Origin: a virus
Length of the DNA stretch: 59,660 nucleotides
Virus record (IMG/VR): IMGVR_UViG_3300050821_008385
Location: 1-59,660 of that record
Reading direction: 5' to 3' (one strand)
Of this stretch, positions 1 to 59,660 are shown in pieces. The position numbers and the translations under genes are program-made. Numbering within the stretch: position 1 is the first letter of the stretch; every line of letters starts with the position of its first letter. The notes below the pieces were generated by a model that worked only from the letters and a program-made list of their open reading frames with translations, searched no databases and was not told the DNA's origin.

Positions 1-35
1 GGCGTCAATACTGGGGGTGCTGGCGGTCTTTATGG
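1..35. repeat. Terminal direct repeat, left copy
   Basis: Bases 1-35 are identical to bases 59626-59660. The glycine-rich reading frame is continuous across the join, with exactly 231 codons before base 59626. This is what a circular assembly opened at an arbitrary point looks like, so the repeat is most likely an assembly overlap and not a physical phage end. Confidence 0.9.
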
Positions 36-177
36 CGGCGGCGGTGGTGGCGGCGGCGGCGGCGGCAGCGCAGGCGGGAATGGGGCTGCGGGTGGGATTC
101 GCCTTGTGTTTAGCGCCAGCAGCACGGTTCGACCAATGATGTCGCCGGGTGTCGGGGGGCCGTTTACCCACCCATGA
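1..177 (+). CDS. Glycine-rich tail-associated protein, C-terminal part (wraps from 58933)
   Basis: This is the last 58 codons of the gene that starts at 58933; the stop is TGA at 175-177. It begins in a run of glycine codons and ends with a short non-glycine tail (GGIRLVFSASS, then a proline/methionine stretch). The whole protein is about 289 residues. Its stop overlaps the ATG of the next gene (ATGA), so the two are translationally coupled. Glycine-rich domains of this type are common at the tips of phage tail fibres. See the entry at 58933 for the N-terminal part. Confidence 0.85.
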   Translation, partial: GVNTGGAGGLYGGGGGGGGGGGSAGGNGAAGGIRLVFSASSTVRPMMSPGVGGPFTHP

Positions 178-2690
178 GCAAGTCGCTGACACGACGCAGG
201 GTGCTGCAAACCGCTGCGGCCGGAGCGCTAACAGCGCGTGAGGCGCTGGGCGCGCCGTTGAGCGGCGGGATCGGACCTGCCAGCTCGCCACCCGCTGGTA
301 CGACCATTATCGGGATCACGCTTTCCAACAATACCTTTACCAGTAGCTCGCCGAGCGGAACGGTAGTTGGGGCTATCTCGGTCCAGACGAGCGGCGGTGC
401 CTTCACGGGCAGCTTGTCGGTCACCGGCACAGACGCTTCGAGCTTTCAGATTGTCGGCAACAACCTCGAAACTCAGGGGACGCCGGGAGCCGGAACTTAT
501 TCAATCAACATCGTGGCGACGCAGGGTGGCGCGACCGGATCGCCGTTCACTCAAGCGGAGACGATTACCGGGTCTGCGCTGCCGGCTTTAACCGCGACAC
601 TGACCTTCCCTGGTGGCACGCCCGCAGGCGGCCCGTTTGTCTTTGACATCGCCAGCGGCACCGATATGGGGAGCTATACGGCTCCCTCGGGCGGGTTTGC
701 GCAGCGCTGCATCCGCGTGCGACACGCCTCTATTCCCCATTTCTTGGTGGACTTCCGGCCGGATACCGCGGGCGGGCGGATCGAGGTTGTGTTTTGGTAC
801 GGCGAATGTAGCCCCGGCAATACCGCGAATGTTCCCAGCGGGTATAATCCAAGTCCGTTAGCTGCCTATACCTGTGTCGTTAAGAACGCCGGGACGCCGG
901 TTGCCGACTTTATGTCGGTATCGACGCGCAGCATTCCTTACCACTATTGGGGCGCGCGCTGGCGCTTCCGCACGGTGCAGAACCGCACGCTTGTCCGCAC
1001 CGCTTCGCAGATTTTCTCCCAAGGCTGGTTGCCGCACATGTCGCTGCAAGCGGCGCGTCTATCAGGGACAAACGTCTCCACCGGGCAAGCGTGGTCCGGT
1101 CAGCCCTACAGCCACGTTCCCGGCTCTATCATCATCCCACCCGCGCCGCCGCTGCTGAACAGCAGCAATATGGGCTTTATCGGTGCAAGCACGCCGTTCA
1201 ACACCAACGCGAACGGCCCTATCTACGAACCTTTTATGCAATCCACGACTAATGATCTCTCTGGTGTGATCGTCGGCGTCAACGCCTATCAGGATGCCGG
1301 GGGGCAAAAGAAGGAAGAGGGGCTGATCAGCGAATGGCAGGCTGACTGGCTTCTCAATGGCACCGCTAGCAGTCTCAATACCATGCTTCAACAGGCTGAG
1401 ATGGCTAGTTCTCAGATGAATAGCTGGTATCTGCCCGACGCCGGTACAGGAGCCTGTCCCGAGTTTAAGCAAGACCTTGCCCACTACAAGTCAGGCACCG
1501 GCAGTGCTGCCGGGTTTGCAGACGGCACTTGGTACGGTATCCCGGCGGCGGACACGCCATCACCCGGCGGCACTCTGGTTTGCAACCTCAACGGCTCGCA
1601 TCTCGAGGGGGGCTGGGCTTATCTCCAGTTTGTTCTTACGGAGGACCCCTACTTCCTGGAGTTCCTACAATATTCCACAATGGGGATTGTGGGATATGAC
1701 GCACCCAGCCGAAATGGCGACAGTTCCGCGAGAGCAAATGTCGGAAACCTTGTTGGAGATGCTACGGGACAAACCGGCCTCAACGGGCCTTTCACGATCT
1801 GGTCTTATCCTCGCGAGGTGCGCAATCTCGGTTGGGGCGTCAAAAATGTAGCGCAATCGTGGAAGTGTTCCCCTGCCAGCCCTCCGTCTTGGCTTCTCTC
1901 TCAAGCCACCTATGCAGCTTATTCATCTGACTTCTCTGTTTGCGGCAAGCGGGTCATTCTCGACAGCACAGACGACATGAATGCCGTCTTCAAATATTAC
2001 ATGAACATGAACCCGGGCGCCGCACCGACAAGCCCTACCAATCCCTGGGCCGACTATTATCAGAATTTCGAGCAATGCTACACCACGATGGGGATAGCCC
2101 TTGCTGCTTTCCTGGGACTTCCCGTGCCGCAGGTAGCGGGACAGATCGTGCCCCCCGCCTGGTCGGTCCATGCTAAGTTTTGTCTCGACATGCTATCCGG
2201 CCAATTTGTGGCTACCAACACGACCGACCAGTTCTCGACGGCAGGCTGGAACCGTCAGTGCCCGTTGATCCACGACCTTGCCGGCACTATGATTTCGACC
2301 AGGTTCGCCCACGATGCGGGGGCTGGTGTTGGAGCGGTCTGTCCTACCAGTACGACCACCAGCGATAATATACTCTCATTCTATGGCTTTCATTGTCTGC
2401 CTTCGACGAGCACATTCGCGGCGCTATGGACGCTTTACGGACCGGCAACGACCAGCACTGCCACTTTCCCGGCAGCAGCCTTTCCCGGCAACCAGCAGGG
2501 CGCCAGTATGGCTAACGTCAATTGGCAGATGGCTGCGGCTGCAATGTGCAAGTCCGCCGGCGTCGATACGACCAACGCCCAGAAGGTTATGGATTATCTC
2601 AATCTCTTTATCGACTACAACTGGCCCAACAACGCCGATGGGCAACTGGGCATCGCCATGTACGCGCGCGCGGGATTTGATGGCACCTAA
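174..2690 (+). CDS. Large exported protein with Tat-type signal; tailspike or surface-glycan-active candidate
   Basis: This 838-residue protein starts at the ATG overlapping the previous stop. Residues 1-28 form a twin-arginine-like signal: TRRRVLQ, then an alanine-rich hydrophobic stretch ending near EALGAP. Residues about 40-132 look like a cadherin/Ig-type domain (GTVVGAISV, then GTYSINIVATQGG). The rest, rich in Trp, Tyr and Asn, is a long domain that I cannot assign securely. Its Trp-rich helical feel recalls (alpha/alpha) toroid sugar-active enzymes such as exo-rhamnogalacturonan lyase-like proteins, but I see no catalytic motif I can name. It is the last gene of the adhesion module. 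A Tat signal on a phage gene of this class is odd. The gene itself is certain, its function is not. Confidence 0.8.
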   Translation: MSKSLTRRRVLQTAAAGALTAREALGAPLSGGIGPASSPPAGTTIIGITLSNNTFTSSSPSGTVVGAISVQTSGGAFTGSLSVTGTDASSFQIVGNNLETQGTPGAGTYSINIVATQGGATGSPFTQAETITGSALPALTATLTFPGGTPAGGPFVFDIASGTDMGSYTAPSGGFAQRCIRVRHASIPHFLVDFRPDTAGGRIEVVFWYGECSPGNTANVPSGYNPSPLAAYTCVVKNAGTPVADFMSVSTRSIPYHYWGARWRFRTVQNRTLVRTASQIFSQGWLPHMSLQAARLSGTNVSTGQAWSGQPYSHVPGSIIIPPAPPLLNSSNMGFIGASTPFNTNANGPIYEPFMQSTTNDLSGVIVGVNAYQDAGGQKKEEGLISEWQADWLLNGTASSLNTMLQQAEMASSQMNSWYLPDAGTGACPEFKQDLAHYKSGTGSAAGFADGTWYGIPAADTPSPGGTLVCNLNGSHLEGGWAYLQFVLTEDPYFLEFLQYSTMGIVGYDAPSRNGDSSARANVGNLVGDATGQTGLNGPFTIWSYPREVRNLGWGVKNVAQSWKCSPASPPSWLLSQATYAAYSSDFSVCGKRVILDSTDDMNAVFKYYMNMNPGAAPTSPTNPWADYYQNFEQCYTTMGIALAAFLGLPVPQVAGQIVPPAWSVHAKFCLDMLSGQFVATNTTDQFSTAGWNRQCPLIHDLAGTMISTRFAHDAGAGVGAVCPTSTTTSDNILSFYGFHCLPSTSTFAALWTLYGPATTSTATFPAAAFPGNQQGASMANVNWQMAAAAMCKSAGVDTTNAQKVMDYLNLFIDYNWPNNADGQLGIAMYARAGFDGT

Positions 2691-3228
2691 ACCGCACACC
2701 GTCTACTTTGGCAAGGCTCCGGTCCCCTGGAGCGCGATGTGGTCTAGCGAGGCTGAATACTCTGTCGGTTGGTGCGAGTGGTTTGGCGTGTCGGCGATCG
2801 TGCAGAAAGAAGCGCAATGTCAGGGCGAGCCGCTGTTTAGCCAACCTAATGTCAACCGGCAACGCAGGCTGCACGCGCAAGGTCTGTGCGACCTTTGCGC
2901 CAAGGAATTGCGGGGCCATACCCGGCTCTCCCTCAGCCGTTTTATCGGCCCGGCACTGGTGCAAGACGGCGAGAAGCTGACAGCAGTCGAACCGCTGATC
3001 CACCGCGACTGCGCACGCAAGGCGCTGGAGGTTTGCCCTAGCCTTAGACGACAGCTTGCCGAAAAGGCGCTACGGGTGCGACAAGTTTTTAGAAGCGAGG
3101 CTCGCCCGACCATAGCGCTGCCGTGCGACATCAAGTCCTTTGTCCCAGGCTATACCGGCCCGCCCATCACCGGCATGGGCGTGGTCGACATCCTCGACTG
3201 GCGAGATATCACAACGCAGTTTGTCTAA
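2680..3228 (+). CDS. Conserved phage protein with CxxC and HxxC metal-site candidates
   Basis: 182 residues from the ATG at 2680, overlapping the end of the previous gene by 11 bases. It carries a CDLCAKEL pair near the middle and, about 40 residues later, an HRDCARKALEVCP segment, consistent with a zinc site made of two Cys pairs and a His. I recall proteins of unknown function in other phages, especially actinophages, with the same H-x2-C-A-x2-A-x-x-V-C-P signature. No enzymatic motif is visible. The stop overlaps the stop of the convergent small gene at 3225. Confidence 0.75.
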   Translation: MAPKPHTVYFGKAPVPWSAMWSSEAEYSVGWCEWFGVSAIVQKEAQCQGEPLFSQPNVNRQRRLHAQGLCDLCAKELRGHTRLSLSRFIGPALVQDGEKLTAVEPLIHRDCARKALEVCPSLRRQLAEKALRVRQVFRSEARPTIALPCDIKSFVPGYTGPPITGMGVVDILDWRDITTQFV

Positions 3229-3329
3229 ACCCACCACAGCGCAAACAGTGTCAGCCACAGCAGGCCTATGGCAATCAGCGCCGATCGCACAGGTGCTCGC
3301 GTTTCCAGGTTTCCCCAGTCTGCAATCAT
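3225..3329 (-). CDS. 34-residue single-pass membrane peptide
   Basis: A small minus-strand gene of 34 codons with a clear Shine-Dalgarno (AGAAGGA, 9 bases before the ATG). The N-terminus is polar (MIADWGNLETRAPVRS), followed by one hydrophobic segment of about 18 residues rich in Leu and Trp. It follows the gene ending at 3336 by six bases and converges stop-to-stop with the plus-strand gene. Function unknown; a membrane microprotein is the simplest reading. Confidence 0.6.
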   Translation of the reverse strand: MIADWGNLETRAPVRSALIAIGLLWLTLFALWWV

Positions 3330-3335
3330 GTTGCT

Positions 3336-3587
3336 TTATCCTTCTGGTGGTCGCATTCGATCGTCGTCTTTTGCCAAAACGGCAGCACAGCGTTCCGCTT
3401 CCGCACGCGTCCTAAACCCGATCGAGACATACCGCCGGTTGGTTAAGTCCCAGACACGCCAGGCACCATCCCAAAACTCAGCAGCGATGCCTCGCGGCGG
3501 CGCGAGGCGGATCACGTAACGGGTGGGCAGTCTCACGCTGCCGGTTCCTTGCGTTACCTTCCTTCTTACGAAAACAAATCGGAACAA
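3336..3587 (-). CDS. Small hypothetical protein
   Basis: 83 residues from a TTG start preceded by GGAG. The start overlaps the 3' end of the upstream gene by 22 bases. The N-terminus is basic, followed by a segment resembling a short beta-rich domain (WRVWDLTNRRYVSIGFRT) and a helical tail with AEAERCAAVLA. I do not recognise the family. It sits second in the three-gene minus operon that reads away from the operator at 3970. Confidence 0.6.
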   Translation of the reverse strand: MFRFVFVRRKVTQGTGSVRLPTRYVIRLAPPRGIAAEFWDGAWRVWDLTNRRYVSIGFRTRAEAERCAAVLAKDDDRMRPPEG

Positions 3588-3925
3588 TCGACTCCGGCCT
3601 TAGCAAGTCGCTCTAAAAGCACCTCCATCGCGTCTTGTTTCTCGCGGAACATCTTCATAAGTGCGCGATTACTGGCTTCTAACGCATGCACCTCTAGTAG
3701 TCCCTCCTCCTTTGCATCAATCAAATCGAATTGCAGCGAGCCGATGGCGTCCGCGCAGCGCTCAAAGAGCCTGTCTCCGGAAAGACCGGCGCGACGGGAA
3801 AGCTCGCGCTTCAAGTCTTCAAGTTCCTCTTGAACCCAACGAGAGTCGTCGCTGATTTCCCACGCCCAGCGCTCGCCCCTACAATCAGGTTGTTCTAGTG
3901 GATTAGGTAGTCGCTCAAACATCAC
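3566..3925 (-). CDS. Coiled-coil protein of the CADAIGSLQFDLIDA family (paralogue A)
   Basis: 119 residues. The start is GTG at 3925 or ATG at 3922, with GAGG 8 bases before the ATG. It is strongly helical and charged. The segment RCADAIGSLQFDLIDA is nearly identical to a segment in the minus-strand protein at 52083, preceded in both by a D/E-x-LKREL helix, so the two are paralogues located far apart. No function known. It is the first gene of the minus operon 3925-3225, facing the operator at 3970. Confidence 0.7.
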   Translation of the reverse strand: MMFERLPNPLEQPDCRGERWAWEISDDSRWVQEELEDLKRELSRRAGLSGDRLFERCADAIGSLQFDLIDAKEEGLLEVHALEASNRALMKMFREKQDAMEVLLERLAKAGVDCSDLFS

Positions 3926-3969
3926 ACTTTCCTCGCTCGCACCGCTCAGTCATCCCGCCCTCACATTAA

Positions 3970-3982
3970 TGCAACTGTCGCA
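3970..3982. promoter_or_regulatory. Dyad operator copy, TGCAACTGTCGCA
   Basis: A 13-bp dyad between the divergent minus operon (start 3925) and the plus early operon (first gene 4117). It matches the recurring element TGCGAY-N-RTYGCA at 12 of 13 positions. In the plus direction the flanking TGCAAC...TCGCAACTTT resembles the promoter-operator at 17145-17172 read on its own strand. I infer a repressor site serving one or both directions. Confidence 0.6.
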
Positions 3983-4116
3983 ACTTTTCTCTTGCACCTA
4001 AATCTAGCGGGTGTCAATCTCCGCGTCGCGAGCCGCTGCCGGGAACGCCCCCATGAACCCCTGTTCCTGGTTCCGGTCTTCGGATTTGGCGGCTCGCAAT
4101 AGGAGAAAACGCGGAG

Positions 4117-4284
4117 ATGAGCGTCAAGCCGTCAAAATTGCCAATGCCACGGAAGCTGTGGCGGCAATTCAAACAGGCGCTGGAGGCGAACGGCGTCTCT
4201 ATAGAAGAACGCCAGATCGTCTTTATCGACGAGGTCGGCGACGAATACACCGCGTTCGCGCTGCTTTACGTAAAAGAAGAATGA
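4117..4284 (+). CDS. 55-residue early protein
   Basis: ATG at 4117 with AGGAG 11 bases upstream and a second GGAG close to the start. The basic N-terminus (PRKLWRQFKQALEANG) is followed by an acidic, hydrophobic C-terminal half with a beta-alternating look. The stop TGA overlaps the next ATG. It is the first gene of the long rightward operon downstream of the operator at 3970. Family unknown. Confidence 0.65.
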   Translation: MSVKPSKLPMPRKLWRQFKQALEANGVSIEERQIVFIDEVGDEYTAFALLYVKEE

Positions 4285-4628
4285 TGACCGACGCTGCCGA
4301 AAAGGCTCTTGCCGAACGCGCCCGCCAGGTCGCGCGCTACCATCGGGCGAAAGCCGCCGAATGGCGCGAGGCGATTGCCGACCGGCCGGGACTAACGGTC
4401 TTACGCCGCAACATTAACCACTGTGCCGACGCCAACGAAATGATCTTGCTCGCCGATTGGGCTGCAAAGGTGTTCCCAACCTATAAACACCTTATCCTCG
4501 GCCTGATCGCCAAACGTATCCAGACGCTCCGCCGCCGCGCCGGCCTCCTCGAGATCGACGATGCACTGCCGGGCGACGAGCGCGACGCTGACGATTGTTT
4601 CCAGCGGTGTAAGGAGATACTGACGTGA
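4281..4628 (+). CDS. Hypothetical helical protein
   Basis: 115 residues from ATG 4281 (a second ATG follows at once). It is almost entirely helical and Ala/Arg-rich, with a hydrophobic centre (ILLADWAAKVFPTYKHLILGL) and a negatively charged C-terminal part containing one Cys. The stop shares bases with the GTG start of the next gene. No family recognised. Confidence 0.65.
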   Translation: MMTDAAEKALAERARQVARYHRAKAAEWREAIADRPGLTVLRRNINHCADANEMILLADWAAKVFPTYKHLILGLIAKRIQTLRRRAGLLEIDDALPGDERDADDCFQRCKEILT

Positions 4629-4843
4629 CGCCTGAACCCATGCAAGCCCACGTCCCGTGGGACAACCTCGCCAACGCGCCCGCCGCGTGGATCGCCACAA
4701 TCAAACGCGAACTCAAACGCGAACGCGCCGCACTCGCGCTCGCCCGCAGCCTGTTCCGCAAAATGGCGCACCACCCCGACAACACAGTGCGCGAGCTGGC
4801 GATTAACGCGCTGCGGGACATCCACAAACTGATGAGCGAATAA
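4625..4843 (+). CDS. 72-residue helical protein
   Basis: Starts at GTG 4625 overlapping the previous stop (GTGA), so it is translationally coupled. It contains a basic heptad-like helix (IKRELKRERAALALARS) and a second helix ending in DIHKLMSE. No family recognised. The next gene begins immediately after its stop. Confidence 0.6.
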   Translation: MTPEPMQAHVPWDNLANAPAAWIATIKRELKRERAALALARSLFRKMAHHPDNTVRELAINALRDIHKLMSE

Positions 4844-5023
4844 ATGGAAATCGGTGAACCCATCAAGCGCTGGGAAGTGATCCCGCTCTCCGAGCCGCAG
4901 TACGCCCGCGTCGTCAGCATCGAGCGGACATCCGAAGAGCCGCCCCGATGGGCTCGCCTGACACGCGGCCTTCAAGACAAAACCCTCAGTCATTTACGCG
5001 AAACTTATAGGCTGACACCATGA
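4844..5023 (+). CDS. 59-residue early protein
   Basis: Begins with ATG directly after the previous TAA and ends in an ATGA overlap with the nuclease gene. The N-terminus MEIGEPIKRWEVIPLSEP resembles a short acidic/proline motif seen in many small phage proteins. The remainder is Arg/Glu-rich. Coding use matches its neighbours. Function unknown. Confidence 0.55.
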   Translation: MEIGEPIKRWEVIPLSEPQYARVVSIERTSEEPPRWARLTRGLQDKTLSHLRETYRLTP

Positions 5024-6093
5024 GCGCCCCCTTTAACCCTGCGTGGATTTCTATCAAGGAAATCACGCGCCTCTTTGCGGAGTCGCGGCAAAAAGAATTC
5101 TCGGGCCACGATCGCAACAACACGGTCGGCGCGTCAGAAATCGGCGGCTGCGAACGACGCACTTGGTTCACCAAAAACGACGCTCCGCGCGACCCTGCCT
5201 TTGTCGAGCGCTACGGCGCTCTCGAACGCGGCAACTTGATCGAGCGGCACTGGGTCGTCCCGGCAATGGCCGAACACTTCACCTTGCCTGTTCAGCTGCT
5301 CTACGCGGGCGATGAACAGCGCACCCTCGTCGACGGCTACCTGTCAGCCACCTCCGACGCGCTCCTCGTCAATGTCCCGCACGACTGTCTGGCCTGGCTC
5401 GGTGTCGAGGACATCGGTCCCAGCGAGTGCCTGGGCGTGGAAATCAAATCCATCGACCCTCGCGTCTCGGTCAAAGAAGCCAAAGCCGCACACGAATTCC
5501 AAACCCAAGTGCAGATGGGGCTGCTGCGCGCGGTAACCGCAGATCATCCCGACTACACCCTCATCGCCTATGTCGACGCGTCGTTTGTCGACGAGGTCAC
5601 CGAATTCGCCGTGAAGTTCGACCCGGCAATCTATGCCGCGGCACAGGATCGCGCGCGACGCATCATGATCGCATCCGATGCTTCATCTTTGCGTCCGGAA
5701 GGCAAGATGGCCGGCGGACGCGAGTGCGGCTACTGCCCATGGGCCTCACACTGCGCTCACGTCACCGTCAGCAATATGCCGCCCGACGAACGGCCGGCGC
5801 TCAGCGACAGTGATGTCGAAGCGCTGTTCCTGTTTGTCCGCCAGGAACGCAACCTCGATGCCGAGATCGCCCAGCTAACCCTGGAGCAAGCCGAATACAA
5901 GCAAGGGATTAAGGAATTCCTCAGCAAACATGGGATCAGGCGCTACCATAACGACGCGTTCTCGGTCGCGTGGTCTTCCACAAAACCAAGAATCACAGTC
6001 GATATCGCCGCAGCGGAAGCCGCCGGGATCGATCTCCAACCCTATCGCAAGGAAGGCGACCCGAGCGACCGCTTAAGTATCAAGGTGAAATGA
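5020..6093 (+). CDS. Cas4/RecB-like PD-(D/E)XK exonuclease with probable Fe-S cluster
   Basis: 357 residues. The nuclease core is visible in order: GASEIGGCERRTWF (about 37-50), ERGNLIERHW (69-78), TSDALL with D113, GVEIKS with E141 and K143, and a QTQVQMGLL helix at 161-169 like the RecB Q-motif. Cysteines C44, C236, C239 and C245 (CGYCPWASHC) have the spacing expected of the Cas4/AddB-type 4Fe-4S site. Such phage enzymes degrade or resect duplex ends in recombination-dependent replication. The C-terminal 100 residues are helical. It is encoded in the early operon, ATGA-coupled to the preceding small gene. Confidence 0.85.
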   Translation: MSAPFNPAWISIKEITRLFAESRQKEFSGHDRNNTVGASEIGGCERRTWFTKNDAPRDPAFVERYGALERGNLIERHWVVPAMAEHFTLPVQLLYAGDEQRTLVDGYLSATSDALLVNVPHDCLAWLGVEDIGPSECLGVEIKSIDPRVSVKEAKAAHEFQTQVQMGLLRAVTADHPDYTLIAYVDASFVDEVTEFAVKFDPAIYAAAQDRARRIMIASDASSLRPEGKMAGGRECGYCPWASHCAHVTVSNMPPDERPALSDSDVEALFLFVRQERNLDAEIAQLTLEQAEYKQGIKEFLSKHGIRRYHNDAFSVAWSSTKPRITVDIAAAEAAGIDLQPYRKEGDPSDRLSIKVK

Positions 6094-6114
6094 TCCAATT
6101 CCAGGAGCCAACCT

Positions 6115-6564
6115 ATGCCCTCATGTTACGTCTTTGACCTCGACGGCACCATCGCCAATCTCGACCATCGGCTTCACTACATCCAAAAGGAAGCCAAAGA
6201 CTGGCGCGGTTTCTTCGCAGCGGTGGGTGACGACTCGCCCATCGAGCCCATTGTTACCCTCATGCGCAATCTTTACGCCGGTCCTGATGGCTATCCCCAT
6301 CTCGTCATCTTGAGTGGTCGCTCCTCCGAATGCCGCGACACTACGCGGGACTGGCTGCAACAGCACAATGTTCCCTATCACTATATCTATATGCGCGCCG
6401 AGGGCGATCACCGTCCTGACTTTGAAACTAAAAAAGACATGCTCGATCTGATGCTAAAAGACAACTACATCCCGTTGCTCTTTGTCGATGACCGCAACCA
6501 GGTAGTCGACCTATGGCGCGCGCTTGGATACACCTGTCTCCAATGCGCTAAAGGCGACTTCTAA
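6115..6564 (+). CDS. HAD-superfamily phosphatase (polynucleotide-kinase phosphatase-like)
   Basis: 149 residues. Motif I is FDLDGT (7-12) with the two catalytic aspartates, motif II is LSGRSS, a lysine lies in FETKKDM, and motif IV is FVDDRNQVVDLW. Domain size and the SGR-type motif II match the 3'-phosphatase half of T4 Pnk, without the kinase half. It probably removes 3' phosphates from nucleic acid or acts on nucleotides. ATG with a CCAGGAG Shine-Dalgarno. Confidence 0.85.
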   Translation: MPSCYVFDLDGTIANLDHRLHYIQKEAKDWRGFFAAVGDDSPIEPIVTLMRNLYAGPDGYPHLVILSGRSSECRDTTRDWLQQHNVPYHYIYMRAEGDHRPDFETKKDMLDLMLKDNYIPLLFVDDRNQVVDLWRALGYTCLQCAKGDF

Positions 6565-6565
6565 A

Positions 6566-6736
6566 ATGGAAATTTTACCAGTCTTTCAGAACGAAGCCGA
6601 TGCCTTGGCGCGGATCATCGCATTAGCTTATGAGCCTTCGCGCAAACTTACCGATACCCCTCGCTCGGATATCGTTAAGTTGCTAGCGGAGGCGCTGCAA
6701 AGCGCTTACGAATCGCGAGGAGTAAGACATTGGTAG
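6566..6736 (+). CDS. 56-residue hypothetical protein
   Basis: ATG directly after the HAD gene stop. It is an amphipathic helical protein with two helices separated by a Thr/Pro turn. The stop overlaps the TTG start of the next gene. No family recognised. Confidence 0.5.
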   Translation: MEILPVFQNEADALARIIALAYEPSRKLTDTPRSDIVKLLAEALQSAYESRGVRHW

Positions 6737-7056
6737 AGCGCCCAGATTGGGATGATCAATTCGCCGAGAGCGAGGAGGAACGAGCTGATACGAACCTCGG
6801 CTGGCACGACGCGGCCGGTGAATGGCACGCAGGCGAGACAGGCCCGGGAGAGGATGTAGCGGGCGCGATCAGGGTTAGATTTGAAGCAGCAGTCGTCGCG
6901 CTTGTGGCTGAATTCGTAGGCTCCCTCACGGGACTGCGACCGCCGCTAGAGCGCGCACTATTCCCGCCTGACCAAGAACCAGCGCTGAAGCGTCTTTGCG
7001 ATGGGCTTATTCAACTAGTTCGCGAGTGCAGGTCCGTTAACAGCGAGCAGCCATGA
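6730..7056 (+). CDS. Acidic hypothetical protein
   Basis: 108 residues from a TTG start preceded by GAGGAG. The first 45 residues are strongly acidic with Trp-Asp motifs. The rest is helical with a hydrophobic stretch around VVALVAEFVGSL. The end overlaps the next ATG. No family recognised. Confidence 0.55.
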   Translation: MVERPDWDDQFAESEEERADTNLGWHDAAGEWHAGETGPGEDVAGAIRVRFEAAVVALVAEFVGSLTGLRPPLERALFPPDQEPALKRLCDGLIQLVRECRSVNSEQP

Positions 7057-7475
7057 CCGGGACGCCACTCCTAATCGGAACCAGCGAGGTGCAGGCACTC
7101 CACGCACTGCGCGATCTGGCTGCTGAGAACGAGGTTGATGTGCGGCCTGTGCATGATCGCCCAAACGATCGCAAGCTGATGAAGGCGCACCAGAAGCGGA
7201 TGAACGCGCAGACCATCATGCTGCCCGTCGCTTACTTCGTGACGTTCAGCATTGAAACGGGACACCCCTCCGGCGTCGCGCGTCATATGTCGATGTCAGT
7301 AAAACGCGAGGGCCGCGCGCCACTTCCCGAGGCAGTGTGGATGGTTGCCCAGGAATTAGGGTTCGTCGGCGGTTTAGCTCAATGCGCGGTGTGGCTGGAA
7401 AATCTCTCGGACGGCGGTAAGGCAGTGAACATCGCGCAACTTCTTGCCCTTAGCAACGACGGGGAGCGCGCATGA
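7053..7475 (+). CDS. Conserved phage protein (RHMSMSVKREGR type)
   Basis: 140 residues. The middle (ARHMSMSVKREGRAPLPEAVW, then AQELGFVGG) is of a type I recall from many phage and prophage proteins of unknown function, resembling the DUF7694-like group. It is probably a compact alpha/beta fold. ATG- and TGA-coupled on both sides within the early operon. Confidence 0.65.
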   Translation: MTGTPLLIGTSEVQALHALRDLAAENEVDVRPVHDRPNDRKLMKAHQKRMNAQTIMLPVAYFVTFSIETGHPSGVARHMSMSVKREGRAPLPEAVWMVAQELGFVGGLAQCAVWLENLSDGGKAVNIAQLLALSNDGERA

Positions 7476-7588
7476 TCCACCTGCCGCCGGACGCCCCGGT
7501 CCACTACTCGCGCCGCCTGTCGCTCGTGCTGCTTGGCGCTTGCGCCGCCGCGGCGTGGCTCGTCGTGCTGATCAGGTGGCTCACATGA
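7472..7588 (+). CDS. 38-residue membrane peptide
   Basis: ATG overlaps the previous stop and the stop overlaps the next start, which supports real translation. The N-terminus is polar with two arginines, followed by a single membrane helix (LVLLGACAAAAWLVVLI) and a short basic end. It would sit in the inner membrane. Role unknown. Confidence 0.6.
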   Translation: MIHLPPDAPVHYSRRLSLVLLGACAAAAWLVVLIRWLT

Positions 7589-7806
7589 GCACGCTGCGCC
7601 GAATCGAGTACCTGCGCGGCTACCTCAAAGAAGGGGTGGTCGAAGTGTGCGCCGAAGCCGACTGTTCGGACGACGAACTAGTACGCTATGCCAAACAAGA
7701 ACACGGCGGCAAATGGCGCGTCGTCCGCGATTCACCGCAGTTTGCAATAAGTAAATGTCCTTACGACCGCCGCCGCGCCCATTTTGTGCTGGAAGGCGAC
7801 CGATGA
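7585..7806 (+). CDS. 73-residue hypothetical protein
   Basis: Starts at ATG 7585 within the previous stop. Charged alpha/beta-looking protein with three cysteines (VEVCAEADC and KCPYD). Two Cys at the CAEADC position and the late Cys could bind metal, but the spacing fits no family that I know. Confidence 0.55.
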   Translation: MSTLRRIEYLRGYLKEGVVEVCAEADCSDDELVRYAKQEHGGKWRVVRDSPQFAISKCPYDRRRAHFVLEGDR

Positions 7807-7875
7807 AATTCCGGCATGAGCCGGAATAACCCGAGGCCCTTGGCCTCTAAACGACAAGCGAGAAAGCGACAAACG

Positions 7876-8652
7876 ATGAGCGATATCATGACAACGACCG
7901 GACGCGATCCCTTTGCGGCCTATGCAGCGATGGCAGCGCCTCCGCAGGGGCAGTTCCTCAAGTTCTCCAAAGGCGAATGGATTTTCGGCCAGGACAAGCT
8001 CGAACTCGCCCTCGGCTCGCGGTTCGCCGCCAATATGGACGGCTTCCAAGTCGGTTGGCTACGCTGGTGGAACGGCGAGGTCAGCGAGCGCAAAATGAAC
8101 CTGCTGATCGATATGATCCCCGTCCCATCACGCAGCTCCCTCGGCGACAACGACAAAGGGCTGTGGGAACTCGGTGACGACGGGCAACCGCGCGACCCGT
8201 GGTCGTTTACCAACGAATTGCAGTTGATGAGTCCGGACGGCGACCTCTATATCTACTCGACCTCGTCGGACGGCGGCAAGCGCGATCTCGGACGCCTGTG
8301 CGGCGCTTACACCGAAGGCGCGAAGCAACATCCCGGCCAAGCGCCCATCGTCACCCTCGGGCGCAGCAGCTACGAGCACAAGATCAAAATCAGAGGCAAA
8401 ATCTGGGTGCCGGTGCTGACCATCGTCGACTGGACCGACAAAGGCGTGCTCGCGATCGCCGCACTGCCTGCGGATGGCGGCGAGGACGACGACATCCCTT
8501 TTGATGCGCCCTTGGCTCGCCAGGCACAAGCGAGCATGCGGACTCAGGAGGCAGTGCAACAGGCTAATATCGCCAAGCAGCGCGATACCCTCGCCGCCAA
8601 CGCCAGCGCAGGCGCTCAGCCTGCCACCGTGCGCCGCGGCGCGAAGTTCTAG
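7876..8652 (+). CDS. Conserved phage DNA-metabolism protein (FSKGEW...DPWSFTNELQL family)
   Basis: 258 residues from ATG 7876; an in-frame ATG at 7816 would add 20 residues. The core FLKFSKGEW, DNDKGLWELGDDG, DPWSFTNELQL, IYSTSSDGG and GAYTEGAKQHPG recurs in a widespread phage family near replication and recombination genes, especially in alphaproteobacterial phages and prophages. The beta-rich core with an acidic then Gln/Ala-rich tail (EDDDIPFDAPLA) resembles a single-strand DNA-binding protein, which is an inference only. Flanked by a nuclease upstream and a methyltransferase downstream. Confidence 0.75.
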   Translation: MSDIMTTTGRDPFAAYAAMAAPPQGQFLKFSKGEWIFGQDKLELALGSRFAANMDGFQVGWLRWWNGEVSERKMNLLIDMIPVPSRSSLGDNDKGLWELGDDGQPRDPWSFTNELQLMSPDGDLYIYSTSSDGGKRDLGRLCGAYTEGAKQHPGQAPIVTLGRSSYEHKIKIRGKIWVPVLTIVDWTDKGVLAIAALPADGGEDDDIPFDAPLARQAQASMRTQEAVQQANIAKQRDTLAANASAGAQPATVRRGAKF

Positions 8653-8748
8653 CCGACCCGGTCAGGGTGCCCCCCACAACGCCTTGGCCACCATGCTGTC
8701 GGTCCCGAACGGCGGGTAACTCGGGCATTTTTTAAAAGGAAAAGGCCC

Positions 8749-8928
8749 ATGACCAAATGGGAAGCCGACGCCTGGAAAGTGCTCGACGCCATCAAGCTGC
8801 GCGAAATGACTCTTCGGCGACAGGCGAGCGAAGACGACATCGTCGCCGTCATCGCCGAAGCCCTCGAAGACGCCTCCTACGGTCCCGTCGGCTGCAATGA
8901 CGACGGATACGATGATGACGACTGCTAA
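8749..8928 (+). CDS. 59-residue protein with acidic tail
   Basis: ATG with AAAAGGAAAAGG upstream, a good Shine-Dalgarno. It is a basic helical N-terminal half (KLREMTLRRQAS) followed by a short acidic C-terminus with repeated Asp and two Cys. Not recognised. Confidence 0.6.
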   Translation: MTKWEADAWKVLDAIKLREMTLRRQASEDDIVAVIAEALEDASYGPVGCNDDGYDDDDC

Positions 8929-9007
8929 ATGCTGAGTGTCAAGAAAAGTACACGAACAGCTTGACCTCGGTTTGAGCGGGTATAGGCTACCCCGCCAAAA
9001 GAACGGC

Positions 9008-9039
9008 GGGCGAGCGCTTGTGGCACCAAGCGCCCGCCC
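9008..9039. other. Strong hairpin in 148-bp intergenic stretch
   Basis: Bases 9008-9020 pair with 9027-9039 (13 positions, one A-C mismatch) around a 6-base loop. A second smaller hairpin (GCGGGTA/TACCCCGC) lies just upstream at about 8977-8994. No T-tract follows, so it is not a usual terminator. The stretch 8929-9076 holds no other gene I can support. It could shape the leader of the methyltransferase mRNA. Confidence 0.55.
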
Positions 9040-9076
9040 ATATGGCAGCCAACTCTCTGAAGGGGAAAAAGAGCCG

Positions 9077-9148
9077 ATGCCAACCGCAAATCTATTTTTC
9101 ATTTATAGCAATTTCAAGGTACGGGTGCCACGCGGACGCTCTTCGTGA
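9077..9148 (+). CDS. Possible 23-residue leader peptide
   Basis: ATG 9077 with GAAGGGGAAAAAGAG upstream; 23 codons ending in TGA that overlaps the GTG of the next gene. It may serve to couple translation to 9145, or be the remains of a longer gene. The peptide is hydrophobic then basic. Low confidence because of its size. Confidence 0.35.
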   Translation: MPTANLFFIYSNFKVRVPRGRSS

Positions 9149-9312
9149 GCGAGGACGCCGCATTCGACCCGATGCTCGACTGCTATCTGTCGTGGGAGGC
9201 CGCGATCACCGAAATGCGGCGACGGCATCTCGCGGGCGAACCGATCGGCCAGCTCTGGCGCGAAGCTGAAGAGCGACAGCGGACCCAAAAGGACAGGGAC
9301 AACAAGGAATGA
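9145..9312 (+). CDS. 55-residue charged protein
   Basis: GTG 9145 overlapping the upstream TGA; the stop overlaps the methyltransferase ATG. The N-terminus is acidic and aromatic (FDPMLDCYLSWEAAI), followed by a helix dense in Arg, Glu and Gln. Not recognised. Coupling suggests that it is made together with the methyltransferase. Confidence 0.55.
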   Translation: MSEDAAFDPMLDCYLSWEAAITEMRRRHLAGEPIGQLWREAEERQRTQKDRDNKE

Positions 9313-10646
9313 GCACAGTTCGCCTGCTGCCCGGCGACTGTATCAAGCTGATGCGCGCTATGTCCGCCGCGAGCATCGATGCAATCGTGACCGACACCCC
9401 CTACGGTCTCGGCTTTATGGGGAAAGATTGGGACTCACCGGGCGGTGTTGGCGATTTCCCGATGCGGCGCGCCGATGCCATCAACACCGTCAATACAGGG
9501 GTGACCCGACAAGGCGGTCGACAACGGAGTTGCGAAGATTTTACCAAGCGACAGCTACGTGACGCGCGCTCTTATGGCGAGTGGTGCCGTGAATGGGCGA
9601 GCGAAGCCTATCGCGTCCTGAAACCCGGCGCGCACCTCGTCGCCTTTGGTGGCACCCGCACTTATCACCGGCTTGTGTGCGCGATCGAGGATGCGGGATT
9701 TGAAATCCGCGACACCATCGCTTGGCTGTACGGCACAGGATTCCCGAAATCACACGATGTCAGCAAGGCGATAGATAAATCGCTCGGCGCTCAACGCGAG
9801 AAGGTAAAGCCACGCAGCATCATTGGGCATCAAAGGAATATCGGTAATCACCGACCCTGGATGGATGACCCCGAACATCTTACGAATAGCGACCGGCCGG
9901 AATCTGCTGCTGCTGCTGCTGCCTGGGCTGGCTTTGGCACATCGCTCAAGCCGGCCTTTGAGCCGATCGTCCTCGCGCGCAAGCCGCTGATCGGCACCGT
10001 GGCAGAGAACGTGCTGCAACACGGCACGGGGGCGATCAACATCGATGGGGGCCGGATCGAGTGCATTGATAAAACACCGTTTCCAGTCGGCTCCACAAGC
10101 GCAGACGGCTCAATCAAGACTGGATTGCACAGCAAGCCTCGCGGGGGTGACGAGAATGAAACCGGCCGCTGGCCCGCCAATGTCGCCCATGACGACAGCG
10201 ACGAAGTGCTGGCGGCGTTTCCCGATAGTGCGGGGCAGCTCTACGACCGCCCGCAACTTCCAAAGAAAATCAATGGTATTTACGGCGATTTGCCAGCGCT
10301 TGCTCGGGGCGATACCGGCTCGGCAGCACGTTTCTTCTTTTCGGCAAAAGCCGACAGCGAAGACCGATGGGGTAGCAAGCACCCCACCGTCAAGCCGGTC
10401 GCACTCATCCGCTGGCTGATGCGCCTCGTCACGCCACCGAGCGGCACCGTGCTAGACCCGTTCGCGGGCAGCGGCACTGCAGGCGTAGCGGCGCTCGCCG
10501 AAGGCTTTGACGCCGTATTGATCGAGCGCGAGCCCGAATATATCGCTGATATCGAGGCGCGTCTTGCCTACTACCGCGGCGAAGGCGGTCATTCACTCGC
10601 ACAGAAAAACCGCAGCAAGCGCCAATCGCCAGGGACGCTGCTCTAA
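9309..10646 (+). CDS. DNA methyltransferase, beta-class amino-methylating (N6-adenine or N4-cytosine)
   Basis: 445 residues. Catalytic motif IV DTPY at 29-32 (a DPPY variant) precedes the AdoMet motif I DPFAGSGT at 383-390, the order of the beta class (CcrM, phage and type II/III enzymes). The region between is the likely target-recognition part, with a Ser/Ala-rich insertion near residues 200-208. No restriction partner is next to it, so it is probably an orphan enzyme that protects phage DNA or marks it. Its neighbour encodes a PAPS-reductase-like protein, which raises the possibility of a wider DNA-modification unit. Confidence 0.88.
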   Translation: MSTVRLLPGDCIKLMRAMSAASIDAIVTDTPYGLGFMGKDWDSPGGVGDFPMRRADAINTVNTGVTRQGGRQRSCEDFTKRQLRDARSYGEWCREWASEAYRVLKPGAHLVAFGGTRTYHRLVCAIEDAGFEIRDTIAWLYGTGFPKSHDVSKAIDKSLGAQREKVKPRSIIGHQRNIGNHRPWMDDPEHLTNSDRPESAAAAAAWAGFGTSLKPAFEPIVLARKPLIGTVAENVLQHGTGAINIDGGRIECIDKTPFPVGSTSADGSIKTGLHSKPRGGDENETGRWPANVAHDDSDEVLAAFPDSAGQLYDRPQLPKKINGIYGDLPALARGDTGSAARFFFSAKADSEDRWGSKHPTVKPVALIRWLMRLVTPPSGTVLDPFAGSGTAGVAALAEGFDAVLIEREPEYIADIEARLAYYRGEGGHSLAQKNRSKRQSPGTLL

Positions 10647-10667
10647 ATCGGGGAAAGGACCGCGCCC

Positions 10668-11606
10668 GTGGAGAGAACCGATAAGCCGCCGCGCACCCCA
10701 CGGGCTCCGTGGGACGAGTTCGACGAGCACGTCCTGCGGCTCTGCGCCGAACACTACTACTCGCAACCGCAGACCGCACTCCTACTCGACCGCTCGACCC
10801 CCGCCGTGGCGCAACGCGCCTCGGCACTCGGCATCAAGTTCAACGCGCGTTTAGTGCGCAAACCATTCCCTGAGGAGCGTGCCGCCATGAACCACATCGC
10901 CGCGATATCAGGCGGCAAGGATTCCACCGCGATGGCGCTGCGCCTCGCCGAACTTCACCCGGACATCGACTTCCGCTGGATATGCACGCCAACCGGCAAC
11001 GAACCCGATGTCTGGTTTGCCCACATGCGCACTCTCGCCGACAAGATCGGACCCATCATCCCCATCATCGGCGGGTCTTTAGATGGCATGATCCGCCAGT
11101 GGAACGCTCTGCCCAACTGGCGGCAACGCTGGTGCACACGCGCCCTAAAGATCGAGCCGTTCGCAGCCTACTTAGCCCAAAACACACCAGCGCGCGTCTA
11201 TGTCGGCCTGCGTGCCGACGAGGAAGAACGCTCGGGCGGCGACTATCACCGCGATATCCCCGGCACCGAAATGATCTTCCCCCTGCGCGAATGGGGGTGG
11301 GGCATCGAAGACGTTCGCAACTACCTCCGCACAAAAGAACAAACCATCCCCGACCGAACCGACTGCAAGCTGTGCTTCTTCCAGCGGCTGATCGAGTGGT
11401 GGGACCTCTGGCACGACGATCCCGCCGGGTATGCCGAAGGCGAAGCCTACGAGACGCTGACCGGAAACACCTTCCGCTCGCCCGGACGCGACGCCTGGCC
11501 GACAAAGCTGGCCGACCTCCGCGCTGAATTTGAACGCGGACGCATTCCGCAAGGCGCACAACGCGACATGCTCAAATCCATGCAGTGCCGCGTCTGCCGG
11601 ATGTAA
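10668..11606 (+). CDS. HTH domain fused to PAPS-reductase-like (PP-loop) protein
   Basis: 312 residues from GTG 10668 (GGAAAGGA upstream). Residues 15-60 look like a SANT/GcrA-type helix-turn-helix (WDEFDEHVLRLC, AVAQRASALGIKF). Residues 74-312 are a PP-loop enzyme with SGGKDS at 81-86 and Cys pairs CKLC and CRVC in the C-terminal half. The PP-loop part has its own ATG at 10887 (M74) with a perfectly spaced GAGGAG, so two products are possible. Related proteins reduce PAPS or help make phosphorothioate or 7-deazaguanine modifications. The substrate here is unknown. It lies directly after the DNA methyltransferase. Confidence 0.82.
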   Translation: MERTDKPPRTPRAPWDEFDEHVLRLCAEHYYSQPQTALLLDRSTPAVAQRASALGIKFNARLVRKPFPEERAAMNHIAAISGGKDSTAMALRLAELHPDIDFRWICTPTGNEPDVWFAHMRTLADKIGPIIPIIGGSLDGMIRQWNALPNWRQRWCTRALKIEPFAAYLAQNTPARVYVGLRADEEERSGGDYHRDIPGTEMIFPLREWGWGIEDVRNYLRTKEQTIPDRTDCKLCFFQRLIEWWDLWHDDPAGYAEGEAYETLTGNTFRSPGRDAWPTKLADLRAEFERGRIPQGAQRDMLKSMQCRVCRM

Positions 11607-11635
11607 TCACTAAACCATCATAGGAGCCCGCCGTT

Positions 11636-14167
11636 GTGCACGAGATCGACTACTCCCCCAGCGCAGAGTTCCTCCGCTCGTTTTTCGGGCTGACCACAAC
11701 ACAAGCGGTCGAAATACGCGCGCTCCCCAACGTCCACGGCGACGGCCCCGTCCGACCGCGCTTTACCCGCGACGCCGAAATCATTGTCGACCATCTGACG
11801 CGATGGGACTTGCCGGAACGCGCGGTCTATTTCGGCGTGGCTACCCGGCTGTTGGGACGACCGACCGGGGGACGCGCCGATTTGGCCGAGTTGCCTGCAC
11901 TCTGGGTTGATATCGATTGCTACAAGGCGGGAATATCCAAGGAGGACGCCGTCGCGGCCGCGTTGTCATTACCGCTGCGGCCATCTCTCGTCGTCGATAG
12001 CGGCGGCGGTGTCCACTGCTATTGGCTCCTGTCAGAGGCTATCAACATCAATCTCATGCAGACCGCCGGCAGCGCCGACGAATTGCGCGCCCTCGTCCAC
12101 GAGCCGCATCCCGACGACGCCATCATCGCTGTTCTCAAGCAACTCGCGGGCGTGCTCGCGGGCGACCCCGCCGTCTGCGACCTGGCGAGGGTCATGCGCC
12201 TCCCCGGAACCCACAACACCAAAGACGGCAGCTGGCGGCGATGCACACTCTTAGATTGCTCCGACTTCGATCTGCGCTATGAGTTTTCCGACCTGGTGGA
12301 GATGCTCGATGTGCAAAGGCCTTTGCTGGTATCGGCAGCGGCGGCTAGCACCGCTTTGGCTCCAGTCGACCCGTTTCTGGCGCTGGCTCGGCTATCCTCG
12401 TTCAAACCTTCGGTTGATGTCGAAGCCAGGTTGCGCGCTATGTCATATTTGGCACCAGGCGAAACGGGCATCCACGCCACCCAGCTGTCGGTGACCGCAT
12501 CACTCGCAGCGCAAGGCGTCGATGCCGACGAGATCGTGTCGGCAGTCCTTTGTGCCACCGAGGCAGCAGCAGGCAATGCCGGCGTCTCCTGGAACTGGAA
12601 ACGCGAGGAAGCCGCCATCCGCGCGATGGTGCGCTCGGCCGCGATCAAGTTTGCGCCACGAGAGGTTCGCGCAGAGCCCGTCAGGGCCGTCACGCAGCTA
12701 CGCGTGATTGACGGCGGCGGCGTGCCTAAACCAGAAACCTTCCCTGCGGCGATCGTCCGCAACGATCGCGGCAACGCACAAATATTAATAGAAGAGCACG
12801 GCGACGATATGCGCTACGTGCTCGGAATCGGTTGGCACATCTGGGATGGCAGGCGCTATTGCCACGATCCCGAACAGGTCGAAATTGCTCGTCTGGCGCA
12901 TCAGGTTCACGAAAAACTGTTAACCGGCGCAAATGACGCCAAGGCGCTCAAATGGGCCATCCAATGCGGCAACAGCGCCCGGCTCAAAAATATGGCGCAC
13001 GAGGCGCGATCCTATGTCTATTCGGAGAATGCCGACCTCGACGCCAATCCGTTTTTGCTTAACTGCCTCAACGGCACCCTGTCGTTGCGAACCGGCGTCC
13101 TGCGCTCGCATATGCAAAGCGACCTCATCACCAAACTGATTGCCGTCGATTACGACGAGCGCGCGGCCTGTCCGGTCTGGGACGCGTTTTTGTTGTCTAT
13201 CTTTGGCGGTGATGCCGATCTGGTCGATTTTCTGCAACGCTGCGTCGGCTATTCGCTTACCGGCGATTGCCGCGAACAGGTCATCTTTATATTGCACGGC
13301 TTAGGGTCAAACGGAAAAAGCGTGTTGATCGAAACCCTATCAGCGCTCCTTGGCGATTACGTCCGCCACTGCCCCAGCGACACCTTCCTATCGAAGCAAA
13401 ACGGCGGTATCCCTAACGACCTGGCTGCGCTCGTCGGCGCGCGCTTTGTCTCCGTCGTCGAAACCGAGCACGGGCGCGGACTAGCCGAGGGACTCGTCAA
13501 ACAGGCGACCGGCGGCGACGCCATGACCGTGCGATTTCTGCATAAAGAGTTCTTCTCGTTTATCCCCAAGTTCAAATTGTGGCTCGCGACCAACCACAAG
13601 CCAGTCATTCGCGGGTCCGACCTGGCGATCTGGCGCCGCATCCGTCTGCTGCCGTTTAACGAAACCTTTGTCGACGTCGACAAGGTTATCGATGGGCAAC
13701 ACGCTAAAGACCCTGACCTACGAGCTAAGCTGCTCGACGAGCTTCCCGGTATTCTGGCATGGGCCGTCCGAGGCTGTTTTGAATGGCAGACTCGCGGACT
13801 GGTTGTGCCCAAGGCGGTCGAGAAGGCGACCAAGCTCTATCAGGAAAGCCAGAATCCGATCGCGAAATTCATTTCCGAGGTGTGCTGGGTAAACAGTTCC
13901 TGCAACTGCGAAGTGAGCAAACTATACGACGCGTATCAATTTTGGTGTGCCGATCTGGAAGAAGATACGATTAACAAAAAACGGTTCGGAGAGACGCTCG
14001 ATGAGCGAGGACTATCATCCTATAAGGGGACCCATGGTGCGAGAATGCGTCAAGGCATTGATATTCAAGAGGAGTATAAAAAGACCATTGCTGAGGCGAG
14101 GGAGAAAGCTGCTGAGACAAAAGGTGGCGCAGGTGGCGCAGGTGGCGCCGTTTCCTATTCCGCATAG
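11636..14167 (+). CDS. Primase-helicase (RepB-like primase domain plus SF3/D5-type helicase)
   Basis: 843 residues from GTG 11636 with AGGAG upstream. The N-terminal part has the archaeo-eukaryotic-type primase signature: ALWVDID (about 88-94) and, 30 residues on, VVDSGGGVHCYWLL. The C-terminal half is a P4/D5-type superfamily-3 helicase: Walker A GLGSNGKS at 555-562, then VSVVETEHG, and a LWLATNHKPVI segment typical of motif C. It ends in a Gly-Ala repeat encoded by the left arm of the large inverted repeat. It should prime and unwind phage DNA at the origin; the candidate origin overlaps its 3' end. Confidence 0.9.
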   Translation: MHEIDYSPSAEFLRSFFGLTTTQAVEIRALPNVHGDGPVRPRFTRDAEIIVDHLTRWDLPERAVYFGVATRLLGRPTGGRADLAELPALWVDIDCYKAGISKEDAVAAALSLPLRPSLVVDSGGGVHCYWLLSEAININLMQTAGSADELRALVHEPHPDDAIIAVLKQLAGVLAGDPAVCDLARVMRLPGTHNTKDGSWRRCTLLDCSDFDLRYEFSDLVEMLDVQRPLLVSAAAASTALAPVDPFLALARLSSFKPSVDVEARLRAMSYLAPGETGIHATQLSVTASLAAQGVDADEIVSAVLCATEAAAGNAGVSWNWKREEAAIRAMVRSAAIKFAPREVRAEPVRAVTQLRVIDGGGVPKPETFPAAIVRNDRGNAQILIEEHGDDMRYVLGIGWHIWDGRRYCHDPEQVEIARLAHQVHEKLLTGANDAKALKWAIQCGNSARLKNMAHEARSYVYSENADLDANPFLLNCLNGTLSLRTGVLRSHMQSDLITKLIAVDYDERAACPVWDAFLLSIFGGDADLVDFLQRCVGYSLTGDCREQVIFILHGLGSNGKSVLIETLSALLGDYVRHCPSDTFLSKQNGGIPNDLAALVGARFVSVVETEHGRGLAEGLVKQATGGDAMTVRFLHKEFFSFIPKFKLWLATNHKPVIRGSDLAIWRRIRLLPFNETFVDVDKVIDGQHAKDPDLRAKLLDELPGILAWAVRGCFEWQTRGLVVPKAVEKATKLYQESQNPIAKFISEVCWVNSSCNCEVSKLYDAYQFWCADLEEDTINKKRFGETLDERGLSSYKGTHGARMRQGIDIQEEYKKTIAEAREKAAETKGGAGGAGGAVSYSA

Positions 14168-14232
14168 TTTTTTTTATGTGAAAAATATATAGAGAATAGG
14201 AAATGGCGCCACCTGCGCCACTCACGCCACCT
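14122..14232. repeat. Large inverted repeat, 39-bp arms with AT-rich 33-base loop; candidate replication origin
   Basis: Left arm 14122-14160 and right arm 14194-14232 match as an inverted repeat at 35 of 39 positions. The loop 14161-14193 is about 80 percent AT and has T8 and A5 runs. The left arm codes for the end of the primase-helicase and its stop lies in the loop. Position directly after the replication gene, AT-rich centre, and a change of local strand bias from C-rich (13.4-13.6 kb) to G-rich (14.3-14.8 kb) within same-direction genes all point to an origin. It lacks a T-tract after the stem on either side, so a simple terminator is less likely. Confidence 0.6.
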
Positions 14233-14249
14233 AGAAGGATTGGCTCGAA

Positions 14250-15074
14250 ATGAGCGACGACATTATCCCGTTCGGAAAGTACCGCGGTCAGCCGGTTGCT
14301 GCTTTGGCGCAGGATCAGCAATACGCGGAATGGTTGGTAGCGCAACCGTGGTTTCGCGAACGGTATGCGACGATCTATAACGTAATCATCAATAATTTCG
14401 GGCCGGCGAGCGAGGACACGCCCCCCCAGCACAATGCAGCGCAGGCGCTTTTCCTCGATGCGGCATTCCGGGCCGCGTTCATACGCGTCGCTCTGCCGCA
14501 ATGGCCGAGGGATGAAATTAAAAGAAGGATCGAAGCTTTGTCTCACGACGTGGTTGTCGGCGAAGCGACAAAACCGCTTCCTCGTTGGCTTGATCATTAC
14601 CGTGAGAAGCTTGCCATAAGGATTGCGTGGAAAAATGACGAAAAATCAGGAACGATTTTAACTCGCGCCGGTTTCGAGACGGGAAAACCACAATGGCATC
14701 GTGAGCCATATCAGGGGCGGGAGGGCGCAGGGTTTCCCGTCGATGTCTTGTTAGAGGCGAAGTGCTGTTGGAGTGAGGAACAGCTGGAATATTGTGTTTT
14801 GCGAATAGAGGTTAAGCCAAGCGTTGGCGATGATTATCCCAGCGTGCTGCGCCAGATGAAACGCGAGGGTGCAGATACGCTATTTATCGGCGAATACGTC
14901 GGAGAAGGAGTTGCCCGTGAGCAATTTGTGAAAATCTTCAACAACGAAGGAATTCGCGTTGTGTTTCACTCAAGCGTTCAGCCAATCGACTCTGACGATG
15001 CTGAGCGCGTCGCCGAGTTAGCCAACGAAATGGATTGCCTTCGTGATCCAGGGCAGGAGCCGCCGTGGACATAG
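14250..15074 (+). CDS. ExoX-C-like domain plus PD-(D/E)XK nuclease-like domain
   Basis: 274 residues. The N-terminal 50 residues match the short fold found at the C-terminus of ExoX-like exonucleases and in DUF3820 proteins (IPFGKYRGQPV, then YAEWLVAQPWF). The C-terminal half has FPVDVLLEAK followed by LRIEVKPS (E-x-K) and a QMKREGADTLFIGEY segment, as in restriction-endonuclease-like folds. It probably acts on DNA during replication or repair. Base composition is more G-rich than in the upstream genes. Confidence 0.7.
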   Translation: MSDDIIPFGKYRGQPVAALAQDQQYAEWLVAQPWFRERYATIYNVIINNFGPASEDTPPQHNAAQALFLDAAFRAAFIRVALPQWPRDEIKRRIEALSHDVVVGEATKPLPRWLDHYREKLAIRIAWKNDEKSGTILTRAGFETGKPQWHREPYQGREGAGFPVDVLLEAKCCWSEEQLEYCVLRIEVKPSVGDDYPSVLRQMKREGADTLFIGEYVGEGVAREQFVKIFNNEGIRVVFHSSVQPIDSDDAERVAELANEMDCLRDPGQEPPWT

Positions 15075-15086
15075 AGCATCGGTTTC

Positions 15087-15133
15087 GTTTGCCCTGAGGG
15101 TACACAGCAAAATCCCTCGGGTTTTTCGGAAAA
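15087..15133 (+). repeat. 47-bp direct repeat, copy 1, with terminator
   Basis: Matches 15463-15509 at 44 of 47 positions. It contains CCTGAGGG (15093-15100) pairing with CCCTCGGG (15114-15121), followed by TTTTT. Copies 1 and 2 flank the minus-strand gene at 15236. Confidence 0.8.
15093..15126 (+). terminator. Rho-independent terminator of the early operon
   Basis: An 8-bp stem (one G-U pair), 13-base loop and five T residues, 18 bases after the stop of the nuclease gene. It would end transcription of the 4.1-15.1 kb operon. Confidence 0.8.
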
Positions 15134-15187
15134 TCGGAAAATCAGCGCGCGGCTGATCGAGGCATCGCCGGTTTGCACGATTTGTCG

Positions 15188-15214
15188 CTAAATTGCTGCT
15201 AAGCAACAATTTAG
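15188..15214. other. Imperfect palindrome between convergent genes
   Basis: CTAAATTG and CAATTTAG flank an 11-base centre that is itself partly symmetric. There is no T-tract. It may be a weak bidirectional terminator or a protein site. Confidence 0.35.
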
Positions 15215-15235
15215 CCGGAAATGTAACGGCCGCGC

Positions 15236-15445
15236 TCACTTGCAGGGCAGGAACGTCAGGTTCGAGCGGCTAAACAGCGTAAATATCTCATGCACTTCAA
15301 GCGGACCAAGACCCGTCGACCAATCCTGGCTACAGTTAATCGCCGGCTTACCGATGTTGTAAGCACGCCACTGGTAAGCCTCCCAGCGAATGGCGATATC
15401 AACGCAGATTTCCGGGCAACTAACAGTTGCCAACTTTTGATCCAT
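15236..15445 (-). CDS. 69-residue hypothetical protein between direct repeats
   Basis: ATG 15445 with AGG 7 bases upstream; a longer in-frame reading to 15628 would cross repeat copy 2 and is less likely. Cys and Trp content is high (VSCPEICVD, WEAYQWRAYN, NCSQDW). Not recognised. It is flanked by the 47-bp direct repeats, so recombination between them would delete it cleanly. Confidence 0.5.
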   Translation of the reverse strand: MDQKLATVSCPEICVDIAIRWEAYQWRAYNIGKPAINCSQDWSTGLGPLEVHEIFTLFSRSNLTFLPCK

Positions 15446-15462
15446 TTCGTAACCTGTACATA

Positions 15463-15509
15463 GTTTGCCCTGAGGGTGCATAGCAAAAGCCCTCGGGTTT
15501 TTCGGAAAA
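15463..15509 (+). repeat. 47-bp direct repeat, copy 2
   Basis: Same sequence as 15087-15133 with three differences, including the same stem and T-tract. It lies upstream of the minus gene 15236-15445 and in the opposite orientation to its transcription. Confidence 0.8.
15469..15502 (+). terminator. Second plus-strand terminator in repeat copy 2
   Basis: CCTGAGGG/CCCTCGGG stem followed by TTTTT on the plus strand. No plus gene lies immediately before it, so it would act as a backup for read-through of the early operon into the leftward unit. Confidence 0.7.
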
Positions 15510-15624
15510 CCAATCGGCCTCAAATCACAAATCGTCGCTAGTGCCCTTGCGAGCGTCGTACAGCGCATGAAGCGCGTTTCGGCTATAGGGGTAGCTACCC
15601 CCGTGCCTTCATTGCGCTCTGTGG

Positions 15625-16128
15625 TCACGAGACGCGGCCAGCGGCCATGTCGTTCGTTTCTTCTATCTTCGTGGCCAGCGTGGCTAGGACGCCGGCAATC
15701 TCGTTCCGTCGCTCGATCAATAGCTCCGCAATCTCTTCCCAGCGGTAAACCGCTATACCGCGTGAGTAGTAACTATCAGGATCGGCTCCGGCCGGTACGC
15801 AACCGGGATACAGCAGATACAGTGCCGCGCCGCGCGGGTCACCTTGAACATAAGATGACAGATCAGGATAGCGCGCCATGATCTTACTCAAACGTTTTAA
15901 CGCGCCAGTCTCACGATCAGCGGTCGGATAACGTTTTCCGGTATGTGACGAATACCAATAGCACTTGCCTGTGTTTTCATCCCGTTCTACACCGCCATTA
16001 TCGACGCCACATTCCAATTCATGCCAGCGGTGTAATTGCATCGCGATACGTCGCAATGCCCATGCATCGTCATCGCTTACTCCAAGCTTCTTGATGCGGT
16101 CGATCATGTGGAAAGTGTCTCGGTTCAT
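15625..16128 (-). CDS. Conserved phage protein (LHRWHELECG family)
   Basis: 167 residues from ATG 16128 (GGAG 9 bases upstream). The features LRRIAMQLHRWHELECG, ERDENTGKCYW, YPTADRETGALKRL and YVQGDPRG belong to a very common phage protein of unknown function. A promoter with an embedded operator lies about 60-90 bases upstream (16188-16215). The gene is leftward and separate from the next minus unit. Confidence 0.75.
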   Translation of the reverse strand: MNRDTFHMIDRIKKLGVSDDDAWALRRIAMQLHRWHELECGVDNGGVERDENTGKCYWYSSHTGKRYPTADRETGALKRLSKIMARYPDLSSYVQGDPRGAALYLLYPGCVPAGADPDSYYSRGIAVYRWEEIAELLIERRNEIAGVLATLATKIEETNDMAAGRVS

Positions 16129-16187
16129 TGTCTTAGGCTCCCGTACCCTGCTGCAGTGCCAATCACCACAGCGCATCAACTCACTAT

Positions 16188-16215
16188 AAGATAACGAAAG
16201 GTGCGATAGTTGCAA
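16188..16215 (-). promoter_or_regulatory. Leftward promoter with dyad operator over the -35
   Basis: On the minus strand TTGCAA (16215-16210), 16-base spacer and TATCTT (16193-16188). The dyad TGCGATAGTTGCA at 16202-16214 covers the -35 box. About 40 bases around it are nearly the same as at 17145-17172, so this is a repeated promoter-operator module. It faces the gene at 16128. Confidence 0.65.
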
Positions 16216-16275
16216 TAGGGAAAGTAAGAAAAAGAGCGGCTAATTAGCCGCTCTATGAGATTGATTTATGATATG

Positions 16276-16707
16276 TTAAACCGATTCACGCAAGCGCTTG
16301 GTTTCGTCAACCGCGTTCCGATAAAGCATGCACAAATGCGACACTTCGTCGATATCCGCCGAGCAATTGTCACCATATGAGTCGCACGCTTCCGACCATA
16401 CACCATCGGGATCGTCGGGCATCAACTCAACCGCCATGTGAAGCTTCCAACGCTTTGATACACCTGCAAGTTCATGCAATTCCCTGCGATAAGCCAAGGT
16501 GCAGGGACGCCGTGACAATTCTTCACGTTGATGCGCAACCTGTCGCTCGTAAACTTCCTGCGGTGTAACACCAGGTTTGAGTTTCGGGCCAAGTTTCCAA
16601 CCAAAACCTTGATTGATCAGAACCGTTCCATCACTCATGTAACGCTTGGCTTTCACCGTGAAATACACAGTGCCAATCTCTTTACCGTGTGCGCTGATCC
16701 TCGCCAT
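16276..16707 (-). CDS. Hypothetical protein
   Basis: 143 residues. Begins with a beta-rich part (IGTVYFTVKAKRYM) and continues as a mixed helix region with several Cys (SEACDSYGDNCSAD, HLCMLY). No family recognised. Third gene of the leftward unit that begins at 17117. Confidence 0.6.
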   Translation of the reverse strand: MARISAHGKEIGTVYFTVKAKRYMSDGTVLINQGFGWKLGPKLKPGVTPQEVYERQVAHQREELSRRPCTLAYRRELHELAGVSKRWKLHMAVELMPDDPDGVWSEACDSYGDNCSADIDEVSHLCMLYRNAVDETKRLRESV

Positions 16708-16750
16708 GTCACTCGCTTCCTAGCTATACCGCGCGCGTATCGCGTGGCGT

Positions 16751-16909
16751 TTAGTCCTGATTTGCATATAAAAAGTCGATAGCTTCCTGAATTTCCTGCG
16801 GCGTGTTCTGCCGGTTCTTCTCGCTGTCGCGAAAGTCTGAAGTTTCATCTAGATAGAGATATTCGCTTGCCGCATTTATTACAATCTCAAGCGCTTCTTG
16901 CTTTGTCAT
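16751..16909 (-). CDS. 52-residue acidic protein
   Basis: ATG 16909 with GGGAG 7 bases upstream. Acidic helical protein with EYLYLDETSDF and a C-terminal IQEAIDFLYANQD helix. Not recognised. It lies between its operon partners with small gaps. Confidence 0.6.
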   Translation of the reverse strand: MTKQEALEIVINAASEYLYLDETSDFRDSEKNRQNTPQEIQEAIDFLYANQD

Positions 16910-16925
16910 TGTTATGCTCCCTTAG

Positions 16926-17117
16926 CTATGCCGCGCGTGTATCGCGCCGCTGTTCGTCAAAGTACCAAGCTTGCGTTGCCCGGATCGGCCTTAAACCAAG
17001 CGCGCGCCGAGCGCGATTAACTGCGCGCAATCGCGACCACAACAGATCAGCAAGGAACCAATTGTCCGCCATCTCGGCTTCTACAATCTCGCGAGCGATC
17101 TGTTCTACGGTTGTCAT
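16926..17117 (-). CDS. 63-residue helical protein
   Basis: ATG with CGGAGGAAACGAG upstream, a strong ribosome site. Helical, with a basic centre (RLRAVNRARRALGLR). First gene after the promoter-operator at 17145-17172. Not recognised. Confidence 0.6.
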   Translation of the reverse strand: MTTVEQIAREIVEAEMADNWFLADLLWSRLRAVNRARRALGLRPIRATQAWYFDEQRRDTRAA

Positions 17118-17144
17118 CTCGTTTCCTCCGCTCCAACGCCTTAT

Positions 17145-17172
17145 AAGATAATGAAAGTTGCGATGGTTGCAA
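17145..17172 (-). promoter_or_regulatory. Leftward promoter with dyad operator
   Basis: TTGCAA (17172-17167), 16-base spacer and TATCTT (17150-17145) on the minus strand. Dyad TGCGATGGTTGCA at 17159-17171 overlaps the -35. It reads into 17117-16276. The arrangement is the same as at 16188, supporting a common regulator. Confidence 0.68.
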
Positions 17173-17210
17173 TAGGAAAATGACGGTCGACGAAAGATTT
17201 TTCGATCAGG

Positions 17211-17228
17211 TATAATGCGATGATTGCA
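17211..17228 (+). promoter_or_regulatory. Rightward -10 box fused to a dyad operator
   Basis: TATAAT at 17211-17216 shares its last T with the dyad TGCGATGATTGCA (17216-17228). A bound repressor would cover the start point of transcription. The unit read is 17251 onwards. No convincing -35 is seen. Confidence 0.55.
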
Positions 17229-17250
17229 AACGGAAATTTGGACTAAATTG

Positions 17251-17757
17251 ATGCCAGACGGCGAAAACCGACATGGCGATGATAACCTGCTGAAGCCAAC
17301 ACGCGATCAGCAGGGACGTTGGCTCCCTGGGGTAATGCCGGAAGGTGCAAACCGATTTCCGCCCGGAGTGAGCGGTAATCCCGGCGGGAAACTTGGCCAA
17401 TATCATGACGCTATGAAGCTTGCGCGTAGCAAATCGGTAGCGGCCGTGCAGCGCATGGTGGAACTGGCGGAACTGGACAACGTCGATCAGGACGGCAAGC
17501 TTGCACCGCTATCACGGCGCACGGACGCGCGCGTAGCGGCGCATGCGACGGAATGGCTGTGGTCGATTGCGTGGGGTAAGACGCAACCTAAGGCGCTCGA
17601 TGAAGCGCCGGGCGTGACGATCGAGCAGCGTCGCGACGAAGCTATGGCAACATTGCAAGCCGCGTTCGAGCGCGTGTTGCAGGCGAGCAAGGCGCAAGCG
17701 GCTCGCGAGGCAGCTGAGCCTTCGACCGCAGTCGTTGTGACGATCGATCAGAAGTAG
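17251..17757 (+). CDS. DUF5681-type protein
   Basis: 168 residues from ATG 17251; a TTG at 17224 would add nine residues and would be almost leaderless. The N-terminal half carries the PPGVSGNPGG motif typical of DUF5681, preceded by a Trp-Leu-Pro-Gly segment. The rest is a helical Ala-rich region. DUF5681 proteins are common in phages and sometimes lie beside terminase genes. A small-terminase or DNA-binding role is possible but unproven. Expression probably depends on the operator at 17216. Confidence 0.7.
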   Translation: MPDGENRHGDDNLLKPTRDQQGRWLPGVMPEGANRFPPGVSGNPGGKLGQYHDAMKLARSKSVAAVQRMVELAELDNVDQDGKLAPLSRRTDARVAAHATEWLWSIAWGKTQPKALDEAPGVTIEQRRDEAMATLQAAFERVLQASKAQAAREAAEPSTAVVVTIDQK

Positions 17758-17768
17758 CGATAGTCGCA
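17756..17768. promoter_or_regulatory. Dyad operator copy at the 3' end of the DUF5681 gene
   Basis: AGCGATAGTCGCA overlaps the stop codon of the previous gene. It matches the consensus at 12 of 13 positions. It is the first of four copies between 17756 and 18211. Confidence 0.45.
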
Positions 17769-17943
17769 ACCGGCGGATGATGTGCTGGTTGATGGGCTAG
17801 AGCGAATGATGGCCTAAAACGCCAGTGTTTCTGCGGCACATCGGCGGATGACATATCCGCCGTGGTAGGCAGCGGCTATGATAGTTCGCGCCTTGTCTGT
17901 CCCTACAGATAAAACGCAACGCGCCGGGACCGTACCGATGCAG

Positions 17944-17970
17944 ACCCCCTCCTAGCCGTCCGGAGGGGGT
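17944..17970 (+). promoter_or_regulatory. Hairpin that would hide a GGAGG site
   Basis: ACCCCCTCC pairs perfectly with GGAGGGGGT around a 9-base loop. The right arm is a strong ribosome site four bases before ATG 17971. If that ATG is used, the stem would block initiation. If it is not, the stem is merely structural. Confidence 0.45.
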
Positions 17971-18033
17971 ATGGCCGCCATAAAGGGTCGGGGTCCCCAT
18001 CCGCCCCACGCGCTGTTCAAATTCAGGCATGTA

Positions 18034-18046
18034 TGCGACTATCGCA
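18034..18046. promoter_or_regulatory. Dyad operator copy, TGCGACTATCGCA
   Basis: Matches TGCGAY-N-RTYGCA fully. First copy of a closely spaced pair in the control region. Confidence 0.55.
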
Positions 18047-18092
18047 GCTGCGCCTTGTCGCCGCCCCGCGCGCTGTCCGCCCGCCGGCTGTA

Positions 18093-18105
18093 TGCGACAG
18101 TCGCC
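18093..18105. promoter_or_regulatory. Dyad operator copy, TGCGACAGTCGCC
   Basis: One mismatch to the consensus at the last base. 59 bases from the preceding copy, both within the imperfect ~60-bp repeat. Confidence 0.55.
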
Positions 18106-18198
18106 TACGTGCTATCCTTTATGCGATGGCGGTCTGTTTTTTTGCCGCCGCTGATTTCCCGGCATTGCGTCATATCGCCGCACCCTTTCCGCGTTAGA

Positions 18199-18211
18199 TG
18201 CGACTGTTGCA
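18199..18211. promoter_or_regulatory. Dyad operator copy, TGCGACTGTTGCA
   Basis: Full match to the consensus, about 130 bases before the first gene of the 18331 operon. Confidence 0.55.
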
Positions 18212-18330
18212 TTGCGCATGGGTCGGCATGCGCGTATGCTCGATGCTGTCTTTGTTTGTTTTTGCAGTACCGAGCGGCGTAGCCGCGAAGTGCTCGTTTA
18301 TATATAGGCGCGTATGCGAGGGGTGTTCTG

Positions 18331-18615
18331 GTGACGACGTCGATGGAAGCGATTGCGGCGTGGCAGGCTGACATAGCGTCGGTTGATGCGTTGGTGACGG
18401 AGCGATCGTTGTATGTGAGTGCGCAGGTGGCGTTGGCGGGTGGAGGTGGGGTGATAGCGTTTATAGTGACGGGGAGTGACCCGACTGCGGGTCAGATACG
18501 GTTACCGATTGGGCAGCCTCTTGATGATGCGGCGTTGGCATTGGTATCGGGTGCCATTGATGCGAGGCTGGCGGAGATAGCGACTGCCTTGGCTGCTTTG
18601 GGAGTGACGGAATGA
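18331..18615 (+). CDS. Small hypothetical protein
   Basis: 94 residues from GTG 18331 with GAGGGG 7 bases upstream. Ala/Val-rich; the first helix is acidic, then a glycine cluster and a beta segment (GGGGVIAFIVTGSDP) and a C-terminal helix pair. Not recognised. First gene in a train of small genes leading to the terminase. Confidence 0.6.
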   Translation: MTTSMEAIAAWQADIASVDALVTERSLYVSAQVALAGGGGVIAFIVTGSDPTAGQIRLPIGQPLDDAALALVSGAIDARLAEIATALAALGVTE

Positions 18616-18633
18616 TTTGGGGAGGGTGGTGAG

Positions 18634-18837
18634 ATGAAGAAGAAGAATGGTGTACGTGGGAAGGGTGGGTGGTCGTTGCCGTGGAGTGGTGGTGACGGTT
18701 ATCGGGAGCGTCCGGTTGTGATGAGTGGTGGAGGCAAGCCTGAGGGACCGATGAGGAAGGCTGGGACGTCGAGCAACGCGAGTCCGAAGGCGGCTGCGGC
18801 GATCAAGCGTGAGGAAAAATCGTCTGGGGGTTGCTGA
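18634..18837 (+). CDS. Lys/Gly-rich small protein
   Basis: 67 residues, basic and low in hydrophobic residues, ending KAAAAIKREEKSSGGC. The last 34 coding bases before the tail are repeated at 18872-18905 in the next micro-gene (32 of 34 identical). Possibly a DNA-packing or virion protein. Confidence 0.55.
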   Translation: MKKKNGVRGKGGWSLPWSGGDGYRERPVVMSGGGKPEGPMRKAGTSSNASPKAAAAIKREEKSSGGC

Positions 18838-18914
18838 TGCCGAGCAAGTCTGCTGCGCAAGCGAGGTTGATGGCGGCTGCGGCGATCAAGCGTGAGGAGA
18901 AGTCGGGTGCCTAG
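18837..18914 (+). CDS. Chimeric 25-residue micro-gene
   Basis: ATG overlaps the previous stop; GGGGG lies 6 bases upstream. Its first 16 residues copy the start of the next protein (PSKSAAQARLMAAAA) and its last nine copy the end of the previous protein (IKREEKS). It looks like the product of unequal recombination between two neighbouring genes. The product may have no function. Confidence 0.5.
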   Translation: MPSKSAAQARLMAAAAIKREEKSGA

Positions 18915-19143
18915 CAGGTCGGCGGCTCAGGCGAGGTTGATGGCGGCGGCAGCACATACTCCGGGTGGGTATGGCGGTGTTCCGCAGAGTGTTGGGAAGG
19001 AGTTTAACGAGGCGGATACGGGGACGGGCATTCTTAATAAGAAGAGCGCCCCTTCGGGTCGCGAGAAAGATAGGAAGGCGAACAAGCGTCTGAAGGCGAC
19101 GGGGTTTAAGGGGAAGAAGACCAGGCGTTATACGGGAGCGTGA
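18907..19143 (+). CDS. Conserved small basic phage protein (AQARLMAAAA...PQSVGKEF family)
   Basis: 78 residues from GTG 18907 (GAGGAG 7 bases upstream). The pattern S-x-AQARLMAAAAH, then VPQSVGKEF and a Lys/Arg-rich tail, matches a frequent phage protein of unknown function found near head genes. Probably nucleic-acid binding or virion-associated. Confidence 0.7.
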   Translation: MPSRSAAQARLMAAAAHTPGGYGGVPQSVGKEFNEADTGTGILNKKSAPSGREKDRKANKRLKATGFKGKKTRRYTGA

Positions 19144-19145
19144 GC

Positions 19146-19337
19146 ATGGATATCACGATGGATTTGTTGATTGATTTAAAGAAGCAGATTGTGGCGTTTG
19201 ATCGTGAGTATATGGCTTTATTGAAGTCGGATAGGATTGAGGATGCCGTTAAGCGAGATTTGCTTACCGAGAGAACGCGATTGCTTAATAAGGGTTATGA
19301 GGTAGCGCTAAAGCGGTTTATTGAGGAGCGCGGGTGA
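19146..19337 (+). CDS. 63-residue helical protein
   Basis: ATG 19146 with GGGAG 7 bases upstream; GTG 19140 is an alternative. Heptad-like helix rich in Leu, Lys and Arg throughout. Not recognised. Its stop overlaps the next start. Confidence 0.55.
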   Translation: MDITMDLLIDLKKQIVAFDREYMALLKSDRIEDAVKRDLLTERTRLLNKGYEVALKRFIEERG

Positions 19338-19546
19338 TGGCGAAGTTGAGCACGGGTGCGCGCAAGGCGTTGCCGAAGAGTGATTTTGGGTTGCCTGGGA
19401 AGCGTGGGTATCCGATGCCGGATCGGAGTCATGCGGCGAATGCGAAGGCTCGGGCGAGTCAGGCGGTGAAGGCTGGCCGGATGTCGGCGTCGACCGCGGC
19501 GAAGATAGACGCGAAGGCGAACCGCAAGCTGGGTAAGGGCAAGTAG
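19337..19546 (+). CDS. Conserved basic phage protein (LPKSDFGLPGKRGYPMPD family)
   Basis: 69 residues. The signature KSDFGLPGKRGYPMPD, then HAANAKARASQAVKAG and AKIDAKAN, belongs to a small basic protein repeated in many phages, sometimes found in virions. Function unknown; it probably binds nucleic acid or is packaged. Confidence 0.7.
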   Translation: MAKLSTGARKALPKSDFGLPGKRGYPMPDRSHAANAKARASQAVKAGRMSASTAAKIDAKANRKLGKGK

Positions 19547-19548
19547 GC

Positions 19549-19764
19549 ATGGCGGCTGCGTCGCTTATTCCGAAGGCTGATGTTGGGTTTGAGCATCCGG
19601 CGAAGGGTCCGCATCATTGTCGTGAGTGTCGGCATTATTTGATTGGGATGAGGTGTCGGTTGGTGGCGGGCCGGGTTGAGCCGGGTGATTGGTGTGAATT
19701 GTTTGAGGCTCGTGCGGCTCGTTCTGAGGATCGGCATGCGGCTTTTGTGCGGGAGGATCGTTGA
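19549..19764 (+). CDS. Four-cysteine HiPIP-like small protein
   Basis: 71 residues. CRECRHYLIGMRCRLVAG and EPGDWCELF give the C-x2-C...C...C spacing with a Trp before the last Cys, as in high-potential iron-sulphur-like phage proteins. An Fe-S or Zn site is likely. Upstream gene ends three bases earlier. Confidence 0.65.
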   Translation: MAAASLIPKADVGFEHPAKGPHHCRECRHYLIGMRCRLVAGRVEPGDWCELFEARAARSEDRHAAFVREDR

Positions 19765-19868
19765 TCGTCTGGCAGCTGATCTTTGTTTGGCTGTGGTTGG
19801 CGCTCGTGGTGGGTTGCCTGGTTGGGCGATGTATTGCTTTTGGCATGGGGAGTGTTGGAGATGGCTAA
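19761..19868 (+). CDS. 35-residue membrane peptide
   Basis: TTG 19761 overlapping TGA of the previous gene (GGGAGG four bases upstream). One hydrophobic helix of about 25 residues rich in Leu, Val and Trp. It overlaps the next ATG. Role unknown. Confidence 0.45.
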   Translation: MIVWQLIFVWLWLALVVGCLVGRCIAFGMGSVGDG

Positions 19869-20016
19869 GGGGAAGCGGTACGAAGGTTCGCCGGCTGATC
19901 GGAAGGACGATAAGAGCCAAGCGAAGAAGCGTGGCGTCAGCTTAAAGGCGTGGGAGGCGTCTTCGGCTGACGCCAAGAGGGATAAAATGCGCGCGAAGCG
20001 GTTAGGAATGAAATGA
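19861..20016 (+). CDS. 51-residue highly basic protein
   Basis: ATG 19861. Lys/Arg/Asp-rich throughout (KGKRYEGSPADRKDDKSQAK), no hydrophobic core. A DNA-binding or virion-packaged peptide is plausible. Ends in an ATGA overlap with 20013. Confidence 0.6.
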   Translation: MAKGKRYEGSPADRKDDKSQAKKRGVSLKAWEASSADAKRDKMRAKRLGMK

Positions 20017-20102
20017 TTCACAACCGAGCGGTGTTGGATAGAGAGGGTAACGATCAAATGATCAGAAGAAATGATCACGAATCTCAGGAGGTTCGTGGGT
20101 AA
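20013..20102 (+). CDS. Possible 29-residue peptide
   Basis: ATG overlaps the previous stop and AGGA lies 5 bases upstream. Composition is polar and charged. Too short to call firmly; the following 70 bases hold no gene. Confidence 0.35.
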   Translation: MIHNRAVLDREGNDQMIRRNDHESQEVRG

Positions 20103-20172
20103 TTGTACGGCTTATCGGTCACCAGCGGCTCATTAGGGCAAGTTCGATATATCGTTGAGAAGGAAAAATGTC

Positions 20173-20394
20173 ATGAGCATCGATGATAATGCTGAAAAGC
20201 AGGCTGCGGGGACGTTTCTAGGTGTGGATGTGCCTGAGTGGGATCGTGATCGTCAAGAGATGTGTGCGCGGGAGGCGTTGGAGATTTTGCAGCGGGCCAA
20301 GTTGATCCGGGCGGATGAGCGGTTGATGACGATGGTTCGGGCGTATGTTCGTCTGGAGCGCGATCGGTTGGGTGTCTTAATGGATGAGCTGTGA
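20173..20394 (+). CDS. 73-residue helical protein
   Basis: ATG 20173 with AAGGA 8 bases upstream. Acidic N-terminus then two helices (ALEILQRAKL, MTMVRAYVRLERDRLG). Not recognised. Confidence 0.6.
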   Translation: MSIDDNAEKQAAGTFLGVDVPEWDRDRQEMCAREALEILQRAKLIRADERLMTMVRAYVRLERDRLGVLMDEL

Positions 20395-20404
20395 GGAGGG
20401 CCCG

Positions 20405-20773
20405 ATGCCGTTAGCGCGGATTGTGATTGAGGAGGTTGGGGACATGGCGATCCCGGAGCGGCGGTGGATGTGTGAGATGGAGGTTGGCAATTTGGGGATG
20501 TTTAAGACGCATCACATGCAGGGGCCTGATATTGAAGACATTTTGCGGCAGGTGATGGGGGTTTACCGGGAGGCGATGGGGATCAAGCCGACTGCGGCGA
20601 CTGCGGCGGCGGGATTGCGAAAGGATGCGGCGGAGGAGGTCGCATCGTTGCGGCGGGATGCGGAGGATTTGGGGATTGTGGTTGACGGCCGGTGGGGCGC
20701 GGGTCGGTTGCAGGACGAGATAAACGCGAAATTGAAGGAGGGTGGCGATGTCGGTACGGCTGCTGCGGATTGA
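20405..20773 (+). CDS. Hypothetical protein, tandem paralogue 1
   Basis: 122 residues from ATG 20405, seven bases after a GAGGAGG. The N-terminal half (RIVIEEVGD, ERRWMCEMEV, DIEDILRQVMG) parallels the next protein (RLLRIEDLG, DQRWVAELDM, SLDDMLKAIG), so the two are a diverged duplication. The C-terminal part is a charged helix. Function unknown. Confidence 0.6.
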   Translation: MPLARIVIEEVGDMAIPERRWMCEMEVGNLGMFKTHHMQGPDIEDILRQVMGVYREAMGIKPTAATAAAGLRKDAAEEVASLRRDAEDLGIVVDGRWGAGRLQDEINAKLKEGGDVGTAAAD

Positions 20774-21128
20774 GGATTTGGGATTGACGGTAGCGGCTGA
20801 CCAGCGGTGGGTCGCCGAGTTGGATATGTATGAAGGTCTGGAAGCGCGAACGGTCGAGTTGCGGGCGGCGAGTTTGGACGACATGTTGAAGGCGATCGGC
20901 GAGGCGTGTGCGCCACCGCCGGTTGAAGAGGTTGTGCCGGTGGTGCCTGTTGCGTCGGTTGCGCCCGTTGCGGCGGCGCCTGCTGTTGCACCTGCTGTTG
21001 CGCCGCCTTCGCCGGCACCGTCGATTCCGCGGCCTGCGCCCACTGGAGCGACTGGGGCTACAGGTTCTTCTGCTGGTTCGACTGGTCCGACTGGTCCGAC
21101 TGGAGCAACTGGAGCAACTGGCGCGTGA
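20748..21128 (+). CDS. Tandem paralogue 2 with a collagen-like tail
   Basis: 126 residues from ATG 20748 (AAGGAGG upstream). The first 55 residues pair with the previous protein. After a Pro/Val/Ala linker the C-terminus has about eight Gly-x-Thr type triplets (TGATGATG, then TGPTGPTG), a short collagen-like stretch able to trimerise. This suggests a surface or virion location. Confidence 0.6.
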   Translation: MSVRLLRIEDLGLTVAADQRWVAELDMYEGLEARTVELRAASLDDMLKAIGEACAPPPVEEVVPVVPVASVAPVAAAPAVAPAVAPPSPAPSIPRPAPTGATGATGSSAGSTGPTGPTGATGATGA

Positions 21129-21331
21129 GGACTTTTCGGCCTCCAAAGCAAGGCGAGATCAAGGACGACGAGCCGGGATATTTTGCGGTGTTGCCGCCCG
21201 AGTTGTTGGCGCGGTTGCGTGAGGTGAGTGACGACACTTGGGGGACGCCGCGGTGGCAGTGTGAGACGACGGAGCGATCGTCGTTGGGGACGGTGATCGA
21301 GTTGCTGGCGGCGATTTTGGCGAGGTTGTAG
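21125..21331 (+). CDS. 68-residue hypothetical protein
   Basis: GTG 21125 overlapping TGA of the previous gene. Pro-rich start, then a Trp-containing middle (DDTWGTPRWQCE) and a hydrophobic C-terminal helix. Not recognised. Confidence 0.5.
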   Translation: MRTFRPPKQGEIKDDEPGYFAVLPPELLARLREVSDDTWGTPRWQCETTERSSLGTVIELLAAILARL

Positions 21332-21381
21332 GTTGTCGTCATCGAGCCGCGTAGCGGCGAGAGGGCAGAGGTTGTAGAGGA

Positions 21382-21552
21382 ATGACCGACATCGAACAAT
21401 TACAAGCGGAGTTTAACGAATATCTGAAGGTGTTGAATACGCACACTGAATTCCGCCGAAATCATTGGGGGGATATTTACGAATTGATGGAGGATCAGGC
21501 CAGGTTGATTGCCGGCGTGCTCGTTTTATTGGAGAAATTGGAGCAAAAATGA
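21382..21552 (+). CDS. 56-residue helical protein upstream of terminase
   Basis: ATG with GAGG upstream. Entirely helical, with aromatic residues in the first half. The stop overlaps the terminase ATG. The position would suit a small terminase partner, but it is short for one and shows no HTH. Confidence 0.5.
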   Translation: MTDIEQLQAEFNEYLKVLNTHTEFRRNHWGDIYELMEDQARLIAGVLVLLEKLEQK

Positions 21553-23081
21553 GCCTCAAACTGCCCACGATGGTCGAGGCGACCGCGTTTTACATGGACG
21601 CGGTGATCCGCAGCGCCGAAAACGGGCAGCAGCGTGAGGTCGAGCGGATTCTGGCGAAAACCGACCTATTTTTTCTGCTAGTTTACGTGTTGAACCGGAA
21701 AGACCTCTGCAAAGAGTGGCTTTACCAAAGATGCCGGGAGGTTGAGAGCAATCCGGACGGCTATTTAGACTTATGGGCGAGAGAGCACGGCAAAAGCAGC
21801 CTGATCACGTTTGGTTTGACCATTCAGGACATCCTGAACGATCCCGAGATCACGGTGGGTATCTTCAGCTTTAATCGGCCGACTGCGAAAGCGTTTTTGC
21901 GGCAGATCAAGCGCGAGTTTGAGAGCAATGAGAAGCTGAAAGGGCTGTTTCCCGACGTGTTGTGGGCGAACCCGGTCAGTGAGGCGCCAACTTGGTCGGA
22001 GGATAACGGAATCGTCGTTAAGCGTGAGGGGAACACCAAGGAGGCGACTGTCGAGGCGTGGGGTTTGGTCGATGGTCAACCGACATCAAAGCACTACAAG
22101 TTAATGGTCTACGACGATGTTGTAACTAGGGATAGCGTGAGCACGCCGGATATGGTGAGGAAAGTCACGGAGGCGTGGGAATTGAGCCGTAATTTGACGA
22201 CGGATGGCGGCAAGACGCGGTATATCGGTACGCGTTACGCGCATAACGACACGTATCGAACGATAATCGATCGCAAGGCGGCGATTGAGCGGCGGCATGC
22301 GGTGACCTATGACGGCACGGTAGACGGCGAGCCAGTTCTGTGGACGCGTGAGCAGGTGGCGGAAAAGAGAAGAGAGCAGGGCCCGTACACGTTCAGCTCG
22401 CAAATGCTTCTGGACCCGTCGAGCGACCGCAGTCAGGGATTTCGAGACGAGTGGCTGCGGTTTTATGATGGCGGCGGTGATCAGGAGCAGATGAACAAGT
22501 ATCTGTTGGTCGACGCGGCGAGCAGTAAGAAGAGAGAGAGCGACTATACCGCGATGGCGGTGATCGGACTGGCCGGCGATGACAACTTTTACTTGCTGGA
22601 CGCGATCCGGGACCGGATGAGCCTGACCGAGCGCGGCAATGCGGTGTTTGAGCTGCATCGACGGTGGAGGCCGAAGGGGGTCGGGTATGAGAAGTACGGC
22701 CAGATGAGCGATATCGAATATCTAAAAGAGCGGATGGCGCGGGACAATTACCGTTTTGAGATCACCGAGGTTGGCGGGGCGATGTCAAAGCACGATCGCA
22801 TTCGTCGGCTGGTGCCGGTGTTCGAGAACGGGCGGTTTTATTTGCCTGAGACGCTGATCAAGATCGATTACGAAGGTCGGCACGTCGATATTGTGCGCGC
22901 GTTTTGCGATGAGGAGTATCGGCCGTTTCCGGTAGGGCTGCACGAAGATCTTTTTGATGCTATATCTAGGATATGGGACCTGGATGTTGTGTGGCCTCGG
23001 AGCCGGTCAGAGAGAGGGAGTGATCGTTATGCGAGGCCACGGCTGCGGCGGGTTGGCAATGTCACGTACATGGCGGCATAA
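21549..23081 (+). CDS. terL: Terminase large subunit
   Basis: 510 residues. The ATPase has an unusual Walker A, AREHGKSS at 77-84, and Walker B LMVYDD at 185-190. The nuclease half starts at VDAASSKK with D322 and D332 (ESDYTA) as metal ligands and HEDLFDAI near the end as the last motif. The protein packages DNA into the prohead through the portal. The ATG at 21549 overlaps the preceding stop. Confidence 0.9.
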   Translation: MSLKLPTMVEATAFYMDAVIRSAENGQQREVERILAKTDLFFLLVYVLNRKDLCKEWLYQRCREVESNPDGYLDLWAREHGKSSLITFGLTIQDILNDPEITVGIFSFNRPTAKAFLRQIKREFESNEKLKGLFPDVLWANPVSEAPTWSEDNGIVVKREGNTKEATVEAWGLVDGQPTSKHYKLMVYDDVVTRDSVSTPDMVRKVTEAWELSRNLTTDGGKTRYIGTRYAHNDTYRTIIDRKAAIERRHAVTYDGTVDGEPVLWTREQVAEKRREQGPYTFSSQMLLDPSSDRSQGFRDEWLRFYDGGGDQEQMNKYLLVDAASSKKRESDYTAMAVIGLAGDDNFYLLDAIRDRMSLTERGNAVFELHRRWRPKGVGYEKYGQMSDIEYLKERMARDNYRFEITEVGGAMSKHDRIRRLVPVFENGRFYLPETLIKIDYEGRHVDIVRAFCDEEYRPFPVGLHEDLFDAISRIWDLDVVWPRSRSERGSDRYARPRLRRVGNVTYMAA

Positions 23082-23469
23082 GGTAGCGTTACTAGTAACA
23101 ACTTCTGTCTTTTTTTGGGCATCCCTTGCCTGCGCCCAGCCGGCAGCGACCGATGAGCGGGTGACGGTCGTCAACACCTCGACTGTGTCGGGGGCCGGGT
23201 CGTGCACCGGGTATGACTGTGTGGGCGCGGGTGTTGCCCAGGTCAAGCAGAACAACAAGCGGCGGACTTTGACGATCGACAACACGGGTAACGCGGTGGC
23301 GGTTGGGTTTTGCTTTGGTACCTGCACCGCGAGCATCGGCACGGGCGGTACCCAGTATTTGGCGGCTGGCACGGTGGCGTTCTGGCCGAATGGCTCTGCC
23401 CCGAGTGGGCAGATTACCTTTATTTCAGCATCCGTCACGCCGCCGGTTACGGTAAGAGAGGGGCTTTAG
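23029..23469 (+). CDS. Exported small beta-rich protein
   Basis: 146 residues from ATG 23029 (GGGAG 8 bases upstream; ATG 23059 possible). It overlaps the terminase 3' end by 53 bases. A hydrophobic segment (VALLVTTSVFFWASLACA) ends in a typical signal peptidase I site before QPAATDE. The mature part has a beta-strand pattern with several Cys and a Thr/Gly-rich end. A Sec-exported protein between packaging and head genes is unusual. Confidence 0.6.
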   Translation: MRGHGCGGLAMSRTWRHKVALLVTTSVFFWASLACAQPAATDERVTVVNTSTVSGAGSCTGYDCVGAGVAQVKQNNKRRTLTIDNTGNAVAVGFCFGTCTASIGTGGTQYLAAGTVAFWPNGSAPSGQITFISASVTPPVTVREGL

Positions 23470-23483
23470 TCTGGAGTTGAAGA

Positions 23484-23837
23484 ATGCTTAATTACGAAGA
23501 CGGCCAGCCCACCATAAAGTTTGCGATCGAGCGGCGGCTCGACAAGGAGCCGGGGGTGCGCGTGTTGGAGGTGAAGATTCAGCCGCATCCGACTGCGGTT
23601 CCGGCGTTTATCGCGGTTGGTGTGCTGGCGATTATTGACGAGGACTTGATCGCTACGGGCACGTTTCACCTGCCGTGGGAGTTTGAGCATATTCATCTGC
23701 TAAACGAGATCGACGAGATCGCGGAAGGGTACAAGCTGGCGCGGATCAATGTGGCGCTAGAGGGCAAGCCGGGTGAGGGAATGAAGCGGACACTGTTGGG
23801 AACCGGGCTGCGCGGCCGGTGGGAGCAGCACGCATGA
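23484..23837 (+). CDS. Hypothetical structural-region protein
   Basis: 117 residues. Mixed alpha/beta: FAIERRLDKEPGVRVLEVKIQP, then a hydrophobic strand and a long acidic helix. Unknown. It lies between the exported protein and the zinc-ribbon gene. Confidence 0.6.
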   Translation: MLNYEDGQPTIKFAIERRLDKEPGVRVLEVKIQPHPTAVPAFIAVGVLAIIDEDLIATGTFHLPWEFEHIHLLNEIDEIAEGYKLARINVALEGKPGEGMKRTLLGTGLRGRWEQHA

Positions 23838-24121
23838 GATATAGTCCCGAAGTGGCGGCGGTTATGACGGGCTGGAACCGGCTTAGCGAACTAATGCTCG
23901 AAAAACGTAAGGAGTGGCTTATGGCCGGCGTTAGTTCGACTGCGACGGTTCGTGGGACGCTTCAGCCGCAAAAGATGTTGGAAAACGCGGAAGATATGGT
24001 GCATTGCGAGGTTTGTGAAAACTGGTTTTCGTTAAGTGATGCCAACGTTTTTGGTTGTCCTGCGTGCGCTGCTGCAAGAGAGTTGAATATGACTGGTTGG
24101 CTGAAACCAGATGGCTGTTGA
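23834..24121 (+). CDS. Small zinc-ribbon protein
   Basis: 95 residues from ATG 23834, overlapping the previous stop. The C-terminal third has CEVCENWF and GCPACAAAR, a C-x2-C...C-x2-C zinc ribbon. The N-terminal part is helical. The end overlaps the portal start by 11 bases. Confidence 0.6.
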
Positions 24122-26348
24122 CGCGAGCGATTATCAAGCTGATGTCGACAACCGGCGGCTGCCGGCGCCGTATGATTTGGGTGATCTTGATTTAGAGGAG
24201 CTGTTTGAGCGGTTCCAGCTGTGGTTTTGCCAGGACCGCGACAAGAGCCACGACTGGCGGCAGGAAGCCAGGGAGTGTTTTGACTTTGTCGCCGGCAACC
24301 AGTGGTCGCCGGAAGACATGGCGATGCTTAAGATAAGTTTACGGCCTATTATCACATTTAACAGAATTGGGCCGATGATCAAGATCGTCAGCGGTCTGGA
24401 GGTCGGCAATCGGCAGGAGGTGCGGTTTATTCCACGGCAGATCGGGGCGGCGGGTCCGAATGATCTGCTGACCGCGGCGGCGGCGTGGTGCCGCGACGGT
24501 TGCGACGCCGAAGACGAGGAGAGCGATGCCTTTCTCGATTGCGTGATCTGTGGCGAGGGTGACACCGAGACGCGGTTGAGTTTCGAGGTCAACCCGGACG
24601 GGCAGTTGGAGATTCGCCGCATCGACCCGATGGAGATGTACTGGGACGCGAACTCCAAGCGCAAGAACCGGATGGACGCGAGCCACGTTTTTCGGGTTCG
24701 CGAGTTGGCGCTGTGGGAAGCACAGGAGATGTTTCCCGATGTGCCGGATAGCGATTTGCACGCCAACTGGGCGATCAACATCGCCGACAGTGCGCACAGC
24801 CCGCACAACGCCCAACAGGCGCCGTATTACCGCAACGACCAGTCGACCAAACTCGATCGCGTGCAGCGGCGGGTGACGATGGTCGAGGTGCAGTGGTGGG
24901 AATACGAGGAGAAGTATCGCACGGTCGACCCGTTTACCGGGCAAGAAGAATCATTTAGCGAAGAAGATTTTAAGAAGCTTGACAATCGTCTGCGGCTGAT
25001 GAACCGCCCCCAGCCGCTTTATGTCAAGCAGAAGCAGCGCAAGTATATGCGAGCTTTTCTGGGTTCAAAGATATTGGACATCTGGGATGGGCCGCAAAAG
25101 GGTGGTTTTACTTATAAGTGTATGACGGCGGAGCGCGACCGCAACAAGGGCGTCTGGTACGGCATTGTCAGGGCGATGATTGACCCGCAGCGTTGGGCGA
25201 ATAAGTGGATGTCGCAGAGCCTGCACATCCTCAATACCGGCGCCAAGGGCGGCATCATGGCCGAGTTGGACGCGTTTGATAATTCGACAAAGGCCGAGGA
25301 GGACTGGGCTAACCCCGAGGCGATCGTGTGGACGAGCCCAGGGGCGATTGGCGGCAACAAGATCATGCCCCGCCCGCAAACTCCTGTCCCTCAAGACCTG
25401 TCTAATCTGCTGACCCTCGCCATATCGTCAATCAGGGACACTACCGGTATTAATCTCGAATTGCTGGGGATGGTTGAGAAAGAGCAGCCTGGCGTCTTGG
25501 AGGCGATGCGCAAGCAGGCCGGGATGACGGTGTTGGCGGGGTTGTTCGATTCCTTACGGCGGTACCGCAAGGAGCAGGGCCGGTTGATGCTGTGGTACAT
25601 CCAGCAGTTTTTGAGTGATGGGCGGCTCATCAAGATCGGCGAGCCGGATCAGGCGCGTTACATTCCGCTCTTACGGCAGGACGATACGTACGAGTACGAC
25701 GTGGTTGTCGACGACACGCCGTCGAGCCCGAACATGAAGGAGCGCACCTGGGGCATCATCATGCAGATGCTGCCGATGTTGCAGCGTGCGCCACTGCCGC
25801 CGCAGGCGATCTTGGAGATGATGAAGTATTCGCCGTTGCCGCAAACGCTGATCTCCAAGTTGGAGCAGGTCGCGATGCAGGCGCAGCAGCAAGCGCAGCA
25901 GCAGCCGCAAGACCCGCGGGTGATCGCGGCGCACGGCCGAGCGCAGCTGGATCAGGCGCACGCGCAGTTGTTTCAAGCGCAGGCGCAGAAGACGCAGCAC
26001 GACGCGGCGCAGGGCAACGCGCAGGCGCAGGCCGAGAATGCGCGTACGCAGGCCGAGACGCTGCGGCTGGGGCTCGATAGCGACAAGATCAGGGCGGAGA
26101 TTGAGCAGCTGCGGTCGACCGCGATCCTAAATCTCGCCAAAGCGAATGCGGCGGGTGATAGTGCGCAGACTGACCGTGCTTTGGCGTTCTTGCAAGCGCT
26201 GGATCATCTGAACGACGTCCGGCAGACCGACCTTCAGGCGCAGCAGCAAGGTCACGACCAGATGATGAATGTGGCGCAGAATAGTGTTGCCGCAGGAGCG
26301 CTACCGTCTCCTACGGCAAACGCTGGAGGAGCATCGGGAGTTCCATGA
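24111..26348 (+). CDS. Portal protein, P22-like family
   Basis: 745 residues. The N-terminus has the FWxCQD-like start of these portals ([13 protein letters not shown]), [22 protein letters not shown] and FIPRQ. The middle carries DPMEMYWD and the crown/stem helices. Residues about 590-660 are a Gln/Ala-rich helical tail like the P22 barrel. It forms the dodecameric DNA channel at the head vertex and binds the terminase. Length is close to the P22 portal. Confidence 0.9.
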
Positions 26349-26352
26349 GCAG

Positions 26353-26631
26353 ATGACTGAAATTCAAGTCGTTATTAACGACCTTAAGGATAGTGACATT
26401 AAGGGCGAGGTCGGCTGGGAGCCGGATAATCTGTTCACCGCGCGGATTGGCGACTCTGATCGGGGATGGGTCGCCAAGTGGGAGGCGAGCGACCTCGCTG
26501 GGGTGTGTAACTGGCTGATCATGCGCAGCATCATGGAATACCCCAAGAGTGACTTTGCCGAGAAGTATCGCACTGAGCCGGCACCCAAGCTGCCGGTTCA
26601 GGCGACCCGGCGCAATCGGAGAGGTGAGTAA
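26353..26631 (+). CDS. Hypothetical protein
   Basis: 92 residues from ATG 26353. Contains EVGWEPDNLFTARIGDSDRG and a Trp-rich middle, then a basic end. It sits between portal and scaffold genes, so a head-assembly role is possible. Confidence 0.55.
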   Translation: MTEIQVVINDLKDSDIKGEVGWEPDNLFTARIGDSDRGWVAKWEASDLAGVCNWLIMRSIMEYPKSDFAEKYRTEPAPKLPVQATRRNRRGE

Positions 26632-27591
26632 ATGGCACGGTCATCGAGCGTAGCCCTGCCGACCGAGTTGTCGGCTGCGGATCAGGCGCAGATGGCGGAA
26701 ATGCGGCGAGCCGATTCGGCACCGCACGAACCCGAACCGCCGCCGCCGGCAGCCCCGCTTGAGGAGCCGCCGGTCGATCAAGGGCAGCCGCTTGAGGAGT
26801 CGCCGTCGGAGCGTCCGCCGCCGGGTTATGTTCCGCACGGCGCTTTGAACGAGGAGCGCACGCGCCGGCAGCAGAGTGAGGAGCGGCTGCGCGAGCTTGA
26901 GCGACAGAATACGCTTCTTCAAGAGCGCACCAACCTGATCTTGCAGTCGGTGCAGCAGCAGGCGCAGCAACCGGCGCAGCCGCAGGCCGAAATTCCGACA
27001 ATCGACAAGGACCCGGTGGGGTATCTGGTCGGGACGATCCAGCGGCAGGGCGAAGAAATTCAACGGCTATTGCAGGATTCGACACAGCGGCAGCAGGCGC
27101 AGCAGCAGACGCAGCAAACGCTGAGCCTGGCGCAGTTGGCGCAAGTCAAGGAGAACGAATTCAAGGCGGTAACGCCAGATTACGAGCCGGCGCTGGCTTA
27201 TCTGATGCAGCAGCGGCAGGCCGAGTTGCAGGCGGTCGGTATTCGCGATCCGATGCAGCGCCAGCAAATTTTGTCGAACGAGTATCTGACTGTGGCGCAG
27301 ATTGCGTTGGGCGATAATCGCAACCCGGCGGAGGCGATTTACGAAATTGCTAAGGTGCGCGGCTACAAGCCGGCGAACGGCGCTGCTGCGCCGCAAGAGG
27401 TTATTCCGCCGGTCACCGCGGCGGAACGGGTCGCCAACGTCGCGGCGGGGCAGCAGCAGTCGCGCTCGTTAAGCAGCGTGCGCGGCAGTGCGCCGGTCCC
27501 CTTGACGGCGCAGCGTCTCATTGAGATGTCGCCGGCCGAGTTTGATGCGGCTATTTCGACGCCGGAAGGACGGGCATTGCTTGGCGTCTAG
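26632..27591 (+). CDS. Probable scaffolding protein
   Basis: 319 residues, Pro/Glu-rich start, then a long coiled-coil helix rich in Gln (about residues 70-170) and a C-terminal charged helix ending in a short hydrophobic tail. Low-complexity, helical and placed directly before the coat gene, which is the usual scaffold position. It would build the prohead and leave before packaging. No protease is seen. Confidence 0.7.
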   Translation: MARSSSVALPTELSAADQAQMAEMRRADSAPHEPEPPPPAAPLEEPPVDQGQPLEESPSERPPPGYVPHGALNEERTRRQQSEERLRELERQNTLLQERTNLILQSVQQQAQQPAQPQAEIPTIDKDPVGYLVGTIQRQGEEIQRLLQDSTQRQQAQQQTQQTLSLAQLAQVKENEFKAVTPDYEPALAYLMQQRQAELQAVGIRDPMQRQQILSNEYLTVAQIALGDNRNPAEAIYEIAKVRGYKPANGAAAPQEVIPPVTAAERVANVAAGQQQSRSLSSVRGSAPVPLTAQRLIEMSPAEFDAAISTPEGRALLGV

Positions 27592-27807
27592 ATAAGGTGT
27601 AAATAACAGTATTGAGGGCCTAAATAGGCTACTCGCGGCATCGCTCGGAGCCGATATTTCGGGCGCGCGGCGACTTCCGCGTTATCAAGTCTTCGCAGAG
27701 CCCCTGCGTTACCAGGGCTTCGTGCACCCCCAGCGTTATCGGGAGGTCGCTTTTCTCGCAGCGTAAGCGGGAGACGCAACCGTTCCCTTTAACTCTGGGG
27801 GCCGCAA
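27592..27807 (+). promoter_or_regulatory. 216-base leader of the coat gene with 27-bp tandem repeats
   Basis: No gene. GCGTTAYC cores occur at 27679, 27706 and 27733 with exactly 27-base spacing, and a degenerate fourth at 27761. The spacers share AGxCTTCG and C-runs. A strong ribosome region (CTGGGGG) is next to the ATG. Such a repeated leader could bind a protein or fold to set coat yield. Confidence 0.5.
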
Positions 27808-28866
27808 ATGGCAACTACCTCATATGGCGTCAACGATCCCTTGGCTGTGAAGCTGTGGTCGAAGACGCTCAATGTCGAAGTCCTGAAGGCGACGTGGGCG
27901 CGCCGGTTTATGGGCGAGACGTCGTCGAGCGTGATTCAGGTCAAGGACGAGACCAGCAAGTCTGCGGGCGACAAGATAACCTACGGGCTGCGCATGCAGC
28001 TGACCGGGCCTGGCGTGATCGGCGACGGGACGTTGGAAGGCTTGGAAGAGAGCCTGACGACATACTCGGACGCGGTCCTCATCAACCAGCTGCGCCATGC
28101 CGTCAGGTCGGCGGGGCGGATGTCGCAGCAGCGGGTGCCGTTTAGCATTCGTGACGAGGCGCTCTCGGGGCTGCGCGACTGGTGGTCGGATCGTATCGAC
28201 CAGGCGTTTTTTAACCAGGTCTGCGGCAACACGGTGCAGACCGACACCCGGTACACCGGGCTCAACGCCGCGGTGGCGCCGGATGCTAACCACGTTGCCT
28301 ACTCGGATTCGTCGGCGCTGGCTGAAGGCAGCATCACCACGACAGCGACCTACACGCTGACGATGATCGACAAGGCGGTCGAACGGGCGCGCACGCTGAC
28401 CCCGGCGATCCGCCCGGTCAACGTTAATGGCCGCACTTTTTACGTCACGTTCCTGCATCCCTACCAGGTCACCGATCTGCGTACCAGCGTGACGACCGGG
28501 CAGTGGCTCGATATTCAAAAAGCAGCGATGACCGGTGGCGAAATCGAGGACAACCCGATCTTTGACGGTTCGCTCGGTGTCTACAATGGCACGATTCTGC
28601 ACTCGGATGTGCGTGTGACGCAGGGGGTAACCTCAAGCGCGGTAACCGCCAATGTCCGGCGGGCGGTGTTCTGCGGGGCTCAGGCTTGCATGATGGCGTA
28701 TGGACGTGATGGTGGCGACGAGCAGTACACCTGGGTGGAGGAACTGTTCGACTACGAGAATGAGCTTGGCGTTAGCGCTGCGCTCATCTGGGGGATGAAA
28801 AAATCGGTATTTAATAGTACCGATTTCGCGACCATCGTAACGTCAACCTACGCTGTTTCGCATTAA
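27808..28866 (+). CDS. Major capsid protein, N4 gp56-like
   Basis: 352 residues. Start ATTSYG, NDPLAVKLWSKTLN, then KSAGDKITYGLRMQL and QLRHAVRSAGRM, SIRDEA, LRDWWSDRID, as in the N4 gp56 coat family (DUF4043). HK97-fold coat; about 350 residues is usual. Forms the icosahedral head. A decoration-like protein follows. Confidence 0.9.
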   Translation: MATTSYGVNDPLAVKLWSKTLNVEVLKATWARRFMGETSSSVIQVKDETSKSAGDKITYGLRMQLTGPGVIGDGTLEGLEESLTTYSDAVLINQLRHAVRSAGRMSQQRVPFSIRDEALSGLRDWWSDRIDQAFFNQVCGNTVQTDTRYTGLNAAVAPDANHVAYSDSSALAEGSITTTATYTLTMIDKAVERARTLTPAIRPVNVNGRTFYVTFLHPYQVTDLRTSVTTGQWLDIQKAAMTGGEIEDNPIFDGSLGVYNGTILHSDVRVTQGVTSSAVTANVRRAVFCGAQACMMAYGRDGGDEQYTWVEELFDYENELGVSAALIWGMKKSVFNSTDFATIVTSTYAVSH

Positions 28867-28878
28867 GGAGGGCGTGCA

Positions 28879-29349
28879 ATGGCTGTCGCAACCTATACCT
28901 CAAGCGTGTGGCTCAACACGCCAAAGGCCAACCAGTTTGGCAATAACTCGGTTTCTGGCGTGGTCAACTGGACCGCGGCGGGAACCGTGGGCGATGTCGT
29001 GTTTCTCGCCAAGGTGCCGAACGGCGCCAAGATCGTCGACTTTTACGAGTACCACACGTCTGGTCAGACGGCGGCGGCGATCAGTTTTGGGTTTGACCGG
29101 GGTATTGCGTCGGGAGGCGCGGGCAACGCGAGTTGCCTCTTGTCTTCGGGGGCGATCGCGACGATGAACCGGATGACGCTGGCGGCGAGCCCAAACACCA
29201 ATAATGCCCCGGTCACCATCTCGATCTCGGACCTTGACCCGATTCATTATGTGTCGCTGACGGCAAAGGCGGAGTCGGGGACGTTTACCCTTACCGTGGC
29301 GATTTCGTTCTGTCTGACTTATCGGGTTGACGGGCCTGATACTGTATAA
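28879..29349 (+). CDS. Probable head decoration or capsid-associated protein
   Basis: 156 residues from ATG with AAGGAGG. Beta-rich with Thr, Asn and Ala, no signal peptide, ending in TFTLTVAISFCLTYR. The place right behind the coat gene fits a decoration protein. The family is not recognised with certainty. Confidence 0.6.
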   Translation: MAVATYTSSVWLNTPKANQFGNNSVSGVVNWTAAGTVGDVVFLAKVPNGAKIVDFYEYHTSGQTAAAISFGFDRGIASGGAGNASCLLSSGAIATMNRMTLAASPNTNNAPVTISISDLDPIHYVSLTAKAESGTFTLTVAISFCLTYRVDGPDTV

Positions 29350-29358
29350 GACGTTGGT

Positions 29359-30756
29359 ATGACGGAAGTTCAGCGGGCGCCAACGCTATTGGAGGAAGCC
29401 AAGTCGCTTTTGGGGCGCGGCGACATTGCCGCCGCGATCCCAAAGCTGGCGATGTGTCTCAACGACGACTTTTTTAACGATGAAATCCTGTTTCTGCTTG
29501 GCGGCTGCTTTATCGGCCAAGGGATGAATGGGCTGGGCGCTGTGGTGACGTCGGCGGCGATCGATGCGCGTGCCGGCCGAAACCATCCGTTTCCCGAGGC
29601 GCTGCGTAATCTCGGGACGGCGTACAAGGCAGAGCACAACAACGAGGTCGCGGAGAAGGTCTGGCGAGCGGGGCTGAAACACGAGACGATCCCCTCTGAG
29701 CGGGCGAAGACCTTGGCGAACATGTCAGGACTCTTTGTCAACGAAGGCCAGCCGCTGCGCGCGATCGAGCTTTGTGACGAGGCGCTGATGGAGGACCCCA
29801 ATAACGCAGTGGCGCAGACGCATCGCGGCATGGCGTGTCTGGAGCTGGGGCGCTGGCGCGAGGGGTTTACTGGGTGGCTGTCGACCTATCGCACGGGAGA
29901 CCGCAACAAGCGGACCTATCGCGATATCCCTGAGTGGGACGGTTCGCCGGGTAAGAGATTGATCGTCTGGGGCGACCAGGGGGTTGGTGACGAGCTTTTT
30001 TACGGGACTTGCCTGCGCGATCTCGCGCGCATCTCCAAGCACATCACCTTTGACTGCCATCCTCGGCTCGACCGGCTGTTTCAGCGCTCGTTTCCCGAGT
30101 TTACGGTGCATGGCACACGCAAGGACCTGACGGACTTGCCGTGGCTTTCCGGGTGCGATGCCGAGGCAGCGGTCGCTTTGGCTGATCTGCCGTGTTTTCT
30201 GCGGCTTGATGGCGAGTGGGACAACCGGCCCTATCTCAAGACGCAAGGTTACGACGATCCTTTATTGAAAAAGAGTAGTCGCCGACCTCGTATTGGCTTG
30301 TCGTGGACCGGCGGCTCAAAGAAAACTCGGCAACATCTCCGTAGCTTGTCTATTCAGGCGCTTGAGCCGATTGTCAAGGCACGGCCGGATGCACAGTTTT
30401 TCTCGTTGCAGTACACACCCGACGCTGCTCGTGAGGTTTGCGAGCTTGAGGAGAAGACCGGAATTCGCATCGCGCATTACCCTAGCTGGGTGGAATGTCG
30501 GGATTATGATCGGACTGCTTCTTTTGTCGTTAGTCTCGATCTGGTTATCACGGTCTGCACGACGGTGCATCATTTGGGTGGCGCACTGGGGGTGCCGACC
30601 TGGACGCTGGTGCCTAGCCGGCCGTCCTGGCGCTATCAGGTCGAGAGCACTACGCTGCCGTGGTATTCGAGCGTCAAGTTGTACCGGCAGCAGAGCGATG
30701 GCGACTGGAGCGCGCCGGTTCAGCGGGTTGCCGCCGATCTGGAGAGATTGCAATGA
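29359..30756 (+). CDS. TPR protein fused to GT-B-type glycosyltransferase
   Basis: 465 residues. The first ~170 residues are TPR helices (LLGRGDIAAAIPKLAMCL, ALRNLGTAYKAEHN, EALMEDPNNAVAQTHRGM). The rest resembles heptosyltransferase-like GT-B enzymes: LIVWGDQGVGDELFYG near 200, GLSWTGG, and the C-terminal VSLDLVITVCTTVHHLGGALGVPTW donor-binding motif. It would attach a sugar, most likely to a virion or envelope target. Next genes are a methyltransferase and a second glycosyltransferase, overlapping in ATGA fashion. Confidence 0.8.
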   Translation: MTEVQRAPTLLEEAKSLLGRGDIAAAIPKLAMCLNDDFFNDEILFLLGGCFIGQGMNGLGAVVTSAAIDARAGRNHPFPEALRNLGTAYKAEHNNEVAEKVWRAGLKHETIPSERAKTLANMSGLFVNEGQPLRAIELCDEALMEDPNNAVAQTHRGMACLELGRWREGFTGWLSTYRTGDRNKRTYRDIPEWDGSPGKRLIVWGDQGVGDELFYGTCLRDLARISKHITFDCHPRLDRLFQRSFPEFTVHGTRKDLTDLPWLSGCDAEAAVALADLPCFLRLDGEWDNRPYLKTQGYDDPLLKKSSRRPRIGLSWTGGSKKTRQHLRSLSIQALEPIVKARPDAQFFSLQYTPDAAREVCELEEKTGIRIAHYPSWVECRDYDRTASFVVSLDLVITVCTTVHHLGGALGVPTWTLVPSRPSWRYQVESTTLPWYSSVKLYRQQSDGDWSAPVQRVAADLERLQ

Positions 30757-31274
30757 TGCTGATCACGCACGGCTATCGTCAGCAGAACCAGATCATGCAC
30801 GCCAAGGGCAACTATGGCGTCTCGGGTGGCAAGTGGGCGTTCGACGTCGACGCGTTGATGCACAAGCTCGACGCAAAGAGCATGCTGGACTACGGCTGCG
30901 GGCGCGGGTTTTTGCGCGAAGAGTTGCTCGCTAATTACGATGTGACCTACGCGATCCGTGAGTACGACCCGGCGATTGCCGGCAAGGACGGCATCCCGGG
31001 TAAGGCCGATGTGGTGGTGTGCGGCGACGTGTTGGAGCACGTCGAGCCGATCTGTCTGGACTCGGTGTTGGATCACATCAAGCGGTTGGCGCAGAAGGCG
31101 GCTTTTCTGGTGGTGGCGACTCGTCCGGCAGTGAAGCATCTGCCGGACGGGCGTAACGCGCACCTGATTGTCGAGCCGATGTCGTGGTGGGTAAAGCCGA
31201 TTTCCGAGCGTTGGCGGATCGACTTGCTGCGCGAGCTGGTCGGCGAGTTTTATTGCGTCTGCATGCCGCCATGA
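30753..31274 (+). CDS. Class I SAM-dependent methyltransferase
   Basis: 173 residues from ATG 30753 overlapping the previous stop. MLDYGCGRGFL (44-54) is motif I, REYDP follows the second strand, and VVVCGDVLEHVEP is motif IV-like, as in sugar- or lipid-methylating Ubie-like enzymes. It is small and lies between two glycosyltransferases, suggesting that it methylates the same glycan. Confidence 0.8.
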   Translation: MMLITHGYRQQNQIMHAKGNYGVSGGKWAFDVDALMHKLDAKSMLDYGCGRGFLREELLANYDVTYAIREYDPAIAGKDGIPGKADVVVCGDVLEHVEPICLDSVLDHIKRLAQKAAFLVVATRPAVKHLPDGRNAHLIVEPMSWWVKPISERWRIDLLRELVGEFYCVCMPP

Positions 31275-32035
31275 ACACGGTGATGATCGGCTACGACGAG
31301 CGTGAGAGCGAAGCTTATCGCGTTTGCTACGACTCGATAATGCGGCACTGTTCGACGCCGGTTCGTGTTGTGCCGTTGGTCGAATATTATTTGCGTCAGG
31401 CAGGCTTTTACGCACGGCGCTGGTATCGCGACGCGGACGGGCAGCGGCGGGATACGCTGGATGGCAAGCCGTTCAGCACCGATTTCGCGTTTTCCCGGTT
31501 TCTGGTGCCGGCGCTGTCGTTGTATCAGGGCTGGGTGCTCTTCTGCGACTGTGATTTTCTGTTTACTGCCGATCTTGCCGAGCTTTTTTCGTTGGCGAAT
31601 CATCGTTACGCGGTGATGTGCGTCAAGCACGATCATGTGCCGGCGGAAGACGAGAAGATGGATGGCGAGCAGCAGACGCGGTATCGCCGGAAGAACTGGT
31701 CGAGCTTGGTGTTGTGGAATTGCGCTCACGACGCCAACGCGCATCTGTCGGTCGAATGTGTCAACAAGATGCCGGGGCAGTGGCTGCACGCATTTGACTG
31801 GTTGAGCGACGAGCAGATTGGTGCGCTGCCGCCGACATGGAACCATCTTGTTGGTTATGATAAGGTTTCACGTGAAACGCCGTGCGGGATTCACTTTACC
31901 AGTGGGATTCCGACGATGGCGGGGCACGAGGATGATTCGTACGCGGAGTTGTGGCGCCAGGAGCGTGATCGGCACCGGCTGCTGCGGGAACGGTTTGTTC
32001 GGAAGATCAGTTTAGAGGAAGGAGCATTGTTATGA
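31271..32035 (+). CDS. GT-A-type glycosyltransferase
   Basis: 254 residues. VMIGYDERE at the start, then a long first half and VLFCDCDFLF at 89-98, whose D93-C-D95 is the DxD metal site. A GT8-like layout. The C-terminal half has WNHLVGYD and PCGIHFTSG, as in family relatives. Acts with the TPR-GT and the methyltransferase. Target unknown, either virion or host surface. Confidence 0.75.
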   Translation: MNTVMIGYDERESEAYRVCYDSIMRHCSTPVRVVPLVEYYLRQAGFYARRWYRDADGQRRDTLDGKPFSTDFAFSRFLVPALSLYQGWVLFCDCDFLFTADLAELFSLANHRYAVMCVKHDHVPAEDEKMDGEQQTRYRRKNWSSLVLWNCAHDANAHLSVECVNKMPGQWLHAFDWLSDEQIGALPPTWNHLVGYDKVSRETPCGIHFTSGIPTMAGHEDDSYAELWRQERDRHRLLRERFVRKISLEEGALL

Positions 32036-32343
32036 ACGCACGGCGCGCAGCAAACCGGGGAGCCTCGCATCGCTCTGCCACCCGCGGTAGCATGTCGACT
32101 CGTGAAGAGGGTCAGGTCGAGAAGGGTTTTAGCCGCAAGATGAGCGACTATGACAGTCACGACTCGCCGCGCAGCTATGCCAGCATGGGTAGTGGTCCGA
32201 ATCCGGGTGCGGGCGAGATGCCGCCGATCGGACCTGGGAAGGCGGCGCAGGACTATGCGACGCTGGATACCAGTGGTGCCGGAGAGATGTCTGTCGGGTC
32301 GAAGGCGACGCCGCGCGGGATGAAGGTTTACCGCGAGGAGTAA
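32032..32343 (+). CDS. Disordered small protein
   Basis: 103 residues, rich in Ser, Gly, Arg and Met. No hydrophobic core. Not recognised. Lies between the glycosylation genes and the connector block, and may be a virion part. Confidence 0.5.
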   Translation: MNARRAANRGASHRSATRGSMSTREEGQVEKGFSRKMSDYDSHDSPRSYASMGSGPNPGAGEMPPIGPGKAAQDYATLDTSGAGEMSVGSKATPRGMKVYREE

Positions 32344-32347
32344 GTCC

Positions 32348-32539
32348 GTGAGCCGGCGTCGTCTTGTTCCTGAGTGGCGACAGGAGCAGCGGGTTGCGCA
32401 GGCGCGGCCGATCGGGGTGACGTGGAGCGAACCTGAGACGCCACGCACACCGGTCGGTCATTGCCCGCGTTGTGGCGTTTTTGTCGGCCGCGCGATCCGT
32501 GGGCATACCAAAGTTTGCGAGGGGAAGCGTGAGAATTGA
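32348..32539 (+). CDS. Small zinc-finger protein
   Basis: 63 residues: CPRCGVFVG...HTKVCEG gives a C-x2-C...H-x3-C finger. The first half is basic with Pro. May bind nucleic acid. Its TGA overlaps the TTG of the next gene. Confidence 0.6.
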   Translation: MSRRRLVPEWRQEQRVAQARPIGVTWSEPETPRTPVGHCPRCGVFVGRAIRGHTKVCEGKREN

Positions 32540-33258
32540 GCATCTCGACGACCTATCTTGGGCTACAGCAAGTCATTGCTGATGAGCTTGGCGATCGGCA
32601 GGACTTACTAGCGCCGCTCAGCGACAGTGCGCTCACGCTTTCGCCTATACAAAACGCCATCCAAACGGCGATCGCTAAGTGGGAGCGCGAGCCTTTTTAT
32701 TTCAATCAGGCGTATACGACATCGGATGTCGGCCCTGGAACGCCGTTTTTTACGACGGTAAAAGGGCAAGAAATCTACACCGCGACCGATGGTCCGCTGA
32801 TGGCGACGGCACCTGAGACGACGCTGTTGCATGTGCTGGTGGGCGCCAACCGCTATCCGATGACGCCGCGGACCTGGGGGTACATTGATCAGATATCGAC
32901 CAACCCGGCAGTGACCGGTCAGCCGATCGAGTGGGCGTACTACGCAGCGCAGATCAGGTTGTATCCGATCCCGGACGCGGCTTATCCGGTGACGGCGGTT
33001 CAGACGTTGCGCCAGGTCGCGCTGGGTGCGGACGGCGACACAAACGCCTGGACGACGGATGCCTACGACCTGATCCGCTCCGAGGCCAAGCTGGTGCTGG
33101 CGCGCGAGGTGTTGTTTGACGATATGTTGGCGGCGCGGATGGCGGTGGCGATCTACGGCGACCCGAACAACCCGCGAGATCGAGGCTACCTTTATCCGCT
33201 CAAGGCCGAGACAACGCGCCGGACAGGCAAGTCCGGCATCAAGCCAACGTATTTCTAA
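32536..33258 (+). CDS. Head-tail adaptor, P22 gp4-like
   Basis: 240 residues from TTG 32536. N-terminal helices (LQQVIADELGDR, IQNAIQTAIAKWEREPFYFN) then beta strands with IRLYPIPD and a helical end. Layout and position before a gp10-like hub match tail accessory factor gp4, which closes the portal after packaging. Confidence 0.7.
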   Translation: MSISTTYLGLQQVIADELGDRQDLLAPLSDSALTLSPIQNAIQTAIAKWEREPFYFNQAYTTSDVGPGTPFFTTVKGQEIYTATDGPLMATAPETTLLHVLVGANRYPMTPRTWGYIDQISTNPAVTGQPIEWAYYAAQIRLYPIPDAAYPVTAVQTLRQVALGADGDTNAWTTDAYDLIRSEAKLVLAREVLFDDMLAARMAVAIYGDPNNPRDRGYLYPLKAETTRRTGKSGIKPTYF

Positions 33259-34785
33259 ATGAGCGATCCCACTTTTCTACCTATCGCTGATTTTCTCCCG
33301 GATCTTCCTTCGTATCCGGCACCGGGATCGGCGAATATTCGCAACGTCTATCCGCGGACAAAGGTTAGCTATGGTGCGGTAGGTTCGCCGATGGCGCAGT
33401 TTAGCGCGCTGAATAAGCGCTGTCAGGGTGCGGCGGGATATCGCGACAGCGGCGGGAATGTTTTCCTTTTCGCGGGGGACGCCAACGATCTTTATGCGCT
33501 GAATGTTTCGGTTAGCGACTGGGCTAATGTTTCCAGTGCGCCGGGTGCTTATAACACAACAGAAGAGCAGATGTGGGAGTTTGTTTACTTTAATGGTGAT
33601 GTGATTGCGACAAATTTTGCCGATCCTATGCAATATTACAACATCAATACGCCGCCAGCCGGCTTTGCCGACTTGCCGGGGACACCGCCGAAGGCGCGGC
33701 ATTTGGCGGTTGTCAAGAATTCCTTTGTGGTGGCGGGGAATACATTTGATGCGGTAAACGGCAACATGCCGCAGCGGGTGTGGTGGTGTGACGCGGGGAA
33801 TGCGCATAGCTGGTCGACGCCGGGGACGACCGCGGCGGCGGCGGCGCAGGCTGGTGCGGTTGATCTGCTGGGGGACGGGGGCTGGGTGATGGGGTTTGCG
33901 CCGAGTTTGGCGAACGCTGACGCTGTAGTGTTTCAGCAATACGCGGTACGGCGGATGGTTTATGCTGGGCCTCCTGTCGTATTTGACTTCCTGCCGGCAG
34001 AGAATGCGCGGGGAACCGATGCGTCGCGTAGTATCGTGGTGCAGGGCGGTATAGCCTATTATTTCGGACAAGACGGGTTTTATGCTTTTGACGGCTCGGC
34101 TTCACAGCCGATCGGTGTCGACAAGGTCGACAAGACGGTTTTGAACGATATCGATCTTGGCAATCTCGGCCGGATGGTTGGTGCGGCGTCGCCTTTTAAT
34201 AATCTGATCTTGTGGGCGTACCCCTCAAAGGGGAACAACGGGGTTTGCAACAGGATTCTGGTCTATAACTGGGTTCTGCAAAAGTTCGATCTGCTCGATG
34301 TTCCATGTGAAACATTGGTCAGGCTTCTTGGCCTAGGTTACAACCTTGATGAGTTGTATACTCTTCTTGGTTATTCAATCGATAATGTGCCTGCCTCACT
34401 GGATAGCCCGATCTGGACGGGTGGTCGGCTATCGCTGGGGCTGTTTGGGACTGATCATCGCATGGCGTTTTTTAGCGGTGACCCGCTCCAGGCGACGGTG
34501 GAGACGAGTGAGATGGCTCCCTACCCTGGCAGGCGGATGTTTGTGCGTAATACGCGCCCGCTGATTGATGGGGTCAACTCGTCGTGCACGGTGGCGATCG
34601 GGCATCGTGAGCGGCAGCAGGACGCGGTGACGTTTGCACAGCCGACGACACTCAACTCGATGGGGTTGTGCCCTGCGCGGGCGTCGGGGCGGTATATCAC
34701 GACGCGGGTGGTGATCCCGTCTTCAAATACCTGGACAAATATTTCCGGTGTCGAGGTTGAGGGTGATCCGATGGGGACACGCTGA
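33259..34785 (+). CDS. Tail hub / packaged-DNA stabilisation protein, P22 gp10-like
   Basis: 508 residues. N-terminus with NIRNVYPRTKVSYGAVGSP, then GYRDSGGNVFLFAGDANDLYAL, RHLAVVKNSFVVAGN and a beta-propeller-like series, with the YYFGQDGFYAFDG strand typical of gp10. The end folds beta-sheets. Binds the gp4-type ring and carries the tailspikes. Confidence 0.78.
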   Translation: MSDPTFLPIADFLPDLPSYPAPGSANIRNVYPRTKVSYGAVGSPMAQFSALNKRCQGAAGYRDSGGNVFLFAGDANDLYALNVSVSDWANVSSAPGAYNTTEEQMWEFVYFNGDVIATNFADPMQYYNINTPPAGFADLPGTPPKARHLAVVKNSFVVAGNTFDAVNGNMPQRVWWCDAGNAHSWSTPGTTAAAAAQAGAVDLLGDGGWVMGFAPSLANADAVVFQQYAVRRMVYAGPPVVFDFLPAENARGTDASRSIVVQGGIAYYFGQDGFYAFDGSASQPIGVDKVDKTVLNDIDLGNLGRMVGAASPFNNLILWAYPSKGNNGVCNRILVYNWVLQKFDLLDVPCETLVRLLGLGYNLDELYTLLGYSIDNVPASLDSPIWTGGRLSLGLFGTDHRMAFFSGDPLQATVETSEMAPYPGRRMFVRNTRPLIDGVNSSCTVAIGHRERQQDAVTFAQPTTLNSMGLCPARASGRYITTRVVIPSSNTWTNISGVEVEGDPMGTR

Positions 34786-35162
34786 TGGCGGCGATCGTTG
34801 TTGCCAGTGGGCATGCTAAGCCACCGCCGCCGGTCGATTGGTCGCCGCCGGCCAAGATGGATCAGGCGGCGTCGCGGACTTGGGTGCGACTGATCTCGGA
34901 AGCAGTCGGCAATGTGATCTATGGAAATCTCAACGCGGTTACCGATACCACGCTAGTTGCCGGCGGTATTCATACCACTGTTAGTTGGCCGAGAATTAAT
35001 CCATACTGTGGATTGTTTTTTTGTCCACTGACGGCGAACGCGGCGGCGGAAATGGGTAACGGCACACTCTGGGTGTCGGCGCTGACCAACGGGTCGGCGC
35101 AGTTGACGCACGCGAACAATGGTCAGACGGACAGGCAGTATCGTGTTCTGATCATCGGTTAG
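34785..35162 (+). CDS. Small virion-region protein
   Basis: 125 residues, Pro-rich N-terminus then a beta-rich domain with several Thr-Asn. Overlaps the hub stop. Possibly a tail-tip or fibre-base protein. Not recognised. Confidence 0.5.
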   Translation: MAAIVVASGHAKPPPPVDWSPPAKMDQAASRTWVRLISEAVGNVIYGNLNAVTDTTLVAGGIHTTVSWPRINPYCGLFFCPLTANAAAEMGNGTLWVSALTNGSAQLTHANNGQTDRQYRVLIIG

Positions 35163-35172
35163 GAGACGGGTG

Positions 35173-35631
35173 ATGGCGCTCTCGGCGTTTGGTGGTGGCG
35201 GCATGGGCGGCGGGAGCGGTCTTTCTGCGTTCGCCAGCCCACCTGGTGCCGGCATGGGCGGCGGGCAACTGACGCCGCAACAGATTTTGATGCTGTTGCA
35301 GATGCAGGGCGGCAGCGGCATGGGCGCTGCCGGCATGCCGGGGGTTACACCGATGCAGTCGGGTGGGCCGCAGCTTCCGGCGCCACCGGGGCCAACATCA
35401 AACGGGCCGCCGCCGCCGCAGGGGCAGGCGATCCAGGGACAGGGAATACCGATGCCGCCAGGGCAGGCTGGACCGGCGCAGCAGCCTAATCTGATGCAAA
35501 TTCAGCAGTTGTTGAGTGCGCTTGGCGGCGGTCAGGGGCCGATGCCGGCAGGACAGATGCAGCAGCAATTGGGCTTGGGGGCCGGATGGTCGCCGCAGGC
35601 TCTGATGGGGTGGTTGAGCGGAGGCCGGTAA
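35173..35631 (+). CDS. Gly/Met/Pro/Gln-rich low-complexity protein
   Basis: 152 residues. Repeated GMGGG, PPGPT and Gln clusters, with two helices that contain LQMQ and LMQIQQLLSALG. Low complexity gives no family. Might be a virion linker or an ejected component. A GGAGG inside its 3' end serves the next gene. Confidence 0.55.
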   Translation: MALSAFGGGGMGGGSGLSAFASPPGAGMGGGQLTPQQILMLLQMQGGSGMGAAGMPGVTPMQSGGPQLPAPPGPTSNGPPPPQGQAIQGQGIPMPPGQAGPAQQPNLMQIQQLLSALGGGQGPMPAGQMQQQLGLGAGWSPQALMGWLSGGR

Positions 35632-36051
35632 CTGAGCATCGTCTTTTGCGATGTGGTGACTCAGCATGTGCCGTTTATGTGGGATCAGGCTGAGGCGCAC
35701 ATCAAGCGCTCGCTGGTGAAGCAAAAAGTCGAGAGGTGGAATGAAAACGACGTTTTACGACTGATTCTGGAAGAGAAGGCAAAGTTGTGGCTGGCGTGGG
35801 ACGAGGAGGCCAAACGGGCGGATGCCGCGGTTGTCACGCAGATCATCGATCACCCGCGATCGCGTGACTGTTACATCTGGATTGTCGGGGGCACGAACTT
35901 GCGAGCGTGGGCGCAGCAGGGGTTGGAGATGGTTGAAGCCTATGCGCGCCATATGGGGTGTACGTGCGTGACGGGAGGGATGCGGCGCGGGTGGTTGCGG
36001 GTTGGGACCGGGTATTACGAAACCGGTATCACGATGGAGAAAAGGCTGTAG
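35632..36051 (+). CDS. GNAT-like acetyltransferase fold, apparently CTG-started
   Basis: 139 residues if translation starts at CTG 35632, which follows directly after the upstream TAA with GGAGG seven bases before it. The next usual start, GTG 35653, lacks a ribosome site and cuts the first strand (SIVFCDVV). The layout of helix, central LWLAWDEEAKRADAAVVTQII and later WIVGGTNL resembles GNAT-fold phage proteins. The acetyl-CoA P-loop is not clear. Function unknown. Confidence 0.6.
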   Translation: MSIVFCDVVTQHVPFMWDQAEAHIKRSLVKQKVERWNENDVLRLILEEKAKLWLAWDEEAKRADAAVVTQIIDHPRSRDCYIWIVGGTNLRAWAQQGLEMVEAYARHMGCTCVTGGMRRGWLRVGTGYYETGITMEKRL

Positions 36052-36054
36052 TCG

Positions 36055-37992
36055 ATGGGCGGTTCCAAGCAGACCGGCACGGCGACAACCACGGCGAATT
36101 CGGCGCCGTGGGCAGCGCAACAGCCTTTTCTGTTTGGCGGGTTTCAGCAGGCGGCAAATCTCGCGCAGGGCACGCCGCCGCAGTATTTCCCCGGCATAAC
36201 ATATGCGCCCGAGACGCCGGGACAGGGGAACGCGCTGGGCGGGATTATTGGGCAGGCGCAGAACGACCTTACCAATTCCAACAATCTCGTCGGCGCGAAT
36301 TCTTTTTTAGCGTCGGGCGGGAATATCTACAACAACCCCGCTCTGTCGGGGCTGAGCAGTCTTTCCGGCATCAACCTAGGCGCGAATAATGCCGGCACGG
36401 GAACGCTTCTTTCGCAGGCTGGCGGGATTGCCAATCCCGGAGCGGACGCGCTTGCCGCGCAAGCGTATGGCGGTATCGCGAACCCGGCGGCGGGTGCGTT
36501 GACGGGTCTTTCGGGTTCGAACGCTGGTCTTTCGGGGCCGTGGGCAAACGCGCTCGCGCAATATTCTCAGGGTGGGGCGATCCCTGCCGCAGCGCAGGCG
36601 GCGCTAGCTGCAAATTCGGGATACAATCTGGGGCTCGGAGGCCCGGGCGCGGGGGCGCTTGGCGGCTACACGGGTCTGGGTCTTGGCGGCGCGGGAACGC
36701 TCGCCAATTTGGCGAATACGAATATTGCCGGCAATAACCCGGCGGCGACAGCTTTGAATCCTTATGCGTCGGGCGCGGCTCTGGCGGAAGGCAATCCCAA
36801 CACCAGCACGTTGGCGCAGCAGATCGAGTCTCAGGTTCTGCCGGGGATTCAATCGCAGTTTATCCAGGGTGGAGCACTGAACTCGCCCGAGGCGGCACGC
36901 GCGTCAGCGGCGGGAGTGACCTCGGCCTTGGCGCCGACGATGGCGCAGCTTTTCCAACAGGAGCAGCAGAACCAGATCAACGCCGGTACGACGCTAGGGA
37001 ATCAGTATCTTCAGGGACTCGGGTTGCAAGGGCAGCTTGCCGGTACTTTGGGCGGCTTGGGGCTTCAGGGTGCGTCGACGCTGGGCAGTCAGGCGCTGAC
37101 GGGGCAGCAGAATCAGAACGCTGCGGCGCAGGCGCTGGGTCAGCTTGGATTGACCGGCCAGCAGCTTGGCGTCAGTGCGGCAGGGACATTGGGCGGTCTT
37201 GGAGTGCAGGGTGCCGGGGTTCAGGCGGGAGCGGCGGGCACACTGGGCAATCAAGCGCTTCAGGGGGCCGGATTGCAGCAGCAGGCTGCGGGGACACTGG
37301 GCAGTCAGGCGCTCCAGGGGGCCGGGTTGCAGCAATCGGCCGCGGGGACGCTGGGTAACCAGCTGCTTCAGGGCGGCGCATTGCAGAATGCGATTCTGCA
37401 AAATCTTTCCGGCGCTTACGGTCAAGGTGTGCAGCAGCAGCTTGGCGCACTGGCGCTGGCGCCGCAGATGCAGCAGCTGCCGTATACTGATTTGAGTCAG
37501 ATGTATAGCGGCGGCGCGACGCAGCAGGCGTTGCAGCAAGCATCGATCAACGATCAGATACAGCGGTGGAATTACCAGCAGCAGTTGCCGTATCAAATGT
37601 TGAACCAGTATCTGGGCCAGGTGACCGGCAATTACGGCGGCACCTCGCAGCTGAATCAGCCGATCCTGAGCAACCCGACCGCGAACGTGCTGGGCGGGAT
37701 CGGGTCGCTCGCGAGCATCGGTGGATCGGTGTTTGGGCCGCTGGGGCTCTTTGGCTCCGATCGGCGGATCAAGAAAGACATCCGGGTTATTGGAACCATT
37801 CCAAACGGTCTGCCGGTTTACGCCTTTAAGTATGTCGGGGCCGACACGACGAATATCGGTCTGATGGCTGACGAGGTCGAGACGGTTCACCCCGAGGCGG
37901 TGGTTACGGGTCCGTTGGGGATCAAGATGGTTGATTATGCGCTTGCTGTGAAGCCCGTCATGCAAAGCGCATATAGCTTGGCGGTGCAGTGA
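36055..37992 (+). CDS. Repeat-rich tail protein with S74 intramolecular chaperone
   Basis: 645 residues. The centre has long Gly/Ala/Leu/Gln repeats (AGTLG, QALQGAGLQQ) forming about 17-residue units. The C-terminal ~80 residues are a peptidase S74 (endosialidase chaperone) domain: Ser568 in SDRRIKKDI is the predicted self-cleavage site, followed by FKYVGADT and IGLMADEVE. The domain assists trimer folding and is cut off. Probably a tail needle, tailspike base or fibre. Confidence 0.75.
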   Translation: MGGSKQTGTATTTANSAPWAAQQPFLFGGFQQAANLAQGTPPQYFPGITYAPETPGQGNALGGIIGQAQNDLTNSNNLVGANSFLASGGNIYNNPALSGLSSLSGINLGANNAGTGTLLSQAGGIANPGADALAAQAYGGIANPAAGALTGLSGSNAGLSGPWANALAQYSQGGAIPAAAQAALAANSGYNLGLGGPGAGALGGYTGLGLGGAGTLANLANTNIAGNNPAATALNPYASGAALAEGNPNTSTLAQQIESQVLPGIQSQFIQGGALNSPEAARASAAGVTSALAPTMAQLFQQEQQNQINAGTTLGNQYLQGLGLQGQLAGTLGGLGLQGASTLGSQALTGQQNQNAAAQALGQLGLTGQQLGVSAAGTLGGLGVQGAGVQAGAAGTLGNQALQGAGLQQQAAGTLGSQALQGAGLQQSAAGTLGNQLLQGGALQNAILQNLSGAYGQGVQQQLGALALAPQMQQLPYTDLSQMYSGGATQQALQQASINDQIQRWNYQQQLPYQMLNQYLGQVTGNYGGTSQLNQPILSNPTANVLGGIGSLASIGGSVFGPLGLFGSDRRIKKDIRVIGTIPNGLPVYAFKYVGADTTNIGLMADEVETVHPEAVVTGPLGIKMVDYALAVKPVMQSAYSLAVQ

Positions 37993-40760
37993 TGCCGCTT
38001 TTTAGCGATCTCCTGCCTTATCTGCTTCAGCAGCCGCAGCTGCCGGGTGGGCCGCAATTGGGACCGCCGATCGCCAAGTCGCCGACCAATGTGTCGCCAA
38101 TGAACATGCCGTCCGCGAAGTTGCCGGACCCGTTCGGGTTTGCCAATTCGATGACGAATATGGCGAATGTGTTTGGCGAGAACCGTTTGCGGGCACAGCA
38201 GGCGAACTTAACTGATGTTCAGGCGCAAAACCTGGCGTGGATGCTGCGGAACAAGCCTGAGGGTTGGCGCCAGATGATGGCTGGCGTTGATGCGCTAACA
38301 AAGCTTGGACAACAGGGGGGCGGGCAGGGTGCGAGCATTGGCTCGATCCCAGGCGTCGGCGATATGACGGCTGCGGGTGGTGGCGGAAACAGGGAGCTTG
38401 CGACATTTAATTACGGCGGCCTACGCAATCCTAATGTGCCTGTGGGGGGAGGGCCGAACACAAATCCTCAGGGATGGCAGTCGTTCAAGTCGCCGGAAGA
38501 GGGTGTGCAGGCGATTGTCAATCAGCTTGATCGCTATGCGGCTGGTGAGGGTGTGGCAAAAACGCCAAAGACAACGCTTAATGACATTATAACGCTCTGG
38601 GCTCCTCCAAATGAAAATGATACCGCGGCGCTAATCAATCGCGCTTCGACGGTTATGGGCATCAAGCCGGACGAAAAAATTGATTTTTCCGATCCTTTGC
38701 AAAAAGCCAAGCTTGTTGAGGCGATGATCCGCAACGAGCAGGGCGGCAATCTTCCGCCGGATGCGGCGGGGGTGATTCCCAAGGTTTTGGGAGCGCGTAA
38801 CTATAAGCCTTATAGCGGGCCGCAACTAGTTCAGCTGCCTAGTGGTGGGTCATTCGTTGGTACGAATACGAGCCAAACACAACCTCTTCCGGTTCCCAAT
38901 TCAGCGTTTCAGTCTGGGTCAATACCTCCTGAGCAGGCGGCGCCATCTGGAGATCGCTCGGCGTTCCCGGAGGTGCCGACACATGATTTGGGCGGTCCAG
39001 CGCCCGAGGCGGAAGGCGAAGATAAGCAGTCGGCGCTATCGCCGCGGGAGCGACTGAACCAGCAGATATTGGCTCGCTCGCGGGTCAATGAGACGCAGGT
39101 TGCCGATGCCAGCGGCGGGATTGGCGCGGGCGCGGATTGGGGTGCGGGCAATCTCGGCTCGATGCCGCCGAGCATGCAGGGGCTGGGCCGCAGCCCCGGC
39201 TTGAGCGCACCGTTTAGTCCGGCGGCGCAGCAGGCGGCATCGCCGTCACCGGCCGTGCCGACCGGCGGCAATGTGCCGATGCCGAGTGCGCCAACACCGG
39301 GGCCGACCATGCCGGGTGCGTCGCCCGCTCTCCCGGGTGCACCGGCTGGCGGATTTCAGATCGACCCGGCGCAGGCGGCGTTGCTCAAGGCGGCGATTTC
39401 GGGGCAGATGGTTGGGCTGCCGGGTGGGCAGGAGTTGCTGCAAGCTTATTACAACAGCCCGTATTTCCAGGCGCAGCAGGCACGAGCCAAAGCCCAGGTC
39501 GGGCTGGAATACGCTGGCCCGATGGAGGCGGCGCGCAAGGCGGTCGAGCTTCAATACGCGGCACCGCTGGCGGAAGCAAATGAAGGCGTCAAGCTGAAAT
39601 ATGCTTATCCGATTGCGGTAGCGACCGCGATGGCGGATTGGGCGAAGCCCGAATGGAATGTGGCGTTGCGGGGGCAGATCGCGGGTATCGAGGCGCAGGC
39701 TAAGTCTGGTCCCGAGGCAATCAAGGAGTTGTGGCGTCCGCATTTGGTGAACAACCAGCTGGTTATTCCCGCTATCGCGATGCAGCAGATGGGGATACCG
39801 ATGCCGGGGCAACCAGGCGCGCCGGCTCCCGGCATTCCTGGTGCTCCTGCCGCAACTGGGGCACCTCCTCAAGCGGGCGTCATATCGGCGCCTGCGTCTC
39901 TTCCGCCCGTCAGCGGCGCGACAGTACCCACGCCGCCGCCGCCTGCGCCAACGGTGGGCGTTGGTGTCCCCGGGCTTGGGGGCGCGCCCCCGGCTGCGGG
40001 GCAACAGGCGCAGTTAAATCCGGCGGCAAGTGGGCCTGGAGTTATTTCGGGAGGCATGACCGACGTTCAAAGGATTGGCTTAGAAGGCGCGATGAGGTTC
40101 ACTGAAGAGCAGTTGAAGCCCTATGCGGAAACGGCGCAAACGTCGCGTCAGCAGGCAGGTATTGCTGAAGGCATACTTGATTTGCTCCCTCGGGTACGTA
40201 TGGGGTGGGGAGCCGATACTATTCAGGAAGGCGCAAAGATTATGAGCGCGCTGGGAGTTCCTGATTCAATTGTTAACCGGTTTAGCCATCCTGAGGCGGG
40301 AGACGACTTGAACAAGTTGTTCCTGCAATACACGTCGGGCGTGGTCAGGGGAATGGGTGCGCGCGAGCCGGGATCGGTCATTAATATGTTTCAGCGGAAT
40401 TATCCGAACTTGGAGACGCATCCGCAGGCCGCGCAGCTGATGGTTCAGGCGCTGCGAATGCAGTCGCGATGGGCGGCAGACCGGGCAACGGCAGCGCAGC
40501 AATGGGCCAATAATCAGCGTCTGAATATGGGACAGTACGGCGAGAAGTACCAGGGCATGGCCGGTTTTGAAGACGCGTTCGATAAAACAAATAATTATCA
40601 CGACTATTGGCGCGCAGCGGCGGCAATGGCAAATGAGCCGGATATTGCCTGGAAAGGGCTGAATGAAGCGGGACAGCATCGTGTCTTTAATCTTATTCCG
40701 GCAGGATCAATGTTTTATAATGATAGAGGAGTTCCTTATACTAAGCCGGGAGCGCCGTAA
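37989..40760 (+). CDS. Large probable ejection / internal virion protein
   Basis: 923 residues. N-terminal low-complexity and helical start; residues about 135-260 carry a recognisable phage virion domain (GLRNPN, GWQSFKSPEEGVQAI, LNDIITLWAPPNENDTAALI, then DFSDPLQKAKLVEAMIR) found in muralytic-like internal proteins. Then a Pro/Gly-rich linker and long helices. Placed after the tail genes and before a similar protein, as ejection proteins usually are. Confidence 0.65.
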   Translation: MMPLFSDLLPYLLQQPQLPGGPQLGPPIAKSPTNVSPMNMPSAKLPDPFGFANSMTNMANVFGENRLRAQQANLTDVQAQNLAWMLRNKPEGWRQMMAGVDALTKLGQQGGGQGASIGSIPGVGDMTAAGGGGNRELATFNYGGLRNPNVPVGGGPNTNPQGWQSFKSPEEGVQAIVNQLDRYAAGEGVAKTPKTTLNDIITLWAPPNENDTAALINRASTVMGIKPDEKIDFSDPLQKAKLVEAMIRNEQGGNLPPDAAGVIPKVLGARNYKPYSGPQLVQLPSGGSFVGTNTSQTQPLPVPNSAFQSGSIPPEQAAPSGDRSAFPEVPTHDLGGPAPEAEGEDKQSALSPRERLNQQILARSRVNETQVADASGGIGAGADWGAGNLGSMPPSMQGLGRSPGLSAPFSPAAQQAASPSPAVPTGGNVPMPSAPTPGPTMPGASPALPGAPAGGFQIDPAQAALLKAAISGQMVGLPGGQELLQAYYNSPYFQAQQARAKAQVGLEYAGPMEAARKAVELQYAAPLAEANEGVKLKYAYPIAVATAMADWAKPEWNVALRGQIAGIEAQAKSGPEAIKELWRPHLVNNQLVIPAIAMQQMGIPMPGQPGAPAPGIPGAPAATGAPPQAGVISAPASLPPVSGATVPTPPPPAPTVGVGVPGLGGAPPAAGQQAQLNPAASGPGVISGGMTDVQRIGLEGAMRFTEEQLKPYAETAQTSRQQAGIAEGILDLLPRVRMGWGADTIQEGAKIMSALGVPDSIVNRFSHPEAGDDLNKLFLQYTSGVVRGMGAREPGSVINMFQRNYPNLETHPQAAQLMVQALRMQSRWAADRATAAQQWANNQRLNMGQYGEKYQGMAGFEDAFDKTNNYHDYWRAAAAMANEPDIAWKGLNEAGQHRVFNLIPAGSMFYNDRGVPYTKPGAP

Positions 40761-42775
40761 TGCCGTCTCCTTGGGAAGGGCTTACCCCGGCGCCTACTCT
40801 TCCCGACATGCCGGTTGAGCAGCAACGGCAGCCGACGATTTCGTGGGCGTCTCCGTGGGCTAACTTGACGCCTGTTCCGGGGCATTCGCAATCGGACTAC
40901 ACGTTGGCTGCGCCGGGCGCTATGCGCCCTGATATTAACCCGATCGCCTCGATGGGACAGAGCGTGTTGGATACGCTCGTTGCGGGGGCGCAAGGTACGT
41001 CGCCACACGTTGCGGCAATGGGGAAAGGAAATTATCAGCTTGCGCCGCAGGAGCAGCAGGCGGCTTTCGCCGAGTTGGGCGTTCCGCTCGACCAGCAGCA
41101 ATATGTTGCTCTGCGCGATCCAGGCACAGGGAAGTACGCGGTTTACTATCGCAACCCGGCGATGGCTGAATCGGCGGCGGCTCCGCTAGGTCGCATGCTG
41201 GCTTACGGCGTGCCGGAAACCGGCATCCCGAAGGTGGCAACCGCTCCTGCCGTTACGACAAGTCAGAACCTGCTACAGGATTTTGAACGGCTTGGTGTAC
41301 CGCCTAATATCCCTGCTGTTGGGCACGGTATCGGGTCAAAGCTGACGGCAAATATTGTTAACAAAATACCGTTCTTTGGCGCGCCTGTGGCGGAGGGCGT
41401 GGAGAATACGGCTCGGGGGACGAGCAACGCGGCGAACGACATCGCCAATACGCTCGGTGCAGCCGTAAATCCGCAAGAGGCTGGAAAGGGTATCCAGCAA
41501 GGCATCACGCAGTTTGCGCAGGGTGAGGCACCCGCTGGAATGAGTGCCGCCGACATCATCTCGGCGCCGACAAGAGAGAGCAGTTTTCCGGCGAAAGCCG
41601 AGGCGTTATATGACCGCTTCTGGTCACAAATAAACCCGGATATGTCGATCCCGGTCGACAATACGCTCAGCGTATTAAAAGGACCGTTGGAAAGGTTTAC
41701 GACGAACCCTGAACTGGGAGGGATGATAACAAATCCCAAGCTTCAGTCTTATTACAGTGCAATGGCGCCAAAGGAAACGACGATCCCGGCGGTTTATTCT
41801 TCTGTTTTGGATCAAAGTGGTAATCCTATTTTGTTGCAAGCGGCTCAGAAGATGCAAAGCGGCGGTACGTTATCTGTTGCCGAGCTTAAGGAATTGCGAT
41901 CGACGATCGGAGGACAGCTCGGAACGCCGTCATTGGTCAGCGATATCTCGCGCGGTGACTTAAAGAAGGTTTATGGAGGGATCACGGCGGATTTACGGAA
42001 AGCAGCCGGCGCTGCCGGTAGCGATACTCTTAATGCATTTGACCGAGCCACCCAGTACTACCAGGCAGGCATCAAGCGCGTTGATGCGCTGGAACCGTTG
42101 CTCAAGGGATCGCCGGAAGACACGTTCAACGCGATCAATAGAGCGGCTGGCGCCAAAGGCGGGGCTGACGCCGGTTTGCTGACGCAGATTCAGCGGTCGG
42201 TGTCGCCCGAGCAGTGGGGGGATGTCGGCGCAACAGTGCTTCGCAAGCTTGGCGAGCCGACACCTGGCGTCAAGCAAATTATTGGCAGTGCCCCGGACTT
42301 CTCGGCGGCGTCGCTGGTGACCCGGTTTAACGGTCTGTCGGACAGTGCCAAGGACACGCTTTTTGGTGTGCAGGGTAGCCCGGTAAGGGACAATCTCGAC
42401 GCGCTCACGCGTATTTCCGATGCTCAAAAGCAGATTGCTAAGTTTGGCAACCCGTCAGGGACTGCGTCGCATAGCATCGCGGCGCTCGGGGCGGGCGCTA
42501 TCGCTGAGCACTTTATGGATATTCTTCATCATCCGGTGATGACGACATTGAGCGTGTTGGGAGGACGCATGGCGTCAAAGGCGCTGATGAGTCCGACGTT
42601 TGCCCGGTGGCTTTACGCGATGCCGGAAACGGTCAATTCGGCGGGAACGGCGGCAGCTGGCGTGCAGCAGGCGCTGGCCGGGCTTAATCAGTTTGCGCGG
42701 CTCGACCCTTCTCTTTTGCCGTTCGCGCAGAAGCTGCAAGGATCGCTAGCCGCTCCACAGGGGCAACAACAGTGA
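40760..42775 (+). CDS. Probable ejection protein
   Basis: 671 residues, no signal peptide. N-terminal part is Pro/Trp-rich, middle and C-terminal parts are helical with Ala/Gly, and hydrophobic segments are found near AIAEHFMDILHHPVMTTLSVLGG. Third large virion protein in a row. It probably helps pass DNA through the cell envelope. Two small minus-strand genes overlap or follow its end. Confidence 0.55.
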   Translation: MPSPWEGLTPAPTLPDMPVEQQRQPTISWASPWANLTPVPGHSQSDYTLAAPGAMRPDINPIASMGQSVLDTLVAGAQGTSPHVAAMGKGNYQLAPQEQQAAFAELGVPLDQQQYVALRDPGTGKYAVYYRNPAMAESAAAPLGRMLAYGVPETGIPKVATAPAVTTSQNLLQDFERLGVPPNIPAVGHGIGSKLTANIVNKIPFFGAPVAEGVENTARGTSNAANDIANTLGAAVNPQEAGKGIQQGITQFAQGEAPAGMSAADIISAPTRESSFPAKAEALYDRFWSQINPDMSIPVDNTLSVLKGPLERFTTNPELGGMITNPKLQSYYSAMAPKETTIPAVYSSVLDQSGNPILLQAAQKMQSGGTLSVAELKELRSTIGGQLGTPSLVSDISRGDLKKVYGGITADLRKAAGAAGSDTLNAFDRATQYYQAGIKRVDALEPLLKGSPEDTFNAINRAAGAKGGADAGLLTQIQRSVSPEQWGDVGATVLRKLGEPTPGVKQIIGSAPDFSAASLVTRFNGLSDSAKDTLFGVQGSPVRDNLDALTRISDAQKQIAKFGNPSGTASHSIAALGAGAIAEHFMDILHHPVMTTLSVLGGRMASKALMSPTFARWLYAMPETVNSAGTAAAGVQQALAGLNQFARLDPSLLPFAQKLQGSLAAPQGQQQ

Positions 42776-42905
42776 GAATACGACCAAGCCACAAAGCGAG
42801 GATGAGCAGCGCGATCGGCTGAAGCGACCAATCGAAGGTGAGGCCGAAGACGAAAGAGATCGACCACAGATAGTAGTTAGGAGAAGCGTCGGAAATCGGA
42901 GACAA
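42684..42905 (-). CDS. Possible two-pass membrane protein, antisense to the 40760 gene end
   Basis: 73 residues from TTG 42905. Two hydrophobic helices (LWSISFVFGLTF, IALLILALWLGRIL) then a polar end. The last 92 bases are antisense to the ejection gene. Starts inside the upstream minus gene (29-base overlap). Possible holin or superinfection factor, uncertain. Confidence 0.4.
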   Translation of the reverse strand: MSPISDASPNYYLWSISFVFGLTFDWSLQPIALLILALWLGRILTVVAPVERLAILAASARTAKEKGRAAQTD

Positions 42906-43155
42906 TCCATCGTATGCCGCACATGAAGAGGTAGGGAGGCAGCACGAGCAACGAGATGACCATGATGCCGCCTTTAGTGAACAGCAGCGCCGAGAGACAC
43001 TCGATCGGCTCGGTCAACAGGTGCGAGAACAGAGCGAGCCAGAAGACAACAAAGACCCCCCACATAAAGGCTATCTTTTCGGGCCAGTGCATGCCGCTGT
43101 GGCCGCGGCGCCGGAAAGTGTTGTCGACGGGTTGGTTGATGTGAGGAACTTTCAT
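42877..43155 (-). CDS. Small membrane protein of a leftward unit
   Basis: 92 residues from ATG 43155; a TTG at 43179 would add eight. After a polar N-terminus with several His and Arg there are two membrane helices (IAFMWGVFVVFWLALFSHLL; GGIMVISLLVLPPYLFMCG). A promoter and dyad operator lie directly upstream. Not recognised. Confidence 0.6.
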   Translation of the reverse strand: MKVPHINQPVDNTFRRRGHSGMHWPEKIAFMWGVFVVFWLALFSHLLTEPIECLSALLFTKGGIMVISLLVLPPYLFMCGIRWIVSDFRRFS

Positions 43156-43162
43156 GGCGCCG

Positions 43163-43205
43163 CATATAAGCTCATTCAAAAGGCTTGTCTAGTGCGACAG
43201 TTGCA
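43163..43205 (-). promoter_or_regulatory. Leftward promoter with dyad operator
   Basis: On the minus strand TAGACA (43191-43186), 17-base spacer and TATATG (43168-43163). The dyad TGCGACAGTTGCA (43193-43205) abuts the -35. It would drive 43155-42684 from within the rightward late region. Confidence 0.55.
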
Positions 43206-43225
43206 CTTTTTGTCGGGAGGCTACG

Positions 43226-43867
43226 ATACCACGACCAACACGTGATCTGACGGGGCAGCGGTTTGGACGGCTAGTTGCGCTCAGTCGCATAGAGGCGACC
43301 GGGGGATCATCTCGGTGGAACTGCCAATGTGATTGTGGAGCGATAGTTGTTGTGAAGGCCAATAAGTTGCTTGTTGGAGACACCGCATCATGTGGGTGTC
43401 TGCGTAAGGAGGTTACAGGCCTTAAGAGGAAAACTCATGGTGCTTCAAGAACAAGATTATATAAAGCCTGGCTTAAAATGATGGAGCGGTGTTTCGATCC
43501 TAATAATGAGGCGTACGATAGGTACGCTGGAAGAGGTATTACGGTTTGCGAGCGATGGAAAAAGTTTGAAAATTTTCGTGATGATTTGGGAGAACCGCCA
43601 GACCCGAAATTGACGCTAGAGAGAATTGATAATGATGCTGGATATTCACCAGATAATTGCTGTTGGGCGACAAGATCGGAGCAAAATAGAAATCGTCGTA
43701 ATGCGCGGCGTATTATGATAAATGGAACATGTGTATTTAATATATGCGAAGTACCGGAGCTTGTGGGGACAAGCGTATCGAGTGTATCAAGAAGGATTAA
43801 GGCTAAGGTGCCTATTATTATTTTTAATAAGGTGTTCCGAGTAGAGGAGTATTCGGATCATGGCTGA
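43226..43867 (+). CDS. HNH-family homing-type endonuclease, apparently ATA-started
   Basis: 213 residues if read from ATA 43226. GGGAGG lies five bases before it and the frame opens with PRPTRDLTGQRFGRL, the normal beginning of this family, followed by CQCDCG and CGCL zinc pairs. The first usual start in frame is GTG 43352, after the first two Cys-rich residues. The nuclease part has RLYKAWLKMMERC, YAGRGITVCERW, LERIDNDAGYSPDNCCWAT and a DNA-binding tail. AT content is above that of its neighbours, so it was probably acquired recently. Either a rare start is used or the gene lost its ATG. Confidence 0.7.
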   Translation: MPRPTRDLTGQRFGRLVALSRIEATGGSSRWNCQCDCGAIVVVKANKLLVGDTASCGCLRKEVTGLKRKTHGASRTRLYKAWLKMMERCFDPNNEAYDRYAGRGITVCERWKKFENFRDDLGEPPDPKLTLERIDNDAGYSPDNCCWATRSEQNRNRRNARRIMINGTCVFNICEVPELVGTSVSSVSRRIKAKVPIIIFNKVFRVEEYSDHG

Positions 43868-45731
43868 CATTAATAGCGCGCTGTGGACCGAGTCGGACGC
43901 AGGAAATACAGCTGCACCGCCTGACGGCTGGCCGGAGGGACAACCCGCAAATAGTGTAAACAACTGCGCCCGCGCAATTATGGGTGGTATACGAAGGTTT
44001 TATGACCGGATCAACGCGACTGTCACCAGCGGTGGCTCAGCCAATGCCCACACGCTGACGTACACAGTTCCACCTACGGCGCTGGTCAAGGGCGACACGT
44101 TTTCGTTTGTCGCCGGGTTTACTAATACCGGGGCGACGACGCTCAATGTCGGTGTTGGCGGCGCACTGGCGGTTAAGGTTGGGGCAACCGACCTGGTCGC
44201 AGGAGTGATTACCGCGGGCGACGTGGTGAGCGTCGCGTATGACGGGTCGATCTTCCAGTTTACCGGGTGGTCGCCGTCGCGGGTGACGAGCGCCGATCTG
44301 ACCGTCAACACGTTGACGGCGACAAGCGCATCTGCGTCGGCGATCAATGCTTCGGGTGGCGGTATCCATGCCGCCGGTAACGTAACATTGGGAAATTTCA
44401 TCTATTTCGCTGGCGGGGGAACTACTTATCTTTATGGCGATGCAACTAATGTAGTTTCCCGTGCCGGCGTCGGCGGCGGTTTTCTTATGCAGAATAACAC
44501 AGGGTCGACTACCCATAATTTTAGTGGGTCGGGAAATGCTACTCATTCCGGAACATTGAATGTTGGCGGAACTGGTACTTTTGGTGGTTTGCTCTCGGCG
44601 CCTGATGCGCATTTGACGGTTGCCACAATTGGCGGCTGTACATTTGGCAGTGGCACTATCGCTGCCGCTAACGTCACGACTACCGGGTTGACGGTATTTG
44701 GAAATACTAGCTGTACCAACATTAATACTAATTCCGGCGGTATTACGACCGCAGGGTTGCAGGTTAATGGGACTGCGGTGGTTACTGGTGCCTCTACCAT
44801 CGGAAGCGTCACGACTGCAACGTTGCAAGTAAACGGAAATGCTGGAATTACAGGAGCGTTTAGCTGTGACACTATTAGCTGTAGCACCGTCAATACTAAT
44901 GCCGGTGGTATTACAACCGCAGGGTTGCAGGTAAACGGAGCTGCTGGCGTTACCGGAAATTTGACTCTTAGCGGCGGGTCGCTTTCCGTCTTCGGAGCGA
45001 TTCAGGCGGGCGCGGGTATTACCTGCGCCAATACGGGCGTCGTCTATAGCAATATTGGCGCTAACGGCTTTAACTTTCGGTGGGACGGCACGCACGCGTT
45101 GGTCCGCATCGACAATGCCGTCGAGTACCCGATCTATAGCGCTAGTGGCGGCACGATCAGTGGCGCAATTAATGTTACGGGCGGCACAACCACGACGACA
45201 CTCAATGTCGCAAATAGCGGCAATTCCCTTACGACGGGGGGAAATATTCTTGCCGGAAATGACAGTTATGCCACCAATGTGTTTCGATGTTCGGCCGCCA
45301 CAGGCGCAAGAATCGAGGCGTGGGGCGGTGATTGGGGTTACATGAGTTTTGCAAAAACTCCGGGGAATCTTCTTATCAGCCCTGACAACGGCGTGACTGG
45401 GTTTGTCATTACCACTGACGGCAGTTTTTCGGACGCGAAACTAAAGGAAAATATTAAAGACACGCAAGTCGATGCCTTAGCCGCTATTGTCGCGACGCCG
45501 ATAAGGCAGTTCGACTGGAACGCGGAAGGGCTGAGAATCATGCCCTATGCCGACAAGACTGTCGCTATTGGCATGGTGGCGCAGGAGCTTCAAGAAACCA
45601 TGCCGACAACTGTCGGCTATACCGAGTTGAGCGGGGGCACTTATCATCTGATCGACACAAACTTTACGCCTTATCTGATGCGCGCTATCCAGCAGATCGC
45701 TGATCGCCTGACCGCCCTGGAGAACAAATGA
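43860..45731 (+). CDS. Tail fibre with S74 chaperone
   Basis: 623 residues. N-terminal 130 residues have the adaptor-like layout NSALWTESDAGN, TALVKGDTFSF and strand repeats. The shaft has Thr/Gly/Asn repeats (TTAGLQVNG, SCNTIS-like). The C-terminus is a second S74 chaperone with Ser524 in SDAKLKENI, and VAIGMVAQELQETMPTT. Recognises the host after the chaperone is cut off. ATG overlaps the HNH stop. Confidence 0.8.
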   Translation: MADINSALWTESDAGNTAAPPDGWPEGQPANSVNNCARAIMGGIRRFYDRINATVTSGGSANAHTLTYTVPPTALVKGDTFSFVAGFTNTGATTLNVGVGGALAVKVGATDLVAGVITAGDVVSVAYDGSIFQFTGWSPSRVTSADLTVNTLTATSASASAINASGGGIHAAGNVTLGNFIYFAGGGTTYLYGDATNVVSRAGVGGGFLMQNNTGSTTHNFSGSGNATHSGTLNVGGTGTFGGLLSAPDAHLTVATIGGCTFGSGTIAAANVTTTGLTVFGNTSCTNINTNSGGITTAGLQVNGTAVVTGASTIGSVTTATLQVNGNAGITGAFSCDTISCSTVNTNAGGITTAGLQVNGAAGVTGNLTLSGGSLSVFGAIQAGAGITCANTGVVYSNIGANGFNFRWDGTHALVRIDNAVEYPIYSASGGTISGAINVTGGTTTTTLNVANSGNSLTTGGNILAGNDSYATNVFRCSAATGARIEAWGGDWGYMSFAKTPGNLLISPDNGVTGFVITTDGSFSDAKLKENIKDTQVDALAAIVATPIRQFDWNAEGLRIMPYADKTVAIGMVAQELQETMPTTVGYTELSGGTYHLIDTNFTPYLMRAIQQIADRLTALENK

Positions 45732-45922
45732 TCCGCCCCAATGAGCCCATGACGCTGATGCTGAAGGTCGACGAGATCAATGTCGTGTTGGCGGGATTGC
45801 AGGAGCTGCCGTTCAAGGTGGCGGCGCCGGTCATTGAGCGGTTGCGTCAGCAGATTCTGGCGGTTGATCCCGAGGCGTTCAGCGCTCCGCAGATCAACGG
45901 CGCGTCCGCGGTGCCGAACTGA
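45728..45922 (+). CDS. Small tail-operon protein
   Basis: 64 residues; LKVDEINVVLAGLQELPFKVAAPVIERLRQ is a short helical motif that I recall in many phages directly after fibre genes. Function unknown. Confidence 0.6.
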   Translation: MIRPNEPMTLMLKVDEINVVLAGLQELPFKVAAPVIERLRQQILAVDPEAFSAPQINGASAVPN

Positions 45923-46140
45923 TGATCCGCATCATTGCCTTCCTCTTAGGCGTTGCCGCGGTGCTGGCTTTGGTGATGAGCACGGGCGACGCTCAGTTTC
46001 TCAGCGGTGGACAGTCGGCAGGCAGCGGCGGTATGTACCCATTGATTCAACCGCAGGGCACCGCGACACCGCCGGGGCCGATCTTGCTGACGGGCGGAAC
46101 AAACATCCTCACTGGCGGGTCAGATTTGCTGACGAAGTAG
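45922..46140 (+). CDS. Exported or membrane-anchored small protein
   Basis: 72 residues: hydrophobic start IIAFLLGVAAVLALVMS with a possible cleavage after GDA, then Gly/Pro/Thr-rich tail. Role unknown. Confidence 0.5.
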   Translation: MIRIIAFLLGVAAVLALVMSTGDAQFLSGGQSAGSGGMYPLIQPQGTATPPGPILLTGGTNILTGGSDLLTK

Positions 46141-46149
46141 GAGGCTACT

Positions 46150-46344
46150 ATGAGCAGGGACGACATCGAGGTTGAGACAGGCACTGCGGCTGATGGCGCT
46201 ACCACGGTCTATACGCACACCATTATCGACCGCAAGGCAGGCCGCGCGTGGTCCGGCACGGGCGCGACCGCGAATGCGGCGGGGACGGAATCGATCAAGA
46301 AGTTTGTCGGCGACCGGCGGGTGCGGGAATACGTCGGGGAGTAA
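46150..46344 (+). CDS. 64-residue hypothetical protein
   Basis: ATG 46150 with GGAGG six bases earlier. Thr/Ala/Asp-rich, beta then helix with KKFVGDRRVREYVGE. Not recognised. Confidence 0.5.
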   Translation: MSRDDIEVETGTAADGATTVYTHTIIDRKAGRAWSGTGATANAAGTESIKKFVGDRRVREYVGE

Positions 46345-46359
46345 GTTGGCGATGAGGTT

Positions 46360-46698
46360 ATGCATGTGGACTGGGAAACCGTTTCCGCGCTAGGGGCGAT
46401 GATTATCGCAGCGGTTGCGCTGCTTTCCAGGTCATTTGATAAATCTCTGTCAATTCGCGAGCACGAGGAATTTCGCGGTAAGGTCAACGACCAGTTCAGG
46501 CAGAACCGCGACGACGTTAATCGCCAGCTTGATCAGATTCGAGAAAATGTTAACCGCCAGATCGATCAGGCTCTAACAACCGCTGACCGAGAGCACACAG
46601 CGCTTTTGGAGCGCATTAAGGTGCTGGAGCAGACTCGGCCAACCACAGGCGAGTTGCAGGCGTACTTTACAAATCCTATAAATAAAAATAACAATTGA
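46360..46698 (+). CDS. Membrane-anchored coiled-coil protein
   Basis: 112 residues: one N-terminal membrane helix (VSALGAMIIAAVALLS) then about 70 residues of charged coiled-coil. Possible spanin-like or holin accessory protein. It ends before the 187-bp promoter region. Confidence 0.55.
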   Translation: MHVDWETVSALGAMIIAAVALLSRSFDKSLSIREHEEFRGKVNDQFRQNRDDVNRQLDQIRENVNRQIDQALTTADREHTALLERIKVLEQTRPTTGELQAYFTNPINKNNN

Positions 46699-46788
46699 TG
46701 TTTAGTTGAAGTTCATCCTATCATTGAACCAATGCATTGGCCTGATGTTCTTTAAAGGAAGGCGAGGTCCTCGCCATACCAATACAGG

Positions 46789-46844
46789 TTGTACCTTTCG
46801 AAAAAGATCGTGATAATATCTACCGTTGTTGTGACGTAGGTCAC
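46789..46844 (+). promoter_or_regulatory. Lysis promoter with CRP/FNR-like dyad
   Basis: TTGTAC at 46789-46794, 17-base spacer and GATAAT at 46812-46817. From 46831 GTGACGTAGGTCAC lies just after the start point; with its flanks it fits TGTGA-N6-TCACT, close to the CRP half-site pair. The 187-bp stretch 46699-46885 holds no gene and also has the perfect dyad 46761-46775 (GGCGAGG-T-CCTCGCC). It serves the lysis genes. Confidence 0.55.
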
Positions 46845-46885
46845 TTAACCAGCGTTAGAGCACGCCCATTTTCGGTAGAGAACTG

Positions 46886-47206
46886 ATGGCCTTTTTCGGT
46901 ACTCCTACCAATTGGGACAGTAGATTGGCAGTGCTTGAAGACTGGAAGCGCGATCACGACGACGATTGCGAACGGCGCTACGTTCGCATTGATAACAAGC
47001 TTGACCGGTTCGACCAAAGATTCGAGGCGCAGTCGCTCGATTTCCGCGCCGCTCTCAGAGATAGCGACCGTGAGAAAAGTCAGTCGCTGCGCGGTATCTA
47101 CGCGCTGTTATGGAGCGCTTGCGGCGCCTTGCTGGTCATGTTGCTCGTCGGCATCGCGACACTGTTTCTGACGCTCCTGCCGTCAATACACACGCTTCCC
47201 CATTAA
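46886..47206 (+). CDS. Coiled coil with C-terminal membrane helix, XhlA-like
   Basis: 106 residues. Charged helix (LEDWKRDHDDDCERRYVRIDNK) with one Cys, then a C-terminal membrane segment (LLWSACGALLVMLLVGIATLFLTLL). Layout matches holin-accessory proteins of the XhlA type. First gene after the lysis promoter. Confidence 0.6.
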   Translation: MAFFGTPTNWDSRLAVLEDWKRDHDDDCERRYVRIDNKLDRFDQRFEAQSLDFRAALRDSDREKSQSLRGIYALLWSACGALLVMLLVGIATLFLTLLPSIHTLPH

Positions 47207-47212
47207 ATAAAA

Positions 47213-47232
47213 AGCCCTGCTGTTGCAGGGCT
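47213..47232 (-). terminator. Hairpin with T-tract on the minus strand
   Basis: AGCCCTGC/GCAGGGCT, 4-base loop. A-run on the plus side gives T residues after the stem on the minus strand; the plus-side T-tract is weak. It may end leftward read-through or act weakly in both directions. Confidence 0.6.
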
Positions 47233-47309
47233 AAGTTTCCAGTTGGGGAAATCCTAGAAGAGACAACCCCTACTATACAGAGAATGCGACGTGTGGTAAA
47301 CCGTTTTAC

Positions 47310-47669
47310 ATGGTTGATCCGACTGTTGTGCCGGAAGCGCCGTCTCCCGCACCAGCAACACCGCCATTGCCGTGGTGGGTCGTTCCAAGTCTGGCGTATT
47401 TGATGGTTTTGATTTTTGCCGCGGCGCTCGCCGCCTCATGTTTTCTGGGAAACGATACGTTGCGTACCCAGATGTTTAGCACATCGGTCGCGCTGGCGGT
47501 TGGTGCTGCAGGTTTCTATTTCGGTAGCTCGAAAGGCAGTCAAGACAAAGATTCAACCATCGCCGCGCAGGGCGCGTCGCTCGCGACCAGCACGCCGGCA
47601 GAGATACCCCAAAGCGCCGCACAGGTGGCTGAAGCGCTGAGGCAAAAGACCGGAGCCGCCACGCCGTGA
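47310..47669 (+). CDS. Probable holin or lysis membrane protein
   Basis: 119 residues. Pro-rich N-terminus, then two membrane helices (SLAYLMVLIFAAALAASCF; SVALAVGAAGFYFGS) and a polar tail. Two-helix layout and its position before the endolysin suit a class II holin. Confidence 0.6.
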   Translation: MVDPTVVPEAPSPAPATPPLPWWVVPSLAYLMVLIFAAALAASCFLGNDTLRTQMFSTSVALAVGAAGFYFGSSKGSQDKDSTIAAQGASLATSTPAEIPQSAAQVAEALRQKTGAATP

Positions 47670-47980
47670 CAGGCATCGTCGGATTGATTGAAGCATTGCT
47701 GCACGGCGTTCAACACATCATCGCTAACCAGGAGGCACAACAGATGGCAAATGCTCAGCTCAATAATGCGGTAACGGCTCTCACGACCGAGGTCAGCGGC
47801 GCAGTTTCGGCGATGCAGTCGGCGGTGACGCTGATCCAGGCGTCAGCGGCTGACGAAGGAGAGATCAGCACGGCCGTGACCTCGATCAATACAGCAATCT
47901 CCTCGCTGCACGATGCCGTCACCGCGCTTAGCGCCGCGGCAACGCTCCCTCCTCCGCCGCCCTCGCCACCAGCCGCATAG
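47666..47980 (+). CDS. Helical small protein in the lysis region
   Basis: 104 residues, TGA/GTG overlap with the previous gene. A long heptad of Ala, Val, Ser and Thr with a Pro-rich tail. A similar layout occurs in the gene at 50600, so the two may be paralogues. Not recognised. Confidence 0.5.
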   Translation: MTGIVGLIEALLHGVQHIIANQEAQQMANAQLNNAVTALTTEVSGAVSAMQSAVTLIQASAADEGEISTAVTSINTAISSLHDAVTALSAAATLPPPPPSPPAA

Positions 47981-47985
47981 CGCCT

Positions 47986-49200
47986 ATGGGGAACTTCTAT
48001 ACGGACGTTATCCAGGCCGACTCGCGGTTTCACTCGGCAGAGCCAATCCGCGACATGGCTTTGCTGGAGCCGGTATTCCGCGGACAGGTCGAGGCTTTCA
48101 TCGCTGCCGCTAAGGTGCTCGGCATCGACCTGATGGTTACCGAGACATACCGCAGCTCGGAGTTGCAACAGAAATATTTTGACGAGGGCAAGACCCAGCT
48201 TCGGACGGTCGGCGTTCACCATTACGGGCTGGCCTGCGACTTCGCCAAGGTGGTCAACGGTCAGCCTAATTGGGATGGCGATTGGACGTTTTGCGTCGAT
48301 CTTGCAAAACAGGTGTCGACCTCCGATCGAACGGTGATCAGCGGGATCGACTGGGGGCTACCGGACAGGCCGCACAGCTTTGTCGATTCAGACCACATCC
48401 AAGGATGCACGATCGACCAGCAGACTGGGCTGTTTGCCGGCTCATGGTATCCTGACGGGGTCGCGACGCCAACCGTGGCACCGCTACCCGCGCCTCCAGC
48501 GGCAATCCCGGTTGTCAACCACGGCGCCCTGACGCCGGATCAAAGTGCCGCTCTGGCGGCGTTTGACGTTGTCAACGCCGAGCAGTTTGGCAACTGGTTC
48601 CAGCGCAGCAACTTTATGGCGTTTTGCGAGACGGAGTCGAACTTTGATCCCAAGGCGTTTCGCCAGGAGCCAAGTGGTGTCGCCTCGTACGGATTGATGC
48701 AGGTTCTCGGCAGTACGGCAGCGAGTCTCGGCCTCGTCGGCAGCCCGAAGCAGATGTACGAACCCAAGGTCAGCGTGTTGTACGGCCTGAAATACCTGGC
48801 GCAGGGGTGGAATTATCTCAGCACCCATCTTGGGCGCCCGCCCAAGATCGAGGAATGGGTTGCCGGTTACAATGAGGGCTACGGCGCCGCGGCGCAGGGT
48901 AAGCCTGATCAGCACTATGTCGACGTGTGGACGGCGAACAAGGCGCACTGGACGTATCTCGACGCGCCGGCCGCGCCAACACAGACGCCTGTGGTGCAAC
49001 CGACACCGCACCCCACGCCCACGCCCACGCCGCCAAAGGTTTCTGCGCCTGTGGACATGTCGGATATTGGCGCTATGCCGGCGTTAGAGACGATACAATT
49101 CTGGTTGAAAACAGATGGTTTCGATATTGTCGTCGATGGCGAATGGGGGCCGGCAACCTTAGCGGCGATCGTTGCCGCATATGAGGATAGTCATGATTAA
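47986..49200 (+). CDS. Bifunctional endolysin: M15 peptidase, SLT transglycosylase and peptidoglycan-binding domain
   Basis: 404 residues in three parts. Residues 30-145: M15C-type peptidase with H78, D85 (HHYGLACD) and H137 (DSDH) as zinc ligands. Residues 185-325: SLT (GH23) domain with E217 in ETESNFDP, then SYGLMQV and AGYNEGYG. After a Pro/Thr linker, residues 362-400 are a PG-binding-like repeat (IQFWLKTDGF, DGEWGPATLAAI). It can cut both peptide and glycan bonds. No signal peptide, so it needs a holin. The fusion of these two catalytic types is uncommon. Confidence 0.85.
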   Translation: MGNFYTDVIQADSRFHSAEPIRDMALLEPVFRGQVEAFIAAAKVLGIDLMVTETYRSSELQQKYFDEGKTQLRTVGVHHYGLACDFAKVVNGQPNWDGDWTFCVDLAKQVSTSDRTVISGIDWGLPDRPHSFVDSDHIQGCTIDQQTGLFAGSWYPDGVATPTVAPLPAPPAAIPVVNHGALTPDQSAALAAFDVVNAEQFGNWFQRSNFMAFCETESNFDPKAFRQEPSGVASYGLMQVLGSTAASLGLVGSPKQMYEPKVSVLYGLKYLAQGWNYLSTHLGRPPKIEEWVAGYNEGYGAAAQGKPDQHYVDVWTANKAHWTYLDAPAAPTQTPVVQPTPHPTPTPTPPKVSAPVDMSDIGAMPALETIQFWLKTDGFDIVVDGEWGPATLAAIVAAYEDSHD

Positions 49201-49375
49201 GAAAGACCCGTGCGCATGGTGCGGCAGCTCGGATCACGTCGAGGGCACCTGTCCCACCATAAAATGGGATGTCGAAAACGCCGTTGAGATCACGCCGGAA
49301 ATGCTGCGCGAGTGGCAGAAGCTACCGCCCGGGTCTGCAAGACGCTGGCTTAGAAAGAAGATGGTCGATGGTTAG
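49193..49375 (+). CDS. Small CCHC zinc-knuckle protein
   Basis: 60 residues from ATG 49193 (overlapping the endolysin end). CAWCGSSDHVEGTC fits C-x2-C-x4-H-x4-C exactly, the zinc knuckle that binds single-stranded nucleic acid in retroviral nucleocapsids. The rest is helical and basic at the end. Confidence 0.6.
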   Translation: MIKKDPCAWCGSSDHVEGTCPTIKWDVENAVEITPEMLREWQKLPPGSARRWLRKKMVDG

Positions 49376-49667
49376 GCGCGCGCTTGTCGTATTGGCACTG
49401 GTTCTCGGCGCCTGTACCGCGCAACAAGTCACAGTCGCGCAGCAGGATCAGGCGGTTGTGCAAGCTGTCTTGAACGCAGCGTGTGCCGACAATGCGCTGG
49501 AACAGATCGTCGCCTCAGCTGTTCCCGAAGTGGGCTTTGCCTGTGTCGGCGGAAGGGTCAGTGCAGCGGTAGTAACAGCGGTCCTAAACAACCCGGTGTT
49601 TGTCGGGCGGCTAATCGCCTTATCGGCTAAAATACAAAACAGCCCGGTTAAGCTATGGCGACAATGA
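49368..49667 (+). CDS. Lipoprotein (possible outer spanin)
   Basis: 99 residues; signal ending in a lipobox LVLGAC, so Cys at about residue 17 would be lipidated. The rest is Ala/Val-rich helix with two Cys. Location in the lysis operon is compatible with an o-spanin, though the length and lack of Pro are not typical. Confidence 0.6.
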   Translation: MVRRALVVLALVLGACTAQQVTVAQQDQAVVQAVLNAACADNALEQIVASAVPEVGFACVGGRVSAAVVTAVLNNPVFVGRLIALSAKIQNSPVKLWRQ

Positions 49668-49749
49668 GCCATGACAGGTGTTTACACTAGGTCTGTAAAT
49701 AAACGTACCGTGGGAAGCCGTTACCCACGCCTGGGAAAGGTGGTTTAAA

Positions 49750-49935
49750 ATGCAGGCGATCATCGCTGCGGTCTTGCCGGTCCTGATTAAACTGCTGGAA
49801 AAAGACCCGCAGCTTGCCGGCTACGTCAAAGAAGCATGGGGCGCACTGACGGCGCGCGATCAGCCGACCGCGGAACAGCAGGCGCAGATGGATGCGGCTC
49901 TTGAAGCGGCGCACAAGGCGTTGCAGGAGTCATAG
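49750..49935 (+). CDS. 61-residue helical protein
   Basis: Hydrophobic first helix (IIAAVLPVLIKLLEKD) then two polar helices. Unknown; possibly membrane-associated. The 80 bases upstream hold a small hairpin CGTGGG/CCCACG. Confidence 0.5.
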   Translation: MQAIIAAVLPVLIKLLEKDPQLAGYVKEAWGALTARDQPTAEQQAQMDAALEAAHKALQES

Positions 49936-50000
49936 GTATTTTCCACACCTTATGGTATTGTGTTTATGTGCGTACTCTCCCACGATCCGGGAGGAATGAC

Positions 50001-50375
50001 ATGATGCGTTTTGCTCTTGCTATCGCGACGATCGCGGCACTGGCAACGCCGGCATTGGCACAGGCTCCAACTCATCCAGTAACGGCAGTCGATCAGCTCA
50101 ACAGCGACATGGCGCGCCATGAGCGCGCTAAGGCTGCGTTTGAGAAGTACAGGGTCGATCAGGACGCCTGGCTCAAGGCAGATGAAGAGTCATTGGCGCG
50201 TCGGCGCACTGAGATTGAGGCTTCGCAGACGCTCACGAATGAGCGCGAGAAGCAGAATCTCGAATTCAAGGGCAAGCAGCAAGACCTCACCCGCAAGAAC
50301 GAGGGTGAAGCTTTGCAGCGTAAGCAGGACGCTGATAAGGTTCAGCCTGCACAGTCGGCACCGGCTCAGAAGTAA
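50001..50375 (+). CDS. Exported coiled-coil protein
   Basis: 124 residues from ATG 50001 with GGGAGGA. A Sec signal peptide (FALAIATIAALATPALA, cleavage before QAPTH) then a heavily charged coiled coil. Skp-like layout. Possible inner/outer spanin partner or periplasmic chaperone. Function not proven. Confidence 0.6.
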   Translation: MMRFALAIATIAALATPALAQAPTHPVTAVDQLNSDMARHERAKAAFEKYRVDQDAWLKADEESLARRRTEIEASQTLTNEREKQNLEFKGKQQDLTRKNEGEALQRKQDADKVQPAQSAPAQK

Positions 50376-50381
50376 AGGCCA

Positions 50382-50600
50382 ATGATCACCATTGCGATTA
50401 ACATTCTATGGTTTCTCATCTTTCTCTGCATTCTTGTAGGGATCGGTTGGCTGGTGATTTGGGTGCTGGGTCAGCTTGGCATCCCTGTCCCGCCAATGGT
50501 GATGAAGATCGCGTTGCTGGTGATCGGATTGCTGTGCCTTATCTGGTTCCTGTCGATGATTGCAGGCGGCGGCGGGATGATGACACCGATGTGGCGCTGA
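50382..50600 (+). CDS. Two-pass membrane protein
   Basis: 72 residues with two long hydrophobic helices (LWFLIFLCILVGIGWLVIW; IALLVIGLLCLIWFLSMIA). Compatible with a holin or antiholin. Stop overlaps the next ATG. Confidence 0.55.
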   Translation: MITIAINILWFLIFLCILVGIGWLVIWVLGQLGIPVPPMVMKIALLVIGLLCLIWFLSMIAGGGGMMTPMWR

Positions 50601-50953
50601 TGAGTTTCGACATCCACGTCTACCTGCACAGCGAAGATTCCCAACTGACGGCAATTTCCAACAATGTGACGCAAATCCTTGCGTTGCTGACTGAAGGAGC
50701 GACCCTAATGACGGCAATGGACGACAAGCTGACCGAGCTGACGGCTGATGTTGCGGCGGAGGGCACCGTGATCGACAGTGCGGTCAAAGCGCTTAATGGG
50801 ATTCAGCAGATGATTACCGACGCGGTTGCTGCGGCGACGGCGGCTGGCGCTACGCCGGAACAGCTTCAGTCGGTGACCGATCTCGCGGCGGCGGTAACTG
50901 CCAAGAGCGCAGAGCTTGCTGCGGCGATCCCGGCACCGCCGCCGACGCCATAA
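50600..50953 (+). CDS. Helical Ala-rich protein
   Basis: 117 residues, coiled-coil rich in Ala, Thr and Glu, with a Pro-rich tail. Layout resembles the gene at 47666 (both with ALTT/ELTADV-like heptads and a Pro tail). Not recognised. Confidence 0.5.
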   Translation: MSFDIHVYLHSEDSQLTAISNNVTQILALLTEGATLMTAMDDKLTELTADVAAEGTVIDSAVKALNGIQQMITDAVAAATAAGATPEQLQSVTDLAAAVTAKSAELAAAIPAPPPTP

Positions 50954-51075
50954 TGGACGCCGATCGCGACGCTCGCGGGCGGTTTATCTCGGCCGCGCAC
51001 AAGCACGGGCACTGGTGGGCGTCGGGGCTCGTCGTCGCGGTCGTGTTGATACTGATCGCGATCTACGCGTGGTAG
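50953..51075 (+). CDS. 40-residue membrane peptide
   Basis: ATG overlaps the previous stop. Charged His/Arg-rich N-terminus then one membrane helix (LVVAVVLILIAIYAW). Not recognised. Confidence 0.5.
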   Translation: MDADRDARGRFISAAHKHGHWWASGLVVAVVLILIAIYAW

Positions 51076-51096
51076 CGACGGCGTGCCAGCAAGAGC

Positions 51097-51384
51097 ATGG
51101 ACAGCCACGACCGTCTGATCTGGGCGGCGTTCGCTGCAGTGGCCGTGCTGGTCACGATTACCGGGCTGGTGGTCTTTGGCAGCATCTTTTTTGCCCCCGG
51201 CTCCGACGCCACGGTCAAGCAGATGATCGAGGGCCGGATCATCTCGCGTGCGCTCGTGCTCTTTCTGATCGTGCCGACAATCGCGCTGCTCTGCCTGCAG
51301 GACAGGATCAGCGGGGAGGCTGCTCTGGCTGCGCTCTCGGCAATTGCCGGTTATATCCTCGGCGGCAGCACCCCTGGTCAGTAA
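51097..51384 (+). CDS. Multi-pass small membrane protein
   Basis: 95 residues; two or three hydrophobic segments (LIWAAFAAVAVLVTITGLVVF; LVLFLIVPTIALLCL; ALSAIAGYILGG). A holin-like size. Last rightward gene before the leftward operon. Confidence 0.5.
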   Translation: MDSHDRLIWAAFAAVAVLVTITGLVVFGSIFFAPGSDATVKQMIEGRIISRALVLFLIVPTIALLCLQDRISGEAALAALSAIAGYILGGSTPGQ

Positions 51385-51395
51385 CCTTAGTTTAT

Positions 51396-51620
51396 TCATT
51401 TTTCAGGGGCCTTTTTGCGGATGGCAACAGCGATTTCCGGCATCCCGGAATGACTGGCTATTGCCGCGCACCGCTCGCGTTCCTCGGTTACGGCTTCGGT
51501 GATAGCGAACTCAATCCGGTCAGCAGTAAAGTGCCATTCTTGATCTACTTCTGAGTTACCGTTACCAGCGCCCGTTACCAAATCATCGGCGACCTCCTCT
51601 GCCCTCTCGCGCGGGGTCAT
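51396..51620 (-). CDS. MTPRERAE-family small protein, copy 1
   Basis: 74 residues. It begins MTPRERAE as does the upstream gene, so these are tandem paralogues. Rest is helical with an acidic middle (DRIEFAITEAVTEERERC). Function unknown. Confidence 0.55.
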   Translation of the reverse strand: MTPRERAEEVADDLVTGAGNGNSEVDQEWHFTADRIEFAITEAVTEERERCAAIASHSGMPEIAVAIRKKAPEK

Positions 51621-51883
51621 CAGATGCCTGCCTTTCTGCGGAGGGCGGCGAGAGCGGCTGAAGCAAGGAACCCGTATCCGCTTTTTGTGCTGTCGCAGCC
51701 GTATGTCATCTCCTCGTCCATTTTCCCGATAGCCTGCGCCATCACCTCAATCGTCGCCTCGTCATCCGCCAGCAGCGCGCGAACGTGCTCGGTGAGTACT
51801 TTTTCAAGGCGCTCTTTAACCTCTAGGCGCGTCATGGTGTACCATTCTTGGGCTTCGGCCTCTGCCCTCTCGCGTGGGGTCAT
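51620..51883 (-). CDS. MTPRERAE-family small protein, copy 2
   Basis: 87 residues. N-terminus MTPRERAE, then an EEWY-like helix and a segment IEVMAQAIGKMD. Its centre recalls the EEMAQAIHADI segment in the protein at 52083, and both end in AALAALRKK-type helices. Function unknown. Confidence 0.55.
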   Translation of the reverse strand: MTPRERAEAEAQEWYTMTRLEVKERLEKVLTEHVRALLADDEATIEVMAQAIGKMDEEMTYGCDSTKSGYGFLASAALAALRRKAGI

Positions 51884-52086
51884 TGCTTGGGGGGTTCTTT
51901 CGTAATAGCGCCTTCAAAACACACACCTCTGGCTTTGGGAGGCACTGCGTTTGCGTAAAATCGAGGGTCTATGGACCATGCTGACGCCTCGTCGGCAGCC
52001 AGCGCCTCTAGGCACCGTTCTTTTGTCTCGAACGGTCCGTGAATGCCAATATTCGTGCTGAAGATGAACAGGAAAAACCATGTCAT
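51880..52086 (-). CDS. Hypothetical protein with hydrophobic start
   Basis: 68 residues; TWFFLFIFSTNIGI resembles an anchor or signal segment, then ETKERCLEALAADE and several Cys and Pro. Unknown. Overlaps both neighbours slightly. Confidence 0.5.
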   Translation of the reverse strand: MTWFFLFIFSTNIGIHGPFETKERCLEALAADEASAWSIDPRFYANAVPPKARGVCFEGAITKEPPKQ

Positions 52087-52442
52087 CCAAGGGCCTTTTT
52101 GCGGAGGGCGGCGAGAGCGGCGCAGGCAGTTTTTCGATAATCATCTTGTGTTTTTGGAGTCAGCGCTTGCCATGCTAGCGGCTTCATTGCGGTGAGGTCG
52201 CGGGCAGCGTTTTCCATAATGTCTGCATGAATTGCTTGGGCCATCTCCTCAATAGTTTCGACGTAATCCGCCACTAGCGCGCGGCCGTGCTCGGCGGCGT
52301 CAATCAAATCGAACTGCAATGAACCAATGGCATCGGCGCATTGCCGGTAAATCGGGTCGAGCAGATGACGCGAGCCAAGTTCTCGTTTCAGCTCGTCAAG
52401 CTGTTCTATCGTCCAGCGAGGCTTAATCTCGCGGGCGTTCAT
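52083..52442 (-). CDS. CADAIGSLQFDLIDA family protein (paralogue B)
   Basis: 119 residues from ATG 52442. Shares LKREL and the RQCADAIGSLQFDLIDA segment with the 3566-3925 protein. The second half differs and carries the EEMAQAI and AALAALRKK stretches also found in 51620-51883. This looks like a mosaic of small-gene modules. Function unknown. Confidence 0.65.
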   Translation of the reverse strand: MNAREIKPRWTIEQLDELKRELGSRHLLDPIYRQCADAIGSLQFDLIDAAEHGRALVADYVETIEEMAQAIHADIMENAARDLTAMKPLAWQALTPKTQDDYRKTACAALAALRKKALG

Positions 52443-52525
52443 CCGACAATCCGATCGATAATGCCCTCGCTGCACAGCACAATAAGACCGATGGCAGCGA
52501 TAGCGAGCCAGTTGAGCCAGGTCAT
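52439..52525 (-). CDS. 28-residue membrane peptide
   Basis: ATG 52525 with GGAGG five bases upstream. A single membrane helix (WLNWLAIAAIGLIVLCS) then a polar end. Stop overlaps the next ATG. First gene of the leftward operon that faces the three-operator region. Confidence 0.6.
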   Translation of the reverse strand: MTWLNWLAIAAIGLIVLCSEGIIDRIVG

Positions 52526-52541
52526 TGAATCCTCCATAAGT

Positions 52542-52629
52542 CGCGACAGTCGCATCTTTGTGTGCACCCCGCAAGCCAAAAGATGCGCTTGTCGCACAAA
52601 ACCTCCCGTGCTAGGTTGCGACCATCGCG
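52542..52629. promoter_or_regulatory. Divergent control region with three dyad operators
   Basis: CGCGACAGTCGCA (52542-52554), TGCGCTTGTCGCA (52584-52596) and TGCGACCATCGCG (52617-52629). They separate the leftward membrane-peptide operon from the rightward XRE gene. This is the densest operator group in the genome and has the layout of a repressor-controlled switch, with autoregulation possible. Promoter boxes are not clear. Confidence 0.6.
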
Positions 52630-52645
52630 ATATCAGGGCTGGTTA

Positions 52646-52864
52646 ATGACGCATTATGAGTTAAAGGCATTGCGTGCGCGTCTTAAAATGACGCGCCGAA
52701 AGATGGCGGAGGAGCTCGGCATCTCGACCAGTCGCTTGATCGATTTCGAGATGGGGTTTACGCGCGGCCGGCGCACACCGGCTGTTATCCCGCGCTCTAT
52801 CGAGCTGGCGCTGCTCGAAATCGCCAGGCAACGTGAAGGTGTGCGTATGGCTCGGGTAATCTAG
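52646..52864 (+). CDS. XRE-family HTH regulator (candidate repressor)
   Basis: 72 residues. RARLKMTRRKMAEELGISTSRL is an XRE-type helix-turn-helix; the rest is short, with a Pro/Arg segment and a helix ending in VRMARVI. There is no peptidase or dimerisation domain. It lies just beside the three-operator region, so it is the prime candidate to bind the genome-wide dyad. Confidence 0.7.
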   Translation: MTHYELKALRARLKMTRRKMAEELGISTSRLIDFEMGFTRGRRTPAVIPRSIELALLEIARQREGVRMARVI

Positions 52865-52868
52865 GCAC

Positions 52869-54452
52869 TTACGGACATTGAGTAATCGTGCCCGACACGT
52901 TGGCCTGCATTCCCGTAATAGCCCCAGAACACGTTGTTGGGAGACGCGTTTCAAAGACGCCCCAGCTAGAGGCTTCAATGTGCGAAAGCGACGGCATGGT
53001 GCCGTGGACAAAAGCCGTGTGCCACCCGCCATCGGTATCGGGTCCGCCACCCGCATTTGCCTCCCAGACGATGTCTCTAGCTTGCGTGCCCGAGAAACAA
53101 AGCGTGTAAGGCGTGACGGTATCGAAATTTAGTGCGGTCATATGACTGGCCGAAATAAAGCTGGCCTCGTTGATAAACAGATAGTTGCATGGGTTCGCCA
53201 CGGCGGCTGATGTCAGCGTCTCGCTGCCAACGCTTTGCGAATTGTTGACTGTAAAAACGCCGGTTCCAGGGAAAGCAAAGCCGGACACGATGCCGGTCAC
53301 GGTCGTGTTTGCCGCAACTCCAGCACCCGTTATTACCTCACCAATATAGACGGTGCCGGTGGCGACAGCGGTGATGGTCAGCGTCGTGCCGCTGATGCTG
53401 CCGGTAAAGCTGCCTGCCCCGGTATCGCGTGCATTGGAGTTATTGCAATGGATGTTAACTGCGCCCGACCACCCGGACGCCAGATCAACAGCGTCATGAC
53501 CATCCCAGACGATGCATTGACCAAAGATATGATCGAACTTAATATTCGATAGATGGGTAAACGCCCCGTTCAAATAAAAGGCTGCACCATCATTGTAAAG
53601 CGGACCGCCATCATAGTGCCCGTTAAATTCACATATAGAATCACTTATCGTTGTTCGCGCTCCCCCTCCGCTCGGCGAAGTGAAACAAGCATGATAAACA
53701 TTATCAACCGTCCAATTGCTGATAATGGTGTCGCTGTAATTAGCGTTGATGCCAAAGCATGTATGACCTTCGTACAGGCCGATAATCGTCATTTGAAAGA
53801 CAGGAGCATCAAGCGTGCCGGTTGGCAAGCAATTCGAGTCAGTGGCCACGCCAATACCTGCCATATTGCTTATCGACGAACCAAATATGTGCGCAAATGC
53901 CTGTGGGCGACCGTTGGCGATACCCACACTGTTACAAAACGCGCTCGTACCGTTGAACTCATTTTGCCCAATCATGATAATGTTTTTCCACGTCACGCCT
54001 TCATAACCCATCGTGTCAAAGACGCAGTTGTTCGTCGCGTTGGTCTTTGCCGCATCCGGTACATAGAGATAGGGCTGGGTGAGGGCTGGGTTGCTGCCGG
54101 TGAGCGCATCGTCGGGGCCGAAGCCGGCGAACTCGAAGAGCGTGGCCCCATGTCCAGGGGCGGCGACCTGAGTGACAAGCTTGCAGCCGGGAAAGGGTAT
54201 GACCACCGGTAGTCCCGTTGCGAGGGCAAAGTTGATGCCTGGCGCGTCGTCGTTGGTCGCGTTGTTTTGATTCCACGTTGACGCGCCTGCGCCAGTCCCG
54301 CAGGTGGCGCCATAGTCGCGCGGATCAGCGAAGAGACCCGGCTGCACGGCGGCGTGTGAGGCGGTGCCCAGCAATAATATATTGCCAATGGATTGACTCG
54401 CGGGCCACAAAAGCGCCAACGCGACCAGCAATCGCCAGTACCTCAAGTTCAC
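52869..54452 (-). CDS. Exported beta-helix protein (tailspike or pectate-lyase-like)
   Basis: 527 residues. Signal-like N-terminus (LLVALALLWPASQS, with an alternative cleavage near SHAA). Then DPRDYGATCGTG, the usual start of pectate-lyase-3-like beta-helices, followed by repeated strands with Asn/Ser/Gly. A second domain (SGTTLTITAVATG and VGSETLTSAA) is a common tail-protein insert. It is convergent with the XRE gene. Possibly a depolymerase. Gene orientation is opposite to the other tail genes. Confidence 0.65.
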   Translation of the reverse strand: MNLRYWRLLVALALLWPASQSIGNILLLGTASHAAVQPGLFADPRDYGATCGTGAGASTWNQNNATNDDAPGINFALATGLPVVIPFPGCKLVTQVAAPGHGATLFEFAGFGPDDALTGSNPALTQPYLYVPDAAKTNATNNCVFDTMGYEGVTWKNIIMIGQNEFNGTSAFCNSVGIANGRPQAFAHIFGSSISNMAGIGVATDSNCLPTGTLDAPVFQMTIIGLYEGHTCFGINANYSDTIISNWTVDNVYHACFTSPSGGGARTTISDSICEFNGHYDGGPLYNDGAAFYLNGAFTHLSNIKFDHIFGQCIVWDGHDAVDLASGWSGAVNIHCNNSNARDTGAGSFTGSISGTTLTITAVATGTVYIGEVITGAGVAANTTVTGIVSGFAFPGTGVFTVNNSQSVGSETLTSAAVANPCNYLFINEASFISASHMTALNFDTVTPYTLCFSGTQARDIVWEANAGGGPDTDGGWHTAFVHGTMPSLSHIEASSWGVFETRLPTTCSGAITGMQANVSGTITQCP

Positions 54453-54455
54453 TCC

Positions 54456-54878
54456 TTATAAGACGAGCCGTTCGCCGGCTTCGCGCAACCGCTGCGTACT
54501 CGGCTTTTCGGTGCGGGTCGGGATTTGCCACCATTCCAATTGAGCGCGCACATCATCGAGGCTATAGCAGGTGGCGACCGAGCCCCCGGCTGTTTCGATC
54601 TGCGCGTGCACAGCGATTTGCTCGGCACTTATCCCGCCTTTACCGCCGCGCTTGGGACGCGCGCCAGGTTTCTTCATTTCGAGAAAGTACGCGTGTCCGC
54701 GATAAAGGATAAGGATATCAGGAACGCCGGCCTTGAGACCCATGCCCTTAAGAATCGCACCGCGCAGGCGCCCTCCCCCGCCGTGGCCGATGGTCGTCCA
54801 CCACACGTTGCCGCTGAGCGCCCAGCCGAAAAAGGTGGCGATTTGCGTTTGAAGCGTCTGTTCGGCATGGCCCCGCAT
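54456..54878 (-). CDS. VRR-NUC nuclease
   Basis: 140 residues. GHGGGGRLRGAILKGMGLKAG followed by VPDILILYRGHAYFLEMKK (D...E-x-K) and SAEQIAVHAQIETAGG is the VRR-NUC signature; these enzymes cut branched DNA. Three bases separate it from the beta-helix gene, so they share a transcript. Odd location, far from the early genes. Confidence 0.8.
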   Translation of the reverse strand: MRGHAEQTLQTQIATFFGWALSGNVWWTTIGHGGGGRLRGAILKGMGLKAGVPDILILYRGHAYFLEMKKPGARPKRGGKGGISAEQIAVHAQIETAGGSVATCYSLDDVRAQLEWWQIPTRTEKPSTQRLREAGERLVL

Positions 54879-54888
54879 TAAGGTTCGA

Positions 54889-54918
54889 TTGTACCACTGC
54901 TTGCGTCGTGATACAAAT
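54889..54918 (+). promoter_or_regulatory. Promoter of the adhesion module
   Basis: TTGTAC at 54889-54894, 17-base spacer and TACAAA(T) at 54912-54918. The same -35 and spacing are found at 46789. The divergent VRR-NUC gene starts 11 bases to the left. Confidence 0.5.
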
Positions 54919-54920
54919 AG

Positions 54921-54938
54921 CCCCCTAGAGTTTGGGGG
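54921..54938 (+). promoter_or_regulatory. Hairpin partly covering the ribosome site of 54948
   Basis: CCCCC pairs with GGGGG across an 8-base loop. The following GGGGGAG, five bases before the ATG, is partly in the stem, so folding could reduce translation of the exported fibre-like protein. Confidence 0.45.
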
Positions 54939-54947
54939 GGAGCCTCG

Positions 54948-56951
54948 ATGCGCGTTGCCCTGCGGCTCATCCCCGCCATTGTTGCTGCTCTTCTTGCCAC
55001 TGCAGGCACGGCCTTTGCCCAGGTCTGCCCCGCCGGGAGCACCTGTACTCCGCTTGAAACCTACATCTACGGCCAGGCCGCGGCGACCGCCCCCTATGCG
55101 GCTAGCCTACGCATTCCGGTCGCTCCCAGCGCTTCAGCCAGTGCTCTACTCTACATCCCCCTTAATGTCGTCGTGACGTTGGCCGATGTTCAGACATTGA
55201 CCAACAAGACGCTGACAGCCCCTACCATAGCCGGTGGGGCATTGTCCGGCACATTTAGCGGCAATCCCACCTTTTCGGGTATTCCGGTCTTTAGCGGATT
55301 ATCGACAGGAACCATTGCGTCGGGCAAGAACCTCGGGCTCGATGCCAGCAACAACCTCGTTGTCGCGACGGTATCGGGCGGTGCAGGCAACGTCACCACG
55401 GGTGGCACGCTGACCTCCAACCAACTCGTCATCGGCAGCGGCACAACGACGGTGTCGGCGCTGGGATCGCTTGGCACAACGACGACCGTGCTGCACGGCA
55501 ACGCCGCGGGCGCGCCGAGCTTTGGTGCTGTCGTGGCGGGCGACGTCTCAGGCGCACTCGCCGTCGCCAATCTGCCGACCCTGGCGGCGAGCCACTTCTT
55601 TGCCGGTGATGTGAGCAACCGCCCGATTGACGCTTCAATCACAGGCGATCTGGGATTCGGTACAGCGGCGGCTGGGTCTGTCACCGGCACGGTGACCGGA
55701 TTGCAAGGACGCGCCGTCCCCTCGGGCGTGACGACAGACGGCCAGCTTTTGATCGGCAACACCTCCACCGGCAACTGGAATAAGGCAACGCTAACGCAGG
55801 GAACCGCTGTCACAATCACCAACTCGGGTGGCGGGATCACGATTGCCGCGACCCCGGCGGTCGGCAATGTCTCGGGGTGGGGAACAGGTGTCCTGACGGC
55901 GGTCGGAACAGCGGCAACCGGCACAGGCGGTATTGTGCTGGCGACGTCCGCATCACTAACAACGCCGACAATTACAGGCGCAGCGCTGAGCGGCACGCTT
56001 ACCGGGACCCCGACGTTTTCAGGCAACCTGACATTCTCAGGCCGTCCGATTTTTTCAGGGACGCTGACCGGCACACAAGTTGGTTGTCTTGGGCTTGATT
56101 CTGGCAATAACTTGACTGTTGCCGGCGCAGCGTGTGGCACAAGCGCGGGCGCTACCGGGTTTGGCGTAGACGGCGGCGCTGCGTCGAGCGCGGTTACGGC
56201 AGGCGGCACGATCGGCAACACTGTGCGTCTGGTCAAGATAGCAACCGGCTGGGCTTCGGGAACCTTAACGCTACCGGCAATCTCGGCCGTCTCGGCAGAT
56301 ACCTGTATCCGCATCGAGGACGGCGGCAATTTTGTCGATGGCACACACACCGTAACGGTGGCCGGCAACGCCGCCGACGCGATCAATGGCGGATCGACCG
56401 GCGGGAACACGGGCGCTTTTGTCAGTCCCGGCCTCGGCATGGCGTTCTGCGTGACGGCAACGCACAACTGGAACATGCTGGTCAGTTCAGCGATTGCCGC
56501 GACGACCGCGGCATCGCATCAGTTTTTTAATGCGCTGTCGGCCAATGGGGTGATCACCTCGGCACAGCCCTCGACAGCCGATGTCTCGGGGCTGGTGTTT
56601 TCGGCGTCTGTCGGATGGGTCGCAACGGTTAACCCGAACAACGCCACGGTCCTGGTGCTCCCGGCGAACGCCACGGTAACGAGCATTGTCGGCGCGGTGG
56701 AAACGGCAACCGGCAATACGTCAACTGTTTCAGTCAACAAGGCGTCTAGCGGGACAGCCTGTAGTGCCGGTACAGCGCTCCACAGTGGTTCATTTAACGC
56801 CAACGGGACAGCGGCGACAAATCAGACGCTCACCGTTACGTCCAGCGCAGTAACCTCGGGGCAGCGGTTGTGCCTGCAAACGACAGGGACGACAGCGTGG
56901 ACTTCGGGCACGGGAATTGGCGGGATCACCGTCAATTACACGATCCCATGA
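54948..56951 (+). CDS. Exported tail-fibre-like repeat protein
   Basis: 667 residues. Sec signal peptide (LIPAIVAALLATAGTAFA, cleavage before QVCPAG). The mature protein carries repeats as in phage fibres: TLTNKTLTAPTI, SGNPTFSGIPVFSG, and later GTPTFSGNLTFSGRPIFSG. The end is beta-rich with Thr/Ser. Typical phage fibres lack signal peptides, so an exported fibre is unusual. It may be assembled in the periplasm, coat the cell or be a relic of fusion. Confidence 0.7.
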   Translation: MRVALRLIPAIVAALLATAGTAFAQVCPAGSTCTPLETYIYGQAAATAPYAASLRIPVAPSASASALLYIPLNVVVTLADVQTLTNKTLTAPTIAGGALSGTFSGNPTFSGIPVFSGLSTGTIASGKNLGLDASNNLVVATVSGGAGNVTTGGTLTSNQLVIGSGTTTVSALGSLGTTTTVLHGNAAGAPSFGAVVAGDVSGALAVANLPTLAASHFFAGDVSNRPIDASITGDLGFGTAAAGSVTGTVTGLQGRAVPSGVTTDGQLLIGNTSTGNWNKATLTQGTAVTITNSGGGITIAATPAVGNVSGWGTGVLTAVGTAATGTGGIVLATSASLTTPTITGAALSGTLTGTPTFSGNLTFSGRPIFSGTLTGTQVGCLGLDSGNNLTVAGAACGTSAGATGFGVDGGAASSAVTAGGTIGNTVRLVKIATGWASGTLTLPAISAVSADTCIRIEDGGNFVDGTHTVTVAGNAADAINGGSTGGNTGAFVSPGLGMAFCVTATHNWNMLVSSAIAATTAASHQFFNALSANGVITSAQPSTADVSGLVFSASVGWVATVNPNNATVLVLPANATVTSIVGAVETATGNTSTVSVNKASSGTACSAGTALHSGSFNANGTAATNQTLTVTSSAVTSGQRLCLQTTGTTAWTSGTGIGGITVNYTIP

Positions 56952-57157
56952 GAACGCTCGCCCTGATCCTTGCTGTCGCGGCTGTGGCGGCTCTCTGGAC
57001 GACGCGTGGTGATGCGTGGCTCGTTCAAGTGCCTGCCGGGGGGGCACCGCCGTCGTGCAATACGGTGGGGGTCAACTTTACGGCCAGTGCCACAGGCGGG
57101 ACATTTAACTTTACGGCGAGTGCTACGGGCGGAGCGTTCAACTTTACGTGTAACTGA
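56948..57157 (+). CDS. Exported 69-residue repeat protein
   Basis: Starts within the previous stop (ATGA). Signal segment (LALILAVAAVAALW, cleavage near GDA), then a FTASATGG unit repeated twice plus FNFTC. Small and secreted. Role unknown, part of the exported cluster. Confidence 0.6.
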   Translation: MRTLALILAVAAVAALWTTRGDAWLVQVPAGGAPPSCNTVGVNFTASATGGTFNFTASATGGAFNFTCN

Positions 57158-57168
57158 AGGCAACGGAT

Positions 57169-57744
57169 ATGAAGCGCAAATACCTCTATGTCGCTGGGCT
57201 GCCGTTGCTCTTTGCCGGCGCGGCCTTTGCGGCGACGGTGACAGGCTCGATCGGCACCTCGACGACATTTGGCGGCATCCTGCAACTGTTTGGCTCGACC
57301 TCGGGCAGCGTCTCGCTCGATACGCCTGCGGTGTCGGGATCAAACACCCAGCATCTGCAAGCCGCGACCGGGACGATTGCCGATATCGATGTCGCGCAGA
57401 CCTGGACCGCGACCCAGACATTTGGCGCCGTGATCGGTGCGGTCAATGCGCAGTCAGGCACGACGTATACGCTAGCGGCAACCGATTGCGGCAAGACGGT
57501 CGTCATTACCAACGGCAGCGCGATTACCTTGACGACGCTCAACAGCATTCCGGCGGGGTGCGCGATTGCGGTGGAACAGGGTGGCGCGGGTCAGATCACC
57601 GTCGCCAATGGCTCGGGTGCGACGCTGACCTCGGCTCACAGCTATACCAAGACCTTTAACGCGGCGGGTGCCATCATCGGGCTGTTTGTCGACACCAACA
57701 GCGGCACCAACGCGCATTATGTGCTCACGGGTGACGGCGCCTAA
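57169..57744 (+). CDS. Exported tail-fibre-like protein
   Basis: 191 residues. Signal peptide (YVAGLPLLFAGAAFA, cleavage before ATVTG). Mature part has two beta domains: DIDVAQTWTATQTF as in fibre shafts, then a Gly/Ala/Thr-rich strand repeat. Followed directly by the sulfotransferase ATG. Confidence 0.65.
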   Translation: MKRKYLYVAGLPLLFAGAAFAATVTGSIGTSTTFGGILQLFGSTSGSVSLDTPAVSGSNTQHLQAATGTIADIDVAQTWTATQTFGAVIGAVNAQSGTTYTLAATDCGKTVVITNGSAITLTTLNSIPAGCAIAVEQGGAGQITVANGSGATLTSAHSYTKTFNAAGAIIGLFVDTNSGTNAHYVLTGDGA

Positions 57745-58514
57745 TGCTGCACTTTATCTCTGGTCTGCCGCGTTCCGGCTCGACGATGCTTGCCGCTATC
57801 CTGCGGCAGAACCCGCGGTTTGACGCCGGGATGACGAGCCCGGTGGCGCGGGTCTTTAAAGGCATCGAGGACGCGACATCGGGGCAGAACGAGACATCGG
57901 TGTTTTTGACCGACGATCATCGCGACGCGATGCTGCGCGCCATTTTTGGTGTGTATTGGGGTTCCGATCGCCTGGTGATTTTTGATACGTCGCGGTTCTG
58001 GTGCGCCCGATTGCCGGTGTTGGCAAGACTGTTCCCCGACAGCAAGATCATCGTCTGCGTCCGCGAGATGGGCTGGATCGCCGACAGCTTTGAGCGGCTT
58101 TACCGGCGCAACGGGCAGCGGCCATCGGCGATTTATGGCTGGGACACGGATGGGACGGTGTGGTCGCGCACCTCGGCGCTGATGGCACCAACGGGTGTTG
58201 CCGGTTATGCGATCAACGCAGTGCGTGAAGCGGTCGCAGCAGAGGAAGCGCCTCGTCTTTTGCTGATCGATTACGAGGAGCTGTGCAAGTCGCCGCGCGA
58301 TCAACTTGGCCGGCTTTATGATCACATCGACGAGCCGTGGTTCGACCACGATTTCTCAAATGTCGAATATACGGCGGGCGAATTTGACCGGCAGCTTGGG
58401 GCCGAGGGACTGCACACGGTCAGCGGCGCGGTCGAGTGGCGCCCGCGGCAGACGATCCTGCCTCCTTCGCTGTTTGAGCAGTACAACGGACCAAACTTTT
58501 GGCGGCAGGCATGA
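57744..58514 (+). CDS. PAPS-dependent sulfotransferase
   Basis: 256 residues. SGLPRSGSTML at 6-16 is the 5'-phosphosulfate loop. A strand-helix IIVCVRE at about 100 is the 3'-phosphate part. WRPRQ and C-terminal elements match. It transfers sulfate from PAPS to a sugar or protein group. No signal peptide, so it acts in the cytoplasm. It sits between exported proteins, suggesting a surface or virion target. Confidence 0.8.
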   Translation: MLHFISGLPRSGSTMLAAILRQNPRFDAGMTSPVARVFKGIEDATSGQNETSVFLTDDHRDAMLRAIFGVYWGSDRLVIFDTSRFWCARLPVLARLFPDSKIIVCVREMGWIADSFERLYRRNGQRPSAIYGWDTDGTVWSRTSALMAPTGVAGYAINAVREAVAAEEAPRLLLIDYEELCKSPRDQLGRLYDHIDEPWFDHDFSNVEYTAGEFDRQLGAEGLHTVSGAVEWRPRQTILPPSLFEQYNGPNFWRQA

Positions 58515-58936
58515 AGCGACGATCGTTCCTTGCTCTTGCGGCAGCTCTCGCGGCGACGCCGTCGTTGCGGCCGGTCTGGGCGCAAGAGCGCCATTTTGGC
58601 GTGGTCTACGGCGCTAAGACGCGGATCATCCGCCGGATTGTCATTCCCGACACCAACGACGAGTTGGTCGGCGTCCGGGACCGTCTGATCGACGGGGAGG
58701 CGATGGCGCTCTTCCAGTTGCCGCATTCCTTTGGCCGAGAGGAAATCCAAGCGGCGCTCGGGCCTCCTGCGCATTCCGGCCGGTGCTGCCGTGTTCGCGA
58801 CGGTGTTGTGATCGAAGTCATCATGGCCGACCCGGCGGTTGACCCGACGATCAACGGCGACCTGATCGTCCAGTCGGACGAGGCGGGACACGGCTGGGTT
58901 TGGGATGGTGTGCGGCTATCGGAGCCGGTGGCATGA
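58511..58936 (+). CDS. Exported protein with Tat-type signal
   Basis: 141 residues from ATG 58511 (ATGA overlap). MKRRSFLALAAALAATPS fits the twin-arginine pattern R-R-x-F-L, with cleavage near VWA. The mature part (FGVVYGAKTRIIRRIVIPD, then LVGVRDRLIDGEA) resembles small proteins found in tail operons of phages. Unknown role, probably exported folded. Confidence 0.7.
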   Translation: MKRRSFLALAAALAATPSLRPVWAQERHFGVVYGAKTRIIRRIVIPDTNDELVGVRDRLIDGEAMALFQLPHSFGREEIQAALGPPAHSGRCCRVRDGVVIEVIMADPAVDPTINGDLIVQSDEAGHGWVWDGVRLSEPVA

Positions 58937-59660
58937 CGACAGTCTATGTGACAACGACCAGCACCTACACGTTCCCCGGCGGCACAACGACCTCCGATGT
59001 CGACGCGTTTGCTGGTGGCGGTGGCGGCAATGGGCGCTCCGGCGGCGGCGGCGGCGAGTGGCGAAAGCTGACCGGCGCAAGCGTCACGGCGGCCGGGTAC
59101 ACCTGTCATATCGGTGCAGGAGGCGCAGGCAATGCTGCCGCGTCAACGGCCGGGGGCAACACGTATTTTAAAAACACTTCCACACTAAATGCGATCGGTG
59201 GTGGCCTTGCATCCTATGCGGTGGGCGGCGCGGGTGGTACGGGCGGCACGGGTGGGTCCGGTAATGCGGGCGGGTCCGGAACTGGTCTGACGGGTTACTT
59301 TGGCGGCGGCGGCGGTGGTGCCGGTGGTCCGCTGGGTGTGGGCGGCGCGGGGGGTGGAGCAACGACAACGGCTAGCGCCGGCGCCGGTGGTGGTGGCAAT
59401 GGCGGAGGCTCAGCCGGGTCCAACGGTTCGAGTTTTATCGGCGGCAATGGTGGCAATAATAATGCCGGATCAGGTCACGGCGTCGGCGGCAATGCAGCCG
59501 CGGGCGGGGCCGGTACTGTCGGCGGCGGTGGCGGCGGTGGCGGATATAACAAGGCCGGTGGTGCCGGTGGCGCAGGCGCCGATCTTGGCAGCAAGGGCGG
59601 CGGCGGTGGCGGTGGCGGCGCCAATGGCGTCAATACTGGGGGTGCTGGCGGTCTTTATGG
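58933..59660 (+). CDS. Glycine-rich tail-tip protein, N-terminal part (continues at 1)
   Basis: Starts at ATG 58933 with ATGA overlap and continues in frame at base 1, ending at 177; about 289 residues in all. A short beta start (VYVTTTSTYTFPGG) is followed by very long Gly runs with Asn, Ala and Ser, as in polyglycine-rich fibre tips that pack as glycine II helices. Ends in GGIRLVFS-like strands. No signal peptide. Confidence 0.85.
   Translation, partial: MTTVYVTTTSTYTFPGGTTTSDVDAFAGGGGGNGRSGGGGGEWRKLTGASVTAAGYTCHIGAGGAGNAAASTAGGNTYFKNTSTLNAIGGGLASYAVGGAGGTGGTGGSGNAGGSGTGLTGYFGGGGGGAGGPLGVGGAGGGATTTASAGAGGGGNGGGSAGSNGSSFIGGNGGNNNAGSGHGVGGNAAAGGAGTVGGGGGGGGYNKAGGAGGAGADLGSKGGGGGGGGANGVNTGGAGGLY
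59626..59660. repeat. Terminal direct repeat, right copy
   Basis: Same 35 bases as 1-35. Marks where the circle closes. Confidence 0.9.

Follow-up and report, generated by a model that had tools for sequence, protein, structure and literature searches.

A phage-wide set of symmetric 13-bp dyads as candidate operators of a small XRE protein

A complete phage record of about 59.6 kb carries twelve symmetric 13-bp dyads. They are probably operators at which a single homodimeric repressor encoded by the phage acts, and the likeliest candidate is the 72-aa XRE protein encoded at 52646-52864. Their statistics, a held-out matrix and their placement at divergent gene junctions give good support to an operator set that spans the phage. 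Since they nearly always lie between genes, at the starts of transcription units, with the densest group beside the sole recognisable regulator gene, a single small protein probably controls a large part of the phage. By analogy, the system is best read as the regulon of a Cro-sized repressor, similar to the stoperators of L5 or the operators of P1, but symmetric and promoter-linked.

All twelve dyads listed in the initial annotation lie at their stated positions in the window (the whole stretch of DNA analysed, 59,660 nucleotides; Table 1). The symmetric search pattern, TGCRAYNRTYGCA (13 bp), occurs seven times exactly, versus 0.08-0.2 copies expected in Markov sequences of orders 1, 3 and 5, and 14 times with at most one mismatch, versus about three expected from the same models; a reversed-pattern control gives 0-1 matches. 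Intergenic DNA makes up 9.4% of the window according to our gene calls, yet all seven exact dyads are intergenic (binomial p ~7e-8 against this background), as are 12 of the 14 copies with at most one mismatch (p ~4e-11), the other two, at 27310 and 58208, each lying within a gene. Matches with exactly two mismatches are intergenic at chance level (4/34). When a matrix derived solely from the dyads adjoining the XRE gene (52542, 52584 and 52617) was scanned over the rest of the genome, intergenic dyads took ranks 1-7 and nine dyads were among the top 11 matches; at the rank-9 threshold there are nine matches, versus 0.9 in shuffled sequence. Equally good copies are thus not common either inside genes or in shuffles, and a chance origin is rejected by the Markov models together with the reversed pattern and the held-out matrix. 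Neither enumeration of dyads with exact halves nor dyad mining without restrictions was informative, since GC-rich palindromes dominate the results. The excess of sites and their concentration in intergenic and promoter DNA are what is generally expected of a phage operator regulon.

Table 1. Dyads, candidate regulator gene and neighbouring leftward genes (positions in the window)
Feature	Position	Strand	Context
Dyad TGCAACTGTCGCA	3970..3982		Divergent junction: 3566-3925 gene (-) on one side, early rightward genes (from 4117) on the other
Dyad TGCGATAGTTGCA	16202..16214		Over the -35 (TTGCAA) of leftward promoter-like TTGCAA-16-TATCTT; centre ~-27
Dyad TGCGATGGTTGCA	17159..17171		Promoter-dyad cassette as at 16202; heads leftward operon 17117-16276
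Dyad TGCGATGATTGCA	17216..17228		First T is last base of TATAAT box before DUF5681-like gene; centre ~-1
Dyad AGCGATAGTCGCA	17756..17768		Overlaps stop codon of 17254-17757 gene
Dyad TGCGACTATCGCA, perfect	18034..18046		Within 570-bp non-coding region before late genes
Dyad TGCGACAGTCGCC	18093..18105		Same 570-bp non-coding region; in near-duplication (60 bp) with 18034
Dyad TGCGACTGTTGCA	18199..18211		Just upstream of promoter-like TTGCGC-17-TATGCT; centre ~-42
Dyad TGCGACAGTTGCA	43193..43205		Between leftward 43155-42877 gene and HNH endonuclease gene; centre ~-43 of leftward promoter-like pair TAGACA-17-TATATG
Dyad CGCGACAGTCGCA	52542..52554		Divergent junction adjoining XRE gene
Dyad TGCGCTTGTCGCA	52584..52596		Contains -35 (TTGTCG) of putative XRE promoter; centre ~-34
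Dyad TGCGACCATCGCG	52617..52629		First T is last base of -10 (TAGGTT) of putative XRE promoter; centre ~-1
XRE/HTH_3 protein, 72 aa, candidate regulator	52646..52864	+	HTH_3 match
Leftward accessory gene	15625..16128	-	Headed by dyad 16202; preceded by terminator-like hairpin, 16254-16233
Leftward accessory operon, three small genes	16276..17117	-	Headed by dyad 17159
Leftward gene, 119 aa	3566..3925	-	Paralogue of 52083-52442 gene
Leftward gene run, including 52083-52442 paralogue	51396..52526	-	Downstream of dyads 52542/52584/52617

The twelve dyads group into about seven intergenic neighbourhoods with irregular spacing, and four of the five divergent gene junctions bear them. The original description of every dyad as intergenic or at a gene junction has to be qualified for 17756, which overlaps a stop codon. 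A duplicated promoter-dyad cassette of about 35 bp accounts for the dyads at both 16202 and 17159, and those at 18034 and 18093 lie in a near-duplication, so that the independent sites perhaps number nine or ten. Good promoter-like box scores were found near 16202, 17159, 17216, 52584/52617, 18199 and 43193, and two dyad-promoter geometries each recur at separate promoters. The proposal that most dyads touch promoter boxes is consistent with these sites, but weaker than that for intergenic placement: no promoter-like sequence was found near 18034 or 18093, and the DNA shows no excess of consensus promoters over shuffled sequence. A search with the cassette as a pattern hit a single terminator, which follows a tRNA-like end in an unrelated contig and which we take as chance.

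The candidate regulator belongs to the XRE/HTH_3 family, scoring 24.2 bits against the Pfam HTH_3 gathering cut-off of 23, and is the only HTH match among the 89 ORFs of the window. Its promoter region holds three dyads, the densest group in the genome; as in phage operator regulons generally, a DNA-binding gene thus has sites in its own control region. The AlphaFold2 model contains the HTH (pLDDT 76), and its best fold match is Aca2 (7vjo, TM 0.76), with C.Kpn2I, P2 C and P22 C2 also among the matches; the Foldseek E-values are only about 0.01, and the relation in sequence to solved repressors is weak. No relatives of the protein were found among viral contigs, phages and plasmids, and tblastn against the phage collection gave zero matches at E 0.01. 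The nearest relative of the phage (G002, 60% portal identity) has an XRE homologue (41% identity over 56 aa) whose operon promoter likewise bears a single perfect dyad, of another sequence, TTGTAAAATTTACAA. Judged by its sequence and position, the XRE protein is the best-supported choice of regulator, and the attribution of repression to it in the initial annotation gains from these observations, but no second genome was found in which protein and dyad occur, and vary, together. The regulator could instead be an HTH protein that has diverged beyond recognition by Pfam.

No relative found shares the regulon, in answer to the proposal that related phages be searched for the same dyad. Inheritance of the dyads in common with G002 was rejected, as that genome has no dyads comparable to those of the window; in Paracoccus phage KLEP18-1 and phage Mae-JY35 a dyad adjoins a regulator gene. 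A 143-aa product of the 16276-17117 operon is 90% identical to a product of L158, where the homologous accessory genes have no dyad; the sites are therefore part of the phage's circuit, rather than belonging to the accessory genes themselves. The paralogues 3566-3925 and 52083-52442 each lie downstream of dyads. Neither the leftward products nor the DUF5681-like gene yielded much functional information.

Pairs of the related pattern TGCGATNATCGCA adjoin a P22-C2/LexA-like (XRE-S24) repressor in many temperate phages, mostly alphaproteobacterial, and this dyad class is frequent as a temperate-phage operator (55 contigs, versus three for a control pattern). As a by-product, our searches define an operator class shared by a large number of temperate phages. 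The window dyads share with these operators their length, one-base centre and TGCGA halves. In the CI systems, however, a repressor with a peptidase-like domain has its gene flanked by a pair of sites 32-36 bp apart and a third copy, and the window has neither that protein nor that layout: a profile of the family found nothing better in the window than the XRE gene, at E 0.05. Nor do the dyads fall in the family's sequence range, 11 of the 12 being within the lowest 6% of CI-operator scores (in a set itself selected by a similar pattern), and they prefer C/G at positions 6/8, with TTGCA halves occurring, where the CI consensus has T/A. These poor scores suggest, at the sequence level, that the regulator of the window dyads differs from the P22-C2/LexA-like repressors.

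The same comparison bears on an unlikely alternative, in which the repressor of the dyads comes in trans (the CI of a resident prophage, or an ancestral CI since lost) and the phage descends from a temperate ancestor, has become virulent and keeps the operators as relics. The similar dyads beside temperate-phage repressors fit this idea, as do the integrases or C-type repressors of the phage's relatives, and D29, a lytic L5-like derivative, kept its stoperators after losing its repressor (PMC5712189). The low CI-operator scores argue against it, however; relic sites would be expected to decay, yet seven are exact, and in the stretches examined CI operators were seen nowhere but close to the repressor locus. 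It is improbable that the phage instead exploits sites of a host chromosomal regulator, although there is a parallel in the virulent Caulobacter phage phiCbK, whose XRE factor TgrL has sites overlapping those of host XRE factors (PMC10688885): the densest dyad group adjoins the phage's own HTH gene, and dyad pairs in bacterial genomes are often beside prophage-type repressors. A role as RNA hairpins (terminators) or as replication, packaging or partition sites is very improbable. The 7-bp stem followed by T5 at 43193 suits a terminator, but it is the only good fit, and most dyads fold only weakly (-1 to -6 kcal/mol) and lack a T-run; three or four dyads do cluster in the non-coding region before the terminase genes, but the irregular spacing, the lack of a partition protein among the families listed by profile scans and the location of several dyads inside promoter-like sequences speak against such functions.

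Under the preferred reading, that of a phage-encoded repressor, the two TGCGA/TTGCA halves on either side of the one-base centre would each be bound by one subunit. RNA polymerase would be blocked at dyads that overlap a -35 (16202, 17159, 52584) and at those that follow a -10 (17216, 52617). Through its three sites the XRE protein would repress both its own promoter and the divergent leftward operon; the leftward accessory operons would be under similar control, as would the DUF5681-like gene, the early junction (3970) and the stretch ahead of the late genes. Activation is possible at 18199 and 43193, where the dyad lies just upstream of the -35 (centre ~-42), a position from which lambda-type repressors can activate as well. 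We infer the identity of the binding protein, its binding as a dimer, repression or activation at each site, and the timing during infection.

The record closes on itself through 35-nt identical ends, so that the absence of an integrase, already noted in the initial annotation, is genuine: the closed record has no match to PF00589 (tyrosine integrase) or PF00239 (serine recombinase), by which chromosomally integrating temperate phages are recognised, whereas G002 matches both. The window also has zero Rfam matches and zero tRNA genes. A wider reading, possible but doubtful, is that of an integrase-less and perhaps obligately lytic alphaproteobacterial phage in which one Cro-sized XRE protein acts genome-wide, repressing promoters whose core is overlapped by a dyad and activating the two with a dyad near -42, and in which new leftward accessory genes are recruited by the promoter-dyad cassette. 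The combination of about 12 symmetric promoter-linked operators, an integrase-less phage and a 72-aa HTH protein as sole visible regulator would offer a simple system for studying the use of a Cro-like protein in a phage without recognisable lysogeny genes, and the way in which newly gained genes come under phage control.

The best-known phage regulons with scattered repressor sites are those of P1 and the Cluster A mycobacteriophages. The P1 C1 repressor is one protein with many separate operators, in a phage independent of chromosomal integration, and the window is alike in its one candidate repressor, scattered sites and lack of dependence on integration. The P1 operators, however, are 17 bp long and asymmetric, and P1 has plasmid replication and partition genes, which were not seen in the window. 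Dyad-based autoregulation is typical of Aca2 and Cro-type autorepressors; Aca2, though, is longer (~118 aa), and its known role is autoregulation of anti-CRISPR operons and not control of a genome-wide set of sites. With phiCbK the phage shares a single XRE factor and the alphaproteobacterial setting, whereas TgrL was studied on host promoters and has a motif with one strong half-site (PMC10688885). The stoperators of Cluster A phages (L5/D29), about 24 per genome and mostly in one orientation, are asymmetric (GGTGGc/aTGTCAAG) and bound by a monomeric two-domain repressor (PMC5712189, PMC6550527, PMC9283540). Our sites resemble them in being putative repressor sites of about 13 bp spread genome-wide, mainly in intergenic DNA, with an operator at a promoter and further sites elsewhere, but are palindromic, number about 12 and are promoter-linked, with a candidate protein of 72 aa and a single HTH.

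All twelve copies of the 13-bp dyad that the initial annotation had proposed as a phage regulon were recovered where it had placed them, confirming that observation. The consensus TGCRAYNRTYGCA has seven exact matches in the window versus about 0.2 in Markov sequences, and 14 versus about three when up to one mismatch is allowed. Intergenic DNA makes up 9.4% of the window by our own gene calls, and the claimed intergenic placement holds for all seven exact matches and for 12 of the 14 near copies; two-mismatch copies are placed as chance predicts. Because the consensus was chosen after inspecting the sites, we repeated the test with held-out data, scanning the remainder of the window with a matrix built from only the three XRE-adjacent dyads. 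Intergenic dyads occupy ranks 1-7, and nine of the top 11 matches belong to the twelve; the result that the initial annotation had named as refuting, equally good copies common in genes or in shuffled sequence, was thus looked for and not found. The site count includes 16202 and 17159 (sites are named by start coordinate), which are copies of one cassette, TATTGCAACYATCGCAMCTTTCRTTATCTTATA, and 18034 and 18093, both within a 60-bp near-duplication.

Placement of dyads at divergent junctions and elsewhere in the window
Location	Coordinates	Dyad
Divergent junction	3925/4117	present
Divergent junction	17117/17254	present
Divergent junction	43155/43226	present
Divergent junction	52526/52646	present (more than one)
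Divergent junction (fifth)	54878/54948	none
Ahead of gene	16128	present
End of DUF5681-like gene		present
570-bp region ahead of late genes		present (more than one)

Most dyads had also been said to touch promoter boxes, and at six sites the geometries recur: the last base of the -10 box is the dyad's first T (17216, 52617), the -35 box is contained in the dyad (16202, 17159), or the dyad lies directly upstream of the -35 box, centred at -42 to -43 (18199, 43193). These promoters are consensus matches only, and region-wide scans gave no more matches than shuffled sequence, so the geometries are suggestive. Dyad 43193 adjoins an AT-rich HNH endonuclease gene (43352-43867, GC3 0.37), likely a recent insertion, whose frame continues upstream with no obvious ATG start.

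The record has identical 35-nt ends (1-35 and 59626-59660), and a glycine-rich frame spans their junction, so the record looks like a phage genome of 59,625 bp that is closed and probably complete. Its products include a P22-like portal, N4-gp56-type capsid, terminase, primase/helicase, RecE-like exonuclease, CcrM-like methyltransferase and ejection-type protein. As the initial annotation had noted for integrases, a family search of the window found neither tyrosine integrase nor serine recombinase; both are present in G002, its nearest relative (64 kb; the portals share 60% identity). Two distant relatives have alphaproteobacterial hosts (Rhizobium, Paracoccus); a similar host is thereby suggested, though not proven. 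The CcrM-like gene (9309-10646) adjoins a PAPS-reductase-like gene (10668-11606), possibly for DNA modification; a sulfotransferase-family gene lies at 57744-58514 (Pfam Sulfotransfer_3, E 8e-17), and the small ORF 20742-21128 has a collagen-like Gly-X-Thr repeat in its C-terminal part.

The dyads likely form a regulon, for which the 72-aa protein at 52646-52864 (+), proposed earlier as repressor, is a probable but unproven regulator. It matches HTH_3 above the Pfam cut-off, the sole HTH match among 89 ORFs. In its AlphaFold2 model (pLDDT 76) a long helix follows the HTH fold, and Aca2, C.Kpn2I and other XRE regulators match the model best, though with weak E-values. Related phages do carry a dyad at the regulator's promoter, its sequence differing each time: the operon of the XRE homologue in G002 (41% over 56 aa) has one perfect dyad, TTGTAAAATTTACAA, at its promoter region; in a Paracoccus phage, CATTTCAGAAATG adjoins the regulator gene; and in phage Mae-JY35 two operator-like pairs of ATACC-N5-GGTAT (four dyads, paired at 33639-33677 and 34850-34899) surround the C repressor and HTH genes. 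Among the related phages examined, only the window has its dyad spread genome-wide.

Dyad pairs at most 60 bp apart occur in 68 other viral contigs, and pairs spaced by 1-30 bp in 55 contigs versus three with a control dyad. In 33 of the 68, the pair is close to a repressor gene whose product belongs to a single XRE/LexA-like family related to P22 C2; a third copy is often found across that gene. Several alphaproteobacterial genomes have the same layout, which is found in Sphingomonas, Sphingobium, Novosphingobium, Paracoccus, Aureimonas and other bacteria, and this recurrence shows the dyad to be a naturally occurring type of operator. Across contigs L036-L103 the recurrent layout is two copies of TGCGATNATCGCA 32-36 bp apart and one across the repressor gene; Tannerellaceae MAG contigs (L111, L118, L124, L128, L137, L138) have repeated pairs, mostly spanning about 54 bp in total. 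A prophage repressor of this family could act in trans on the window dyads. However, 11 of the 12 window sites score in the lowest 6% of its operator set and, unlike that set, they prefer C/G at positions 6 and 8; the phage's own regulator is therefore favoured.

Contig L158 encodes a relative of the 16276-16707 product (90% identical) and another related to the beginning of the 16128 gene; the two appear to share a single operon, which has no dyads. Each window copy has its own promoter-like sequence with a dyad, and a hairpin resembling a terminator lies upstream of one of them. The control sites are therefore the window phage's own, and a plausible, though unproven, history is that accessory genes were gained and a promoter-dyad cassette added. 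The 90%-identical gene (L158 2960-3860) lies in an otherwise different contig, and we read its similarity as recent horizontal exchange. Two leftward paralogues, 3566-3925 (-) and 52083-52442 (-) (56% over 62 aa), are separated by about 11 kb on the circle, and each has dyads upstream.

P1 C1 follows a logic similar to that of the candidate regulon. An example of a small XRE regulator that is functional in a virulent phage of alphaproteobacteria is phiCbK TgrL (PMC10688885). The system working most like the window dyads is that of the L5/D29 stoperators (PMC5712189, PMC6550527, PMC9283540), but stoperators are asymmetric and monomer-bound, so we do not class the window dyads among them. We regard the dyad set as a variation on an already known type of system.
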